64,000 nucleotides of DNA from Bolinopsis microptera (Eukaryota; Ctenophora; Tentaculata; Lobata; Bolinopsidae), in contig NC_087076.1 in the NCBI RefSeq assembly GCF_026151205.1, positions 23,368,828-23,432,827 of the forward strand, read 5' to 3'. Shown in pieces: positions 1 to 64,000 of this stretch. The first letter of the stretch is position 1, and every line of letters starts with the position of its first letter. The position numbers and the translations under genes are program-made. The notes beneath the pieces were generated by a model. It did not search any database, had not been told where the DNA came from, and was given only the letters and a program-made list of their open reading frames with translations.

Positions 1-720
1 TGGGTTTTGTCCTTCTCTTTTCTGTGTCCCGTCCGTTTTGTTTTGTGAATTGTTTTGTAGGAGTGTTTTAATATTTTAAATCGAATACGTAACTCAATAG
101 GTTAATAATAACAAACACCATACTTATTTTAAATTAATTGATTAATATCGATATATAACCAACATCCAAACATTAATTTATTTATTACCTTTTATATATG
201 AGTTAAACGATCGATGGCTTATCTAAAATTTCGATAATGAACTTCATATTTATTAGTGCCGCGTGCTGATATATATTTGGGATTCAATCCCACCCAATCG
301 TGGCGATAACATACTTTTGTGCTTGGCCGGTTTTAGGTTTGAGGTTTGTGCTCCAAAAGTGGTAAATCGGGTGCTAGGTAAAGACTCTGCAGCCAACTGG
401 GTCCTTTTTGCCATATAATAATACAAAAGTAATAAATCAAAGTTAAATTTATTACCATTATTCACATCAATACTTATCATAAATTCTAAGATTGGCAACA
501 CAATGCGAAAATGGATGTCTTAATAAAAACTTGATTTTGTGTTCACTAATAATCTATGTACTTTCAAAGTTGAATTTAGTTAATGTATGAAATGCCACCC
601 TCATTGTTAGGGTTAAAATTTAATTCTTAAAAATTTTTTAAAATTGAGAAGATTGCTCATATGACTTAAAATTTATATTTTAGCATAAGATATCTAATTT
701 TTAAATAGTTGGTTACAGTT
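1..720. other. Non-coding AT-rich stretch with one arm of an inverted repeat
   Basis: No reading frame is supported by all copies. At about 378-412 lies a sequence that, on the minus strand, resembles the segment at about 757-790 on the plus strand (about 29 of 33 bases when the copies are compared). Otherwise I see only AT-rich DNA. Confidence 0.5.
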
Positions 721-948
721 CTATGACAGTACTGGCATGATCAATTTTGTTGTGGCTGGTAAAAGGACCCAGTGCCTGTAAGGGCTTTACAGAACCCCTG
801 GGGCCCACAATGTGCTGGGATCAGGCCAGATGTTATATGTAGAGCAATGTATTTATTTCGGTGCTAGGGTACGTGGTATAGTGGTGGTTCATGTTTAATG
901 GGTCAGTTTTTCTTTGTGTGATAATGATCCATCCAGTGCTAGTGATGT
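721..948 (+). CDS. Possible exon of an unrecognised gene with a membrane-like segment
   Basis: After an acceptor-like TTGGTTACAG, comparison of the four copies gives an open frame starting FYDSTGMINFIVAGKR, then QLPVRALRTLGPQCDG and a hydrophobic, tryptophan-rich part near FIYFGAMVTWYSWW, which could be a transmembrane helix. The frame then either stops shortly after or reaches a donor GTGAGTAAATC; sequence noise prevents a decision. A second possible exon follows at about 1,095-1,205. I do not recognise the protein. Equivalent positions are about 18,697-18,931, 36,509-36,750 and 54,285-54,520. Confidence 0.38.
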
Positions 949-1094
949 GAGTAAATCATGCCCTTCCTACAATATATCACGTTTAACTATAAATTTGGTT
1001 TTTACCAAAGAAATACTGTGGCACTAAGTCAAGAATTTAAAATTTGTTCTCTCATGGGACTCATTGTATTGTTAAAGCGTTTTTTTTCCCCAGC

Positions 1095-1205
1095 ACTATA
1101 CACAACAAAAACCTGATCGGCCCACGAGGAAACCACAGTCGCAGAACAGGAACCCCAATTCGTGATCCTCTATTCTGCAGATCGTGTGTATTTATCTATG
1201 AACTA
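1095..1205 (+). CDS. Possible downstream exon of the same plus-strand gene
   Basis: A strong pyrimidine tract and CCCCAG acceptor precede an open stretch readable in several copies: QQKPVGPPRKHSRR, then KPNCAPLFC. It is basic and proline-containing. It could be the end of the gene whose hydrophobic exon lies at 721-948, or untranslated sequence. Equivalent stretches begin near 19,075, 36,886 and 54,655. Confidence 0.27.
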
Positions 1206-1899
1206 AGCTTAATGCAGTTAGTAAATTTTCTGGATAATTAAAGTCGTTTGATTTGTTTATGTGTCAAAGTAATGTCCTGTTATCATATATTGGCATCCCG
1301 GTGGGCAAACACTCCACCCAAAGGCTAAGGCAAAACCCTTTCAGTGTTTCACCATACGAAGTTTAGGTGATTTGAACACTTACTTCAGCTACAACTCCTC
1401 ACCCATGGACGGCGAGACGTAGTGAGCTCAAAATATCTATAGCATTTACAGTCAGCAAACACTATACACAACATACATACGATAACTAACAATGTTCAAT
1501 GACATTACTCATTTAAAAGAAAATATAATCTGTATCTAATTTTTAAAATAAATTGAAGAATAATAATACCTGAAAGAGAGGAAGTGAAGGTGTGTGGGGG
1601 TTCGGGTGAGGTTAGATAGAGTAGGAAAACAACCAGGATCCTGGGGCCGCAGGATTTTATAACTTTGTTGTTGATGATTCGTTTTTTGTCGTCTCTTAGG
1701 TTAAATATAGGCTGATAACTTGTCATGGTTTTTTTTATTTTGCAATACACCGTGGTTTACTATATGATCTATGTTTACTAAATGCCAACCTATTTCAATG
1801 ATAATTCATTTGCATCAAAGTTGTAACTGCACCAAAGCTGTCGGTGCATATTTAGATTTATTGTTCTAACATTAGATTTCTTATGAATTAATTCTTGAT

Positions 1900-4800
1900 T
1901 TTACTGATGGGAGTGAGAGAAAGTCTATTTATACTTGTTGACTTCGGTCAGTGAATTTCCAAATACTAGTTGATTTGATAGATGAAATAGTGATGGATGG
2001 AGTGGTTGGGATGAAGTAGTTGTCTCGTCTTGGTGACTGTTGAATAATGAGAACTTGAGACTGGTGATTGGAACTTATTAATTTATCATTTCCATTTATC
2101 AGTGAACTTATGAAGATTGTGTGGAACTGTCAGAATGTTAACTAGGTACAGCATTGTTTTACTGTGAGTCTAGTCAGAATTCTTTGCCTAACATCTGCTT
2201 GATGTACTTTCGGTCTTTTCCGAGTGATAGGCCTTACTCTGGCACTTGTTTGATTTATTGAAGTATGTAATCATTATCACCAAGGAGATAATCTATGATT
2301 TCTTTTGTGTTTTAAATATGGCTTCTAGTTTTTATGTGTTACTCCTCCCCAAACAGATATTCAATAACATAGGTGTGATTAAAATGGGTGGAGGTACAGG
2401 TCCCTTATATAGTTTTTTAGGTACTCAGCAGTCTTAAGTTCCACATAGTATACCTATCTAACATTTCCAATTTACGGTTTAACGCTCTTAAAGGAGCATC
2501 CAAGTTCAGTTTTTGTTCAATACTGGACTCCAGAAACTTAGTTTTCCCTCCACCTTTTTATTTAATATTTTATTTAGTGTCAGTTCTAATTACATTTGTG
2601 TTTGAATCTGGTTCATTTCTACAGTTCGGGCTTTAAAGTGGATTTTAACTAACATTTCTTTATGTTGATTTTGCAGCAAGTTACTATTCATATACTGGAT
2701 GACATGTGTAAGTATTTTTATTTGCTTTGCAGTTAAAAGTGTTTTTATACATTTATCTACAACAAATATGTTGGTTGTAATCGGCAAAAAAGTATAAACT
2801 TACCTAGGTCTGATAATCTGTATATTTCATGATGTTGATTAAGAAATGCAAGGGACCTAATATACCCCTGAGGTACTCCAAATATTACAGCAGTTTCGGA
2901 TCTTCTCCAGTACTGAATACATTTTGCTGTCTATTAGTAAGGTAACTGGCTATCATATTTATTTGCCCGTCCCCCGAATTCCATTATCATTCACTGTTTT
3001 TAAGTCAGTTTATCATGACAGATTGTGTCAATTGCTTTTCTTAAATCAATGGAAGTTGCCTAGTACGTGTTTTTTATCTCTTTAAGAATTTTTCAATGTT
3101 GTCGCAAGATGTTGAGTGCATGGTTGTCGAGTGATTTTTTCTTAAGCATATTGATGTTCATATAATAATCCTGCGACTGTAAGAAACTGTTAAGCCTGGA
3201 GAATTTGATTTATTTCATGTATTTTTACCGAATATTGCTATGATTGAGATAGGCTGTAATTTTCTAGAAGCTACAGCATTTTCTTTCTGAGTTTTGGACT
3301 TATTTTACCTACTTTTAGGTCTCGAAAAAGTCACTGTTGCAACTTTCGTAGTACAATAACGATTTGTTGTGGTGCTACATTTTGACTGATTCTGCCTTTT
3401 ACTTATGTACTGGTATGTCGCTAGCCTTGCCATTCTTAAGTTCCCGATATGTTCTTAGCCACCTCATCAGGTGAGCATCATGTAGCTATATATTTGCTGT
3501 ATTCGATTTAGTAAGAAGTCACAGGAACTTGGAAGCTGATTATTTGTAAGCTTCCTAGTTCTGTGTATGGCTGCATTAGTTAGATGCTAGGGTACAAAAT
3601 ACTTATGAATTCATTAGCGATAAACTCTGCGAATCAGTTATCTTTTCATTGTCTTTGGTAAAATATAGGTCTGATATCACGGTTTCGGTTGCACGAATTT
3701 TTATTTATCAGTGCCCTGGTTTTACTTGGATTTCCCTGAGTTTCCAAGTAAATTACTTGTCAGAATAATATCAAGATACAGCTTTTGATTACGAACCTTT
3801 TTTAGTAGACTTTCTATATGCTTTGTAGTCATCATAACGGTTTCTTTTATTACAGCAGATTTGAACACAGGCATGGCCCCTTTTGTGTCTGTTTCGCCTG
3901 GTTACACTTAACTTTTCCTGACTTTCGCCCCAGTCATATAAGCCCATGGCTGTGGTTATGAGGGCTATATCCCGCCAGTAATCCATGGTTGTTCTGGATA
4001 GTGCGCTTAGTGGTTTTGGTACCAGCTAGTTTGCAGTTTCGTCAATTGCTGTTTTTAAAGATATCATGAAGTAGTAAAATCTATAATTGGTTCAGTGGTC
4101 TAGTTTGTTACCCAAGACTTCAGCAAATGTATCAGTGGTTTGATTTACTATAGTCATATAATGAGTGTGCTTGTGTCATAATTTTTGGTCTTGCTAATTT
4201 CCAGTCAAATATTGTAATTAGGGAGGTGATGAGATATGTGTTCAGTTATGTCTCAGAGCAGTATCAGAGTCTAGGTCTTTTGTAATGATGTTGTCGATGC
4301 ACTGAGGCATTACATCCAGGCTTTTCATGGAGTTGCTAATGATTATCAATGGAAGAAGGCCTACTACTAAATAGGTACATCTTCATACTGTGCAATAATG
4401 CTACTGTGGTTACTATGGAGATTAATGTTAAATCATCGACTCCTGCCATAAAAAAAAAAAATAAATTGTGTGTATGTTTTGGTGCTTTATCAAGTATTGA
4501 CGTCTGTTCTTGGAGAGCTTGCCTCTGCATTGCCACTTGGAGGGCGGTATACTACTCCTATAGAAGTAGAATTCCTAGTGAACTTCCTATTGTTACCAAA
4601 GGGGTTTCTAGATTTTCTGTTACTTGATGAAAGAGTTGTTTTTTGGGGACAGCATTTGAAGTGTTCGGAATAGGAGCTACTCCTGAGCCTTTTTCTTTCG
4701 AGTCGTAGGTATCTTGATAGAAGCCTCTCATAGCCTTTGTGTGTTCGTACTAGTTTTTCATTTCAGGGCCTACATTGTTTCGCAAGACCCAATTACATGA

Positions 4801-5160
4801 GAATTTGTTAGTAAACCTAGCGATTTCAATTGCCAGCGAGTCAAAAGTTTGATTTGTTGCCATCAAGATTTTGAAATATTAGTGAGTTTTGCACTTGTAA
4901 TTCGTTAGCAAAGGTGCGGTATATGTCTGTTACTGAATATGAGTCACAGCTTTCAAAGTAACTCAGAGATTTTACGTATTACATTCATCTGATCAGTGTT
5001 GTCTTCATTGTCTCATTCAGAAGCTTAAATGGGTTATAACGGTTTACTGCTAGGTGGGATACAATTATTGCAGTACAAGTAAACTTTTTTATTTTGTTTG
5101 TACTGGTGTTAAAACATCTAGAGTGAATGGACAATTTACAGTGGTTGCCATTCAATTTTA
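1900..5160 (-). CDS. LINE ORF2: endonuclease and reverse transcriptase
   Basis: On the minus strand the endonuclease is recognised by FSVIGLAETNV, SKVKGSGVALYISN, GVIYRPPSGNAEQ (near 4,550), AGDFNINLHSNHSS (near 4,425) and SCIDNI..ISHHLPI. The linker has WITGGI. The reverse transcriptase shows LKNGKASDIPVHV (near 3,430), NYRPIS, GIFIDLSKAFDT (near 3,040), GVPQGSVLGPLLFIIYINE (near 2,860) and FADDTNIFVV (near 2,775), the last holding the catalytic FADD box. After this come LGVIIDQNLNWD and LEAIFKTQKKCIRILFGD, typical of LINE C-termini. The protein makes cDNA by target-primed reverse transcription. No copy has an unbroken frame. Confidence 0.9.
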
Positions 5161-5559
5161 GATTGACCTAAGTAAATACTTTTTTAACTGTGGGACAACC
5201 TCTTTTTTAAGAACTTTCGTGTTGGAGGCTGATAGCCTTCAACATTGACGGCTGTCCTCACGGCGGATGAGAATAAAGTGTTGAACCTACCTTACCGTCC
5301 TCCTCCACCTCTTCCTCTATCAGTCCCTCCATGCATCCTAACATGGAAGTATTACGGATTTAAAGTAGAGTTTGGCCACTCCCTTTCCATTTGAGGTGCA
5401 GGTAATCACGTTCGGCCTTATCTGTCAACTTCCCTGGACATGGTTAGGCAAAGTAAGCCAGTGTTTATTGTCAGGAAGTCATCAAAGCATCAACGAATCT
5501 GGAACACCAAAGTTTTTGGGGAGTAGCTCACGCGAATAAGTTCTATAAATGTAAGATCT

Positions 5560-6470
5560 TTCCTATTTAAACAGCATTTCGAGTTGGTTAAAAGAGGGAC
5601 AAGAAATAACTTGGCGGTTGGATTGGCCTCTTGCATTTGTCAATCTTGAATTCTAGATGACTAATTATAGCAAAAAATTGCACGCTGAGATATTTAAACA
5701 GATGGTCTTCTATCATCATTTATACACCACACTTAATAACAATGTTCTTGTATCACATGCAAGGATAAGGGTTAATGTTCAATCTATTGTAGGAGTCCAA
5801 ACATCCGACAGGCAGCCACTTACCAAAGCTCCCTTTTGTGTTCCTCTCCAAATTTCATACCTGCTCCATTTGAATCAGAAGAAGATACAAGTATGGCACG
5901 ATTCTTTCCATCTATGATCTGAAGGTGGAACTATATCGTACTGCACCAGTGACTGACCCCTTCTGGATAGAGTGCTTGTAGTGAGCTGCTCCTTCTGGTC
6001 ATCCTGTAAAGATCTTGGAGTACACTTGTGCGTGTGAACTGGGTTGTTTCATTTCAGTGAAGAGATTTGCATCACTCAATGGGAAATGATGTCATATATG
6101 CTAGACTCTGGTTGTATCACCGTTTCTTAGTCTGTATTGTTCAGGCAGATACCCTGCCTTCTTCAGCAGCGGTTGTGATTCAACTCCGATGTTATTTACA
6201 GGGTTTCCTTCTGACAGAACTCCTATTGATTTTAGGACAAGTGTAAGCAATTTTATCAGGGATCTCACGGTTTTCTTATTCTCATCTCTGGATCGCTATA
6301 CTTGTACCTCTCGCAAAAGGTAAATACTGAAGCCCATTCTCCGAACTGAACTGAAGAGATTCGCAGTATTGGAGAAGGTCTGATTCTGCATTCCACTGTC
6401 GTTGAATTATTCACGGTGTCTACCACAGGTTTTTCCTCTGTTTTGATTGAAATAAATTTCGTGCACATAC
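5560..6470 (-). CDS. LINE ORF1 with SGNH-hydrolase-like motifs
   Basis: Comparing copies on the minus strand gives an acidic start around EEKPVVDTVEEFIDSD, a middle with RKTVEIPDKIATLVLKIM, and a later part containing SDSNGAGMKF and then YKNIVLYGGVNDVIEDHL. The pair DSNG and GGVND, about 50 residues apart, is what one expects for the catalytic serine block and the GxND block of SGNH hydrolases (family knowledge: several LINE groups have an esterase in ORF1). The best single-copy reading is at 41,560-41,865. Whether the enzyme is active cannot be judged from this noisy sequence. Confidence 0.6.
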
Positions 6471-6559
6471 ATGAATGAATGGTTATTAATTTAATTTTAT
6501 GTAGACCAAGCTCGTGACGGATGCTTCCTGGTAGATTCCAGTTCTTTTAGGCGGGGCAC

Positions 6560-7269
6560 CCGACTAAAGCCAATTTAGATATAATAATCTATTTCATGAG
6601 AAATTAACAGAAAACGGAATACCAATCAAATAGATGATTATAGATGAGTTAGTACCATATTGAATATGCAAAATGCCCCCAACCACATAGTGTAAATTTA
6701 TATAGAATTCAATTCCATATTCCTCATTAAACCTCAATACCTAGTCAATATAATAGCCCAAGCAAAATTTAAATAACTTCTTATATACCTTACATTGTCA
6801 TACTACAAATGAATTAAAACATTTTAAATACTGCTTGACCTAGAGAATAAATTCTAAGCCTATAATGCAAGTGAAATATTTAGATGCAATTAATGTATGC
6901 CTAATGTGAGTATCATTTGTCATGTCCTTGTAAAAAAGTCTGTACATGAGATTTGAGTAAAACTAATATAGAAGAAAAAACAGGAAGTTGTCGTCTGTTG
7001 TAATATTATATAAAATATCTAGAATTTTATTAGAATATAAATATCATTCAGTCAAATTGGGTTGTTCAATATACTGTACATTATCAAATGTTAAAACTGG
7101 GTGATACAGTCACACAAAATAAAAATTTACTAAGTATGATATGTTAATAAATTAATGTGGTCCTATAAAAACTACCAACTAAGTATAATAGGTCAATAAT
7201 TAAAAGTGGTTTAATGGTGGTCTTTGATAGGAAGGTGCTTAGCATTTTATGCAGAACAGTTGATGGATT
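6560..7269. other. Non-coding stretch between LINE and OSGEP
   Basis: AT-rich DNA with no frame kept between copies. The missing C-terminal exons of OSGEP would be expected here and are not seen. A short sequence TTGTCGTCTGTTG at about 6,989 recurs in OSGEP exon 6 at about 7,279. The array's right-hand junction (60,561) falls in the same stretch in copy 4. Confidence 0.6.
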
Positions 7270-8718
7270 ATCTGAGGAATTGTCGTCTGTTGGGAGATAG
7301 ATCGCTCGTTCGGTTATCTCCACTGCATCGCGAACACTGTTTCTGGAAATTACAGTATTATTATGTTTAATCAACAGATAAATGCATTATCCGGCCAAGT
7401 TTCAACAAACTGAAAGTTAGTAATGGGTGACGTTTAATAAGTGAACCCATGTTAATTTTACGCACAGAAGATGATTTTGTTTTGCTTAACCCTGTAAAGA
7501 ATAACAAAGATCGCTTTAGGGCAGTCTCCTGCCGCAAGGCATCTTTACAGCAGTCCTTCAATGTGCGATAACAGTCTGGAAATTGCAGGGTGACGCCAAT
7601 TGAATGTTAGAGAATGGGATGTATATTGTATATGAAAGAAGATATTACATGATACAATATCCGAGCTTATCTTTACTATATATAAACGCGAGACGATATA
7701 TTTGTATGTATATATCCGTGCCCTTTTACTGACTCCACGGCATCAACTTTAACGCATCTTTCCGCAAAAACCGTTATAAGTTATACAACTGAAACTTTTT
7801 TTGACTGGGTCAATGCTTTAATGGCTTCAAATCAGCACTGAAAAAAATAAAATAAAAAATGGCCAAGGAATATTAATTTAGTGCCCAATAAAATAATAAA
7901 AAATTTTTTTTTGGGGTACTCCAAGTGGTTGTCAAAAAACGCGAATTAAATAGGGAATAATCACTTTTTGTCTATCGTGTCTTAAAACCACTTTAGTGTT
8001 AGACGGGGTTCCTGCTAGAATAAACATTCTTTGACCAAACCAAGGAAAAGATGACCATCCTTTCCTTTGACTCAGTTAAGGTAGCTCAATAAAACTTTTT
8101 TCCCTGTTTAGCAAGTGCTCACATGTTGTATCCTGGGACAGGGGTCGTTACTTACTTCATCACTCTGGCTAACCTGCATGTAGGCGTCTTATTTTGGAAT
8201 TAATTCGGCCAGAATCCAATGTTGAAATACCAAAGATACTAAGTTTGGCTATACAAAATAGTTTTTACGAAATAGAAAGCGGAGATTTACTCTTTTAAAT
8301 AATTTGATTAAACGTTTAAACTAAAACCGTTCCAAGTGCTTTGACGACTGCTAGTATCCAGGGTTTCAACGTTATCATGTATCTCTGTTTCATGTAATTG
8401 ATCAACCTGTGTATGGCCTCCGACTCGTAGAGTACTGTGGGGTTATTGCAACCTGTTCCTGGTCAGTATACACTACACCTATGCTTTATTGTATTCTGTA
8501 TACATCTGATGATTATATGTATTGATTTTCCTTCTTATTACACATCAATCTGCATTATAATCATTTTAAACTATTTATTATTTTGTTTTTCGGAATATTT
8601 TACCCACGTATTGATTTCCTTATCCTTGGCAGAAGTATTGTAAAAATATCTTTTCCTTCGTAGATTAAACAAAATAAGTCAAGGCTGTAACTCAATTCAA
8701 CTGAGGGAAAGGGGGGGG

Positions 8719-8761
<43 letters not shown>

Positions 8762-9364
8762 AAAAAAAAAAAAAAAAAAAAAAAAAATGGATTGAAATCT
8801 GTTTTCACCAAAACTGAGAATATCATTGAAGAAAATAAAGATTAAATTCACAACAACATGTAATACAGACCTGTCTCACCCATTCTCAAAATGAGACGAT
8901 ACATTGGTTAAAAGGCATTGAGTGGAATGTTCCAGGTTGCTCCAGAGAGAGGTGCGCGCGCTACACGGCAGTGCTGGACATAGCCGGCGCTCCCATCCGG
9001 TCTTTAGTATAACTCACACAGTCTATATCGGTTATTGATAGACCACCTGTTCCTGAAAAGAAGAGATACGGTGTTAAGCGCTCGTTTTTCCATACAAAAC
9101 TACACATCAAGTTTCAAGTATGGCTCGGTGAAAGTCCATAGATTGAGTATGTTAAGTTTTAAAACAGCATACTTAATCGATAGCCTGTTTGAATAGTTTG
9201 AGGATATTGTCTCGGTGATGTTGCGCGGTGTGACGTTGGTAAGACCGTTGACCGGGGGTGCACAGTAGGGTGGTCGGGGGTTGGACAATACTTCCACCAT
9301 CCGCTCAAATCCCTACTCCTTTTTACTTGTTTGCATCTTCCTTCAAACCGATTGAGAGTACCAT
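7270..9364 (-). CDS. OSGEP: tRNA N6-adenosine threonylcarbamoyltransferase (OSGEP/Kae1), apparently truncated
   Basis: OSGEP is the Kae1 subunit of KEOPS and makes t6A at position 37 of ANN-decoding tRNAs. Six exons are seen by comparing copies: about 9,364-9,180 (GFEGSANKIGVGIVRDGEVL, PRRTY, FLPRHTAQHHRDNIL), 9,052-8,871 (VSYTKGPGMGAPLVSTAVVA, then NQCIAHVEIGR with the metal-binding His-x3-type site), 8,458-8,330 (ADNPTVLYVSGGNTQVISY, ETLDIAVGN), 8,173-8,040 (LSNDPCPGYNIEQLAKQGKK, DVSFSG), 7,575-7,492 (CTKADLCFSLQ) and 7,342-7,270 (ETVFAMLVEITERA). The last exon runs on into LPTDDNSS and a stop that copies 2 and 3 share. The family's C-terminal part of about 100 residues, including GGVGCN and DNGAMIA, is not found in the unit. 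A poly-A burst at 8,708-8,787 lies in intron 2. Confidence 0.88.
8708..8787. repeat. G8 followed by about 69 A (with one T), copy 1 only
   Basis: At the matching places copies 2 and 3 have only a short AATGAGAAATGATTG or AACTGGAAATGGATTG. The run lies in OSGEP intron 2. It is not a retrotransposed poly-A tail, since there is no element beside it and no target-site duplication. Probably a read error burst. Confidence 0.88.
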
Positions 9365-9575
9365 TGTTTCAGCTAACTTTAAGATGGAAATTATTGTGTT
9401 GATTGTTGCGTACTATTCGTACTATTTATTTAGTATATATAATCAAATTGATTGAGAACAGTTAATTAGGCAGGTTAAATACCATACTATGGTCAATTTT
9501 ACGGTAAATAGAAATAGTTAATATAAAAAGTCAACGGTAGTCTATACTTCTCTTTAACCGTTCACTATAGTAAGA

Positions 9576-10843
9576 CTAAGCTAAGTTGCTGGAAATAAAT
9601 CCGCAGTCTCGTTCGTACTTAATTTCCTTCGAACTAATATGTTTAATTTTCTTTTTCTTAGGTTGCTCATCTTCTGACGATTCTGACTCTTCATCATCAT
9701 TATCCTCTGAATCACCACTATCCTTATCACTGTCCCTCAACAGAATGTTTTTAATATCCTCATCCTGTTTTCAACGGGACCACTGCCCTAACAAATTAAT
9801 CATTCTATTGTCATGATCTCTCTTCATCATGCGACAAACTACAGGCCCTTATAGAGTTATCAGAGTGATCCCAATGTGGCGTCAGGGGTTTGTGAGGGAA
9901 AGAGGGTGGATGGAGGTAGCTCGGATAACACCGTCCATACATCCTAAAACTAGAATATCATAAGAATAACACAACCACGTATTCCACGCTCACTTCCTCC
10001 GAAAGGGTATCCTGTCTGATATTCCCCCCAGTTGTCCCACGGAAATATGTTCAACACCCTCTCCGTCCCCGCAAACAACTTACGTTGGTTCGCTCCAGTC
10101 ACATGTTAACAGCTCACTGTCTCATTCGTCAGAACGTGCTATGAGTTTGCTTTGTGTCTTGGTTCCAGACTAGAGAGGCGCCATCTCCAGATGCAGTACC
10201 ACGGGTGGATCCTGTGGATATCGACTGAGAAGGCGGCGATGAAGTGTCGTGCTTGGTTGTATCATCACGATGGGTTCTCTTTTGTCAGTTCCCACAATTT
10301 ATAACCTGTAATATTTGAAAAGACAATTAGTAAAGTTTGTTATATGCACAAGGCTCTTAATTAGGAAAGGATTTGAATGTATTTTGACTTTTTGAGGGAG
10401 GGAATCAGCAAAGATATTTTCAGGAATTATTACTAACCTCACAAAAACATTCCTTAAAATAACTGAGCTTAAAAACTAAAGAAGTATAAAACAAACTTAC
10501 CCCTTCGTCATCCCCAGTAGGCGAATACTTCCCATCCCTGACTTCTACAGTGCATACAGCGGATTATCGTGAGGGCATTGATACCTATGCGGTTCTTCCT
10601 AGTCTCAATATATCTCACACAAATGATTGTCACTTGAAATGGACAGGAGTGAAGTGCCTGAAAACAAAATACGCGACAAGAGTCCGTGTGTTTGACCAGT
10701 ATATATTTTGGGAGATATATCTTGCAGGGACAGATAGACGATCTCACTCTCGATGGTGCTGACTGCTGTGAGGTCTGGGTCGGTGGGGATGATGTCGAAC
10801 GGGAAGGCTGTTTATTTGCGAGACATCTTTTGGGCTTCTTCAT
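9576..10843 (-). CDS. WDR55: WD repeat-containing protein 55
   Basis: WDR55 is a nucleolar WD40 protein needed for ribosomal RNA processing. Two exons are seen. Exon 1 (10,843-10,501) starts MKKPK and includes DPDLTAVSTIEGEI, CVCDIETRK and ATGDDEG, ending at donor GTAAGTTTG. Exon 2 (10,305-9,576) begins VIKLWDLKKRRTHRELIQPE, followed by LVAASGDGRLSVWN, VVCGTERGVLNIFTWDNWG, a DISDRYP block and LGCMDGVIRAT. It ends with an acidic tract (DSDKDSGDSEDNDDE..SSED), then KKKK, then ETADFFSDLA and a stop; a DFF-x-DL ending is typical of WDR55. Frames are broken by noise. The gene lies between OSGEP (about 210 bases downstream) and RP9 (about 510 bases upstream), all in one direction. Confidence 0.88.
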
Positions 10844-11357
10844 TGTGCTTTGTGTTCTTAATTACTTGTTGTCTACAATCTACTGCATGCTATCTGTAGA
10901 TCACTTTATTAATAACGGTCCGGATATAATGCTGGTATCGTGATTTATGCACTCCAAAAGCAAACATTGCAACAGTGTATGATATGATTCGAATTTTTGC
11001 CTTCAATAAAACACAGTGAAAAATTACATCTTGTTCGTATCTTCTTAACATTATAAAAATCAGTTCGTACTTTATAACTCACAATAAATAGGTAATATGG
11101 CTGTGGTAGACGTTAAAGTCAATAATATTTGTCAAAACTGTATTTCCGTCGTTGTGTGTCAAAAAAACTAGTAGTCTGTTTGAGAGTTTGTAGAAAATAT
11201 AACTGGGGTTAATTCAAGAGTTAATACCTTTTAGTCCATATCATGTGTATTTTGTAATCCCGATAACATTCTAGTTGACGTACTGTATTGAAATACTTTT
11301 TCAGTATTTTATGATTAAATCGTAGTTCAGAAACTCTGAATCTCAGAAAACTCATGA
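10844..11357. other. Intergenic stretch between RP9 and WDR55
   Basis: AT-rich DNA of about 0.5 kb, with no frame conserved between copies. It should hold the 3' end of RP9 and the 5' untranslated region and promoter of WDR55 (both minus strand). I see no recognisable element. Confidence 0.5.
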
Positions 11358-12530
11358 TCATTCTTTTGAATCCTCATGTCCGACGGGTTGTGTCTCCTTT
11401 TTTTCTTCTTTTTATTTTTCTTTTCTGAACTCCTCTTTTTTCCATGATCTGTATCTTTCTCCCTCGTGGATTGATTGACTTTTTCTTTTCTTCTTATTGC
11501 CTCTTCTTCTTTCGTCTTCTTCTTTTCTTTTTCGGAGTCTTCATCACTGCCACCACTAGTATCTTCTCCACTTTGCTTTTCATCTGAGCTATCCCTCAAC
11601 TCTTTTTGGTGTTGCCATCCTCATCCTGGTCATCGTTTGCTGAGGAATTATTTTAATTATTTATTATATTAATTGCCATGCCTAGCATGAAATATTTTAC
11701 TACTTACTTGCACTTGTGTAGGTTGTAGTAGCATTAGATCGGCGTTGTCTGCCACAGGCTATCCCGAATTAAGGAAGCTTGCTTCATCATTCATCAATTT
11801 ATTAATTGATATTTGTAATATACATCAATTTTATTGCTTGATTGGATTTTCAAAAATAAATGTGTAAGCTGAATCAAAGTATACTGATCGTTCATTACTG
11901 ATGGGCAAATCGGTCGATACAATTTTAAACGACACTTCTAAAACATAGCAATTACAACGTAGACCAACGAAGGATCTCTAGCTCAAAGGCTCAATTTACC
12001 TACCTTCTGCCGCATCATGTGATACATTGATCCTCGTGAATCTTACGAAGCTGTTCGTTTGAGGTTCCCTTTAGAGGCTAATGTTCACTCTTTATTCCTG
12101 TTTCGGTGACCATACTGTGTGCATCGCCAACATTGCATCACTTTTACCTCCTTCCCTAGTGGCATCCACAGCCCTTTTGTTGGGGCAGACTTCAGAATTT
12201 TCTCGCACTGCAAACGATAAACATACATTATGTGCCTAACTTATTCCCTTCGAAAACATTTTATCGAAATATCGTACCTGCATAGCCACGAATATAAAAT
12301 TATCAAAAGACGTATTTTAAAACGTTATAAACATATTGTACACTTGTTTGTTATAAACAAATTTACACGTTTTCACCTCGCTGTTCATCCGGCAGGCGGC
12401 TCACAAGTCTCGGGTTTCTGCTTCAGATCTGCTACGTGACCATTTCTAATGGATCTTGGTAGAACAAGTCAGTTTGTGTTAACTTGTTGGCTTCTTTTCT
12501 CGGAGTTTTGGAGCCAGGCGATCTCGAGCT

Positions 12531-12593
<63 letters not shown>

Positions 12594-12621
12594 TCGGGGG
12601 GATAATGAACCCTTCCGACAT
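11358..12621 (-). CDS. RP9: Retinitis pigmentosa 9 homologue (PAP-1), splicing-associated
   Basis: RP9/PAP-1 is a nuclear protein that binds PIM1 kinase and takes part in pre-mRNA splicing. Exon 1 (12,621-12,377) starts MSKGSVSPQ and contains LKQLDLFNQDPLE and PEDCEPP, ending at donor GTAAGAACG. Exon 2 (12,207-12,004) reads REYLKSAPTKGLWM, KVMQCWRCQ (family zinc-knuckle-like CWRC), KGNLQNEQFRKMHEDPMYH and ends at donor GTAGGTAAA. The last coding exon (about 11,630-11,358) is the expected acidic and lysine-rich tail: EDSSDE, GSDEDSEKEKKK, SSEKKNKKKKK, ending EDSKD and a stop. A small exon may lie near 11,712-11,780. A 58-base poly-C run (12,533-12,590) interrupts exon 1 in this copy only. Confidence 0.88.
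12533..12590. repeat. 58-base poly-C run, present in copy 1 only
   Basis: Copies 2 and 3 read CTCGAGATTGGGGGG and CTCGAGTTGGGGGG at this site, while copy 1 has 58 C inserted after CTCGAGCTTG. It falls in RP9 exon 1 and would destroy the frame. The long proline-rich and glycine-rich frames across it are products of the run, not proteins. An uncorrected read artefact is more likely than biology. Confidence 0.9.
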
Positions 12622-13366
12622 TTTCGCTACAGGGTGGGATATTGTATAAACAATGGTTATTTTAGATGGTTTAGTGTCTGTAGGATGATGATTTAAACAA
12701 TTCCAGGAACGAAAACATAGAGCTTTACATAATAGAATGTATCGTGGCAAATTAAACCATAACGAGCTTTGAATATCTTGAATAATGGCCAACTTTATGT
12801 AGTCGTAAACGCGATTCTGATCATTAGTCAGCGAAATATAAACAGGATACTAATATTAAGAGCTTAGTTGGTCATAGCTATACTAACATCACATATACTT
12901 TCTTATCGGTACCAAATCATCATTTTCGTAGTCGGTTATGTAGCATGTTCTTGAAAAAGAAATGTATTAACTCACTCTAATAAATATTTTGAAATACAGT
13001 CGGAGAATTTAACTAAAAAGTCTAGGGGGTCCAAGGTGAAATTTTGAATTGTTTAATATTTAATCCCTTAATACAGACCTGTGAGCTAAAAGGTACAACA
13101 AAAGAGATCTTTGAAACTAAACTTAACTGTTATTAAACTATCTTCAATATATGTAATAATCAATTAAAACGTTATGAATAGATTAAAATTTGATTATCAG
13201 ATAAACTGTCTAGCAAAAACTTTTGGTTTTTTTTAAGATGAAATTTAAGGGTATTTAAAGTAATATTACAGTCTAAAACTGGTGCAATTTTTTATGTAAA
13301 TAAACGAGAATTATATCAGTTACTGTGGTGACCCAGAATAATTTATTCCCATTTCAACACCTAAAG
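12622..13366. other. Non-coding stretch upstream of RP9
   Basis: AT-rich DNA with no supported frame. It should hold the RP9 5' untranslated region and promoter. In copies 2 and 3 a TTCCTACAGACTC acceptor-like site (minus strand) about 90 bases before the RP9 start suggests a 5' untranslated exon or start-proximal intron. Confidence 0.4.
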
Positions 13367-13950
13367 TTAAATGTTTCAGGTGTCTCAACCTTGACAGTTT
13401 TACCAAACCTATCGGTCAGACTAGTCCCGCAAAGACAATCTGCTGTCCATCCACTGTCGGGTTGCCAGGGCATTACAAACAATATCGACAGTATCCTCAG
13501 GATGTTAAAGTTACTTACGGGTTGGGGTCAGTTGGAGCACATCAGGGGCCCGAACTAGACACGGTGTGAAGATGAAGTTTGACCGTGGCACTGGCAACTC
13601 CGAATGTGAGATGTCGGAACGACTTCGCGGGTGTTTTGTGCAAGAATGTGTGGCTTCCCAGATCTCTCCAGTGGCAAAAGAGATATCGTCATGATCAACC
13701 TGAAATATATTGTCATAATTGATTTTGCAATTATACATCTCTCTTTATTTATAAACTAAGAAGCCACGGGAGAAGTTAATTTATGGACGGTGATGCAATT
13801 AACTAACCAATAGCAATGATTAGAGATACACTCACAGCTAGGATTTATATAAGTTTTGAAATATTTACATTGCTGACGGGGTTCATCATTAACATCATGT
13901 AGTGAGCTTCTTTCCGTGTCTCTTTTTCTTTGAGCTCTCAGTTTGGACGT
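13367..13950 (-). CDS. Possible minus-strand exons of an unrecognised gene
   Basis: Three minus-strand blocks have splice signals that recur in the copies. Block a (13,950-13,869) reads LTEWLRKDRHGNESSQHDVN, with acceptor CACTTACAG and donor GTAAGATAT. Block b (13,699-13,519) reads LLATGEIWEAHTFCTKHPK, with acceptor TATATTTCAG and donor GTAAGTATC; block a ends in phase 1 and joins block b in frame. Block c (about 13,426-13,367) reads GLVQTDRFGKTVKVETLRNI and a stop. Block b also has open stretches on the plus strand, so the direction is not certain. I do not recognise the product. Matching positions are about 31,217-31,835 and 49,015-49,620. Confidence 0.35.
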
Positions 13951-14000
13951 CTTGTAAGTGATAATTTTAATTAGTGATATTCGTGAGTACGACTTCCGAC

Positions 14001-14659
14001 ATGGAACTAGCATGCAAGGAGCAGGCTATATTGTTCAGCGATGAGAAGTTATTGTACTTACTTGGCTATGTATTTTATGGTCAAAGTTTTAACCTTTTAT
14101 CAAATCGGTTTTATTATAAGGTAAAACGACGGCAATTGTGCAGATTATACAGATTGTCAAAATGTTAAGTCAATCACATAGCTTCAAAACAAGCTAAATG
14201 ATTCCGAATAAGAAGTTAGTTATATTTGTCGTCTGTACCCACCAAGTGTCAAAGGATGTGTGAAAGTAACAATTTCAACTGAACAATCGTAAATCCAGAG
14301 CCGTCGATTTACCGTTCTTTATACATGCACAGAGCATCTCCAACTACTATCAACTCACGACAGGTCTTGACATCTATTATACCTTTTTCTGAGTTAATTT
14401 GATAAAAATAAACCAAAGTTATCGTACTTAACATTAAGGTCACTGTTTTTTTCAATTAACTCACATTGTGATACATGGAGCAAAAGCTTCTCCTGTTCAA
14501 TTTCAACATCATATAAAACCCAGACAACTGCTTTTGTTTATACGTACCAGCTAATATCACTCAAGCAGCTCACGGGAATGGGTTTACAACTCTTGTCAAC
14601 ACTTGCGTTCGGATAGTTGGCCTTTTAAGGGAGGCATGGAGGCCAACATGGGCTCCAAC
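14001..14659 (+). CDS. Possible three-exon plus-strand gene, unrecognised
   Basis: Exon p1 (14,001-14,095) in copy 3 (49,663-49,746) is an intact 28-codon stretch starting MDTYSHARAGYIVSDEK and ending at donor GTATTTAAC. Exon p2 (about 14,232-14,363) reads WYPPSVKDVRSKFHQNQ, then PSRPIYRFFIHEQRATP, and ends in phase 1 at donor GTATTGACA. Exon p3 (14,551-14,659) starts at acceptor GTACCAG, completes the split codon and reads ANITQAASREWVYNSFPTLE, SDLLTLLRDGIWKPKWLQ, ending at the strong donor GTAAGTAA. The agreement of phase between p2 and p3 is good evidence for a real gene. Further exons probably follow. I do not recognise the family. Confidence 0.45.
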
Positions 14660-14882
14660 GTAAGTAACTCCGCTGATATATCTAGGTATGATGTGTTTTG
14701 TCCGGAGGCGTGTCTGTCACCAGGAAGTATTCCTGTAATTAAATGGGTATTTACAGACACAATGTAAGACCACTTCAGGTACTGATCACTATTTGGCTTC
14801 TAAAAAAATAGCCAATTATATTTGTCACAATGGTTTGTTATAGGTCACATGGTATTTTAGACATGATTAAGTAGTACCATAC

Positions 14883-15030
14883 CTTTGGCGACATAGCATT
14901 GATGATGCACTGGCAAAAGACAAGAAACATGGTGTAGAAATATTCTCTCATTTTCAGCCCCATATGTTCCTCTTGTTATTTTCTTCGTTGGGACATATGC
15001 CGTAGTACGAAGTAGCAACAGGAATATTTC
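14883..15030. CDS. Possible exon, direction unresolved
   Basis: On the minus strand a block with acceptor AACTTTTCAG and donor GTATGGT is open throughout: EYSVATSTTAYVPREN, then KMREYFYTMFLDFCQCIINA. On the plus strand the same block is also open: LAKHSIDDALAKVKKHGVEI, then LLLFSLGTYAVVEVATEYS and a stop. Splice signals favour minus; the neighbouring exons p1-p3 favour plus. Matching blocks lie at about 32,755-32,893 and 50,543-50,695. Confidence 0.35.
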
Positions 15031-15776
15031 CCGAAAAGTAAGTTTTAATGAACTATCTAATTCAGGGAATTTTTGGTATGAAGTATGTCATCTGTTTGTG
15101 TAAGCTTAAAGCGTCATTGGTTAGATAGATGGAATCTTTACATGGACCACAGATACTGATTTACTGACTTATTTAACATATGTAATGGTCGATGAATTAA
15201 ATATATCACCATTTACATATAAAATAGTTGTAACTTGCAATTGTGTCCAATTTCTGATATATAAAAAACTCTAATCTGAGAGAATGGTGTTTTCAGTACA
15301 ACAGTTTACTTTTTATAATATTACATAAGTATTATTACTGGTTTTATGTAGCTTAACACAATAACCACCTCTTATCTCTAAATAGAGTTATGCTAAAAAA
15401 TGGTAATTTATAAACAACTTCATTTAAGATTTTATATATTGGTGTGAAAACAAATAATGAGTAAATTTAAAGTATTGAATGTATATAATTTGAGATTAAC
15501 GCGTTTACTATGTGACTTCATTTTCTATGCAATCTCAAATCACAAAACTGTTGGACTGGACCCAAATCATAAGTAATCTCTAAATAGCTCCTGGGAAGCA
15601 ATCTGGTAGTAGTTACTTGTGCAAGATGTCGATGTTGTGAGGTCAGTACACAGTGTCAACAACATTCTTTTAGATATACTACTGAGGAAAAGAAAACAGA
15701 CAAAGCACATTTGCAGGGTGACCACACGCGAAATAAGGAAGTTCCTGTTAGGTACAAAGCGACTCAAAATCAGCTA
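15031..15776. other. AT-rich stretch without a supported gene
   Basis: I see no frame kept between copies and no repeat in this stretch, apart from short AT runs. The end of an unresolved neighbouring gene could lie here. Confidence 0.4.
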
Positions 15777-15934
15777 TTGGGGGTGTTCACATAATACGTA
15801 ATCAGTTTTTGGAACATTTTTTAACCCCCCTTTCCCCTCCGTATCAGATTTCCACAAAGTATTGTGTCAAATTACCTATCGTTATTTTGGAAAACCTTCC
15901 TCCCTCGGTGAGTACGTAATTATGTGAGCGACCC
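15777..15934. mobile_element. MITE-like element with GGGGTCG terminal inverted repeats
   Basis: The left end reads GGGGTCGTTCACATATTACG and the right end, read on the other strand, GGGGTCGCTCACATATTACT or similar, so about 20-23 bases are inverted at the two ends of a 160-base sequence. There is no coding capacity. Inside is a pyrimidine-rich AACCCCC..TCCCTC part. This fits a short non-autonomous DNA transposon (MITE). I could not define a target-site duplication because of sequence noise, so the superfamily is open. Confidence 0.72.
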
Positions 15935-17480
15935 TGTGAACCAGGTACTATACTTGAAACATATAACAACCGTTGTGTGAATATGTCTTTTCCGCCAGGC
16001 CTAAAAAAACCTCACCCGTTCATAAAATGGTACGAATCGATAGCGCTCGATTTAAAATTTTTGGCAAATACGCGAATGGCCGCAAATTGTGTAACTTATT
16101 CAATGCTTGTTACATTGCTTTTTACGAAATAAAGTGTGTCCTAATTGCACATGGAATGTGCGCAGCGTACGAGGCGAACAACCGTCATTGACGGGTGATG
16201 TTACTGGTTAAAATTTTGTCTCTAAAGACCGTCGACGAGTCCGCTCGCGTTTTTGTAGGTTTATAAACCTACCAAAAATTGCAATGCTTTACAGTTTGGG
16301 ATTTGCAAATTATACTCGTCTAAATTTCTTCGATGGATGCGCACGCTTGCTTCCTTTTGATATCACCTGAAAACAATGTCATGGTCCCTGCTCTAGTATA
16401 ATTTTCCGACCTTTCTTCCCCCCACTCAATTTCAAAGAGCCGTATCAAAAAGCTCTTACGTGAAAACCCAGCTAATTGACAACATGGGCGTCCAGTGAAA
16501 TTGAGTGGCTCCCTCCTAATTGCTGGAATTGTAACCAGCTTTGTCTATCAGCATCCCTTCCCTTGCATACATCTAAATTACAAAAGCGCTTATTAGACCT
16601 GTTTCAAAAGCATCCCTGTCTGAATGTTACCTGACTGCCGTGTGAATTCTTTGGATCTATTTTTGGATCTATTTTTTATTGGATATGATTTTTATATACA
16701 TTTATATTACCTCGCTTATTTCCATGTCCGCCTGAAACAAACCTGGCACATCCTAAATCCTACTCCCCACCCCTAGAAACCCCAGACGCATCAAGCCTAG
16801 TCTGAATTCAAAACTAGGTGACCTGCTTCGTTAAGTTTCCTGGACAACTCGAACCTTTTGGGCCATGCACAAGCCAATAGCATGTATGGTCCTGCAGTGG
16901 GGTCTCCTTTGTCCTTGGATCTGTGTTTTTGATCCGTCTTTTCTTAAAATTTTCCATTTGTGTCACTTTAGAAGCACCTTTTTAAAATTGTTAATCGACA
17001 CCACTGGTCCTAGTTAAATTTAGCCATGGCACGACTACTCGAAACGTATCAGTTATATGGTGTGAATTACTATTATATTCTTATAATTATTTCTTATGAA
17101 TCGATTGCATGCTAATAAATAAAAATACTTTGTTTTACTAAAAATTACTTTGTTTTACTAAAGCGCAAAAGCGGTGGGTTGCATTTCATTAACAATTGAA
17201 AAGTTTGGGATTGTGCTTTGACATTTTCCTAGCTTGATGTTCCTTGTGTGATCCTCTCATCGTATTTTTCTTCTGTACGCGACGTTCATGAAGCTTGAAA
17301 AAAGCGGCGTGCAAAGCGCTAGTGACTGCTGCCATGTTAAAATAAGGGGTAAACTAAAAGAAAAAATCCGAAAAACACTTTTATTCGAGGTAGACGTGCA
17401 TTTTGATTGTTATGTTAAATTATTATATTGCAATTGTTTTATCGACGGCTTAATGAAGAGATATGGGACTCTGAATTTTT
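15935..17480. other. Long stretch without a supported gene; contains a palindrome
   Basis: At about 16,254-16,275 lies TGTAGGTTTATAAACCTACC, a near-perfect palindrome also present at about 34,105 and 51,902. Near 17,122-17,160 the phrase AATACTTTGTTTTACTA occurs twice in direct order in every full copy. No frame is conserved between the copies. Some of this may be upstream exons or promoter of the plus-strand gene that begins the next unit. Confidence 0.45.
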
Positions 17481-17750
17481 GGTATAGTGTTGGAGGTCTC
17501 GCCGCTTCGACTGCGCCGCAGCGAACTTAGCATTCTTGCTTCGCATCTTCGATGGAGTCATGCGTCGTACGTTCGGCGTCGCGTCGACGTTGCTCTGCTT
17601 CGCAGAGCAAACGATTCTGGTCGGATTGACTTTGTCAATCAAGGTATAGCGCGCCAAAAACTTAAACATTGTATAACTTTTTCATTTCATTACCCAGCGT
17701 GATTTACCAGCGCCAGAATTATGAAATGGCGCCGCTCGCTCGCGCTATAT
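17480..17750. repeat. Hairpin cluster with CGT/ACG microsatellite
   Basis: This GC-richer patch contains TTGCTCTGCTTCGCAGAGCA, which can fold into a hairpin of about 9 base pairs, GATTGACTTTGTCAATC (7 base pairs), and TATAGCGCG matched by CGCGCTATA about 90 bases on. In copies 2 and 3 a run of CGTCGTCGTC lies just before the first hairpin, while copy 1 has only GCGTCGCGTCGACG. Possibly the end of a non-autonomous element; I do not recognise it. Confidence 0.5.
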
Positions 17751-18696
17751 CCGTAAACTTGCAGTATTTATATTCTTTATATTTTTTATTTTGTATCTCT
17801 TACTAGTAAAAACAGCGAAAATTATAAGTTGTACTCAACACTCTACGTTTTGGACCCCAATGTTAAACCTTGCAGCAACTGTGACAGCCCAATATACTCT
17901 AGTAGTATGATCACACCTTTTTAATTGAACAAAGATCATAATTAAATATAATTCAGATTCTCAATCTACAGCAAGCCAGTTCTCCGTGTGTGTGGTGTCC
18001 TTCTCCTTTCTGTGTCCCGTCGTTTTGTTTTGTGAAAGTATTGTAGTAGTGTTTTAATATGTAAGCGATCGTAAATCAAATAGTTACTATTACAAACACA
18101 TATTACTATTTTAATAATTGATAATATCGATATATCCCAACAACCAATCATTAAATTATTCTTTAATAACCTTCTATTTTATGTGTTAAACGATCGATGG
18201 GCATACTAAAATTAGTATTGAACTTCATATATTAGTGCGAGTGCTGATAAATATTTTGGATTCAATCAACCCAATGTTGTGCGATAACATTTCTTTTGTG
18301 CGGCGGTTTTAGGTTGAGTTTGTGCCCAATAAGTGGGTAAATCGGGTGCTAGTTAAAGCTCTTGCTGGCATCTGGCTCCTTTCGCCCAAATAATAAATAA
18401 AGGTTAATAAATACCATAAATGTTAATTTATTACCAATTATTCAATCAATACTATCTTAAACTTCTAATATTGGATAACACAATGGCAGATTGGATGTCT
18501 TAAAATATAATTTTTGTATGTCACTTCTAAGCTATTTACTTTCCAAAGTTGAAATTTTTAGTTAAGTAGAAATGCCACCCACATCATTGTTAGGGTTAAA
18601 AATATCATCTTAAAAATTTTAAATTGAGAAGATTGCTCTAGGAGACTTAAATTGAAATTTTGCAAAAGATATCTAATTTTTAAATAGTTGGTTACA

Positions 18697-19180
18697 GTTT
18701 TATGACAGTACTGGCATGATCAATTTTATTGTGTGGTTAAAAAAGGACCCAGTTGCCTGTAAGGCTTTACGAACCCTGGGACCACAATGTGATGAGATCA
18801 GGCAGATGTTTTCTATGTTAGGAGCAATTTATTTATTTCGGAGCTATGGTTACGTGGTTATAGCTGGTGGTCTGTTTAAAGGTCCGTTTATCTTTGTGCT
18901 TGCTAATTATCCATCCTGATGCTTAGTGATGTGAGTAATCATGCCCTTAGACAATATATCACGTGTAACTATAAATTTTGTTTTTACACAGAACTGTGGC
19001 CAATAAGTAAAGTAGTTAAAAATTTGTACTCTCATTGACTCATTGATAGTTATAAGCGTTTGTTTCCCAGCCACTACTACACAACAAAAACTGTCGGACC
19101 ACCGAGGAAACACATTCGCAGAAAAGGAAACCCAATTGTGCTCCTCTATTCTGCGATTCGTGGTGTATTTACTATATACT
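18697..19180 (+). CDS. Possible plus-strand gene with membrane-like segment, copy 2
   Basis: Same two candidate exons as at 721-948 and 1,095-1,205. This copy gives the longest unbroken reading of the first one, MINFIVWLKKDPVACKALRT through FRSYGYVV. Function unknown. Confidence 0.35.
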
Positions 19181-19479
19181 AGCTAAATGCAGTTAGTATC
19201 AATTTTCTGGAATCATTAAGTCGTTTGATTAGTTTATGTGTCAAAGTAATGTCCATGATAATCATATATTTGGAGCCCGGTGGGCATAAAACACTCGACC
19301 AAAGGCTAAGGCAAACCTTCAGTGTTTCACCATACGAAAGTAAGGAGATTTGAAACACATACTCAGCCTAAACTCCACCCAGGGTCTCGAGACGTTCGTG
19401 AGCCTCAAATTATATAGCAAGACACCAGTCAGCAAAACACTATACACAAACATACATACGATAACAATAACAATGTATA

Positions 19480-22400
19480 ATGCCATTACTTTCATTAAAA
19501 GAAATATATCTGATATCTAATTTAAAAAATGAAGAATAACTGAGAGAGGAGATGGGAGAGTGGGGTTTGGGAGAGAGTAGGTAGGAAAACAAACTGGGAT
19601 CCTGTGCCGCAGGATTTTAAAATTTGTTGTATGATTGTTTCGTTTTTGTCGTCTCTTAGATTATTTTGATGTTCTGATACCCTTGTCATGGTGTTTTTTG
19701 CAATAACACCGTGGTGTTTTACTCATATGTTTTGTTTACTAAATCAACTATTTCAATGATAAGCATTTGTATTCAAAGTTGTAACTGCACCTAAGCTTTC
19801 GGTCATATTTTGAATTGTCGTTCTATCATAAGACTTTCTTAAGTTATTCTTGAATTTACTGATGGGAGTGGGAGAAGTCTATTTACACTTGTGGACTTAC
19901 GGCAGTGATTCCAAATACTAGTTGATTGATGAGAATTAGTGAGGATGGAAGTGGGTGGGATGAGTAGTTGTCTCGTCTTGGTGACCTGTTGATTAAAGTG
20001 AACAGTGAGACTGTGTGTATGGGAACTTATTAATTTTTATATCATTTCCAGTAAACAGTGCAACTTATGAAGAATGTGGTCAGTCAGGAAGTTATGTCTC
20101 CGTTACTGATTGGTTTACTGTGTTCTAGTTCAAAGAATCTTTGCCTAACATTCTGTTGATAACTTACGGTCTTATCCCTAGTGATAGGCCTTACTCTGGG
20201 CACATGTTTTGAACTTATTGAAGATATGCTTAATTATCACACAAGAGAATTCTTATGCATTTCTTTTGTGTTTAAATATGGCTTTAGTTTATTATTGTTA
20301 CACCTCCCCCCAAAAAGATATTCCATAACTTAGGTGTGATTCAAAAAAGGGTGTCTGGTACATGTCCTTTATATAGTTTTTTAGGTACACAGCGTCTAAT
20401 TCCACATAGTCTACTATCTCACATTTCAATTTTACGTTTAACGCTCTTACAGTGGCATCCAAGTTCAGTTTTTGTCAATATATGACTCCAAGAAACTTAG
20501 TTGCTCCACCTTTTTAATCCTATATTATTTAGTGTCAGTTCTAATTCATTGGTGTTTGATCTGGTTCATTTCATACAGTTCGGCTTAAGTGGATTTAACA
20601 ACAATTTCTTTATGTTGATATGCAGCAAGTTACTCTTCATTTACTGATGACATGTTTTAGTATTTTTATTAGCTTTGCAGTAAAGGTTTTTATACATTTT
20701 TCTAAAAACAAATAGGTTGGTGTTCTTCGGCAAAAAGTATAAACTTACCTAGGTCTGATACTCTGTATATTTCATTGATGTAGATAATGAAAAGCAAGGG
20801 ACCTAATACTGACCCCTGAGAACACCAATATTACCGTACAGTTTTTCGGATTCCTTCATCCACAAGTACTGAAAACATATTTGCTGTCTATTGAATGGTT
20901 AAACTGCTATTCAATTTATTTGCAGTCCATCGAAATTCTATAATCACTTCAGTTTTTTAAGCAGTTTAATCATGACAGTTTGTGTCAAAAGCTTTACTTA
21001 GATCATGAAGATGCCTAGTACGTGATTTTTTATCTCTTAAAGATTTTTCAATGTTGGTCGTCAGAGATGTTGAGTGCATGGCTTGTCGAGTGATTTTTTC
21101 TAAAGCCATATTGGATTTTCATATTTAATTTTTAAAAAAATTAATAAAATTATTTCCTTTTGGGGGCGGAACGAAATAAATAAAATAAGAAAACTGTAAT
21201 GCCTGGAGATTATGATTTTTTGCAAGTATTTTTCCGAATATTGCTATGGTTGAGGTTGGCCTGTTAAATTGTCAAGAAGCTCAGCATTTTCTTTTACTTA
21301 TATATTGGATTATTTTACTACTTTTAGGTCGAATATGGAAAAAAGTCCCTGTTGCATACATTCGTTGTACAATACCGATAGAGTGGGCTAATTTTGCCTG
21401 AAACTTGCCTTTATATATGTAATGGTTTGTCGTAGCACTTGCCATTCTTAAGTGCCGATATGTTCTAGCCACTCCTCAGGTGTGCAGTCAGTAAGATATA
21501 TATTTGCTGTATTCGTATTTAGGTAAGAAGTCACAGAAACTTGGAAGCTGATTTATTGGATCTCTCCTGTTCTGTGTAGGCTGCATTAAGGTTAGATGCT
21601 AGGGATACAAAATTGCTATGATTTCATTAGCTATAACTCTGCGATCAGTTATTTTTTTCAATTGTCTATGGTTAATTTAGGTCTGATATCCGTTTCTGTT
21701 TGCCTCGATTGTATTTTTCAGTTCCAGTTTTCTTGGAAATTTCCCTAGTTTCAAGAAACTTGTCTAGAATAATATTCAGATACAGCTTTTTTACGAACCT
21801 TTTTTAGAGCCTTTCTATATTCTTTGTAGTCAGTCATACGGTTTCTTTTATTACATGCAGATAGATACACTGGCTTGTGCCCCCTTTTGGGTCATTTGCA
21901 TTGTTCTACACTTAATCTTTCCTGACTTTCGCCAGTCATCATACAGGCCCATGGCAGTGGTGTACTGAGGCTTTAATCCCGCCAGTATCCTTGGGTTGTT
22001 CTGGATAGTGCGTTAGTGGTTTGGGGCTACAGCTAGTTTCAGGTTTCGCACTGCTGTTTTTTAAAGATTTATGATAGTTAGTATCATCTATAATGGTTCA
22101 TTGTCTAGTTTGTTACCCAGTCTTCTCAGCTTTTTTATCAGTGTTTGTTTTACAATTGTCATAATTTTGAGGTGCTTGTGAATTATTTTTGGTCTTGCTA
22201 ATTTTCCCAGTCTCATATTGTAAATATAGGGAGGTGATGGATATGTGTTCAGTTATGACTCCAGAGGCAGTAACAGGTCTAGTATTTGTAATGTTGTTGT
22301 CGATTGCACGAGGACATTACATCCAGGCGTTTCTTGAGTTGCTAATGTATCAAATGGAAAGAAGATCTACTAATAGGACATCTTCATATGTGCAATAATG

Positions 22401-24560
22401 TACTGTGGTTACTATGGAGATTAATGTTAAATCAACCTGCAATGTGTGTTATGGTTTGGTGCTGTTATCATGTATTGACGACAGTTCTTGGGAGAGCTTG
22501 CTCAGCATTGCCACCTTGGAGGGCGGTATATTAATCACTATAGAAGTTGAATTTCCTAGACTACTATAGTTACAAAGTGGGTTTCTGATTTTCTGTTTAC
22601 TTGTGATATGGTTGTTATTTTTGACAGCTTTGAAGGTAGTTACTCTGGACATATGGAGCTTACTCTTGTGACATTTTACTTTCGAGTCGATGGTATCTGG
22701 ATAGAAGCTTCTCATAGCTGTGAGTTCGTACAAGTTTTTCATTTAGGCCTACATTCGTTTCAGCAGACAATTACAGAGAATTTGTTAGTAATCTAGCTAT
22801 TTCAATGCCAGCGAGTCAAAGTTTGAATTTGTTCCCATCAAGGATTTTGAATATTAGTGAGTTTTGCACTTGTAATTCGTTTGCAAAGGTGCGGTTTTAT
22901 GTCTTTTATAGATATGAGTCACCGCTTTCAAGTAACACAGGGATTTTTCGTTTTTACATCATCTGCTTCAGTGTTGTCATTCTCATTTCATATTCAGAAG
23001 CTTAAATGGGTTTTATAACGGTTTTACTGCTAGTTGGGATTCTATTATTGCTGTACAAGTCAACTTTTTATTCTTGTTTGTTATGGTGTTAAATATTCTA
23101 GAGTGAATGGGACTATTACCGTGCGGTTGATCCAATTACTAGATTGGGACCTAAGTAAATAATTTGATAAACCAGTGGGCACAGATCCTCTTTTTTTTAG
23201 AACATTCTATGTTGGTGGATGTTTGCCTTCAAACATGTGGCTTCCTCCGGCTGCATGAGTGATAAAGTGTTGAAACCTACCTTTACCGTCCCTCCTCCCC
23301 CTCTTCCTCTATCAGTCCCTCAATGAATCCTTACAAGGGACAGTATTACGGATTAAAGTAGGCAGTTTGGCCACTCCCTCCTCCAATTTGAGGTGCAGGT
23401 AATCCGTTCGGCCTTATCTGTCAAACTCCTGGTCTAGGTTAGGCTAAGTAAGACAGTGTTATTGTCAAGGAAGTCAGCAAGCAATCATCGAACTGGACAC
23501 AAAAGTTTTTTGGGGAGTTGCTCACGACGAATAAGTTCTTATTAAGTAAAGAACTTTCCTATTTTAATCTGCATTCGAGTTGGTAAAGAGGACAAAGAAA
23601 TATCTTGGCAGGTGTTTGGCCTCTTGAATTTGCTCATTATGATTCTTGATGATCTTATTTAGCAAATTTTTCACGCTGAGTTTTTACATGGTCTTCTAAT
23701 CATCATTTTTATTTCCTCACATATATACAATGGTTTGTTTCCACATGCAAGATAGGTGGTAGGTTTCTATTGGTGGTGTCATACATTCCGAACAGCAGCC
23801 ACTTACAATGTCTTTTGTGATCCTCTCCAAATTTCATACCTGCCCATTTGAATCAGAGGAGATACAAGTATGGCACGTTTTTCAATCTATTGATTGAAGG
23901 TTGAATCTATATCGTACTGCACCCCAGTGAATGACCTTCTGGTAGTAGTGCTTCTTGTAGTGAGCCTGACTCCTGATGGTCATCTTGTATATCTGTTCTG
24001 GGTGTTACACTTGGGCGTGTGAACGGGGTTGTTCAATTCAGTGAAGAGGATTTGCTGGCTACCTCCAAGGTATAGAGTCATTATGCTAGATCTCGGGATG
24101 TTTCACCGGTTTTTGTCTGATGTTCAGGCAGATAACCCTCGCCTTCTTTCATTGCGGTGATCAACACGCGGTTCATTTCAGGGTTCCTTCTGACAGAATC
24201 CTCATTGATTTCAGGACAAGTGTAGCCATTTTATCAGGGATCTCCTCGGTTTTTATTATCTCATCTCTGGATCTCGCCTATACTTGTACCTCTCTCCAAA
24301 TGAAAATACTGAATGCCCATTTCCTGACTGAACTGAAGAGATTCGCAGTATTGGGAGATGGTACTGATTCGCATCAATGTCGATGAATTCTTCCACCGGT
24401 GGTCTACCACAGGTTTTCCTCATGTTTGATTGAAAATAAATTTTTCTGTGCACTTACAGTTAATGGTTAATAATTTATATTTATGTAGACCAAGCTCTGT
24501 GCACGGATGCTTCCTGGAATGATCACCGTTCTTTTTGGGGGCACCCTACCTAAAGCCAAT
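19480..24560 (-). mobile_element. LINE, copy 2
   Basis: Same element as at 1,500-6,560. The catalytic FADD box of the reverse transcriptase is near 20,730, GVPQGSVLGPLLF near 20,800, LKNGKASDIP near 21,440, the WITGG linker near 21,985, GDFNINLHSN near 22,410 and YRPPSG near 22,530. The SGNH-like ORF1 spans about 23,600-24,450. A private AT-rich insertion (21,131-21,188) interrupts the reverse transcriptase. Confidence 0.87.
21131..21188. other. Private AT-rich insertion in copy 2
   Basis: About 55 bases built of short homopolymers (A7, T5, G5) replace the phrase AATCCTTGCGACTGAAAG seen in copies 3 and 4. No target-site duplication or element structure. Probably a read error burst. Confidence 0.75.
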
Positions 24561-25248
24561 TGAGATTATATTATCATATTCCTAGAGAAATAATCAGAAA
24601 TAGAATACACAATCAAATCATCTATGATATATTTTGAGTAGTAACCATATTTATATGCAAAATGCCCCAAACCACATAGTGTAAAACTTATATAGTTTTC
24701 AAATTCCAATATCATCATTAAACCTCAATAAACCTAGTCAATATTATAGCCCAAGGAAAATTATATAACTTATTATATACCTTATGTCATACTACAAAGT
24801 ATTAACAACATTTGAAAATCTGTTGACCAGAGAATAAATTTCTAAGCCTTCATGCAAGTGAAATAATTTAGATGCAATATGAATGCCTAATGTGAGCTAT
24901 CATTTGCAATGTTCCTTGTTAAAAAGTCTGTACAAGAGATATGAGTAACTAATATAGAAGAAAAAACAGGAGTTGTCGTATGTTGTAAAATAATAAAAAT
25001 ATCTAGATATAAATTAGAATATTTAAAATCACATTCAGTCAATATGTGTTCGTCAATAAATTTTACAATTATCAAATGTTAAACTGGGTTGTACTGTCAC
25101 CAAAAAAAAATACAAGTATGATAAGTTAATAAATTAAATGTGGTCTATAAAACTTCCACAAGTTAATAGGTTCAATAAATTTTATGTGGTTTAAAGTGGT
25201 CTTGTTTAGAAGTGGCTTATCATTTAATGCAGAACAGATGATGGTGAT

Positions 25249-27236
25249 TCATGAGGAATTGTCGTCTGTTGGAAGATAGATCGCTCGTTCGGTTATCTCC
25301 ACCAGCATCGCGACACTGTTTCCTGGAAAATAAAAAGTATTATTACTGTTTAATCACCAAGTAAGTGCATTATCCGGCCAAGTTTCAACAATTCTGTAAA
25401 GTTTGAACTGGTGGTGTCGTTTAATAAGTGAACCTCATGTTTAATTTTTTCGCACAGATGATTTTGTTATGGTAAACCTGGTTTAAAGATAACAAAGATC
25501 GCTTTAGTGAGTCTCCATGCCGCAAGCATCTTTTCAGCAGTCCTTCAATGTGCGATAAACAGTCCTGGAAATAAATAGCTTGGTGACGCAATGAATGTCG
25601 AGATTGGTGTATATTGTATTTGAAAGATGATATTACATGCAACAATATCCGAGTTATCTTACTATTTATAAAGCGAATGACGATATATATGTATGTATAT
25701 ATCAGTGCATTTACTGACACCAGCGCATCACTTTTTAACGTAACACTTCCGACATAAAAACCGTAAAAGATATATACAACTGAAACTTTTTTTGATGGGT
25801 CATATGCTTTATATGGCCTTCAATCAGGCATGAAAAAATAAAAATTGGCCAAGGATTATAATTTAGTGCCCAATAAATTGGACTACCAAGTGTGTCAAAC
25901 CGCGAATTAAATATGGTAATAATCATTTTAGTCTCTCGAGTCTTAAAACCTACTTTAGGGTTAGCCGGGTCTGCTAGACTATACTTCTTGGACAAACCTG
26001 AAAAAGCATAGACAATCCATTCTTTGACACAGTAAGGTTAGCTCAATAAACTTTGTTCCCTGTTTTGCAATGTGCTCAATGTTGTATTCAGGCCAGGGTC
26101 GTTACTTAACTTAACACTCTGGCAATCCTGCATGAGCGTTTTTTGATTAAGTAGGCCAGAATCAATGTTGAATTACAAAGATACAAGTTTTGGCTAACAA
26201 AAACTAGGTTTTTACGAAAATACAAAGCGGGAGATTACATCTTTAAAAATTTGTATTATCGTTTAAATCTTACCTGTCCGAGCTATTGCCGACAGCTATA
26301 ATCCAGGGTTTCACCGACTTTTCATGTTTCTCTGATTTTGGAACTGATTACCTGGTAATTGCCACCCGAACGTAGAGTACTGTGGGGTTATCTGCACTGT
26401 TACCTGGTCGTTTACTTTTACACATGTTTATATGTATTCCAGTTTACCTCAGATGATTATATTCGTATTGATTACACTTCTTATTACACTCAATCTGCAT
26501 TTATAATCATTTAAACATTTATTATTTTGTTTCGGAATAATTTTTCACTGTCATAGATTTCCTTATCCAGGTGCAGAGTATGTAAATATCTTTTCCTTTG
26601 TAGATTAAACATTAATTCAAGGCTGTAACTCAATCAATGAGAAATGATTGAAATCTGTTTTCACCAAAACACGAGAACTATCATTCTGATGAAAATAAAG
26701 ATTAATTTCACAAACAACTTGTCAAACAGACCTGTCTCCCCATCTCCAACATGAGCGATACATTGGTTAACAGGGCATGAGAGGAATGTTCAGAGTTGCG
26801 CAGGATGTGCGCGCCTGCAACAGCAGTGGCTGACTAGCGGCCGCTCCCATGCCCCCGGTCCTTTAGAATACTCACATCATTCTATATCGGATATGATCCC
26901 TCGCTTCCTCCCCCTGAAAAAGATGAGGATACGTTGTTAAGCTGCACGTTTTTCCTTAAAAAACTACACAACAAGGTTTCAGTATTGTCGGTGAAAGCCT
27001 GAGATTGGAGTCATGTTAAAGTTTTAAACAGCAACTTTACTCGATTAGCCTGTTTTGACTTGGTTTGAGGATATTGTCTCGGTGTGTTGCGCGGTGTGAC
27101 GTGGTATGAAAACCACGATTGACCCGTGGGAGCACAAGTAGGTGCGTCGGGGGTTGACAATTCTTCACCATCCCGCACAATCCCCTACTCCCTATCATGT
27201 TTGCACTTCCTTCCAAAAACCGATTGAGATAACCAT
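25249..27236 (-). CDS. OSGEP: OSGEP/Kae1, copy 2, apparently truncated
   Basis: Second copy of the gene described at 7,270-9,364, with the start at 27,236. It gives clear readings of the donor after exon 3 (GTAAGATTT, near 26,270) and of exon 5 (DCLSHIEGLLKRCL, near 25,560). The last exon reaches a TCATGA stop at 25,249, shared with copy 3, before the family's C-terminal part. Frames are broken by indels. Confidence 0.86.
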
Positions 27237-27454
27237 TGTTTCAGCTATCTATAAATAGTTGGAAATTAATTGTGCTGAATGTTGCTTACTATTCGTTTCA
27301 ATTAATACAGTATATAAAAATAAATTGTTTGAGTACACAGTAAATTAGGCGTAAAATTACCATTCTATAGTCAATTATACGGTAAAAGAATAAGTTAAAT
27401 AAAAAAGTTAAACCGGTAGTCAATATTCGTCATAAACGTTCACAAAAGTAATGC

Positions 27455-28731
27455 TAGCTATATGTCAGCTGAAAAAAGCAGCAGTCTCGTTCGACTTTTA
27501 TTTCCTTCGTTACTAATATGTTTAATTTTCTTTTTTGGTAGACTCATCCTTCTACGAATCTGATCATCATCATCATTATCTCTCGAATCACCATATCCTT
27601 ATCACTGTCCTCAATGCAGAAAGTTCTTAATATCCTCGTCCAGTTTCTCACACGGTCCACGCCCGAACAAATAATCCATGTCTATTGACAAGATTTCCTC
27701 TTCTCATGCGACAAACACAAGCCTCTCTATTTAGAGTTATCTGAGTGATCCCCATGTGGGTCAGGGGTTTCGTGAGGAAAGAGGGAGGTAGCTCGAGAAT
27801 AACACCGTCCATACATCTAAAAACTAGAATTTCTCAGAATATCACAACTCAGTATCCACGTCACTTCCTCCTGAACGGGTATCCTGTTGATATATCCCCC
27901 CAGTTGTCCATACGTAAAATATGTTCAACACCCCTCTCCGTCCCGCACACAACTTTACTGTTGGTACGCACCACGTACATGTTACCAGCTCACTGTCACA
28001 TTCGTCATGAACGTGTGCTCATGAGTTTGCGTTTGTCGTGAGTTCCAGACAGAGAGGCAGACCATCTCCAGATGCAGCTACCAGGGTGATCTGTGGAACG
28101 ACTGAGTAGGAGGTGATGAGTTGTCGTGACTCTGGTTGTATCAATTCACGATGTGTTCTTCTTTTCTTCAGATCCCACAATTTTATAACTGTAAATTGGA
28201 AAAGCATTAGGTAAAGTTTGTTAAATGCCACATAGGCTATAATTAGGATAGATTGAATGATATTTGACTTTGAGGAGAATCAGCAAGATTTTCAGTATTA
28301 TTACTCAAAACCTCACCAAAAACATTCACATATAAAACTGAGCTTAAAAACTAAAGAAAGTAAAAAACAAACTTACCCCTTCGTCATCCCCACGTAGCGA
28401 ATACCTTCCCATCCTGACTTCACACAGTGCATACAGCGGATTATCGTGAGCATTTTTTGATACCTATGTGTTACTTTCCTAGTTCAATATCACACACACA
28501 AAAATTTTTGTCAACTTGAAATGGAAACAGGCGTGAGGCCTGAAAACAAAATACGCCGACAAGGAGTCCGCGTGATGTAGTACAGTATTATTTTGGAGAT
28601 ATCATCTTGCTGGGACAGAAGGACGTATCTCACCCTCGGATGGTGCTGACTGATGTGAGGTCCTGGTTCGGATGGGAGATGATTGTCGAAAGGAAGGCTG
28701 TTAGTTTGAGAAATCTTTTGGGCTTCTTCAT
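27455..28731 (-). CDS. WDR55: WDR55, copy 2
   Basis: Second copy of the gene at 9,576-10,843, with the start at 28,731. The clearest single-copy reading is IKLWDLKKRRTHRELIQPE at about 28,150-28,190, a WD40 strand ending in the usual tryptophan-aspartate. The acidic serine-rich tail is near 27,540-27,620. Confidence 0.86.
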
Positions 28732-29253
28732 TGTGCTTCGTGTTTCTTAATACTTGTAGTCACAACTCTTCTGCATGACTATCTGAGATCATATTATAAT
28801 AACGGTACGGGATATAATGCATGTTTCGTGATTATGCACTCCACAAAGCAATACATTGCAAACAGAGTACATGATATGACTTCTAATTTTTGCTTCATTT
28901 AAACACAGAAAAATTACATCTGTCGTATCTTATTAAAATTATATAATCAGTTCGTACTTAAAACTCACAAGAAATATGTAAATATGCTGTGTGGTAGACG
29001 TTAAAGTCAAATTATATTTGTCAAACTGTATTGCGTCGTAGTTGTGTCATAAAAAAAACAGTAGCCTGTTTGAGTTTTGTATCAAAATAAACTGTTTAAT
29101 TTCAAGAGTTAATACCCTTTTTATCCATATCATAGTTGTTATTTCTTGTAATCCGATAACATTCTAGTTGACTGTACTTTATTGAAATACTTTTTCCAGT
29201 ATTTTTAAGATTAAATGTAGTTCAGAAACTCAGGAAACTCAGAAACTCATGAT

Positions 29254-30470
29254 TCAATCTTTTGAATCCTCACTAGTCCGACGGATGTTGTCTCCTTTTT
29301 TTCTTCTTTTTATTTTCTTTTCTAGAACTCCTCTTTTTACCATGATCTGTATCTTTCTCCTCAGGGGATTGATCTGACTTTTTCCTTTTCTTCTTCTTGT
29401 CTTCTTCTTCTTCTTCTTCTTTTTCTTTTCGGAGTCCTTCATCACTGCACATAGTATCTTCTCCAACATTGCTTTCATCTGAGCTTACCTCAACTCTTTT
29501 TGGTGTGTGCCTCCTCCTTCCTGGTCATCGTGCTGGGAATTATTTTAATTATTTTAATTATTAATTACACTTGCAACACAGGCATAGCTCTATGAAATAT
29601 TTACCTACTTACTTGCACTTGTGTCGGTCTGTAGAAGCATTTGAACTCGGGCTTGTCTGCCACAGGCTATCCCGAATTTAGAAGCTTGCTTTCTTCATTC
29701 ATCATATTATTATATTGATAATTGTAATTACATCAATTTTTATTGCTTGATTGGATTTTCAAATATAAATGTGTAAGTGAACTATGAATACTGATCGTTC
29801 ATTACTGATGGGCAAATCGGTCGATTACATTTTTAAAACGAACACTTCTAAAAACTAGAATTACACGTAGGGTCCAACGAAGATCCTTCTAGCTCACAAA
29901 GCATTTCTTACTTCTGCCGCATCATGTGACATTGGAATCCTCGTGCATCTTACGAAACTGTTCGTTCTGAAGGTTCCCTTTAGAGGCTAAAGTACACTCT
30001 TTTTTCCTGTTCGGTGACCAAACTGTTTGGCATCGCCAACTTTGCATCACTTTTACCTCCTTCCCTAGTGGACATCCACCAGCGGAGGCTTTTGTTGGGG
30101 CAGAACTTCATAAATTCTCGACTGCAACGAAAAAACATACATTATGTGCCATAACTTATTACCTCGAAAACATTTTACTCGAAATAATAGTACAGCATAG
30201 CACGAATATAAAATTTAATCAATAAGACGTATTAAAACGTTTATAAACAACTTGTTACACTTGTTTGTTAGAAACACTTGTAACGTTCTTACCTCGCAGT
30301 TCTACGGCAGGTCGGGCACACAGTTCCTGGGTTTTCGCTCAAGTTCTGCCTCGTGACCTCTTTCTATGGATCTTGGTTGAACAGGTCCAGTTGTTTTAAC
30401 TTGTTGCTCTTTTCTCGGAGTTTGGGAGGCCAGGCGATCTCGAGATTGGGGGGATACTGAACCTTCGACT
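29254..30470 (-). CDS. RP9: RP9/PAP-1 homologue, copy 2
   Basis: Second copy of the gene at 11,358-12,621. The lysine-rich tail is readable down to the stop at 29,254 (SEDSKD). Exon 2 with CWRC and HEDPMYH lies at about 29,915-30,125. The start codon near 30,470 is damaged in this copy. No poly-C run here. Confidence 0.85.
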
Positions 30471-31216
30471 TTTCTCGCTACAGGGTGGGATATTGTATAT
30501 ACAAATGGATATTTTAGGAGGGTTTAGGGTCTGTAGGAAGATGAATTAAAACAATTCAGGAACGAAAATTAGAGCTTTCACATAATAGGAATGAATCGTG
30601 CAAAATATCCAAAGCTTTGATTATCTAGAATATTGCCAAACTTTATGTAGTCAGTAACTCGATTCTGATCATTAATCAGCGAAATAAAAAACATGAACTA
30701 AAAATTAAAGAGCTGGTGGTCATACGTATATAACTTCCACAATTTACTTATATATCGGTTACCATATCATCATTTTAGTAGTCGGTTATGTAGATGTTCT
30801 TGAAAAATAAATGTATTAACATCAACTCTAAATAATATTTTGATCGTCGAGAATATAACTAAAAAGTCTAGGGCTAAGAGGGTCCAAGGTGAAATTTTGA
30901 TTAGTTAAATATTATATCCTTAATAACAGACCGATGAGCTAAAAGGTACAACATAGACATTGGAAAAACTAACTCTAAATGTTATTCTCACTAATTCAAT
31001 ATAATTAATAATCAAATAACGTTAAGAATTGATAAAATATGATTATAAGTAACTGTCAGCATAAAACTATGTTAATGGTAGATGGAAATTTAAGGGACTT
31101 TAAAGTAAAATAAGCTACTGGTTGCATTTTAATGAAAAATACGAGTAATTATAAATCAGTCTGTGGAGACAGAAATATTAAACCTTAACCCAACCTAAAA
31201 TTAAATGTTTTCAGAG

Positions 31217-31835
31217 TTTCTCACCTTGGACAGTTTACAATACTAGTTCTGGAAGTCCGCTAAAGACAACAGCGTACTTATCCCACGGCCGGGTGGACTG
31301 TGCATTAACCAAACAAAACGATCAGATCCAGGATTGTAAAAGAACTTCCGGGTAGTGGTCATGTATGGAGCACATCAGGGGCCCGAACTCAGACACGGTG
31401 ATGAAGATGAAGTTTGACCGATGGCACTGGCAAATCCGAAAGTGATGTTTTCCGGGAACGACTTCGGTTGTTTTGTGCAGATTGTGTGGGCTTCCAGGTT
31501 CTCTCCGTGGCCAACAGAGATTCGTCATGACTACGAAATATATTGTCATAATTGATTATGCAATATAATCTCTTTATTTATAAACTTTAAGGATGCCACG
31601 GGAAGTTAATTAGGACACGTGGACAGCATTTTAACCAACCATTTGCCAATGTTCTCTAGGAGAGTACACTCTCTGCTTGGAATTTTATTGATAGTTGGAT
31701 TATCTAAATATTTCTTACCAATGCTGGGGGAAAAGGGTTCATCATTAAAATCATTTTTTGTTATTATGGTTAAGTTGAGCTTTCATTTCCGTGTCCTATC
31801 ATTTCTCCTGAGCCACCACTAAGTTAGACCGTCTG
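31217..31835 (-). CDS. Possible minus-strand exons, copy 2
   Basis: Matches the three-block candidate at 13,367-13,950. Block b is open on the minus strand in part (SNFIFITVSEFGPLMCS in one frame). Direction and product unresolved. Confidence 0.3.
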
Positions 31836-31872
31836 TAAGTGAATAATAATTAGTGGAAATTGTGAGTACGTA

Positions 31873-32523
31873 ATGGAAAACTTTGCCATGCAAGAGCAGG
31901 CTACTTATATTGTCATGCGATGAGATGTCTGTAATACTGGCAAGTATTTTATGGTCAAAGTATTTAACATTTTAATCAAATCGGTTTAATTATAAGTAAA
32001 AACGACGGCAATCTGTGCAGATTATAAGTTTTGATCTATATGTTAGTCACTCTCATATATCAAAAAGCTAACTGTTCGATAGAGTTAGTTATATTGTCGT
32101 GGTACCCACCAAGTGTCAAGGATGTGAGAAGTACATTTTCACAGAACCAAATCGTAAATCAAGCCGTCAGATTTACCGTTTCTTTATTCATGAAAAGAGC
32201 AACTCCAACTACTATCAACATCACGACAGGTACTGACAATATTATACCTTTGTCCTGAGTTAATTTGAAAATAAACCTAAGGTTATCGTCACTATAACAT
32301 TTTTGTCATTGTTATTTTCAAATTAATCACTATTGTGATACATGGAGCAAAGCTTGACTGTTCAAATTTAACATCATAAAACCAGACTTGCTTTGTTTTA
32401 ACGTACAGCTATATATCACCTATGCAGCATCACGGGAATGGTTTACAAACTCTTTCCCAACACTTGAGTCGGATTTGTTGACCCTTTTAAGGGACGGCTT
32501 TTGGAAGCCACATCGGCTCCAAC
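31873..32523 (+). CDS. Possible three-exon plus-strand gene, copy 2
   Basis: Matches p1-p3 at 14,001-14,659. Exon p2 (about 32,102-32,229) gives WYPPSVKDVRSTF and RATPTTINITTG in one frame without a break. Exon p3 is about 32,408-32,523, ending at GTAAGTAA. Confidence 0.43.
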
Positions 32524-33647
32524 GTAAGTAATCCGCAGATTCAAACATCAAGGTATGCTGGGTCTTGTTCCGGAGGCGAGTCTGTCACAAGAAGTATTCC
32601 TGTAATTATATGTGTCATTTACAGGACACAATGTAAGACCACTTTCCGGTACATGAACACTATTTGGCTTCTAAAAAATAGCCAATTTTAATAGTTCAAT
32701 GCGTTTGTTAGTACATGGTTTTTTTAGACATGATTATGTAGTACCATTACCTTTGGCGAACACTAGCTTTGATGATTGCACTGGCAAAAGTCAGAACATG
32801 GGATAGAAATATCTCTCAATTTCGGCCCCTATGTTCCTCTTGTTATTTTCTCTTGGTCTATTGCAGTTGTAGAGTAGCACAGAATTTTCCTGAAAAGTAG
32901 TTTAAAATGAAACTATTAAGTTTAAGGGATTTTTGTTATGAATAAGATAATGTTCATTGTTTGAGTAAGCATTAAAGCAGCTCAATTGGTTAGATAGAGG
33001 AATCTTAATCATGGACACAGATACTGATTTACTGACATATTTTAACATAAGTAATGTACGAGTGAATTATATATATCACCATCTTACCTAATTAAAACAT
33101 AGTAGTAACTTGGCTTTGTGTCCCAATTTCATGATATAAAACTCTAAATCTGAGAGAATGGTGTTATCAGAAAACAGTTAACTATAATATTACAAGTTAT
33201 TATAATTGGTTTATGTAACTTAACCCAAAACACCTCCTCTAATCTTTAAATAAGGTTAATGCTAAAAAAACTTGGTAAGTATAAAAAAACAACTTCATTT
33301 ACGATTTATATTATGGTGAAAACAAATATGATAAATTTATAGTAATGAATGACATTATTTGTGATAACAGCGTTTACTATGTGACTTAATTTTCATTGCA
33401 ATCTCAAATCAAACTGTTTGACTGGACACAAATCAAAGTAATCTTAAATAGCTCCTGGGAACAAATATTGTAGTAGTACTTTGTGCAAAGATTTGTCGAT
33501 TTGTGAGGTCAAAGTACAGTTGTCAACAACAATCTTTTATATATACTACAGAGGAAAGAAAACAAGACAAAGCACATTGCAGGGTTACCTCACGCCGAAA
33601 AATGGAGTTCCTGTTAGGTACAAGCGACTCCAAAATCAAAGCTATTA

Positions 33648-33811
33648 GGGGTCGTTCACATATTACGTAATCTGTTTTGGAACAATTTTTTAACCCCCTT
33701 CACCTCGTAAGCAGTTTACACAAAGCTATTGTTTCGTCAAAATTACACCTTAGTTACTCATTTGGAAAACCCTTCTCACCTCGGCTGATTAGTAATAGTG
33801 TGAGCGACCCC
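33648..33811. mobile_element. MITE-like element, copy 2
   Basis: Cleanest copy of the left end: GGGGTCGTTCACATATTACG; right end GTGAGCGACCCC. Same element as at 15,777-15,934. Confidence 0.72.
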
Positions 33812-35329
33812 TGAGTACCTGGTAACTTACTTTGAAACATATAACAAACGTTGTGTGAATATTTTTCATAAAAAAATTGTCGAATTCGATAGCGCGCGAT
33901 TTAAAATTTTTGGCAAACATACGCGATGGTCCATTGTGTAACATTATTCAATGCTTGTTATCATTGATATAAAACGGACAATTAAAGTGTTTTTTCCTAT
34001 TTGCACATTGAATGTGCGCAGCGTACGAGGCGTCAACGTCCTTGACGGGTGATACTGGTAAAAATTTGTTCCAAAGACCGTCGACGGAGTCCGCCCAGCG
34101 TTTTTGTAGGTTATAAACCTACAAAATTGCAATGATACAGTTTGGATTTGCAAATTTACTCGTCTAATTTATGCTGAAGTAGCGCACGCTGCTTCCCTTT
34201 GATCTCACCAGAAAAACTATGTCTTGGTCCATGGCTCTAGTAAATTTCCGACCTTTCTTCCTACATTCAATTATCAAGAGCACGTATAAAAAAGCTCGTA
34301 CTGAATACCCAGCATTTGCAATACACCTGGGACGTGAAATTGAGTGGCTCCCCACTAAATAGCTGGGCTTGAACCAGACTTAGTCATTCAGCATCCCACC
34401 CTTGCAACAACTAATTACAATAAGCGCTAATTATTACCTGTTTCAAAGCATCCTGTCATGGAAGTTCCACTGACTGCCGTGTGAAATCTTTGGATCTATT
34501 TTTTTGATCTATTTTTATTATTGATATGAGTTTTATTTCCTTTATATTCCTCGCAGAATTTCATGTCCGCCTGACAAACCTGGCACCATCAATATCCTAC
34601 TCTAGACAACCCCAGCACTCATCATGCTTGTTGAATTCAAAACTAGTTGACCAGGCTACGTTACTGTTTCACTGGTCATACTGGAACCCTTGGGACATGC
34701 ACAAGACAATTAGCATGTTTGGTCCTGCAGAGTGGGGTTCCTTGTCTTGGATCGGTGTTTTGATCCGTCTTTTCTTAAAATTTTCCATTTGGTCAACTTA
34801 GAATCACCTTTTAAATTTTAATCGACACCACTGGGTCCTCCTAGTTAAATTTAGCTCATGGCACGACTATCGAACGTAACAGTTAAATAGGTGTGACCTA
34901 CTATTATATTCTTATAATTATATCATATGAATCGATGCACTTGATAATAAATAAAATACTTTGTTTTTAACTAAAAATACTTTGTTTTACTAAAAAGAGG
35001 CAAGCGGTGGGTCTGCATTTCATTAACATTTGAAATGTTTGGGATTGTGCTTTGACATTACCTAGCTTGATAGTTCCTTGTTTGCTCCTTCTCACGTATT
35101 TTTCTTCCTGTATCGACGTTCATGAAGCTTGAATAAAGCGCCGTGCAAAGCGCTAGTGACTGGCGTGCCATGTAAATATTAAGTAAAACTATAAAAAGAA
35201 AATCACGAAAAACAACTTTTTTTATCGAGGTAGACCGTGCATTTTGATGTTATATTAAATTATTATTTTCGCACTTGTTTTTCGAACGCTTAATGGATGA
35301 GATATGGGGACTGACAATTTTGGTATAGG

Positions 35330-35590
35330 GTTGGAGGACTTCGCCGCCTCGTCGCGCATGCGGTACTAGCTTCTTGCTTCGCATCTTCGATGCGCGTCAT
35401 CGTCGTCGTCGTCATCGTCTCGTCGTCGATCGTTGCTCGGCTTCGCTGAGCAACGTTCTGGACGGATTGACATTGTCATTCTTAGGTTTAGCGCGCAAAA
35501 TCTTAAACAGTGTATAACTTTATCATTTTTCTTTAACCAGCAGTGATTTACCGCGCCAGATTAATGAATGGCGCCGCGCTATATCGTAAA
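35330..35590. repeat. Hairpin cluster with CGT microsatellite, copy 2
   Basis: Contains CATCGTCGTCGTCGTCATCG followed by TTGCTCGGCTTCGCTGAGCA, a hairpin, and the pair TTTAGCGCG and CGCGCTATA. Same cluster as at 17,480-17,750. Confidence 0.5.
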
Positions 35591-36508
35591 CTTGCAGTCA
35601 TTTATATCTTATATTTTAGTTTTTGTATCTCTTATACGTAACGCGAAATAAGTTGTATCACAACTCCCGGTTTTGGACCCCAATGTTAACCTTGCAGCTA
35701 ACTGTGCCAGCCCAATATACTCTAGAAGTATTGATCACACCTATTTTATGAACAAGCGATCCATAATTATATAATCAGATACTCATCAACAGCAGCAGTT
35801 TTCCGTCCGTGTGATGTGTTGTCCTTCTCATTTCTGTGTCCCGTCAGTTGTGTTTGTGTATTGTATTGTAGTAGTGTTTTATTATTTAATCGAAACGTAA
35901 CTCAATAGTTTATTATAACAAACACAAATCTATTTTAAATAATTGATTAATATCGATATATACCAACAACCAATATATTAATTATTCTTTATAACCTTTT
36001 ATATATGTGTTTAACGATCGATGGCATATCTAATTTCGATAATGAACTTCATATTATTAGTGCCGCGTGATGATAAATATTTTGGGATTCAATCCTCCCA
36101 TGTGGCGCTAACATACTTTTGCTGCATGGCCGGTTTTAGTTGAGTTTGTGCTCCAAAAGTGGTAAATTCGGGTGCTAGTAAGCTATTGCAGGCAACTGGT
36201 CCTTTGCAATAATAAAACAAAAGTTAATAAAAACAAAGTTAAATTTAATTACCATTTATTCATTCAATAACAATATCATAAATTCTATATTGGAATACAC
36301 AATGCAGAATGGATGTCTTAATAATATAATTTTGTTGGTCGCTAATTATCTATTTACTTTCAAAGTTGAAATTTAGTTAAGTTGAAATGCCACCACTTCA
36401 TAGTAGGGTAATATATTAATTCTTAAAAATTTTAATTGAGAAGATTTCTCTTTGACTTAAAATTTTAAATTTAGAAAAGATATCTTATTTTTAAATTGTT
36501 GGTTACAG

Positions 36509-36990
36509 TTCTATGGACAGTACTGGCATGATTCAATTTTATTGTGGCTGGTAAAAGGACCCAGTTGCCTGTAAGGGCTCTTTACGAACACCTGGGGACC
36601 ACAATGTGCATGGGATCCAGGCAGTTGTTTTATGTGAGAGCAATTTATTTTATTCGGAAGCTATGGTTACGTTGGTATAGCTGGTGGTCATGTTTTAAAG
36701 GTCAGTTTATTCTTTGTGTGCTAATTATCCATCCTGAGCTTAGTGATGTTGAGTAAATCATGCCCTTCTACAATATATCACGTTTAATTATTAATTTGTT
36801 TTTACCACAGAAACTGTGGCACTAGGTCAGAATTTATAAATTGTACTCTCATTGACTCATTGATAGTTAAAGCGTTTTTTTCCCCAGCACTATACACAAC
36901 AAAAAAACCTGTCGGCCCACCTCGAGGGAAACACGTCGCAGAACGAGGAACCATTTGTGTCCTCTTTTCTTTGCGATCGTGTGTATTTCT
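36509..36990 (+). CDS. Possible plus-strand gene with membrane-like segment, copy 3
   Basis: Same candidate exons as at 721-1,205. Here VAGKRTQLPVRAL and WYSWWSCFKGQFIL are readable, then LIIHPELSDV to a donor-like GTTGAGTAAATC. Function unknown. Confidence 0.36.
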
Positions 36991-37309
36991 ATATACATTG
37001 ACTTAATGCAGGTTGTAAAAATTTTCTGAATCATTAAAGTCGTTTGATTAGTATGGGTGTCAATGTAATGTCCATGTAATCATATAATTGGATCCCCGGT
37101 GGGGCCAAAAACACTGATCCCAAAGGGCTAAGGCAACCTTTCAGTGTTTCAACCATACGATGTAAGGAGATTGAACACATACTCAGCCTACCAAAACTCC
37201 ACCCATGGGAAGAGACGTCGTGAGCCTCAAAATATCTAGCATATCCCCAGTCATAGCATACACTATACACAATTACATACGATAAAACAAAACAATGTAT
37301 AATGCCATT

Positions 37310-40300
37310 ATTCATTTAAAATAGAAAATATATACTGCTATCTATTTTTCAAAAAATTGAAGAATAAACCTGAAGAGAGGAGAAGGAGAGTGGGGTTTGG
37401 TGAGGTAGTGTAGGGAAAACAAACAGGATCCTGTGCGCAGGATTTTCAAAATTTGTTGTTGATGATTCGTTTTTTGTGTCTCTTAGATTAATATAGGTCT
37501 GATACTTGTCATTGGTTTTTGCAATAACACCATGGTTTACTCATATGATTATGTTTACTAAATCCAACCTATTTCAATGTAATTCATTTGCTTCAAGTTG
37601 TTGTAATGCACAAAGCTGTCGGTCATTATTTAGATTGTAGTTCTAACAAAGATTTCTTAAGAGTATTCTTGTGAATATATTATGGGAGTGGAGAAGTCTA
37701 TTTCCTTGTTGACTTACGGCAGTGATTCCATAATACTAAGTTGATTGATAGAGGATAGTGAGGATGGAGTGGGTGGGATGAAGTAGTGGTTCGTCATGAG
37801 TGAAATGTTGAATAAAGGAGAACTTGAGACTGTGGATTGGAAACTTATTAATTTTAAACAGTTACAGTAATACAGTGAATTATGAAGATTGTGACAGTCA
37901 GGAATGTTATATCGTTAAGATTGGTTTTAATGTGTGCTAGTTCAAAGAAATCTTTGCCTACATCTGCTTGATAACTTTACCGGTTCTTACGTCCCTGTGA
38001 TAGGCCTTACTATGGCACATGTTTTGAACTTATTGAAGTAGCATCCATTATCACCAAAGAGAATTCTTATGCATTGCTTTTGTGTTTTAAATATGGCTTC
38101 TAGATTTTTATTTGATACACTCCCCAACTGATATTCAAAACATAGGGTGATGATTCAAAAAGGTGTGGTACAGGTTCCTTATATAGTTTTTAGGTACACA
38201 GCGTCTAATTCCACATAGGTCTACCTATCCTCACATTTCAATTTACGTTTAAACGCTCTTAAGTGAGCATCCCAGTTTCAGTTTTTTGGTCAATAATGAC
38301 TCCAAGAAAACTTAGTTTCCTCACCCTTTTAATTACTATATTTTTTAGTGTCCGTTCTAATTCATTGGGTGTTTGAATCTGGTTCATTTTTACAGTGGTT
38401 AAAGTGGATTAACAAAATTTCTTTATGTTGATATGCTGCCAGTTACTCTTCATATATGATGTAACAAAGTTTATGAAATTTTATTAGCTCTTGGCAGTAA
38501 AGTGTTTTTATTACATTTATCTACAAAATTATCGTTGGTGTTCATCGGCCTAAAAGTATATACTTACCTAGGTCTGATTTATCGGTATATTCATTGATGT
38601 AGATAATGAAAAGCAAGGGGACCTAATATGTTCCCCTGAGGAAACAACAAATATACAGACAGTTTTTCGGATTCTTCTCCCAAGTACTGAACATATTGCT
38701 GTCTATAGAAAGGTAATGGCTATCAATTTATTTGCAGTCCCCCCGAATTCCATAATCCATTCAGTTTTGTAGCAGTTTATCATGACAGATTGTGTCAAAA
38801 TGCTTTACTTAAATCATTGAAGAGGACTAGTACGTGAATTTTTATCTCTAAAGATTTTTCATTGTAAGTCGACAGAGAAGGTGAGTGAATGGCTTGTCGG
38901 TGATTTTTCTAAAGCCATAGTGTTTCATATATTTAATCCTTGCGATCTGAAAGGAAACTGTAAAGCCTGGAGAATATGATTTTTTCAAAGTATTTTACGT
39001 TATTGCTTAAGGTTGGGGTGGAGAAATAGGCCGTATTTTCTGAAGAAGCTAGCTTTTTCTTTCTTATTTTTGGACTTATTTTTACTACTTTTAGGTCGCT
39101 GGTGAAATACGTCCCTGTTGCATACATTCGTTGTACAATACCGTAGTTACTTTGTGGTAATTTTGCATGATACTGCCTTTACTATTTGTTACTGGTATAT
39201 TGTCGCTAGCCTTGCCATTCTTATGTTCCGATATGTTATTAGCACCTCCTCAGGTGAGCGTATGGTAGATATATATTAGCTGTAGTCGATTTAAGGTAAG
39301 AAGTAAAGAAACTTGGAAGCTGATTTATTTTGTATCTCTCCTAGGTCATGTGTAGGCTGCATTAATGTTGATGCTAGGGTTACACAATTACTTATTGAAT
39401 CATTTGATTTAAAACTTGCGCTCTGTTATCTTTTCTTCGTCTATGGTAATAAATATAGGTTCTGATATCACGTTTATGTTTGGCCACGAATTATATTTAT
39501 CAGTTCCCAGTTTTCTTGGTAGAATTTCCCTGATGTTATTCAAGTAACTTGTCAGAATAATATTCAGATACAGCTTTTTTACGAACTTTTTAGAGCATTT
39601 CTATATTCTTTGTAGTATCCATAACGGTTTCTTTTATTACAGAAGATAGGAACACAGGCTTGTGCCCCCTTTTGTGTCAGTTTCGCCTTGTTTACACTTA
39701 AACTTTCCTGACTTTCGCCCAGTCTTCATACAGCGCTTGGCAGTGGTTTATGAGGCTATATACGCCAGTAATCCATGGTTGTTCTGGATAGTGCGCTTAG
39801 TGGTTGTTGGTACAGCTTAGTTTGCAGGTTTCGTCTATGCTGTTTTTTTAAGATATATGAAAGTTAGTAAAATTCTATTAAATTGGTTCATTGTTCTAGT
39901 TTGTTCACCAAAGACTTCTAGCATAAATTTCATCAGTGTTGATTTACAATTGTCATAATATTGAGTGTGTTGTGAAATATGTTTGGTCTTGCTAATTTCC
40001 CAGTCAAATATGGTAAATATAGGGAGGTGAGAGATTATGTGATCAGTTATGACTCCAGAGGCAGTAACAGAGTCTTAGGTCATTTGTAATGATGGTTGTC
40101 GATGCACGAGGCATTTTCATCCAGGCTTTTCATGAGTTGCTATTTGAATATCAATGGATAGAAGCCTCTACAAATAGGAGACTTCTTCATACTTTTGGTT
40201 TTTTTTTTGTATGCTATATGCTACTGTTGTTACTATGGTGATTATGTTAATATCACCTGCTATGTGTGTAAGTTTGGGGCTTTATCAAGTATTGACGACT

Positions 40301-42350
40301 GTTCTTGGTGAGTTGCTCAGAATTGCACCACTTGGAGGCGGTATATTAACTCCTATTGTGTTGATGTCCTTAGACTTCCCTATAGTTACAAGTGGGTTTA
40401 TAGTTTTCTGTTACTTGTGTAAGGTTGTTATTTTGACTGCTTGAAGGGTTCAGGACTTATAGAGTACTCCTGAGCCTTTACTTTTCGATCACGAAGGTAT
40501 CTGATGGATGCTCTCTTTAGCCTGTGAGTTGTACAAGTTTTTCATTTCAGGGGCTACATTCGTTTCTGCAAGGACCAATTACAGAGAATTTGTTAGTTAA
40601 CCTAGCTATTTCATTGCAAGGAGTCATAGTTGATTTGTTGCCTATCAGATTTGAAATATTAGTGAGTTTTGCACTTGTTATTCGTTAGCAAAGGTGCGGT
40701 TTTATGTCTTTTAACAGAATATGGTCACAGCTTTCAAGTAATAGAGATTTTTACGTTATTACTTCATCTGCATCAGCTGTTGTCTTCATTGTCCATCATT
40801 CAGTAGCTTAATTGCGGTTATAACGGTTTAATGCTAGGTGGATTACTATTATGGCAAGTACAACGTAACTTTTTATTTTGTTTGTCACTGGTGTTAATAT
40901 CATCTAGAGGGATTGGACAATTGCAGTGGTTGCATTAATTATAGATTGTCCTAAGTAAAATACTTTTTAAACAGTGGGCACAGACCTCTTTTTTATGAAC
41001 ATTCATGTTGGAGGAGTGTTGATAGCCTTCAAACATGAGGCGGTCCTCCGGCGCATGAGTATAAATAGTGTTGAACCTCCTTACCGTCCCTCCTCCCCCT
41101 CTTCCTCTATCGTCCTCATGCATCCTAACAAGGACAGTTATTACGATTAAGTAGAAGTTTGGCCACTCCTTCCAATTGAGGTGACAGGTAATTCGTTCGG
41201 CCATTTCTGTCAAACTCCCTGGACAAGGTTAGGCAAAGTAAGCAGTGTTATTGTCAAGGAAGCATTCATTGCCTCTCATCGTATCTGGACTCCAAAAGTT
41301 TTTTGGGGAGTAGCTGACGACGAATAAGTTCTATAAAGTATAGAACTTTCTATTTAAACAGCAATTTCGGTTGTAAAAGGGACAAAGAAGAAATACTTGG
41401 GGCATGTTGGATTGGCCTCTTGATTTTGCTCATTACTTGCATTCTAGATGACTAATTATAGCAAATAATTTCACGCTGAGATTTATACAGATGGTCTTCT
41501 ATACATCATTTAGTACCACCATATAAAACTATGTTCTTGTATCCTCAGCATGATATGGGTTATGTATCTATTGTAGGAGCCAAACCATTCCGACCAGGCA
41601 GCCACTCCCAAAGCTCCTTTGTGATCCTCTCATATTTCATACCTGCTCCATTTGAATCAGAGATAGATACATGTACTGGCACGATTTCCTTTCCATCTAT
41701 TTGATCGGAGGTGAAACTATATCGTACTGTGCACAGTGACTGACCCTTTGGATAGAGTGCTTGTAGTGAGCCTGACTCCTTCTGGTCATCTGTAACTGAA
41801 TCTTGGAGTACACTTGTGCGTGTGAACTGGTTTGTCTTTTCAGAGAAAGGGACTTTTGCTTTCACCTCCCAATGGAAGAGTCAATATGCTAGTCTCTGGA
41901 TGTATCACCGGTTCATTGTCTGAATGTTCAGGCAGATAACCTCGCACTTCTCATTGCGGTTGTATAACACGCTGTTCATTACAGGGTTTCTTATGCTACA
42001 GATAATCCTCATGATTTTCAGGACAAGGTGTAGCAATTTTATCAGGGATCTCCACGGTTTTCTTAGTTCTCATCTCTGGATCGCTATACTTGTACCTCTC
42101 TCCAAAAGAACATACTGAATGCTTTCTACCTGACTGAACTGAAGAGATTCGCCGTCATTGGTGAAGGTCTGATTTCAGCATACTGTCGATGAATTCTTCC
42201 ACGGTGTCTACACTGGTTTTTCCTATGTTTGAGTGAAATAATTTTTCGTGTGCACATACAGAATGTTGGTTATTAATTTAATATATATGTAGACAAGCTC
42301 TTGCTCGGATGCTCCTGGAAGAATCAAGTTTCTTTTTGCGGGGCACCTAC
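37310..42350 (-). mobile_element. LINE, copy 3
   Basis: Same element as at 1,500-6,560. FADD box near 38,545, GVPQGS near 38,625, LKNGKAS near 39,210, endonuclease about 40,080-40,720 and ORF1 about 41,500-42,250. The best ORF1 reading is at 41,560-41,865, with SISDSNGAGMKYERI. Confidence 0.87.
40192..40210. other. Private T-rich insertion in copy 3
   Basis: GGTTTTTTTTTTGTATGC replaces the CTGTGCAATAATGC seen in the other copies, inside the LINE endonuclease. Probably a read error burst. Confidence 0.7.
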
Positions 42351-42577
42351 CTAAAGCCTAAATGAGATATTAATAATCATATTCCTTGAGTAATATTCAG
42401 GAAATCGAATTACCAATCTCAAATAATATGATATATATGAGTTGTAATCCTATTTACTATGCAAAATTCCCAACCTCATAGGTTAATTTTATGATTTCAA
42501 ATTCCATATCTTCATTAAACCTCAATACATAGTTCAATATAATAGCCCAAGCTAATATTAATTAACTTCTTATATAC

Positions 42578-42614
42578 TCTTTTTTTTTTGTTTTTTTTAA
42601 CACTGGTTTTTCAT
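42578..42614. other. Private T-rich insertion in copy 3
   Basis: A run of T9, G, T8 with a few more bases sits between TATATAC and TCATACTAC, which are nearly adjacent in copies 1 and 2. Probably a read error burst. Confidence 0.75.
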
Positions 42615-43083
42615 ACTACATAATTAATTAAACATTTGAATATCTGTTGACGCAGAGAATATAATTTCTAAGCCTAATGCATGTGAAATAATTTAGATGA
42701 AATATGATTGCCTAATGGTGTGTATCTTTGCAATGTCTTGTAATAAAGTCGGTATCAAGAGTTATGGTAACTAATATTGAAGAAAAAACAGGACAGTTGT
42801 CGTCTGTGGTAAAATAAAAAAAATATCTAGAATATAAAGTAGAATATAAAATAAAATTCAGTTCAATGTGTCGTCAAATAATACTGTACAATTATCAAAT
42901 GTTAAAACTAGGGTGATACTGTTCACCAAATTAATATATAAATAAGTTGATAAGTTTAATATTTAAATGTGGTCTATAAAACTACCACTAGTATAATAGG
43001 TCATATATAATTAGAAGTGGTTTAATAGGTGGTCTTTGATAGAAGGGGCTTATCATTTAATGCAGAACCAGAAGATGGCTAGA

Positions 43084-45077
43084 TCATGAGGAATTGTCGT
43101 CGGTGGGGGAAAGATAGTAGATCGCTCGTTACGGTTATCTCCTCCAGCATCGCGAACACTGTTTCTGGATTTAAAGTATTATTTAGTTTAATCAAGATTT
43201 AAATGCATATTTCAGGCAAGTTCTCATACAAAACTGTAAGTTTGAACTTGGTGAGTGTTATAAGGTGGACCTCATGTTATAATTTTACGCATCAGTGGAT
43301 GTTGTGATGGTTTTAACCTGTATAGAAAAACAAAGATCCGCTTTAGTGCAGTTCTCCCTGCCGCAAGGCATCGTTACTGCTGTCCCTTCAATGTGCGATA
43401 GACAGTCCTGGGAAGAATAGCCGGGTGACGCCAATGGAATGTCGAGAAATGGGATGTTATTGTTTATGAAAGTAGATATTACATGCAACTATCCGAGTTA
43501 TTTACATATATTATGCGAGACGTTAATATGTATGTATATTCCGTGCATTTTACTGTCACAACGGCATCAACTTTAACGCAACTTTCCGCAAAAACCGTAA
43601 AGATATACAACTGAAACTTTTTTGACTGGGTCAAATGCTTTTTATGGCTTCATAATCGCATGAAAAAATTAATAATTGGCCTAGGAATAAATAATTTTAG
43701 TGCCACAATTTGGGCTCCCAAGTGGTGTCAAAAACGCGAATTAAATAGGTAATTAATCATTTTAGTCTCTCGAGTCTTAAAAACCACTTTAGGGTTTAGG
43801 ACGGGTTCCTGCTAGATATACATCTTGACAAACCAGAAAAAGACTGACATCAATTCTTTGGACACAGGTAGGTAGACTCTAATAAACTTTTTCCCTGTTT
43901 GCAAGCTGCTCAATGTTGTATCCAGGACAGGGGTCGTTACTTAAACTTCAACACTCTGGCAAACCTGGCATGAAAGCGTCTTATTTGGATTAAGTACGGC
44001 CAGGAATCCAATGTTGAAATACAAAGATACAAAGTTTGGCTAACATAATACTAGTTTTACGAAATACAAAGCGGAGATTTACATCTTTAAAAATTTGTTA
44101 AGTTTTTAAACTACATCCTGTCCCAGGACATTGCCGACTGCTATATCAGGGTTTCACCGTATCATTGTATCTCTGAGTCTTGTAACTGTTAACCTTGTGT
44201 TTTGCTCCCGACACGTAGAGTACTGTGGGGTTATCTGCCACTGTTACCTGTGTCAGTATACATACACATGATTATATTGTTATTCAGGTATAACCTCTCA
44301 GATGATTATATTGTATTGATTAACCTTCTTATTAAACATCATATCTGCATTATAATCAATTTGTAATCATTTATTATTTTGATAATCGGAATAATTTACT
44401 CTGTCATGGATTTTCCTTATCCATGTGCTAGAAAGTATGTAAAATATCTTTTTCTTGTAGATTTAAACAAATAATCAAGGCTGTAACTCATCTCAACTGG
44501 AAATGGATTGAGAAATCTGTTTTCATCAAATCACGAGAACTATCATTCTGAAGTAAAATAAAGATTTAATTCACAACAAACATGTAATCGACCTGTTCTC
44601 CCAATCTCAAACATCGAGCGATACAAATGGTTAACAGCTGAGAGGATTGTTCCAGAGTTGCGCTCAGAGTGCGCGCTACAATCTGCAGTGCTGACTATCG
44701 GTCGCTCCCATGCCGGTCCGATAGTATAACTCACACAAGTTCATATCGGATATTGATACAACTGCTTCCGAAAGAAGAGGATTACGTTGTTAGAGCTGCA
44801 GTTTTTCCTTACAAAACAACACAATACAAGTTCAGTGATGGCTCGGTGAAAGTCCAGAGATTGTGTATGGTTAAGTTTTCATAACAGCAACTTAATCGAT
44901 AGCCTGTTTGGACTAGTTTGAGGATATGAGTCTCGGTGATGTTGCGCCGGTGTGAGTGGTAAGAAACCGTGGAACCGTGGGAGCAAGTAGGTGCGTCGGG
45001 GTTGGACAATACTTCACCATCCCGCACAATCCATACTCCTATCTTGTATGCACTTCCTTCAAAGATTGTGATAACAT
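43084..45077 (-). CDS. OSGEP: OSGEP/Kae1, copy 3, apparently truncated
   Basis: Third copy of the gene at 7,270-9,364, with the start at 45,077. Exon 1 reads RDGEVLSNPDAPT in one frame (near 45,010) and exon 5 reads NCTKADLCFSIQ (near 43,340). The frame of the last exon stops at TCATGA (43,084) as in copy 2, so the C-terminal part of the enzyme is missing here also. Confidence 0.86.
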
Positions 45078-45288
45078 TGTTTCAGCTTAATTCTATAAAG
45101 ATGGAAATAATTGTGATGATGTGCTTCACTATCGTTCAATTTATACAGTATATAAAATCAAATTGATGAGAACCGTAAATTAGGCAGTAAAATACCATAC
45201 TTAGATCAATTATACGGTAAATAGAAATTAGGTAAATAAAAAGTATCCGGTAGTCCAATTATTCTCTTAAAACGTTCACAAATGTAAG

Positions 45289-46551
45289 CTAAGCTAAGTC
45301 GCTGAAAAAATCAGCAGTCTCGTTAGGACTTAATTTCCTTACGAACTATTATGTTTTAATTTCTTTTTCTTAGGTTGCTCATTTCTGACGATCTGACTCA
45401 TCATATCATTATCTCTGAATCCACTATCCTTATCACTGTCTCAACAGAAGATTCTTAAATATCCTATCCAGTTTCTCAAACGGACCCGCCCGACAAAATA
45501 ATCATGTCTATTGACAAGTTTCCTCTTCATCATGCGACAAAACAAAAGGCCTCTATGAGTTATCAGAGTGATCCCCTAGTTGTGGGTCAGGGGTTTGTGT
45601 GAAAGAGGGAGGTAGCTGGATAACACCGTCCATACATCCTAAAACTAGAATTTCCTCAGGAATACACAACACAGTATCAAGCTACACTTCTCCTGAACGG
45701 GTATCCTGTTGATTTATACCCCCAGTGTCCACGTAAATTTTGTTCAACACCCCCTCTCCGTCTCCCTCGCACACAACTTTACTGTTGGTTATGCACCACG
45801 TAACATGTTACAGCTCATGTACACATTCGGTCAGATACGTGCTATGAGATGCGTTGTCGTGGTTCAGACAGACGTGCGACCTTCTCCAGATTTGTAAGAC
45901 TACCAGGGTGGATCCTGTGGATCGACTGAAGAAGGGGAGATGAGTTTGTCGTGCTCTGGTTTATGCATCACGATGGGTTCTTCTTTTCTCAGATCCCCAC
46001 ATTTTATACTCTGTAAATTGGAAAAGCATTAGGTAAAGTTTGTTAAATGCCAAAAGGCTATAATTAGGATAAGATTGAATGAATTTTGAACTTTTTGAGG
46101 AGCTCAGCATGATATTCAGAATTATTATCAACCTCACAAAAAACTTTCATAATAATAACTGTAGCTTAAAAAACTAATGAAGTAAAACAAACTTCCCCTT
46201 CGTTCATCACCAGTAGCGAATATCCTTCCCATCCCGACTTCACACAGTTCATACAGCGGATTATCGTGTGCATTTGATACCTATGCTGTAATTTCCTAGT
46301 CTCAATATCACACACACAAAATGATTTGTCACTTGAAATGGACAGGTGTGAAGTGCTCTGAAAACAAAATACGCCGACAGATTCCGCGTGCGTAGAACAG
46401 TATCTATTTGGAGATATCATCTTGCAGGGACAGAGGAAGACGGATTCTCACCTCCGATGGTGCTGACTGCTGTGAGGTCATGGGTCGGATGGGGAGATGA
46501 TGTCGAAGGGAAGGCTGTATAGTTTGTCGACATCTTTTGGGCTTCTTCTAT
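45289..46551 (-). CDS. WDR55: WDR55, copy 3
   Basis: Third copy of the gene at 9,576-10,843. Exon 1 gives VCDIETRKLQHRYQ (near 46,290). The last codons are the clearest of the three copies: ETADFFSD-type ending, LA and a TAG stop at 45,289. The start codon is damaged (CTTCTTCTAT on the plus strand). Confidence 0.86.
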
Positions 46552-47067
46552 TGTGCTTTGTGTTTATTAATAACTTTGTTGTCTACACTCTAAGCATGCT
46601 ATCTGTAGATCATCATTATAATAACGGTCCGGGTCCGGGATATAAGACTGGTATCGTGTTATGCACTCAAATAGCAAAACATTTGCCAAAAGTTAATGAT
46701 AAGATTCTATTTTTGCCTTCAATAAAACACAGGTAAATTACATCTGTTCGTATCGTTTAACATTAGAAAATCAGTTCGTAATTTAAAACTCACAATAAAT
46801 AAGAAATATGCTGTTGGTAGACGTTTTAAGTCAAATAATATTTGTCAACTGTAAGTCCGTAGTAGTTGTGTCAAAAAACAGTAGCTGTTTGAGAATTTGT
46901 AGCAAAATAAAATCTGTTTAATTCAAGAGTTATAATACTTTATATCCCATATCATAGTGTATTCTTGTAATCCCGTACATTTCTAGTTGACTGTACTTTA
47001 TTGAAATACTTTTTCAGTATTTTAAGATTAAATCGTAGTCGAACTTCAGAAACTCAGAAACTCATGA

Positions 47068-48278
47068 TCAATCTTTTGAATCCTCATCCTGTCCGGAGGA
47101 TGTAGTCTCCTCTTTTTTCTTCTTTTTATTTTTCTTTTCTGAAACTCCTCATTTTCTACATGATCTTATTCTTTCTCCTCGCTGGATTGATCTGAATTTT
47201 TCCGTTCTCTTTTGCACTTCTTCCTTCTTCCTTTTCTTTTTCTTTTGGGAGTCTTCATCACTGCCACCCCACTTTTATCTTCACTACATAATGGCTTTCA
47301 TTGAGCATATCCTCAACTCTTTTGGTGTGCCTCCTCATTCCTGGTCATCGTGCTGAGGAATTATTTTAATATTTAATTATTAATTTAAATTGGCCTCATG
47401 CTAGCATGAAATATTTACCACTTACTTGCATTGTGTAGGTCTGTAGAGCATTAGAATCGGGCGTTGTCTTGCCACAGGCTATCCGAATTTAGAAGCTGCT
47501 TTCATCATTATCAATTATTAATTTGATATTTGTAAATAACATCACAATTTTTATGCTTGATTGGTTTTTCAATAATAAATGTGTATGCTGAATCAAAAAG
47601 AATACTGATCGTTCATTTATGATTGGCAATCAGGTCGTTCAATTTTAATCGACTCTTCTAAAAACTAGCAATACACGTAGAACCACGAAGGATCTCTAGG
47701 CTCAAAGCAATTTCATACCTTCTTGCCGCATCTTGTGGTACATTGGATCCTCGTGCTTTTCGAAACTGTTCGTTCGAAGGTTCCTTTAGAGTAAAGTTCA
47801 CTCTTTATCTCCTGTTCGGTGACCATAATGTTTGGCTTCGCCAACATTGAATACTTTTACCTCCTTCCTAGTGGATCACAGCCCTTTTGTTGGGGCAGAC
47901 TTCAGATATTCTCGCACCTGCACGAAATTCATACATTATGTGCCCCATAACTTATTTCCCTCGAAAACATTTTACTCGAAATTAATAGTACCAGCATAGC
48001 CACGAATATAAATTAATCACAAAAGAGGACGTATTTAAACGTTTTTAAATAACTTGTACACCTTGTATGTATATAAACAACTTGTACACGTTCTTTCCTC
48101 GCTGTTCTCCGGCAGGGCGGAACATCAGCCTCGGGTTCTGCTCAGATCTGCCTCCGTGACCATCTTCTAATTGGATCCTTTGTTAGAACTAAGTCCAGTT
48201 GTTTTACTTGTTGCTCTTTTCTCGGAAGTTTTGGAGCAGGCGATCTCGAGTTGGGGGGATACTGAACCCTTCGACCAT
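47068..48278 (-). CDS. RP9: RP9/PAP-1 homologue, copy 3
   Basis: Third copy of the gene at 11,358-12,621, with ATG at 48,278 and stop at 47,068. Exon 1 contains the uninterrupted sequence at the place of the poly-C run of copy 1. The lysine-rich tail is about 47,070-47,350. Confidence 0.85.
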
Positions 48279-49014
48279 TTCTGCTACAGGTTGGGATATT
48301 GTATAAAATGGATATTTTAGTAAGGTGTTAGAGTCTGTAGGAAGATGATTTAAACAATCAGTGAACGAAACTTAGAGCTTTCATTTATAGAATGAATGTG
48401 CAAAATAAACAAGCTTTGATTAATCTCGATTTTTGCCAACTTTATGTAGTCAGTTTTAAACTCGATTCTGATCTTGAAATCAGCGAAATAAATAAATGAA
48501 TAAAAATTAAGAGCTTAGTTGGTCATACGTTATACTAACCATCCACAAATACTTACTTATACGGTTACCCAAATCATCATTGTACGTAGTCAGGTTAGTA
48601 GCATGTTCTTGAAAAATAATTGTATTATCATCAACTCGAATAAATTTTTTTGAATCCACGTCGAGAATATATCTAAAAAGTCTAGGGGTCTAGGTGAAAT
48701 TTCTGATAGTTAAATATTAAATCCCTAAAACAGACCGAATTGAGCTAAAGGCAACATAAGACATCTGAAACTACTTAAATGTTATTAATCTAACTTCCCA
48801 TATAATTATTAAACATAATATTCGTTATGAATAGATAAAATTATGATTATCAGAAACTGTCAGACAAAACTATTGTTAATGTTAGATGAAATTTAGTAGG
48901 GAATTTAAAATAAAATACAGCTATACTGGTTGCAATTTTTTTATGAATTAACGGAATTGATATCAGTCTGTGGAGACAGATAATTTTAACCCATTTAACA
49001 CCAAATTAATTGTT

Positions 49015-49620
49015 TCTGAGTGTCTCAACCGTGTACATGTTTTACCAAAACCTATCGTTCTGGACTAGTCCCTGCATAGACAACAGCATACCTATCCACT
49101 GACGGAGGTGGCCAGTGCATATGCATTACCAAACAAAAACGACAGATCCCAGGATTGTAAAGATACTTGGGTTAGTGTCTATGAGGAGAACATCAGGGGC
49201 CCGACACTTCATGACACGGGGTATGAAGATGAAGTTATGACCAGAGAGCACTGGCAATATCGTAAAGTTGATGATTTCGGGGGAACGACTTTCGGGGTGT
49301 TTTGTGCAGAATGTGAGGGCTTCCCAGATCTCTCCAGTGGCCAACAGAGAATTCGTCATGACACCTGATATATATTGTCATAATTGATTATGCAATAGAC
49401 ATCTTCTTATTTATAAACTTAAGAAGCCACGGAAGTTAATATATGGACACGTGACAGCAATTAACCAAACCAATTGCAATGTTCAGGAGATAACTCTCAC
49501 AGCTAGGATGTTATAAAGTTTGAAAATATCTTACCATTGCTGACAGGTTCATCTACTTCATGTTGTGGCATTTCATTTCCGTGTCTATCTTTCCTTGAGC
49601 CACTCAGTTAGTAAGACCGT
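49015..49620 (-). CDS. Possible minus-strand exons, copy 3
   Basis: Matches 13,367-13,950. Block b (about 49,363-49,170) is unbroken on the minus strand here and reads SLLATGEIWEALTFCTKHPE, framed by a TATATATCAG acceptor and a GTATCTTTAC donor. The plus strand is also partly open (GVFCAECEGFPDLSSGQQR). Product unknown. Confidence 0.34.
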
Positions 49621-49662
49621 CTGTAAGTGCCTTTTAATTGTGGAAATTCGTGAGTTACGGTC

Positions 49663-50313
49663 ATGGATACCTATAGCCATGCAAGAGCAGGCTATATTGT
49701 CAGCGATGAGAAGTCTTACTACTTGGCCAAGTATTATATGGTCAAAGTATTTAACATTTTAATCAAATCGGTTTAATTATAGTAAACGACGGCATTGTGC
49801 TGATTATACAGATTTGATCAAAATGTTAAGTCCATTACATAAATCAAAAAGTAACTGATTCGGTTAAGAAGGTAGTTATTTTTGTCGTGTACCCACCAAG
49901 TGTCTAGGATGTGAGAAGTAAATTTCACCAGAATCATGTAAATCCAGGAGACGTCCCGATTTATCCGTCTTTATACATGAACAAAGAGCAACTCAACTAC
50001 TATCTACATCACCGACAGGTATTGACAATATTTATACCTTTTTCTCTGAGTTAATTTGAAAATAAACCAAAGTTATCGTCACTTAACATTAATGTCATGT
50101 TATTTTCAATAACTCACAATTGTGTTACAAGGAGCTAAGCTTCTCCTGTTCAAATTTACATCATAAAAACCAGTCATCTGCTTTGTTTTAAAGTACCAGC
50201 TAATATACTCCAAGCAGCATCACGGGACTGGGGTTACAACTCTTTCCCAACGCTTGAGTCGGATTAGTTGAACATTTAAGGGGACGGGCATTTGGAAGCC
50301 AAAATGGCTCCAG
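49663..50313 (+). CDS. Possible three-exon plus-strand gene, copy 3
   Basis: Matches 14,001-14,659. Exon p1 (49,663-49,746) is intact: MDTYSHARAGYIVSDEKSYY continues open to the GTATTTAAC donor. Exon p2 ends at 50,018 and exon p3 covers about 50,200-50,313. Confidence 0.45.
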
Positions 50314-51454
50314 CGTAAGTAACTCGCAGTTAAACTAGGTATGTGGTGTTTGTCCTGGAGGCGAGTCTGTCACCAGAAGTATTCCTGTAATTAAAGTGTT
50401 TTTTACAGCACACAATGTTAGACCACTCTTTCAGGTACATGAATCACTATTTGGCTTCTAAAATAATAGCCAAGTATAATAGTTCATATCAAGGTTTGTT
50501 AGTAAAATGGTTTTTTAGGACATGATTATGTAGTAACCATACCTTTGGCGAAACATAGCATTGATGATGCACTGGCAAAAGTCAAGAAACATGGAGTAGT
50601 ATATATTCTCATTTTCAGACCCCATATGTTCATCTTGTTTATTTTCTCTTGGACTCTATGCCGTAGTTGATGTAGAAACTGAATATTCCTGAAAAGTTAG
50701 TTTTAAATAAATGAATATTCTAATTTCAGGGAATTTTTGTTATGATGTAATGTCATCTGTTTGAGTAAAAGCCATTAAAGCGCTCTATTAGTTAGATAGA
50801 TGGAATCTTATACATGGGTCACAGATACTGGATTTTACTGAACTTATTTGAACACATAAGTAATGGTCGAATGATTAAATATATCACCATTCTTACATTT
50901 AAAACATTTGTAGTAATTGCATTGTGTCCCAATTTCATGATATAAAAAAACTCTAAATCGTGAGTATGGTGTTATCAGAACAACAGTTATCTTTATAATA
51001 GTACAAGAATTATAACTTGGTTTATGTAGCTTACCAAAACAACACCTCTATATCTTAAATTAAGAGTAATGCTAATTAATCTGTGTAAATTATATAAACA
51101 ACTCATTTTTAGTTTTATATATTGGTGGAAATACAAATAATGAGAAATTAAGTAATGAAAGACTATAATTTGAGATATACAGGTTTATACTATGTGCTTA
51201 ATTTTCATGCAATCTCAAATACAACTGTTTGACTGGGACACAATTTCATAGTATTAAATAGCTCTGGGGAAGCAATTTGTAGTAGTACTTGTGCAAAGAT
51301 TGTCGATTTTGTGAGGTCAAGTTACAGTGTCAACTAACATCTTTTATATATACTCAGACGGGAAATGAAAAAGACAAAGCACATTGACAGGGTTATACCA
51401 CCACGCCGAAAATGGAGTTCCTGTTAGGTACATGCGACTCCAAATCAAGTATTT

Positions 51455-51609
51455 GGGGTCGTTCAATAAATACGTATCAGTTTTTGGACAATTTTACCCA
51501 CTTCCTCCGTTAATCTGTTTTACACAAAGCGATTGTGTCATAATTACACTATCGTTATCATTGGGAAACCTTACTCCCTCGGCTGTTTAGTAATATAGTG
51601 TGCGACCCC
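51455..51609. mobile_element. MITE-like element, copy 3
   Basis: Left end GGGGTCGTTCAATAAATACG, right end TAGTGTGCGACCCC; both show a few errors relative to copy 2. Same element as at 15,777-15,934. Confidence 0.68.
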
Positions 51610-53109
51610 TGAGGTACCTGTTATATACTATGATACATATAAACAAACCGTTGTGTGAATATTTTCATAAAAATTGTACGATCGATATGCGGCTCGATTT
51701 AAAAATTTTTGGCACAAATTACGCATGGTCCATTTGTAATATTCAATGCTTGTTTATCAATGCTTATAAACGACAATAAAGTGTTTCCTATTTGCATCAT
51801 GAATGTGCGCAGCGTACGAGGCGGACAAGTCCTTGAGGGTGATACTGGTAAAATAATTTGTTTCCAAGAACGGTCGCGAGTGTCAGCCACGCGGGGCTTT
51901 TTTGTAGGTTATGAACCTACATAATTGCAATGCATTCAGTTTGGGGATTTGCAATTATACTCGTCTAATTCATTCGAAGTAGAGCTCGCTGCTTCCTTTG
52001 ATCTCCACCAGAAAACAATGTCATGGTCCCTGGCCTCTAGTAAATTTCCGACTTTCTTCCCCCATCTCAATTATCAAGAGCCGTATCAAAAAGCTCTTAC
52101 TTGAATCCCAGATCGATGACAACACCTGCGGGCGTGAATTGAGTGGCTCCCATAAATAGCTGGGGCATGATCAGCTAGTCAATCAGCATTCCCATCCTTG
52201 CATACAACCTAATTACAAATGCGCTTAATTATTCTGTTCAAAAGCATCCTGTCTGGAAGTTCCCTGACTGCCTTTGGGTGAATCTTTGGATCTATTTTTG
52301 GATCTATTTTGAATATTGATATGATTTTTATATACTATATATTCATCGCTTAATTTCCATTGTCGCCTGAAACAATGGCCACAATCAAATCTACTCTAGA
52401 AACCCAGTACTCATCAAGCCTAGTTGAATTCATAACTAGTTGAACAGATAAGTTCCAGTTTCATGGTCAACTGGAACCTTTTGGGCCATGCACAAGCCAA
52501 TAGCATGTATGGGTCCTGCAGTGGGGTCTCTTGTCTTGGATCTGTGTTTTGATCCGTCTTTTCTTAAATTTTCCATTTGTGTCACTAGAATACACCTTTT
52601 AAAATGTTAATCGACACCACTGGTCCTAGTTAAATTAGCCATGGCGCGACTTCTCGAACGTAACAGTTATTATAGGTTGTGACATACTATTATATTCTTA
52701 TTTTTATATTCATATGAATCGAGTGCATGCTAATAAATAAAACTTTGTTTTACTAAAAATACTTTGTTTTACGAAGAGGCAGCGGCTGGGTCTGCATTTC
52801 ATTAACCATTGAATAAGTTTGGGATTGTGCTTTGACATTACCTAGCTTGATTGTTCCTTGTTTGCTCCTCTCAAGGATTTTTCATCCTGGAAGCAGGACG
52901 TTCATGAAGCTTGAAAAAAGCGACCGTGAAAGCGCTAGTGACTGGCGTGCCATGTAAATAAGTTAAACTAAATAAGAAATCTCGGAAAAACACGTTTATT
53001 CGAGGTAGGACGTGCATTTTGATTTTTATATTTAATTATTTATATGTCGACACTTGTTTTCGAACGGCTTAATGAAGTGATATTGGGATCTGATTTTTGG
53101 TATTGTGTG

Positions 53110-53365
53110 GAGGACTTAGCCGCCGTCGACGCACGCCGCGCGTAATTGCAGTTCTTGCTTCGCATTCTTCAGATGCGCGTCTTCTGTCGTCGTCGTCGTC
53201 AGTCGTCGTCGTTGCTTGCTTCGAGAGCAAACGATCTGGTCGGAGTGACATTGTCAATCATGGGATAAGCGCAGCAAACTTAAACATTGTATAAACTTTA
53301 TCTTTTCATTTCCACTGCGTGATTTACCGTCGCCGATATAATGAAATGGCGCACGCGCTTATCCG
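53110..53365. repeat. Hairpin cluster with CGT microsatellite, copy 3
   Basis: Contains GTCGTCGTCGTCGTCAGTCG-like repeats and TTGCTTGCTTCGAGAGCAA, a damaged form of the hairpin at 17,589-17,609. Confidence 0.45.
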
Positions 53366-54284
53366 TAACTTGCAGTCTTTTAGTTCTTTATATTTTATTA
53401 TTTGGTATCTCTTACGAACGTAACGCGAAAATAAGTTGTATCACACTCCCGGTTTTGGAACCTCAATGTTAACTGCAGCACTGTGCCAGCCCAATATACT
53501 CTAGAAGTATGATCACACCTATTTGAAATGAACAAGGATCCATAATTTAATATAATCAGATACTCATCAACAGCAGAGTTTCCGGTCCGTGTGATGTGTT
53601 GTCCTTCTCCTATCTGTGTTCCACGTCGTTTTGTTTTTGATGAAATGTATTGTAGTAGTGTGTTAATATTTAAATCGATCGTACTCAATTGTTAATAATA
53701 ACACAAAATCCAATTACTATTTTAAATTAATGGATTAATATCGGATATATACCAACAACAACATTAATTATTCTTTAATAACCTTTTATATATGTGTTAA
53801 CGCTCGATGGCATATCTAAATTGAATAATGAACTTCTATATTATTGTGCCGCGTGCTGATAACTTATTTTGGGAATCAATCCCACCAATCGTGCGATAAC
53901 ATACTTTGTGTTGGCGGTTTTAGGTTTGAGTTTGTGCCCAAAAGTGGTAATCGGGTGCTAGTTAACGCTCTTGCAGGCAACTGGCTCCTTTTGCCAAATA
54001 ATAAAACAAAAGTTAATAAAACAAAAGTTAAAATTTATTACCATTATTCAATCATACATATCATAATTTCTAATATGGAAAAACAATGCAGAATGGATGT
54101 CTTAAACTATATTTGTTGGCATAATAATCTATTTACTTTCAAGTTGAAATTTAGTTAAGTATGAAATGCTCCACATCATAGTTAGGGTTAAATTATAATT
54201 CTTAAAAATTTTAAAAATTGAGAAGATTGCTCTTTGATTAAATTTCAAATTAGCAAAAGATTTCTATATTTTTAAAAACTAGTT

Positions 54285-54760
54285 GGGTTAAGTTTTGGGC
54301 AGTACTGGCTTGATCAATTTTTTTGTGGTGGTAAAGGACCCAGTTGCCTGTAAGGGCTTTACGAACCCTGGGACCCACAATGTGATGGGATCAGGCCAGA
54401 TGTTATATGTAGAGCAATTTATTTATTTCGGAGTATGGTTACGTGGTATAGCTGGTGGTCATGTTTAAAGGTCAGTTTATCTTTGTGTGCAATTTTCATC
54501 CAGTGCTTAGTGTGTGGAGTAAATCATGCCCTTCTACATTATATCACGTTTAACTAATAAATTTGTTTTACCACTGAAATCTGTGGCACTAAGGCAAGAA
54601 TTAAAAATTTTGTACTCTCATTGACTCATTGGATAGTTAAAGCGTTTTTTTCACCAGCACTACTACACAACAAAAAACCTGTGGCCACCGAGGTCAACAC
54701 AGTCGCAGAACAAGGAAACCAATTGTGCTCGCACTCTATTCTGCGATCGTGTTTATTTAC
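54285..54760 (+). CDS. Possible plus-strand gene with membrane-like segment, copy 4
   Basis: Same candidate exons as at 721-1,205, including the CACCAG acceptor and ACAACAAAAAACCTG start of the second exon. Function unknown. Confidence 0.33.
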
Positions 54761-55059
54761 TTTAAACTAGCTAATTGCAGTTAGTAAAAATTTTTGGAAT
54801 CATCTAAGTCGTTTTGATTAGTTTTTATGTGTCAAAGTAATGGCATGATAATCATATATGTGTGATCCCCGGTGGGCAAACACTTCGACCCAATAGGCTA
54901 AGGCAAACCGTTTTCAGTGTTTCACCTTTACGATGTAGAGATTTTGAAACATACTAGCACCTACAAACTCACCCATGGGACGAGACGTCGTGAGCCTCAA
55001 AATATATAGCATATACCAGTCAGCAAACACTATACACACATACTACGAATAACAAACAA

Positions 55060-58000
55060 TGTATAATGCCATTACTTCAGTAAATGACAAATATATTGCT
55101 ATCTAATTTTAAAAAAATTGAAGAATAAACCTGATGAGAGGAGAAGGAGAGAGGGGTTTGGGAGAGTTAGAGTAGGAAACACAGGATCCTGTGCGCAGGA
55201 TTTTAAAAATTTGTTGTATGATGATTCGTATTTTGTCGTCTCTTTGTATTAATATAGGTCTGATATCTTGTCATGGTTTATTCGCTAAAACTCCGTGGGT
55301 TTACTCATATGATTATGTTTACTAAATCACTATTTCATGATAATTCAAATTGCATCAAAGTTGTAACTGCACAAATGCTTGTCGGTCATTATTTAGATTG
55401 TAGTTCTAACAATGATTTCTTAAGATTATTCTTGAATATACTCGATGGGAGTGGAGTAGTCTATTTCACTTGTTGACTTACGGCAAGTGAGTCCAAATAC
55501 GAGTTGATTGATAGATGGAATAAGTGAGGATGGAGTGGGAGGATGAAGTAGTTGTCCGTCTTGTGACCTGTTGAATAAAGAGGGAAACATTGAGACTGGT
55601 GATTGAAATTTATTAATTTAAACATCTTTCAGTAAACAGTGCAACTTATGAAGATTGTGGACAGGGCAGGAAGGTATATCTTACAGTTTGGTTTACTGTG
55701 TTTCTAGTTCAAGAAATCTTTTGCCTAACATCTGCTTGATAACTTTTACGGTCTTTTCCCTAGTGATAGGCCTTACTCCTGGCACATGTTTTGAACTTTT
55801 TGAAGTATGAATCATTCTCACCAAAGTGAAATTCTTATTGCATTTCTTTTGTGTTTTAATAAATATGGCTTCTAGTTTATTATTGATACACACTCCCCAA
55901 AAGATATTCCATAACAGAGGTTGGTGTTCAAAAAGGGTGTGGTACAGGTCCTATATAGTTTTTTAGGTACACAGGTCTAATTCCACATGTCTACCTATCT
56001 CACATTCAATTTACGGTTTACCGCTCTTAAGGTGAGCATCCCAGTTCAGTTTGGTCAATAATGACTTCCAAGAAATCTTAGTTTCCTCCACATTTTTAAT
56101 TTCTAATATTTAATTTAGTGTCAGTCTATTTCATTGGTGTTTGAATCTGATCATTTCTAACAGTCGGCTTAAAGTGGATATATCAACATTTCTTTATGTT
56201 GTTATGCAGCAAGTTACTCTTCATATACTGATTGAACAAGTTTAAGAATTTTATTAGCTTTGCAGTAAAGTGTTTTTATACATTTATCTACAACAATATG
56301 TTGGTGTCATCGGCAAAAAGTATAAGCTTACCTAGGTCTGTTACTCTGTTATTTCTTTGATGTAGATATTGAAAAGCAAGGGACCTAATACTGACCCCTG
56401 AGGACACCAAATATTTACAGACAGGTTTTTTTTCGGAGTCTTCTCCAAGTTACTGATAATATTGTGTCTATTAGAAATGGTAACTGTGCTATCAATTTAT
56501 TTGGCCGTCCCCCGAAATTCCATAAATCATTCAGTTTTTTAAGCAGGTTTCATGACAGATTGTCAAAAGCTTTACTTTATCAATGAAGATGCCTAGTACG
56601 TGATTTTTATTCTCTTAAATGATTTTTTCAATGTAGTCGACAGTGAAGTTGAGTGCATGGCTTGTCGAGTGATTTTTTCTAAGCCTTATTGATTTTTCAT
56701 ATAATAATCCTTGCGACTGAAAGAAAACTGTTAAAGCCTGGAGAAATATGATTTTTTCAAGTATTTTTACAGAAATATTGCGAGATGAGTTAGGCCTGTA
56801 TTTTCAAAGAAGCTCAGACATTTTCTTTCTTATATATTTGACTTATTTACTACATTTAGGTCGTTTCTGGAAAAGTCACGTGTTGCATACATTCGTTTAC
56901 AATACCCGATAGTAGGTGGGCTAATTATGCATGATATGCCTTTACTATATGTACTGGTATGTCGCTAGCCTTGCCATTCTTTAAGTTCCGTTGATCTTAG
57001 CCACTCCTCAGGTGAGCTAGTCTGTAGTTTATAATTAGCTGTATTTCGGGAAATTTTTTAGGTAAGAAGTCACAGAAACTTGGAAGCTGATTTATTTGTA
57101 TCTCTCCTAGTTTGTGTAGGCTGCATTAAGTTTAGATGCTAGGGATACAAAATACTTATTGAATTCATTAGCTATAAATCTGCGAGCAGTTATCTTGCAT
57201 TGTTCTATGGAAACTATAGGTCTGATAATCACGTTTCTGTTTTGCACGAATTTTATTTATCAGTTCCAGGTTTTCTGGAAATTTCCTGAGTTTTCAGGTA
57301 ACTTCGTCTGAATAAATATTCAGATACAGCTTTTTTACGAACCTTTTTTAGAGCCTTTCTATATTTTTGTTTGTCATCACATAACGGTTTTTCTTTTATT
57401 ACAGCAGATAGAACACAGTGATGTGCCCCTTTTGTGTCAGTTTCGCTTTGTTTACACTTAACGTTCCGGACTTTCGCACCAGTCATCGTACAGCCCATGG
57501 CCAGTGGTTTACTTGAGGGCTTTATCCCGCAGTATCAATGGGGTGTTCTGGATAGTGCGCTTAGTGGTTTTGGGTACAGCTAGTTTGCAAGTTTTTCGTC
57601 AATGTGTTTTTAAATATATCATTGAAAGTTAGTTAAAATTCTATATTTGGTTCATTGTCTTGTTCTAGTTTGTTACCCAAGACTTCCGAAAAATTATCAT
57701 GTTGTTTGATTTACAATAGTCATAATTTTGAGTGTGCTTGTGAATATTTTTGGGTCTTGCTAATTTCTCCCAGTCTTATATTGTTAAATAATTGGGAGGT
57801 GATGAGATATGTGATCAGTTATGACTCCAGATGCAGTAACCAGAGTCTAGGTCATTTGTACTGTATGTGTGTCGATGCACGAGGCATTACATCCAGGCTT
57901 TTATGAGTTGATAATGATATTCAATGGAAAGAAGCCTCTACTTAAATAGGAACATTCTTCATATCTGTGCATTAATGCTACTGTTGGTTACTATGGAGAT

Positions 58001-60100
58001 TATAGTTAAATCACGCAATGTGTGTATGTTTTGGTGCTTTATAAGTATGACGACAGTTCTTGGTGAGCTTGTCAGCTTGCCACTTGGCAGGGCGGTTATA
58101 GTACTATATAGAAGTAGAATTTCCTAGACTACCTTATAGTTACAAAGAGGGTTTCTAGATTTTCTGTTACTTGTGAAGGGTGTTATTTTTGACAGCATTG
58201 AAGAGTCAGGAATTATAGAGCTAATCCTGAGCCTTTTACTTTCGAGTCGAAGGTTCTTGATAGACTGCTTCATAGCCTGTGAGTTGTACAAGTTTTTCAT
58301 TCAGGGCCTTCATTCGTTTTCAGCAAGTCCATATTACAGGAGAATTTGTTAGTTAAACCTAGCTATTTCAATTGCAAGCGGTTCAAAGTTTGATTTGTTG
58401 CATCAAGATTTTAAATTATTAGTGAGTTTTGACTTGTAATTCGTTAGCAAAGGTGCGGTTTATGTCTTTTACAAGAATAAGAGTCACAGCCTTTCAAGTA
58501 CCTCAGAGATTTTACGTATTACTCATCTGCATCTGTGCTGTCATCATTGTCTCATTCAGATAGCTTAAAGGGGTTATAAAACGGTTTACTGCTAGGTGGA
58601 TACAATTATTGCAGTACAAGTCAACTTTTTTATTTGTTTGTCACTGGTGTTAAAACATCTAGGGAGTGAACTGGGACAATTACAGTGGTAGATTTCAATT
58701 GATAGATTGACTAAGTAAATACTTTTTAAACTGTGGGCTACAGACCTCTTTTAATGAACATTCATGTGGAGGCTGATGCCTTCAACATGGAGGCTGTCCT
58801 CCGGCGGGATGAGAATAAAGTGTTGAACCTACCTTACCGTCCTCCTCCCCACCTCTTCCTCCTATCAGTCCCTCATGCATCTAACAAGGACAGTATTACG
58901 GAATTAAGTAGCAAGTTTGGCCACTCCCTTCCATTGAGGTGCAGGTAAATCCGTTCGCCATATCTGTCAAAGCCTGGGACTAGGTTAGGCAAAGTAAGCA
59001 GTGTTTTTGTCATGGAAAGTCATCAAAGCCAACAACGACTGGACACCAATGTTTTTGGGGCGTAGCTTCACGACGGACTAAGTTCTATAAAGAGTACATT
59101 TCCTATTTAAATCAGCATTTCGAGTTGTAAAAGAGGACAAGAAAATACTTGGGCAGTTGATTGGCCTCTTGAATTTGCTCAATCTTGAATTCTAGATGGA
59201 CTAAATTGGCAAAAAGTTCACGCTGAGATTTAACAGATGGTCTTATAACATCATTTATTACCCAAATAAAACAGGTTCTTGTATCCACATGCCAAGATAT
59301 GGGTTAATGGTCCATCCTATTGTAGAGTCCAAAATTCCGACAGGCAGCCACTTACCAAGCTCTTTTGTGATCCTTTCCAAATTTCATAACTGCTCCATTG
59401 AATCAAGAGAAGATAATTACTGGCACGTCTTTCCATTATTGATCTGATGGTGAAACTATATATCGTACTGCACAGTGACTGACCCTTATGGAATAGAGTG
59501 CTTGTAGTGAGCCGACTCTGTCTGGTATCCTGTAAAACTGGATCTTGGAGTACACTTGTGCGTGTGAATGGGTTGTTCATTTCAGTGAAGAGGATTTGCA
59601 TTCACCTCCAATGGAAAAGAGTCAATATGCTAGACTCTGGATGTATCACCGGTTCATTGTCTGAATGTTCAGGCAGATAACCCTTCGCCTTCTTATACGG
59701 TTGATAAAACATCGCTGTTTCATTCTGGAGTTTCCGTCGGCCACGAACTCTCATGATTTTCAGGCAAGTGTAGCAATTTTATCAGGGATCTCCACGGTTT
59801 TCTTATTCTATCTCGGGATCCGCTATACTTGTATCTCTCAAATGAACATATGAATGCCCATCTCTGACTGAACTGAAGAGATTCGCAGTAATTGGTGACA
59901 GGTCGATTCAGCATCACTGTTTCATGAATTCTTCCTACGTTGTCTACACAGGTTTTTCCTCATGTTTTGATGAAAATAAATTTTTGTGCACATACAGAAA
60001 TGGTGGTTTAATAATTTAATATATATGTAGACCAAGCTCTGTGCACGGGATGCTTCCTGGAAGAATCACAGTTCTTTTAGCGGGGCACTACCTAAAGCCA
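55060..60100 (-). mobile_element. LINE, copy 4
   Basis: Last copy of the element. FADD box near 56,305, GVPQGS near 56,385, LKNGKAS near 56,970, endonuclease about 57,850-58,450, ORF1 about 59,220-59,990. The C-terminal part is well read at 55,693-55,893 (NNKLEAIFIKTQKKCNKNF, VIKQMLGKRFLELE). The array ends about 460 bases beyond its 5' side. Confidence 0.87.
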
Positions 60101-60561
60101 AATTGAGATATAATACTCTTATCCTAGAGAAATTAATCAGAAATCGAATACCACATCATAATAATTGATATATATGAGTTGATAACCATATTTACTATGC
60201 AAAATGCCCCAACCACATAGCTGTAAATTTATATAGATTCAAATGCCATATTCATCATTAAACCTCCATACCTAGTCCATATAATAGCCCAAGCAAAATT
60301 AAATACGTCTTTATTACTTACTGTCATACTTCAATTAATTAACATTTGAAATCTGTTGACCAGAGAATAATTTCTAAGCTATGCAGTGAAAAATTTAGAT
60401 GCATTAATGAATGCCTAATGTGGGTATCATTTGTCAATGTCTTCGTAAAAAAGCTGTTCAAGAAGATAGGAGTAACTAATATAGAGAAAAATTACAGGAA
60501 GTTGTCGTCTGTTGTAAAAGAAAATAAAATATCTAGAATATTAATTTAGAATATAAATAAC

Positions 60562-61530
60562 TTTGCATTTCAGTGTTAACTTTTACAAGCCATTCGGCGT
60601 GAAGTGGTTTTATCTTAGACAACTTAAGGTTAACCTTAACATCACGTGGAGCTTTCCTACTCCTAGCACTGTTTCATTACTACCCCTGAGTAATATGAGC
60701 TATAACAACGTCGGACAATGTCCTTGGCAACACGATTTACCGTAATATCTAGGCTGGAACAAGTTTGTCATGTTGGCGAGGACTAGTTCATGAACTATGT
60801 TGTTGAGTGCCATAATTTCGTTGACTTTTTTCCGCCAAGTGACCCTTGAAAACATCATATACTAGTAAAGTTTTCTGTGCCTCCGGCAGACCAAGGAGAA
60901 CCTTTCCGTCGTTAACTTACGGCGCAATAAAGTTCTCAAAGTTGTCATATTATGGACAAAAAGTTCGAAATGGAAAAATTTTTGAAAAAATTTCAACGGA
61001 CTTTAACTTGGACGGACATTAATTGAACGGACTTTATTTGAAATACTGATATCTGGATATTATCCGGTTGAAAGACTTTATTTGAACGGACATTAAAATG
61101 AACGCTAGGGCCTCCAGCGTTCAAGTAATGTCCGTCCAAATAAGGTCCGATAAGGTATGTCAAAGAAGGTAATAACTCAAATTGTACTGTGGGCCTTGAC
61201 ATACCGAGGGTTGGTTTTCTTGAACAAGGCCGAGGACTCAATCGATCGGTTATAAGTTGCATGAACTCGAATTTTAAAAACAGTGGTTATTTACCTTTCG
61301 GCATTAGTGAAAAGACTAAGTTCACATTCTAAATTTACATCCATGAAATAATCTTGAGAAATAGCAAAGGGACGCTCTTATCGTACATTATTTTTATAAG
61401 GATCTGCTCATTTTGATTTTTACGCGTGCATGATTCAATGTATAAACATTGAACATTGTGCAATTGTCGATGATTTATTCAAAGTAATCTTTTCTATTCG
61501 TACTCTCTCATGTGACGAGATAATTACCAG
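60562..61530. other. Unique stretch between array and exon set; contains a hairpin repeat
   Basis: Sequence quality looks normal from here on. Just after the join, TTTGCATTTCAG looks like an acceptor, and an open stretch runs to 60,745 (VNFYKPFGVKWFYLRQ, then NMSYNNVGQCPWQHDLP and a stop), but nothing supports it further. A small inverted repeat lies at about 61,000-61,150. I cannot see the first exons of the gene that follows. Confidence 0.4.
61000..61150. repeat. Short hairpin repeat with ACGGACATTA motifs
   Basis: The phrase ACGGACTTTATTTGAA or ACGGACATTAATTGAA recurs four times. At 61,079-61,143 TTGAACGGACATTA..TGAACGCT is followed, after about 9 bases, by its inverted form AGCGTTCAAGTAATGTCCGT, making an imperfect hairpin with arms of about 28 bases. 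No coding. A small non-autonomous element or satellite-like fragment is possible. Confidence 0.55.
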
Positions 61531-64000
61531 GTGCAATTCCAATGTAAAGATCAAACGATGACAGTGGAAGGAACTACAGATAACATATTTGAGGCTGAAT
61601 GTGGAACAAATGGAGGGGAGATAGTTTTAAAGAAATGCTACCCTTCGTGTTCGGTAAGTGTTTTAGTAGTGACAGTGTTGATTGTAACACAATTTTACTA
61701 TATAGGTTTATCTTTGGTACAGAGGAGAACCGCTGTTACCATTGTTACCATGGTTACGTTGCAAGTGACTTTTAAAATAGCCATCTCATTAACATTAATT
61801 CTATTTCAAATCTGGTAAAAGATTTCGAGTCTGTCAAGTCTGATCTGCACTAAATCAAGTTTTACCGACAAACTTTGAACCGATATGGTTACATGCACTA
61901 TGCAGTTCTTAAATGTATCTGCGTGATAGATGTTAGGTGAAAATAATATCTTGGAGATGGATTTAAGACAAAACATTTTGCATAGTAATTCTCCATCTTT
62001 TCAGGTAACTGAGATTCCCAACCCTAACGCCAACACCATCGTTAGTGCCGTAGGAAGTCAGACCGGAACCAAAGTTGCATGGGGTGAAGAGGTGGAAATT
62101 AATTGTTCTAGTGACGACTATGTCATGGCTTTCGATGTAACCAAAAGAGCAATTGGGTCTTATGCTGAGTGTAAGACAGATCCTAACGATAATACAAAAG
62201 TAGAATTGAAGGAGGCAGGAACACATGCTGGCGAAGATTGGTGTGCTGGTAAGTGTACGAATTTAAAACAAGTGGGACACAGAGACTAATGATGTCAAGT
62301 TCCGGTCCAAACTTTTTCAAAGCATGTCTCATTACGGATAACTGAATTTAGATATTTATGCTTCCAAAGGGAAAATTAAACGAAAGTTAAACTAAATTGA
62401 ACAGAATTTTTCTCGCCAAAAAAATACTCCCCGCCATCTTAAAAGCAATGCAATCATAACAATACAAAATAATCTGAAACACGCAACACATGTTTCATTT
62501 CCAAAACCTAACTGTGTACAGTCACGACGTGTTTATTTTTCTCTGCTTTTTTCCTGATCATTTCTTCAACTTGAAAATTACGTTCTGCACTGTCTCCGAT
62601 TTCTTCGTTCCCGCTCTCCGACTAGCCAAGATCCGGGGACCAAGATACCATTTTTATGGATAGTTTTACCATGGGCCATTATCAAGTCTAAAGTTTTTTT
62701 GTAAACGGCCTAGTATCATCTCTACGTCAGTAACAAATTAAATTACTTCAGCTGTCCCAAAGTTGGGTGCACCAACAGCGTCAACCGGATCGTACACCTT
62801 TACAGCTTCTGTGGTATTGCCTTCAGACAGAGATACGTAAGTCTATAGGATACCTTTTTTAGATACCATCAGTTTCAACAAAATAAAATCTGTGCTTGAC
62901 AACAGACTTAAAGCTACGACTGGGGACCCGAAGTATTTTGTTGTGAGACAGCGCCCAATCGGGTACGAATCACGGAATCAGCTGTTTCAAAACACCGTGT
63001 ATCATTGTATGCAAAACAACACATCCGTATTCATGGGTCATGTTTATTGCTTCATTTTGTAATCTTCAAAAGGTTTGGAAAAAATTTCTTCGCTTCCCTC
63101 AACCGAATTTTAACTTTATAACCAATTCAGATTTGATGATTGGAAGATATACGAAGTGCAAGTCGCGGACAGTACTGGTGATATAATTTGCACCATTACT
63201 ACTATCAACGCAGACTCCGATACTTACGATTGCCCGTACACTCTATCTACTTCTGATGCTGATTGGAAAGCCAAATTAAAAGATGGTTTCTCACTGCATG
63301 TCTATCATATCATATATCCAAGCAAAGATGTAGTTTATATGACTAAAAAAGACGTTACTGGATTTTATGTTGGACCTCCACCCTTGGACGCAGGTATTTG
63401 CTATATAATATGTACTCACCTATTTTTCTATTTCGATAAAACTCACGATGTGTTGTATGACTAGTTGACAGCCGCTATTATTAACAGTGTTGCCGTCTAA
63501 TGCTATTATTTACTGTACATGTATTTGATTCGTAACTTCCTAATTTTTGTCATTTCTTCAGGTGACGTCACGATTAGTGTTGTCGGCGCTAAAACTGTAA
63601 CTATGATTTTCAAAGACACTTTGCCTGCTGATATTGGAGAAATCACTGCAATCGGCTCATACGAACCAGTGTATGCAATGAAGATAAGTGAGAAGGATGG
63701 TGAAGAGAAACAAGCTTACGATGCTAAGAGTAAGTTAATTTGTGTAACTGTGAATCATAATCTCCATGTTTGAGAAATAAACGTTACTAAACAGCTATAC
63801 ATCTGAGCTGTTGTTGATATTTGTCATCATTAAAATTATGATTTAAGGAACTTATCTCCAGAGTTAACTAAAATAACCTAAAAAATAACCTAATATTCGT
63901 TTCTAGAACTGGCTTCCAGTTTATATAGAAGAATTGCGCGATTGTAACGTGGACTGTTCCCAACAGTTTGCACCATACAATTACAAAGATAACTCCATCG
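61531..64000 (+). CDS. Secreted-type protein with two sushi-like modules, partial, six exons
   Basis: Six exons with matching splice phases: 61,531-61,653, 62,005-62,248, 62,752-62,836, 63,131-63,393, 63,562-63,729 and 63,920 to the window end. Acceptors are TTTCAG or TTCAG and donors mostly GTAAGT. The first exon has VQFQCKDQTMTVEG, AECGTNGG and KKCYPSC. The second has EEVEINCSSDDYVM, AECKTDPND and EDWCAG. The order of four cysteines in each, including the C-x2-C link between them (CYPSC), resembles sushi/CCP modules, without the usual G-W signature. Then come about 200 residues with few cysteines and beta-rich look (SGSYTF-like, DDWKIYEVQVADSTGD, VTISVVGAKTVTMIFKD), which may be fibronectin-III- or Ig-like; I do not recognise them. 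The 5' end and signal peptide are not seen, and the gene leaves the window with DCNVDCSQQF. Confidence 0.7.

Follow-up and report, generated by a model that had tools for sequence, protein, structure and literature searches.

The direct 17.8-kb blocks in this region of Bolinopsis microptera contig C5 are almost certainly uncorrected read text that was pasted into the assembly at several places; as a feature of C5 the array is an assembly artefact and not real. The pasted-read interpretation was reached from the assembly sequence alone. An initial annotation of the region had likewise proposed raw long-read data placed in an assembly, and this proposal held: the same error letters occur on C5, C4, C1 and at C2:4.53 Mb, and an accurate copy lies at C2:4.10 Mb. 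That annotation had left a choice between a real array and one locus placed several times, and our results point to both, a read placed several times that very probably came from a head-to-tail repeat.

The window analyzed here is the whole 64,000-nucleotide stretch C5:23368828-23432827 of an assembly of 264.65 Mb in 232 contigs. Self-comparison of the window confirmed the direct copies of a unit of approximately 17.8 kb that had been described initially, with copies at offsets of approximately 17.7-18.0, 35.5-35.8 and 53.5 kb, identities of 80.5-82.5%, and an end at positions 60564-60576. The window contains 0.41 + 1 + 1 + 0.98 units joined at 7300/7301, 25279/25280 and approximately 43119/43120, and the array extends leftward past the window, reaching at least C5:23338001. 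The features in window coordinates are as follows.

1..7300, + strand: partial raw unit (right 0.41), ending at C2:4118752 in the alignment with the clean C2 copy and continuing leftward on C5
416..6442, + strand: dispersed element within the unit, with a length of 5.93 kb in its clean copy on C10, recurring at approximately 18.4-24.4, 36.2-42.2 and 54.0-60.0 kb
7301..25279, + strand: full raw unit, running from C2:4101525 to 4118752, with its left join at 7300/7301
7301..7425, - strand: remainder of a TsaD/OSGEP exon cut by the unit edge (approximate; from the TsaD match on clean C2)
9570..10861, - strand: WDR55-like open frames, which the raw copies carry in broken form (approximate, transferred from the clean copy; Pfam PF24796)
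12533..12590, + strand: 58-base poly-C run in one unit only, which looks like a read glitch
25280..43119, + strand: full raw unit, aligned with clean C2 (right join +/- 1-2 bases)
43120..60563, + strand: raw unit stopping approximately 250 bases short of its end, with C2:4118502 as its last matched base
60563..60564, no strand: edge of the stretch that we read as pasted, from raw to normal quality; exact identity with C4 ends at 60563

The truncation of the last unit falls within a 760-bp dispersed element, at a point where the array on C4 carries on. Runs of 58 identical bases were seen once as poly-C in the window array and once as 58 G in the C4 raw stretch, and none was present in the clean C2 stretch.

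A single clean copy of the unit lies at C2:4101525-4118752 (17,228 bp), with different sequence on either side. Its left edge cuts a TsaD (OSGEP) exon: the TsaD match at C2:4101428-4101649, which contains TAA three times in its read-through frame, straddles position 4101525. Two clean C2 frames match PF24796 (WDR55-like), each alone below the Pfam curated cut-off, and a UAA-transporter-like frame is also found within the clean unit. Beyond its raw stretch, C4 also carries a 99.7% match to the 760-bp element of the unit, and 665 bases of this element have matches that round to 100% at no fewer than 34 further places. The right edge of the unit falls inside another dispersed stretch.

The larger dispersed element gave at least 38 further genome match rows beyond three identical ones. 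Its open frame (C10 L028:1258-4269; C2 L031:1279-2544) has an AlkB-like 2OG-Fe(II) oxygenase match and a GDSL-lipase-like match, the latter below the Pfam cut-off, and on C10 an exo-endo-phos endonuclease domain follows in the same frame, outside the portion that the unit also has. The few element frames scanned contained no reverse transcriptase, and nothing informative came from the element's 93-aa and 85-aa frames or from the repeats in L006. To the left of the C2 unit are two related open frames (L029:4076-4909 and 5413-6471) with 83.6% DNA identity; the second, the only one scanned, contains a PLAT domain. That the whole unit might be one giant transposon was considered and rejected. Only the 5.93-kb part and smaller pieces were found in dispersed form, a non-element piece of the unit matches the clean locus and the raw copies only, and the left flank is unique; also against this reading, the unit ends on the left within the TsaD exon and on the right within a dispersed repeat.

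Ten raw pieces were entered for scoring against the clean C2 copy and nine were scored, the main left-C5 piece lying outside the scored part. The nine pieces carried 9.9-11.5% errors, comprising substitutions (3.5-4.7%), insertions (3.3-4.4%) and deletions (2.6-3.0%) in BLAST alignments. The substitutions were strand-asymmetric: in all nine pieces A>T changes occurred at 46-72 per 1000 against 4-9 for T>A, a ratio of approximately 5- to 18-fold. As mutation over time would hardly be asymmetric in this way across genes and spacers, we infer that the asymmetry stems from a base caller reading one strand. A read-type error load of this kind against an accurate copy is one mark of a gap filled with raw reads. 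Five clean copies of the in-unit element have 98.2-99.7% mutual identity, yet are only 87-89% identical to the window. Open frames have also taken no less damage than other DNA, the initial annotation having noted exons as damaged as introns. In MAFFT alignments the open frames differed at 15.2% and 13.3% (WDR55), 16.0% (UAA) and 20.3% (TsaD), compared with 13.9% for intergenic sequence, 13.4% for the dispersed element and 12.7% for the 760-bp element; the open-frame values are somewhat inflated because these frames sit in the left part of the unit, where there are allelic differences not common to all five copies.

The earlier description of the differences as mostly one-base indels was right about their length, with 1,855 of 2,317 indel events being of one base (MAFFT alignment, right 10 kb). 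Whether indels are the majority changes with the aligner, as does the substitution-to-indel ratio: they made up 57-65% of the differences in BLAST alignments of the nine pieces, but when the right 10 kb was aligned with MAFFT their share was 45-52% and substitutions amounted to 5.6-8.5%. When five full units were compared, a single unit deviated in 6,514 of the 9,028 variable columns, in agreement with the observation that usually only one copy differs. Deviations shared between units were still more frequent than in shuffles. Counting all types in the right 10 kb, 718 columns were shared by two copies (516 in shuffles), 113 by three (37.4 expected), 17 by four (1.8) and 1 by five; for substitutions only, the counts were 356 by two (236 expected), 59 by three (13.8) and 3 by four (0.65). 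Judged by eye, many of these columns look like shifted alignments or repeated error types, and given the sharing above shuffles a few could be real variants between units. Many pair-shared differences and a substitution-to-indel ratio like that of normal divergence had been named beforehand as signs against a raw-read origin. Singletons dominate instead, yet the sharing in the right 10 kb does exceed shuffles.

The same errors recur on other chromosomes. A block of C5 that ends at window position 60563 matches C4 (reverse strand) letter for letter over 70,563 bases, and another 9,789 letters to the left are identical as well. Counted together with the 827-base stretch between the two, the common block measures 81,179 bases by the coordinates of both sides, with 80,352 letters compared and zero differences. 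C1 was identical to the window across all 4,501 letters compared, and two 2,001-base pieces gave 100% matches on C5, C4, C1 and C2:4.53 Mb. The non-element piece has 19 genome matches (five on C5, five on C4, five on C1, two on C13, one at C2:4.53 Mb and one at the clean locus), 18 of which are raw-type, at 100% or 81-82% identity to the window, while the clean locus is at 87%. The fifth raw copy scores differently on two chromosomes (1557 bits at C4:572179 and 1563 bits at C1:16350926), and the other four copies have no such difference. The C4 raw array runs to 564970, past the point where C5 stops. Since independent read errors cannot coincide, identical error letters at unrelated places, a second mark of raw-read gap filling, indicate repeated pasting of a single uncorrected read or raw unitig. 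The C13 and left-C5 pieces have approximately 82-84% identity with each of the main-stretch units and, judged by their letters, are separately read text. Substitutions are nonetheless skewed the same way across all nine scored pieces, so that the C13 and left-C5 pieces may be further parts of the same molecule; that they are independent molecules is not proven, given this one common strand bias.

A sharp quality change at the edge, a third mark, was found at window 60563/60564, that is, at the right C5 edge only. From 60564 onward the main aligned stretch shows 96-97% identity to two dispersed copies, whose identity to each other is 97.9%, and a second short stretch to the right of 60564 has 93-97% identity to dispersed copies. 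Open frames of a gene family occupy window 61157-64000, three of them without a Pfam match, and window 61156-62600 has relatives of 93% identity at C5:22.70 and 21.47 Mb. An A-rich insertion of approximately 34 bases (C5:23348212-23348262, L035) is found on C5 no more than 50 bases from the start of identity with C4, and may represent the beginning of a read or the junction of two reads. On C4, the sequence adjoining the pasted block from 657200 onward (L022-L026) contains 24 C runs and 14 G runs of at least 9 bases in 42.8 kb.

A tandem array of real age and divergence, copied in recent times as one block from chromosome to chromosome, would also place the same letters on several chromosomes, and some real divergence would fit the excess of deviations common to two to four units. 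We rejected this reading, which we regard as extremely improbable, on the predominance of singletons, the strand asymmetry present in every scored piece and the damage to open frames, where indels disregard the reading frames of conserved genes. The stretch moreover ends in a jump to clean quality. Under the pasted-read interpretation, one read or raw unitig of at least 81 kb would have been pasted into C5 during gap filling or a similar step, and the same text also into C4, C1 and partly C2:4.53 Mb, with further raw pieces of like kind placed on C13 and to the left of the C5 stretch. The repeated unit would carry a cut OSGEP/TsaD gene, WDR55-like and UAA-transporter-like exons and the dispersed element. 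A read with dispersed elements that are present at many places could seem to bridge unrelated gaps.

The structure of the molecule that was read can be approached from its joins. All eight raw joins read in sequence (five on C4, one on left C5 and two on C13) link C2:4118752 to 4101525 within 1-3 bases, which is the head-to-tail join of one segment's ends seen in a tandem duplication, and at least five joins lie within one 92-kb stretch of C4. No microhomology at the join was visible by eye. A search of the genome with the join pattern (up to 3 mismatches, no indels) returned four hits, all in raw stretches, and no clean copy of the 4118752/4101525 join was found by this search. The C2 left flank was carried by 0 of 18 raw matches, and 0 of 19 right-flank matches fell within a raw stretch. 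The only copy that carries chromosomal flanks is the clean C2 one, and as no raw copy was found to reach either C2 flank, nothing places the array on a chromosome.

Raw unitigs may be stitched from several reads. The repeat could accordingly be due to the assembler, with separate raw reads of a single-copy locus stitched end to end and no tandem molecule behind them, and the odd insertion of approximately 34 bases near the start of the C4 block would suit such stitching. However, the clean locus lacks the 4118752/4101525 join at which the raw joins uniformly fall, and no raw copy found continues into the flanks. We consider stitching quite unlikely, and a head-to-tail molecule very probably existed.

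Comparison of five units with clean C2 revealed 125 runs of differences common to all five, of which 124 fall in the left 7.2 kb and a single one falls in the right 10 kb. Two insertions, each longer than 100 bases, account for many of the left runs, which leaves fewer independent differences. The larger insertion is also carried by both C13 pieces (approximately 400 bases, compared with 149 in clean C2). On this pattern the units appear to derive from a single allele, distinct on the left from the assembled one, and to be nearly identical to one another.

Two sources of such a molecule were weighed. We lean towards a very young head-to-tail chromosomal array of the C2 segment, on another haplotype and collapsed in the assembly, as the source DNA. 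A second proposal accepts the pasted read and derives the molecule from a 17.2-kb circular DNA, as its rolling-circle product or a long concatemer of it, whether natural or arising during library preparation; we hold this possible but not probable. The join without visible microhomology would suit it, as would the lack of a chromosomal flank on any raw copy found and the presence in the right 10 kb of one column only where five units jointly deviate from the clean copy. Interior reads from a long chromosomal array would look alike, however, a direct sign of a circle is absent, and no replication gene was recognized among the longer open frames scanned. That the read records a real and very recent amplification of the segment as a circle or rolling-circle product, by which a truncated OSGEP and the WDR55-like and UAA-transporter-like genes would rise in dose, seems to us rather unlikely.

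The false text read in sequence amounts to approximately 200 kb (at least 91 kb on C5, 92 kb on C4 and 20 kb on C13), and matches extend over a further stretch of at least 75 kb on C1 and of 10 kb at C2:4.53 Mb. Annotations would take such pasted text for broken gene duplicates and for segmental duplications between chromosomes that do not exist. On the biological side there remains a candidate copy-number variant at C2:4.10 Mb, for which the clean locus and the join give an exact and cheap test.

The titles and abstract openings returned by a literature search contained no report of such a case. Among known systems, the closest class of tools is that of LR_Gapcloser and TGS-GapCloser, which, as seems to have happened here, insert read text between contigs on the basis of end alignments. 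According to one evaluation, LR_Gapcloser can be run with uncorrected reads, and misassemblies were numerous when TGS-GapCloser was applied to a tetraploid test set (PMC10815858). Compared with these tools, one long stretch in several chromosomes is extreme. The likeness to extrachromosomal circular DNA lies in the fixed join of both ends of one chromosomal segment. With a collapsed tandem segmental duplication the region shares the one clean copy, the head-to-tail raw joins and the allelic differences common to five units.
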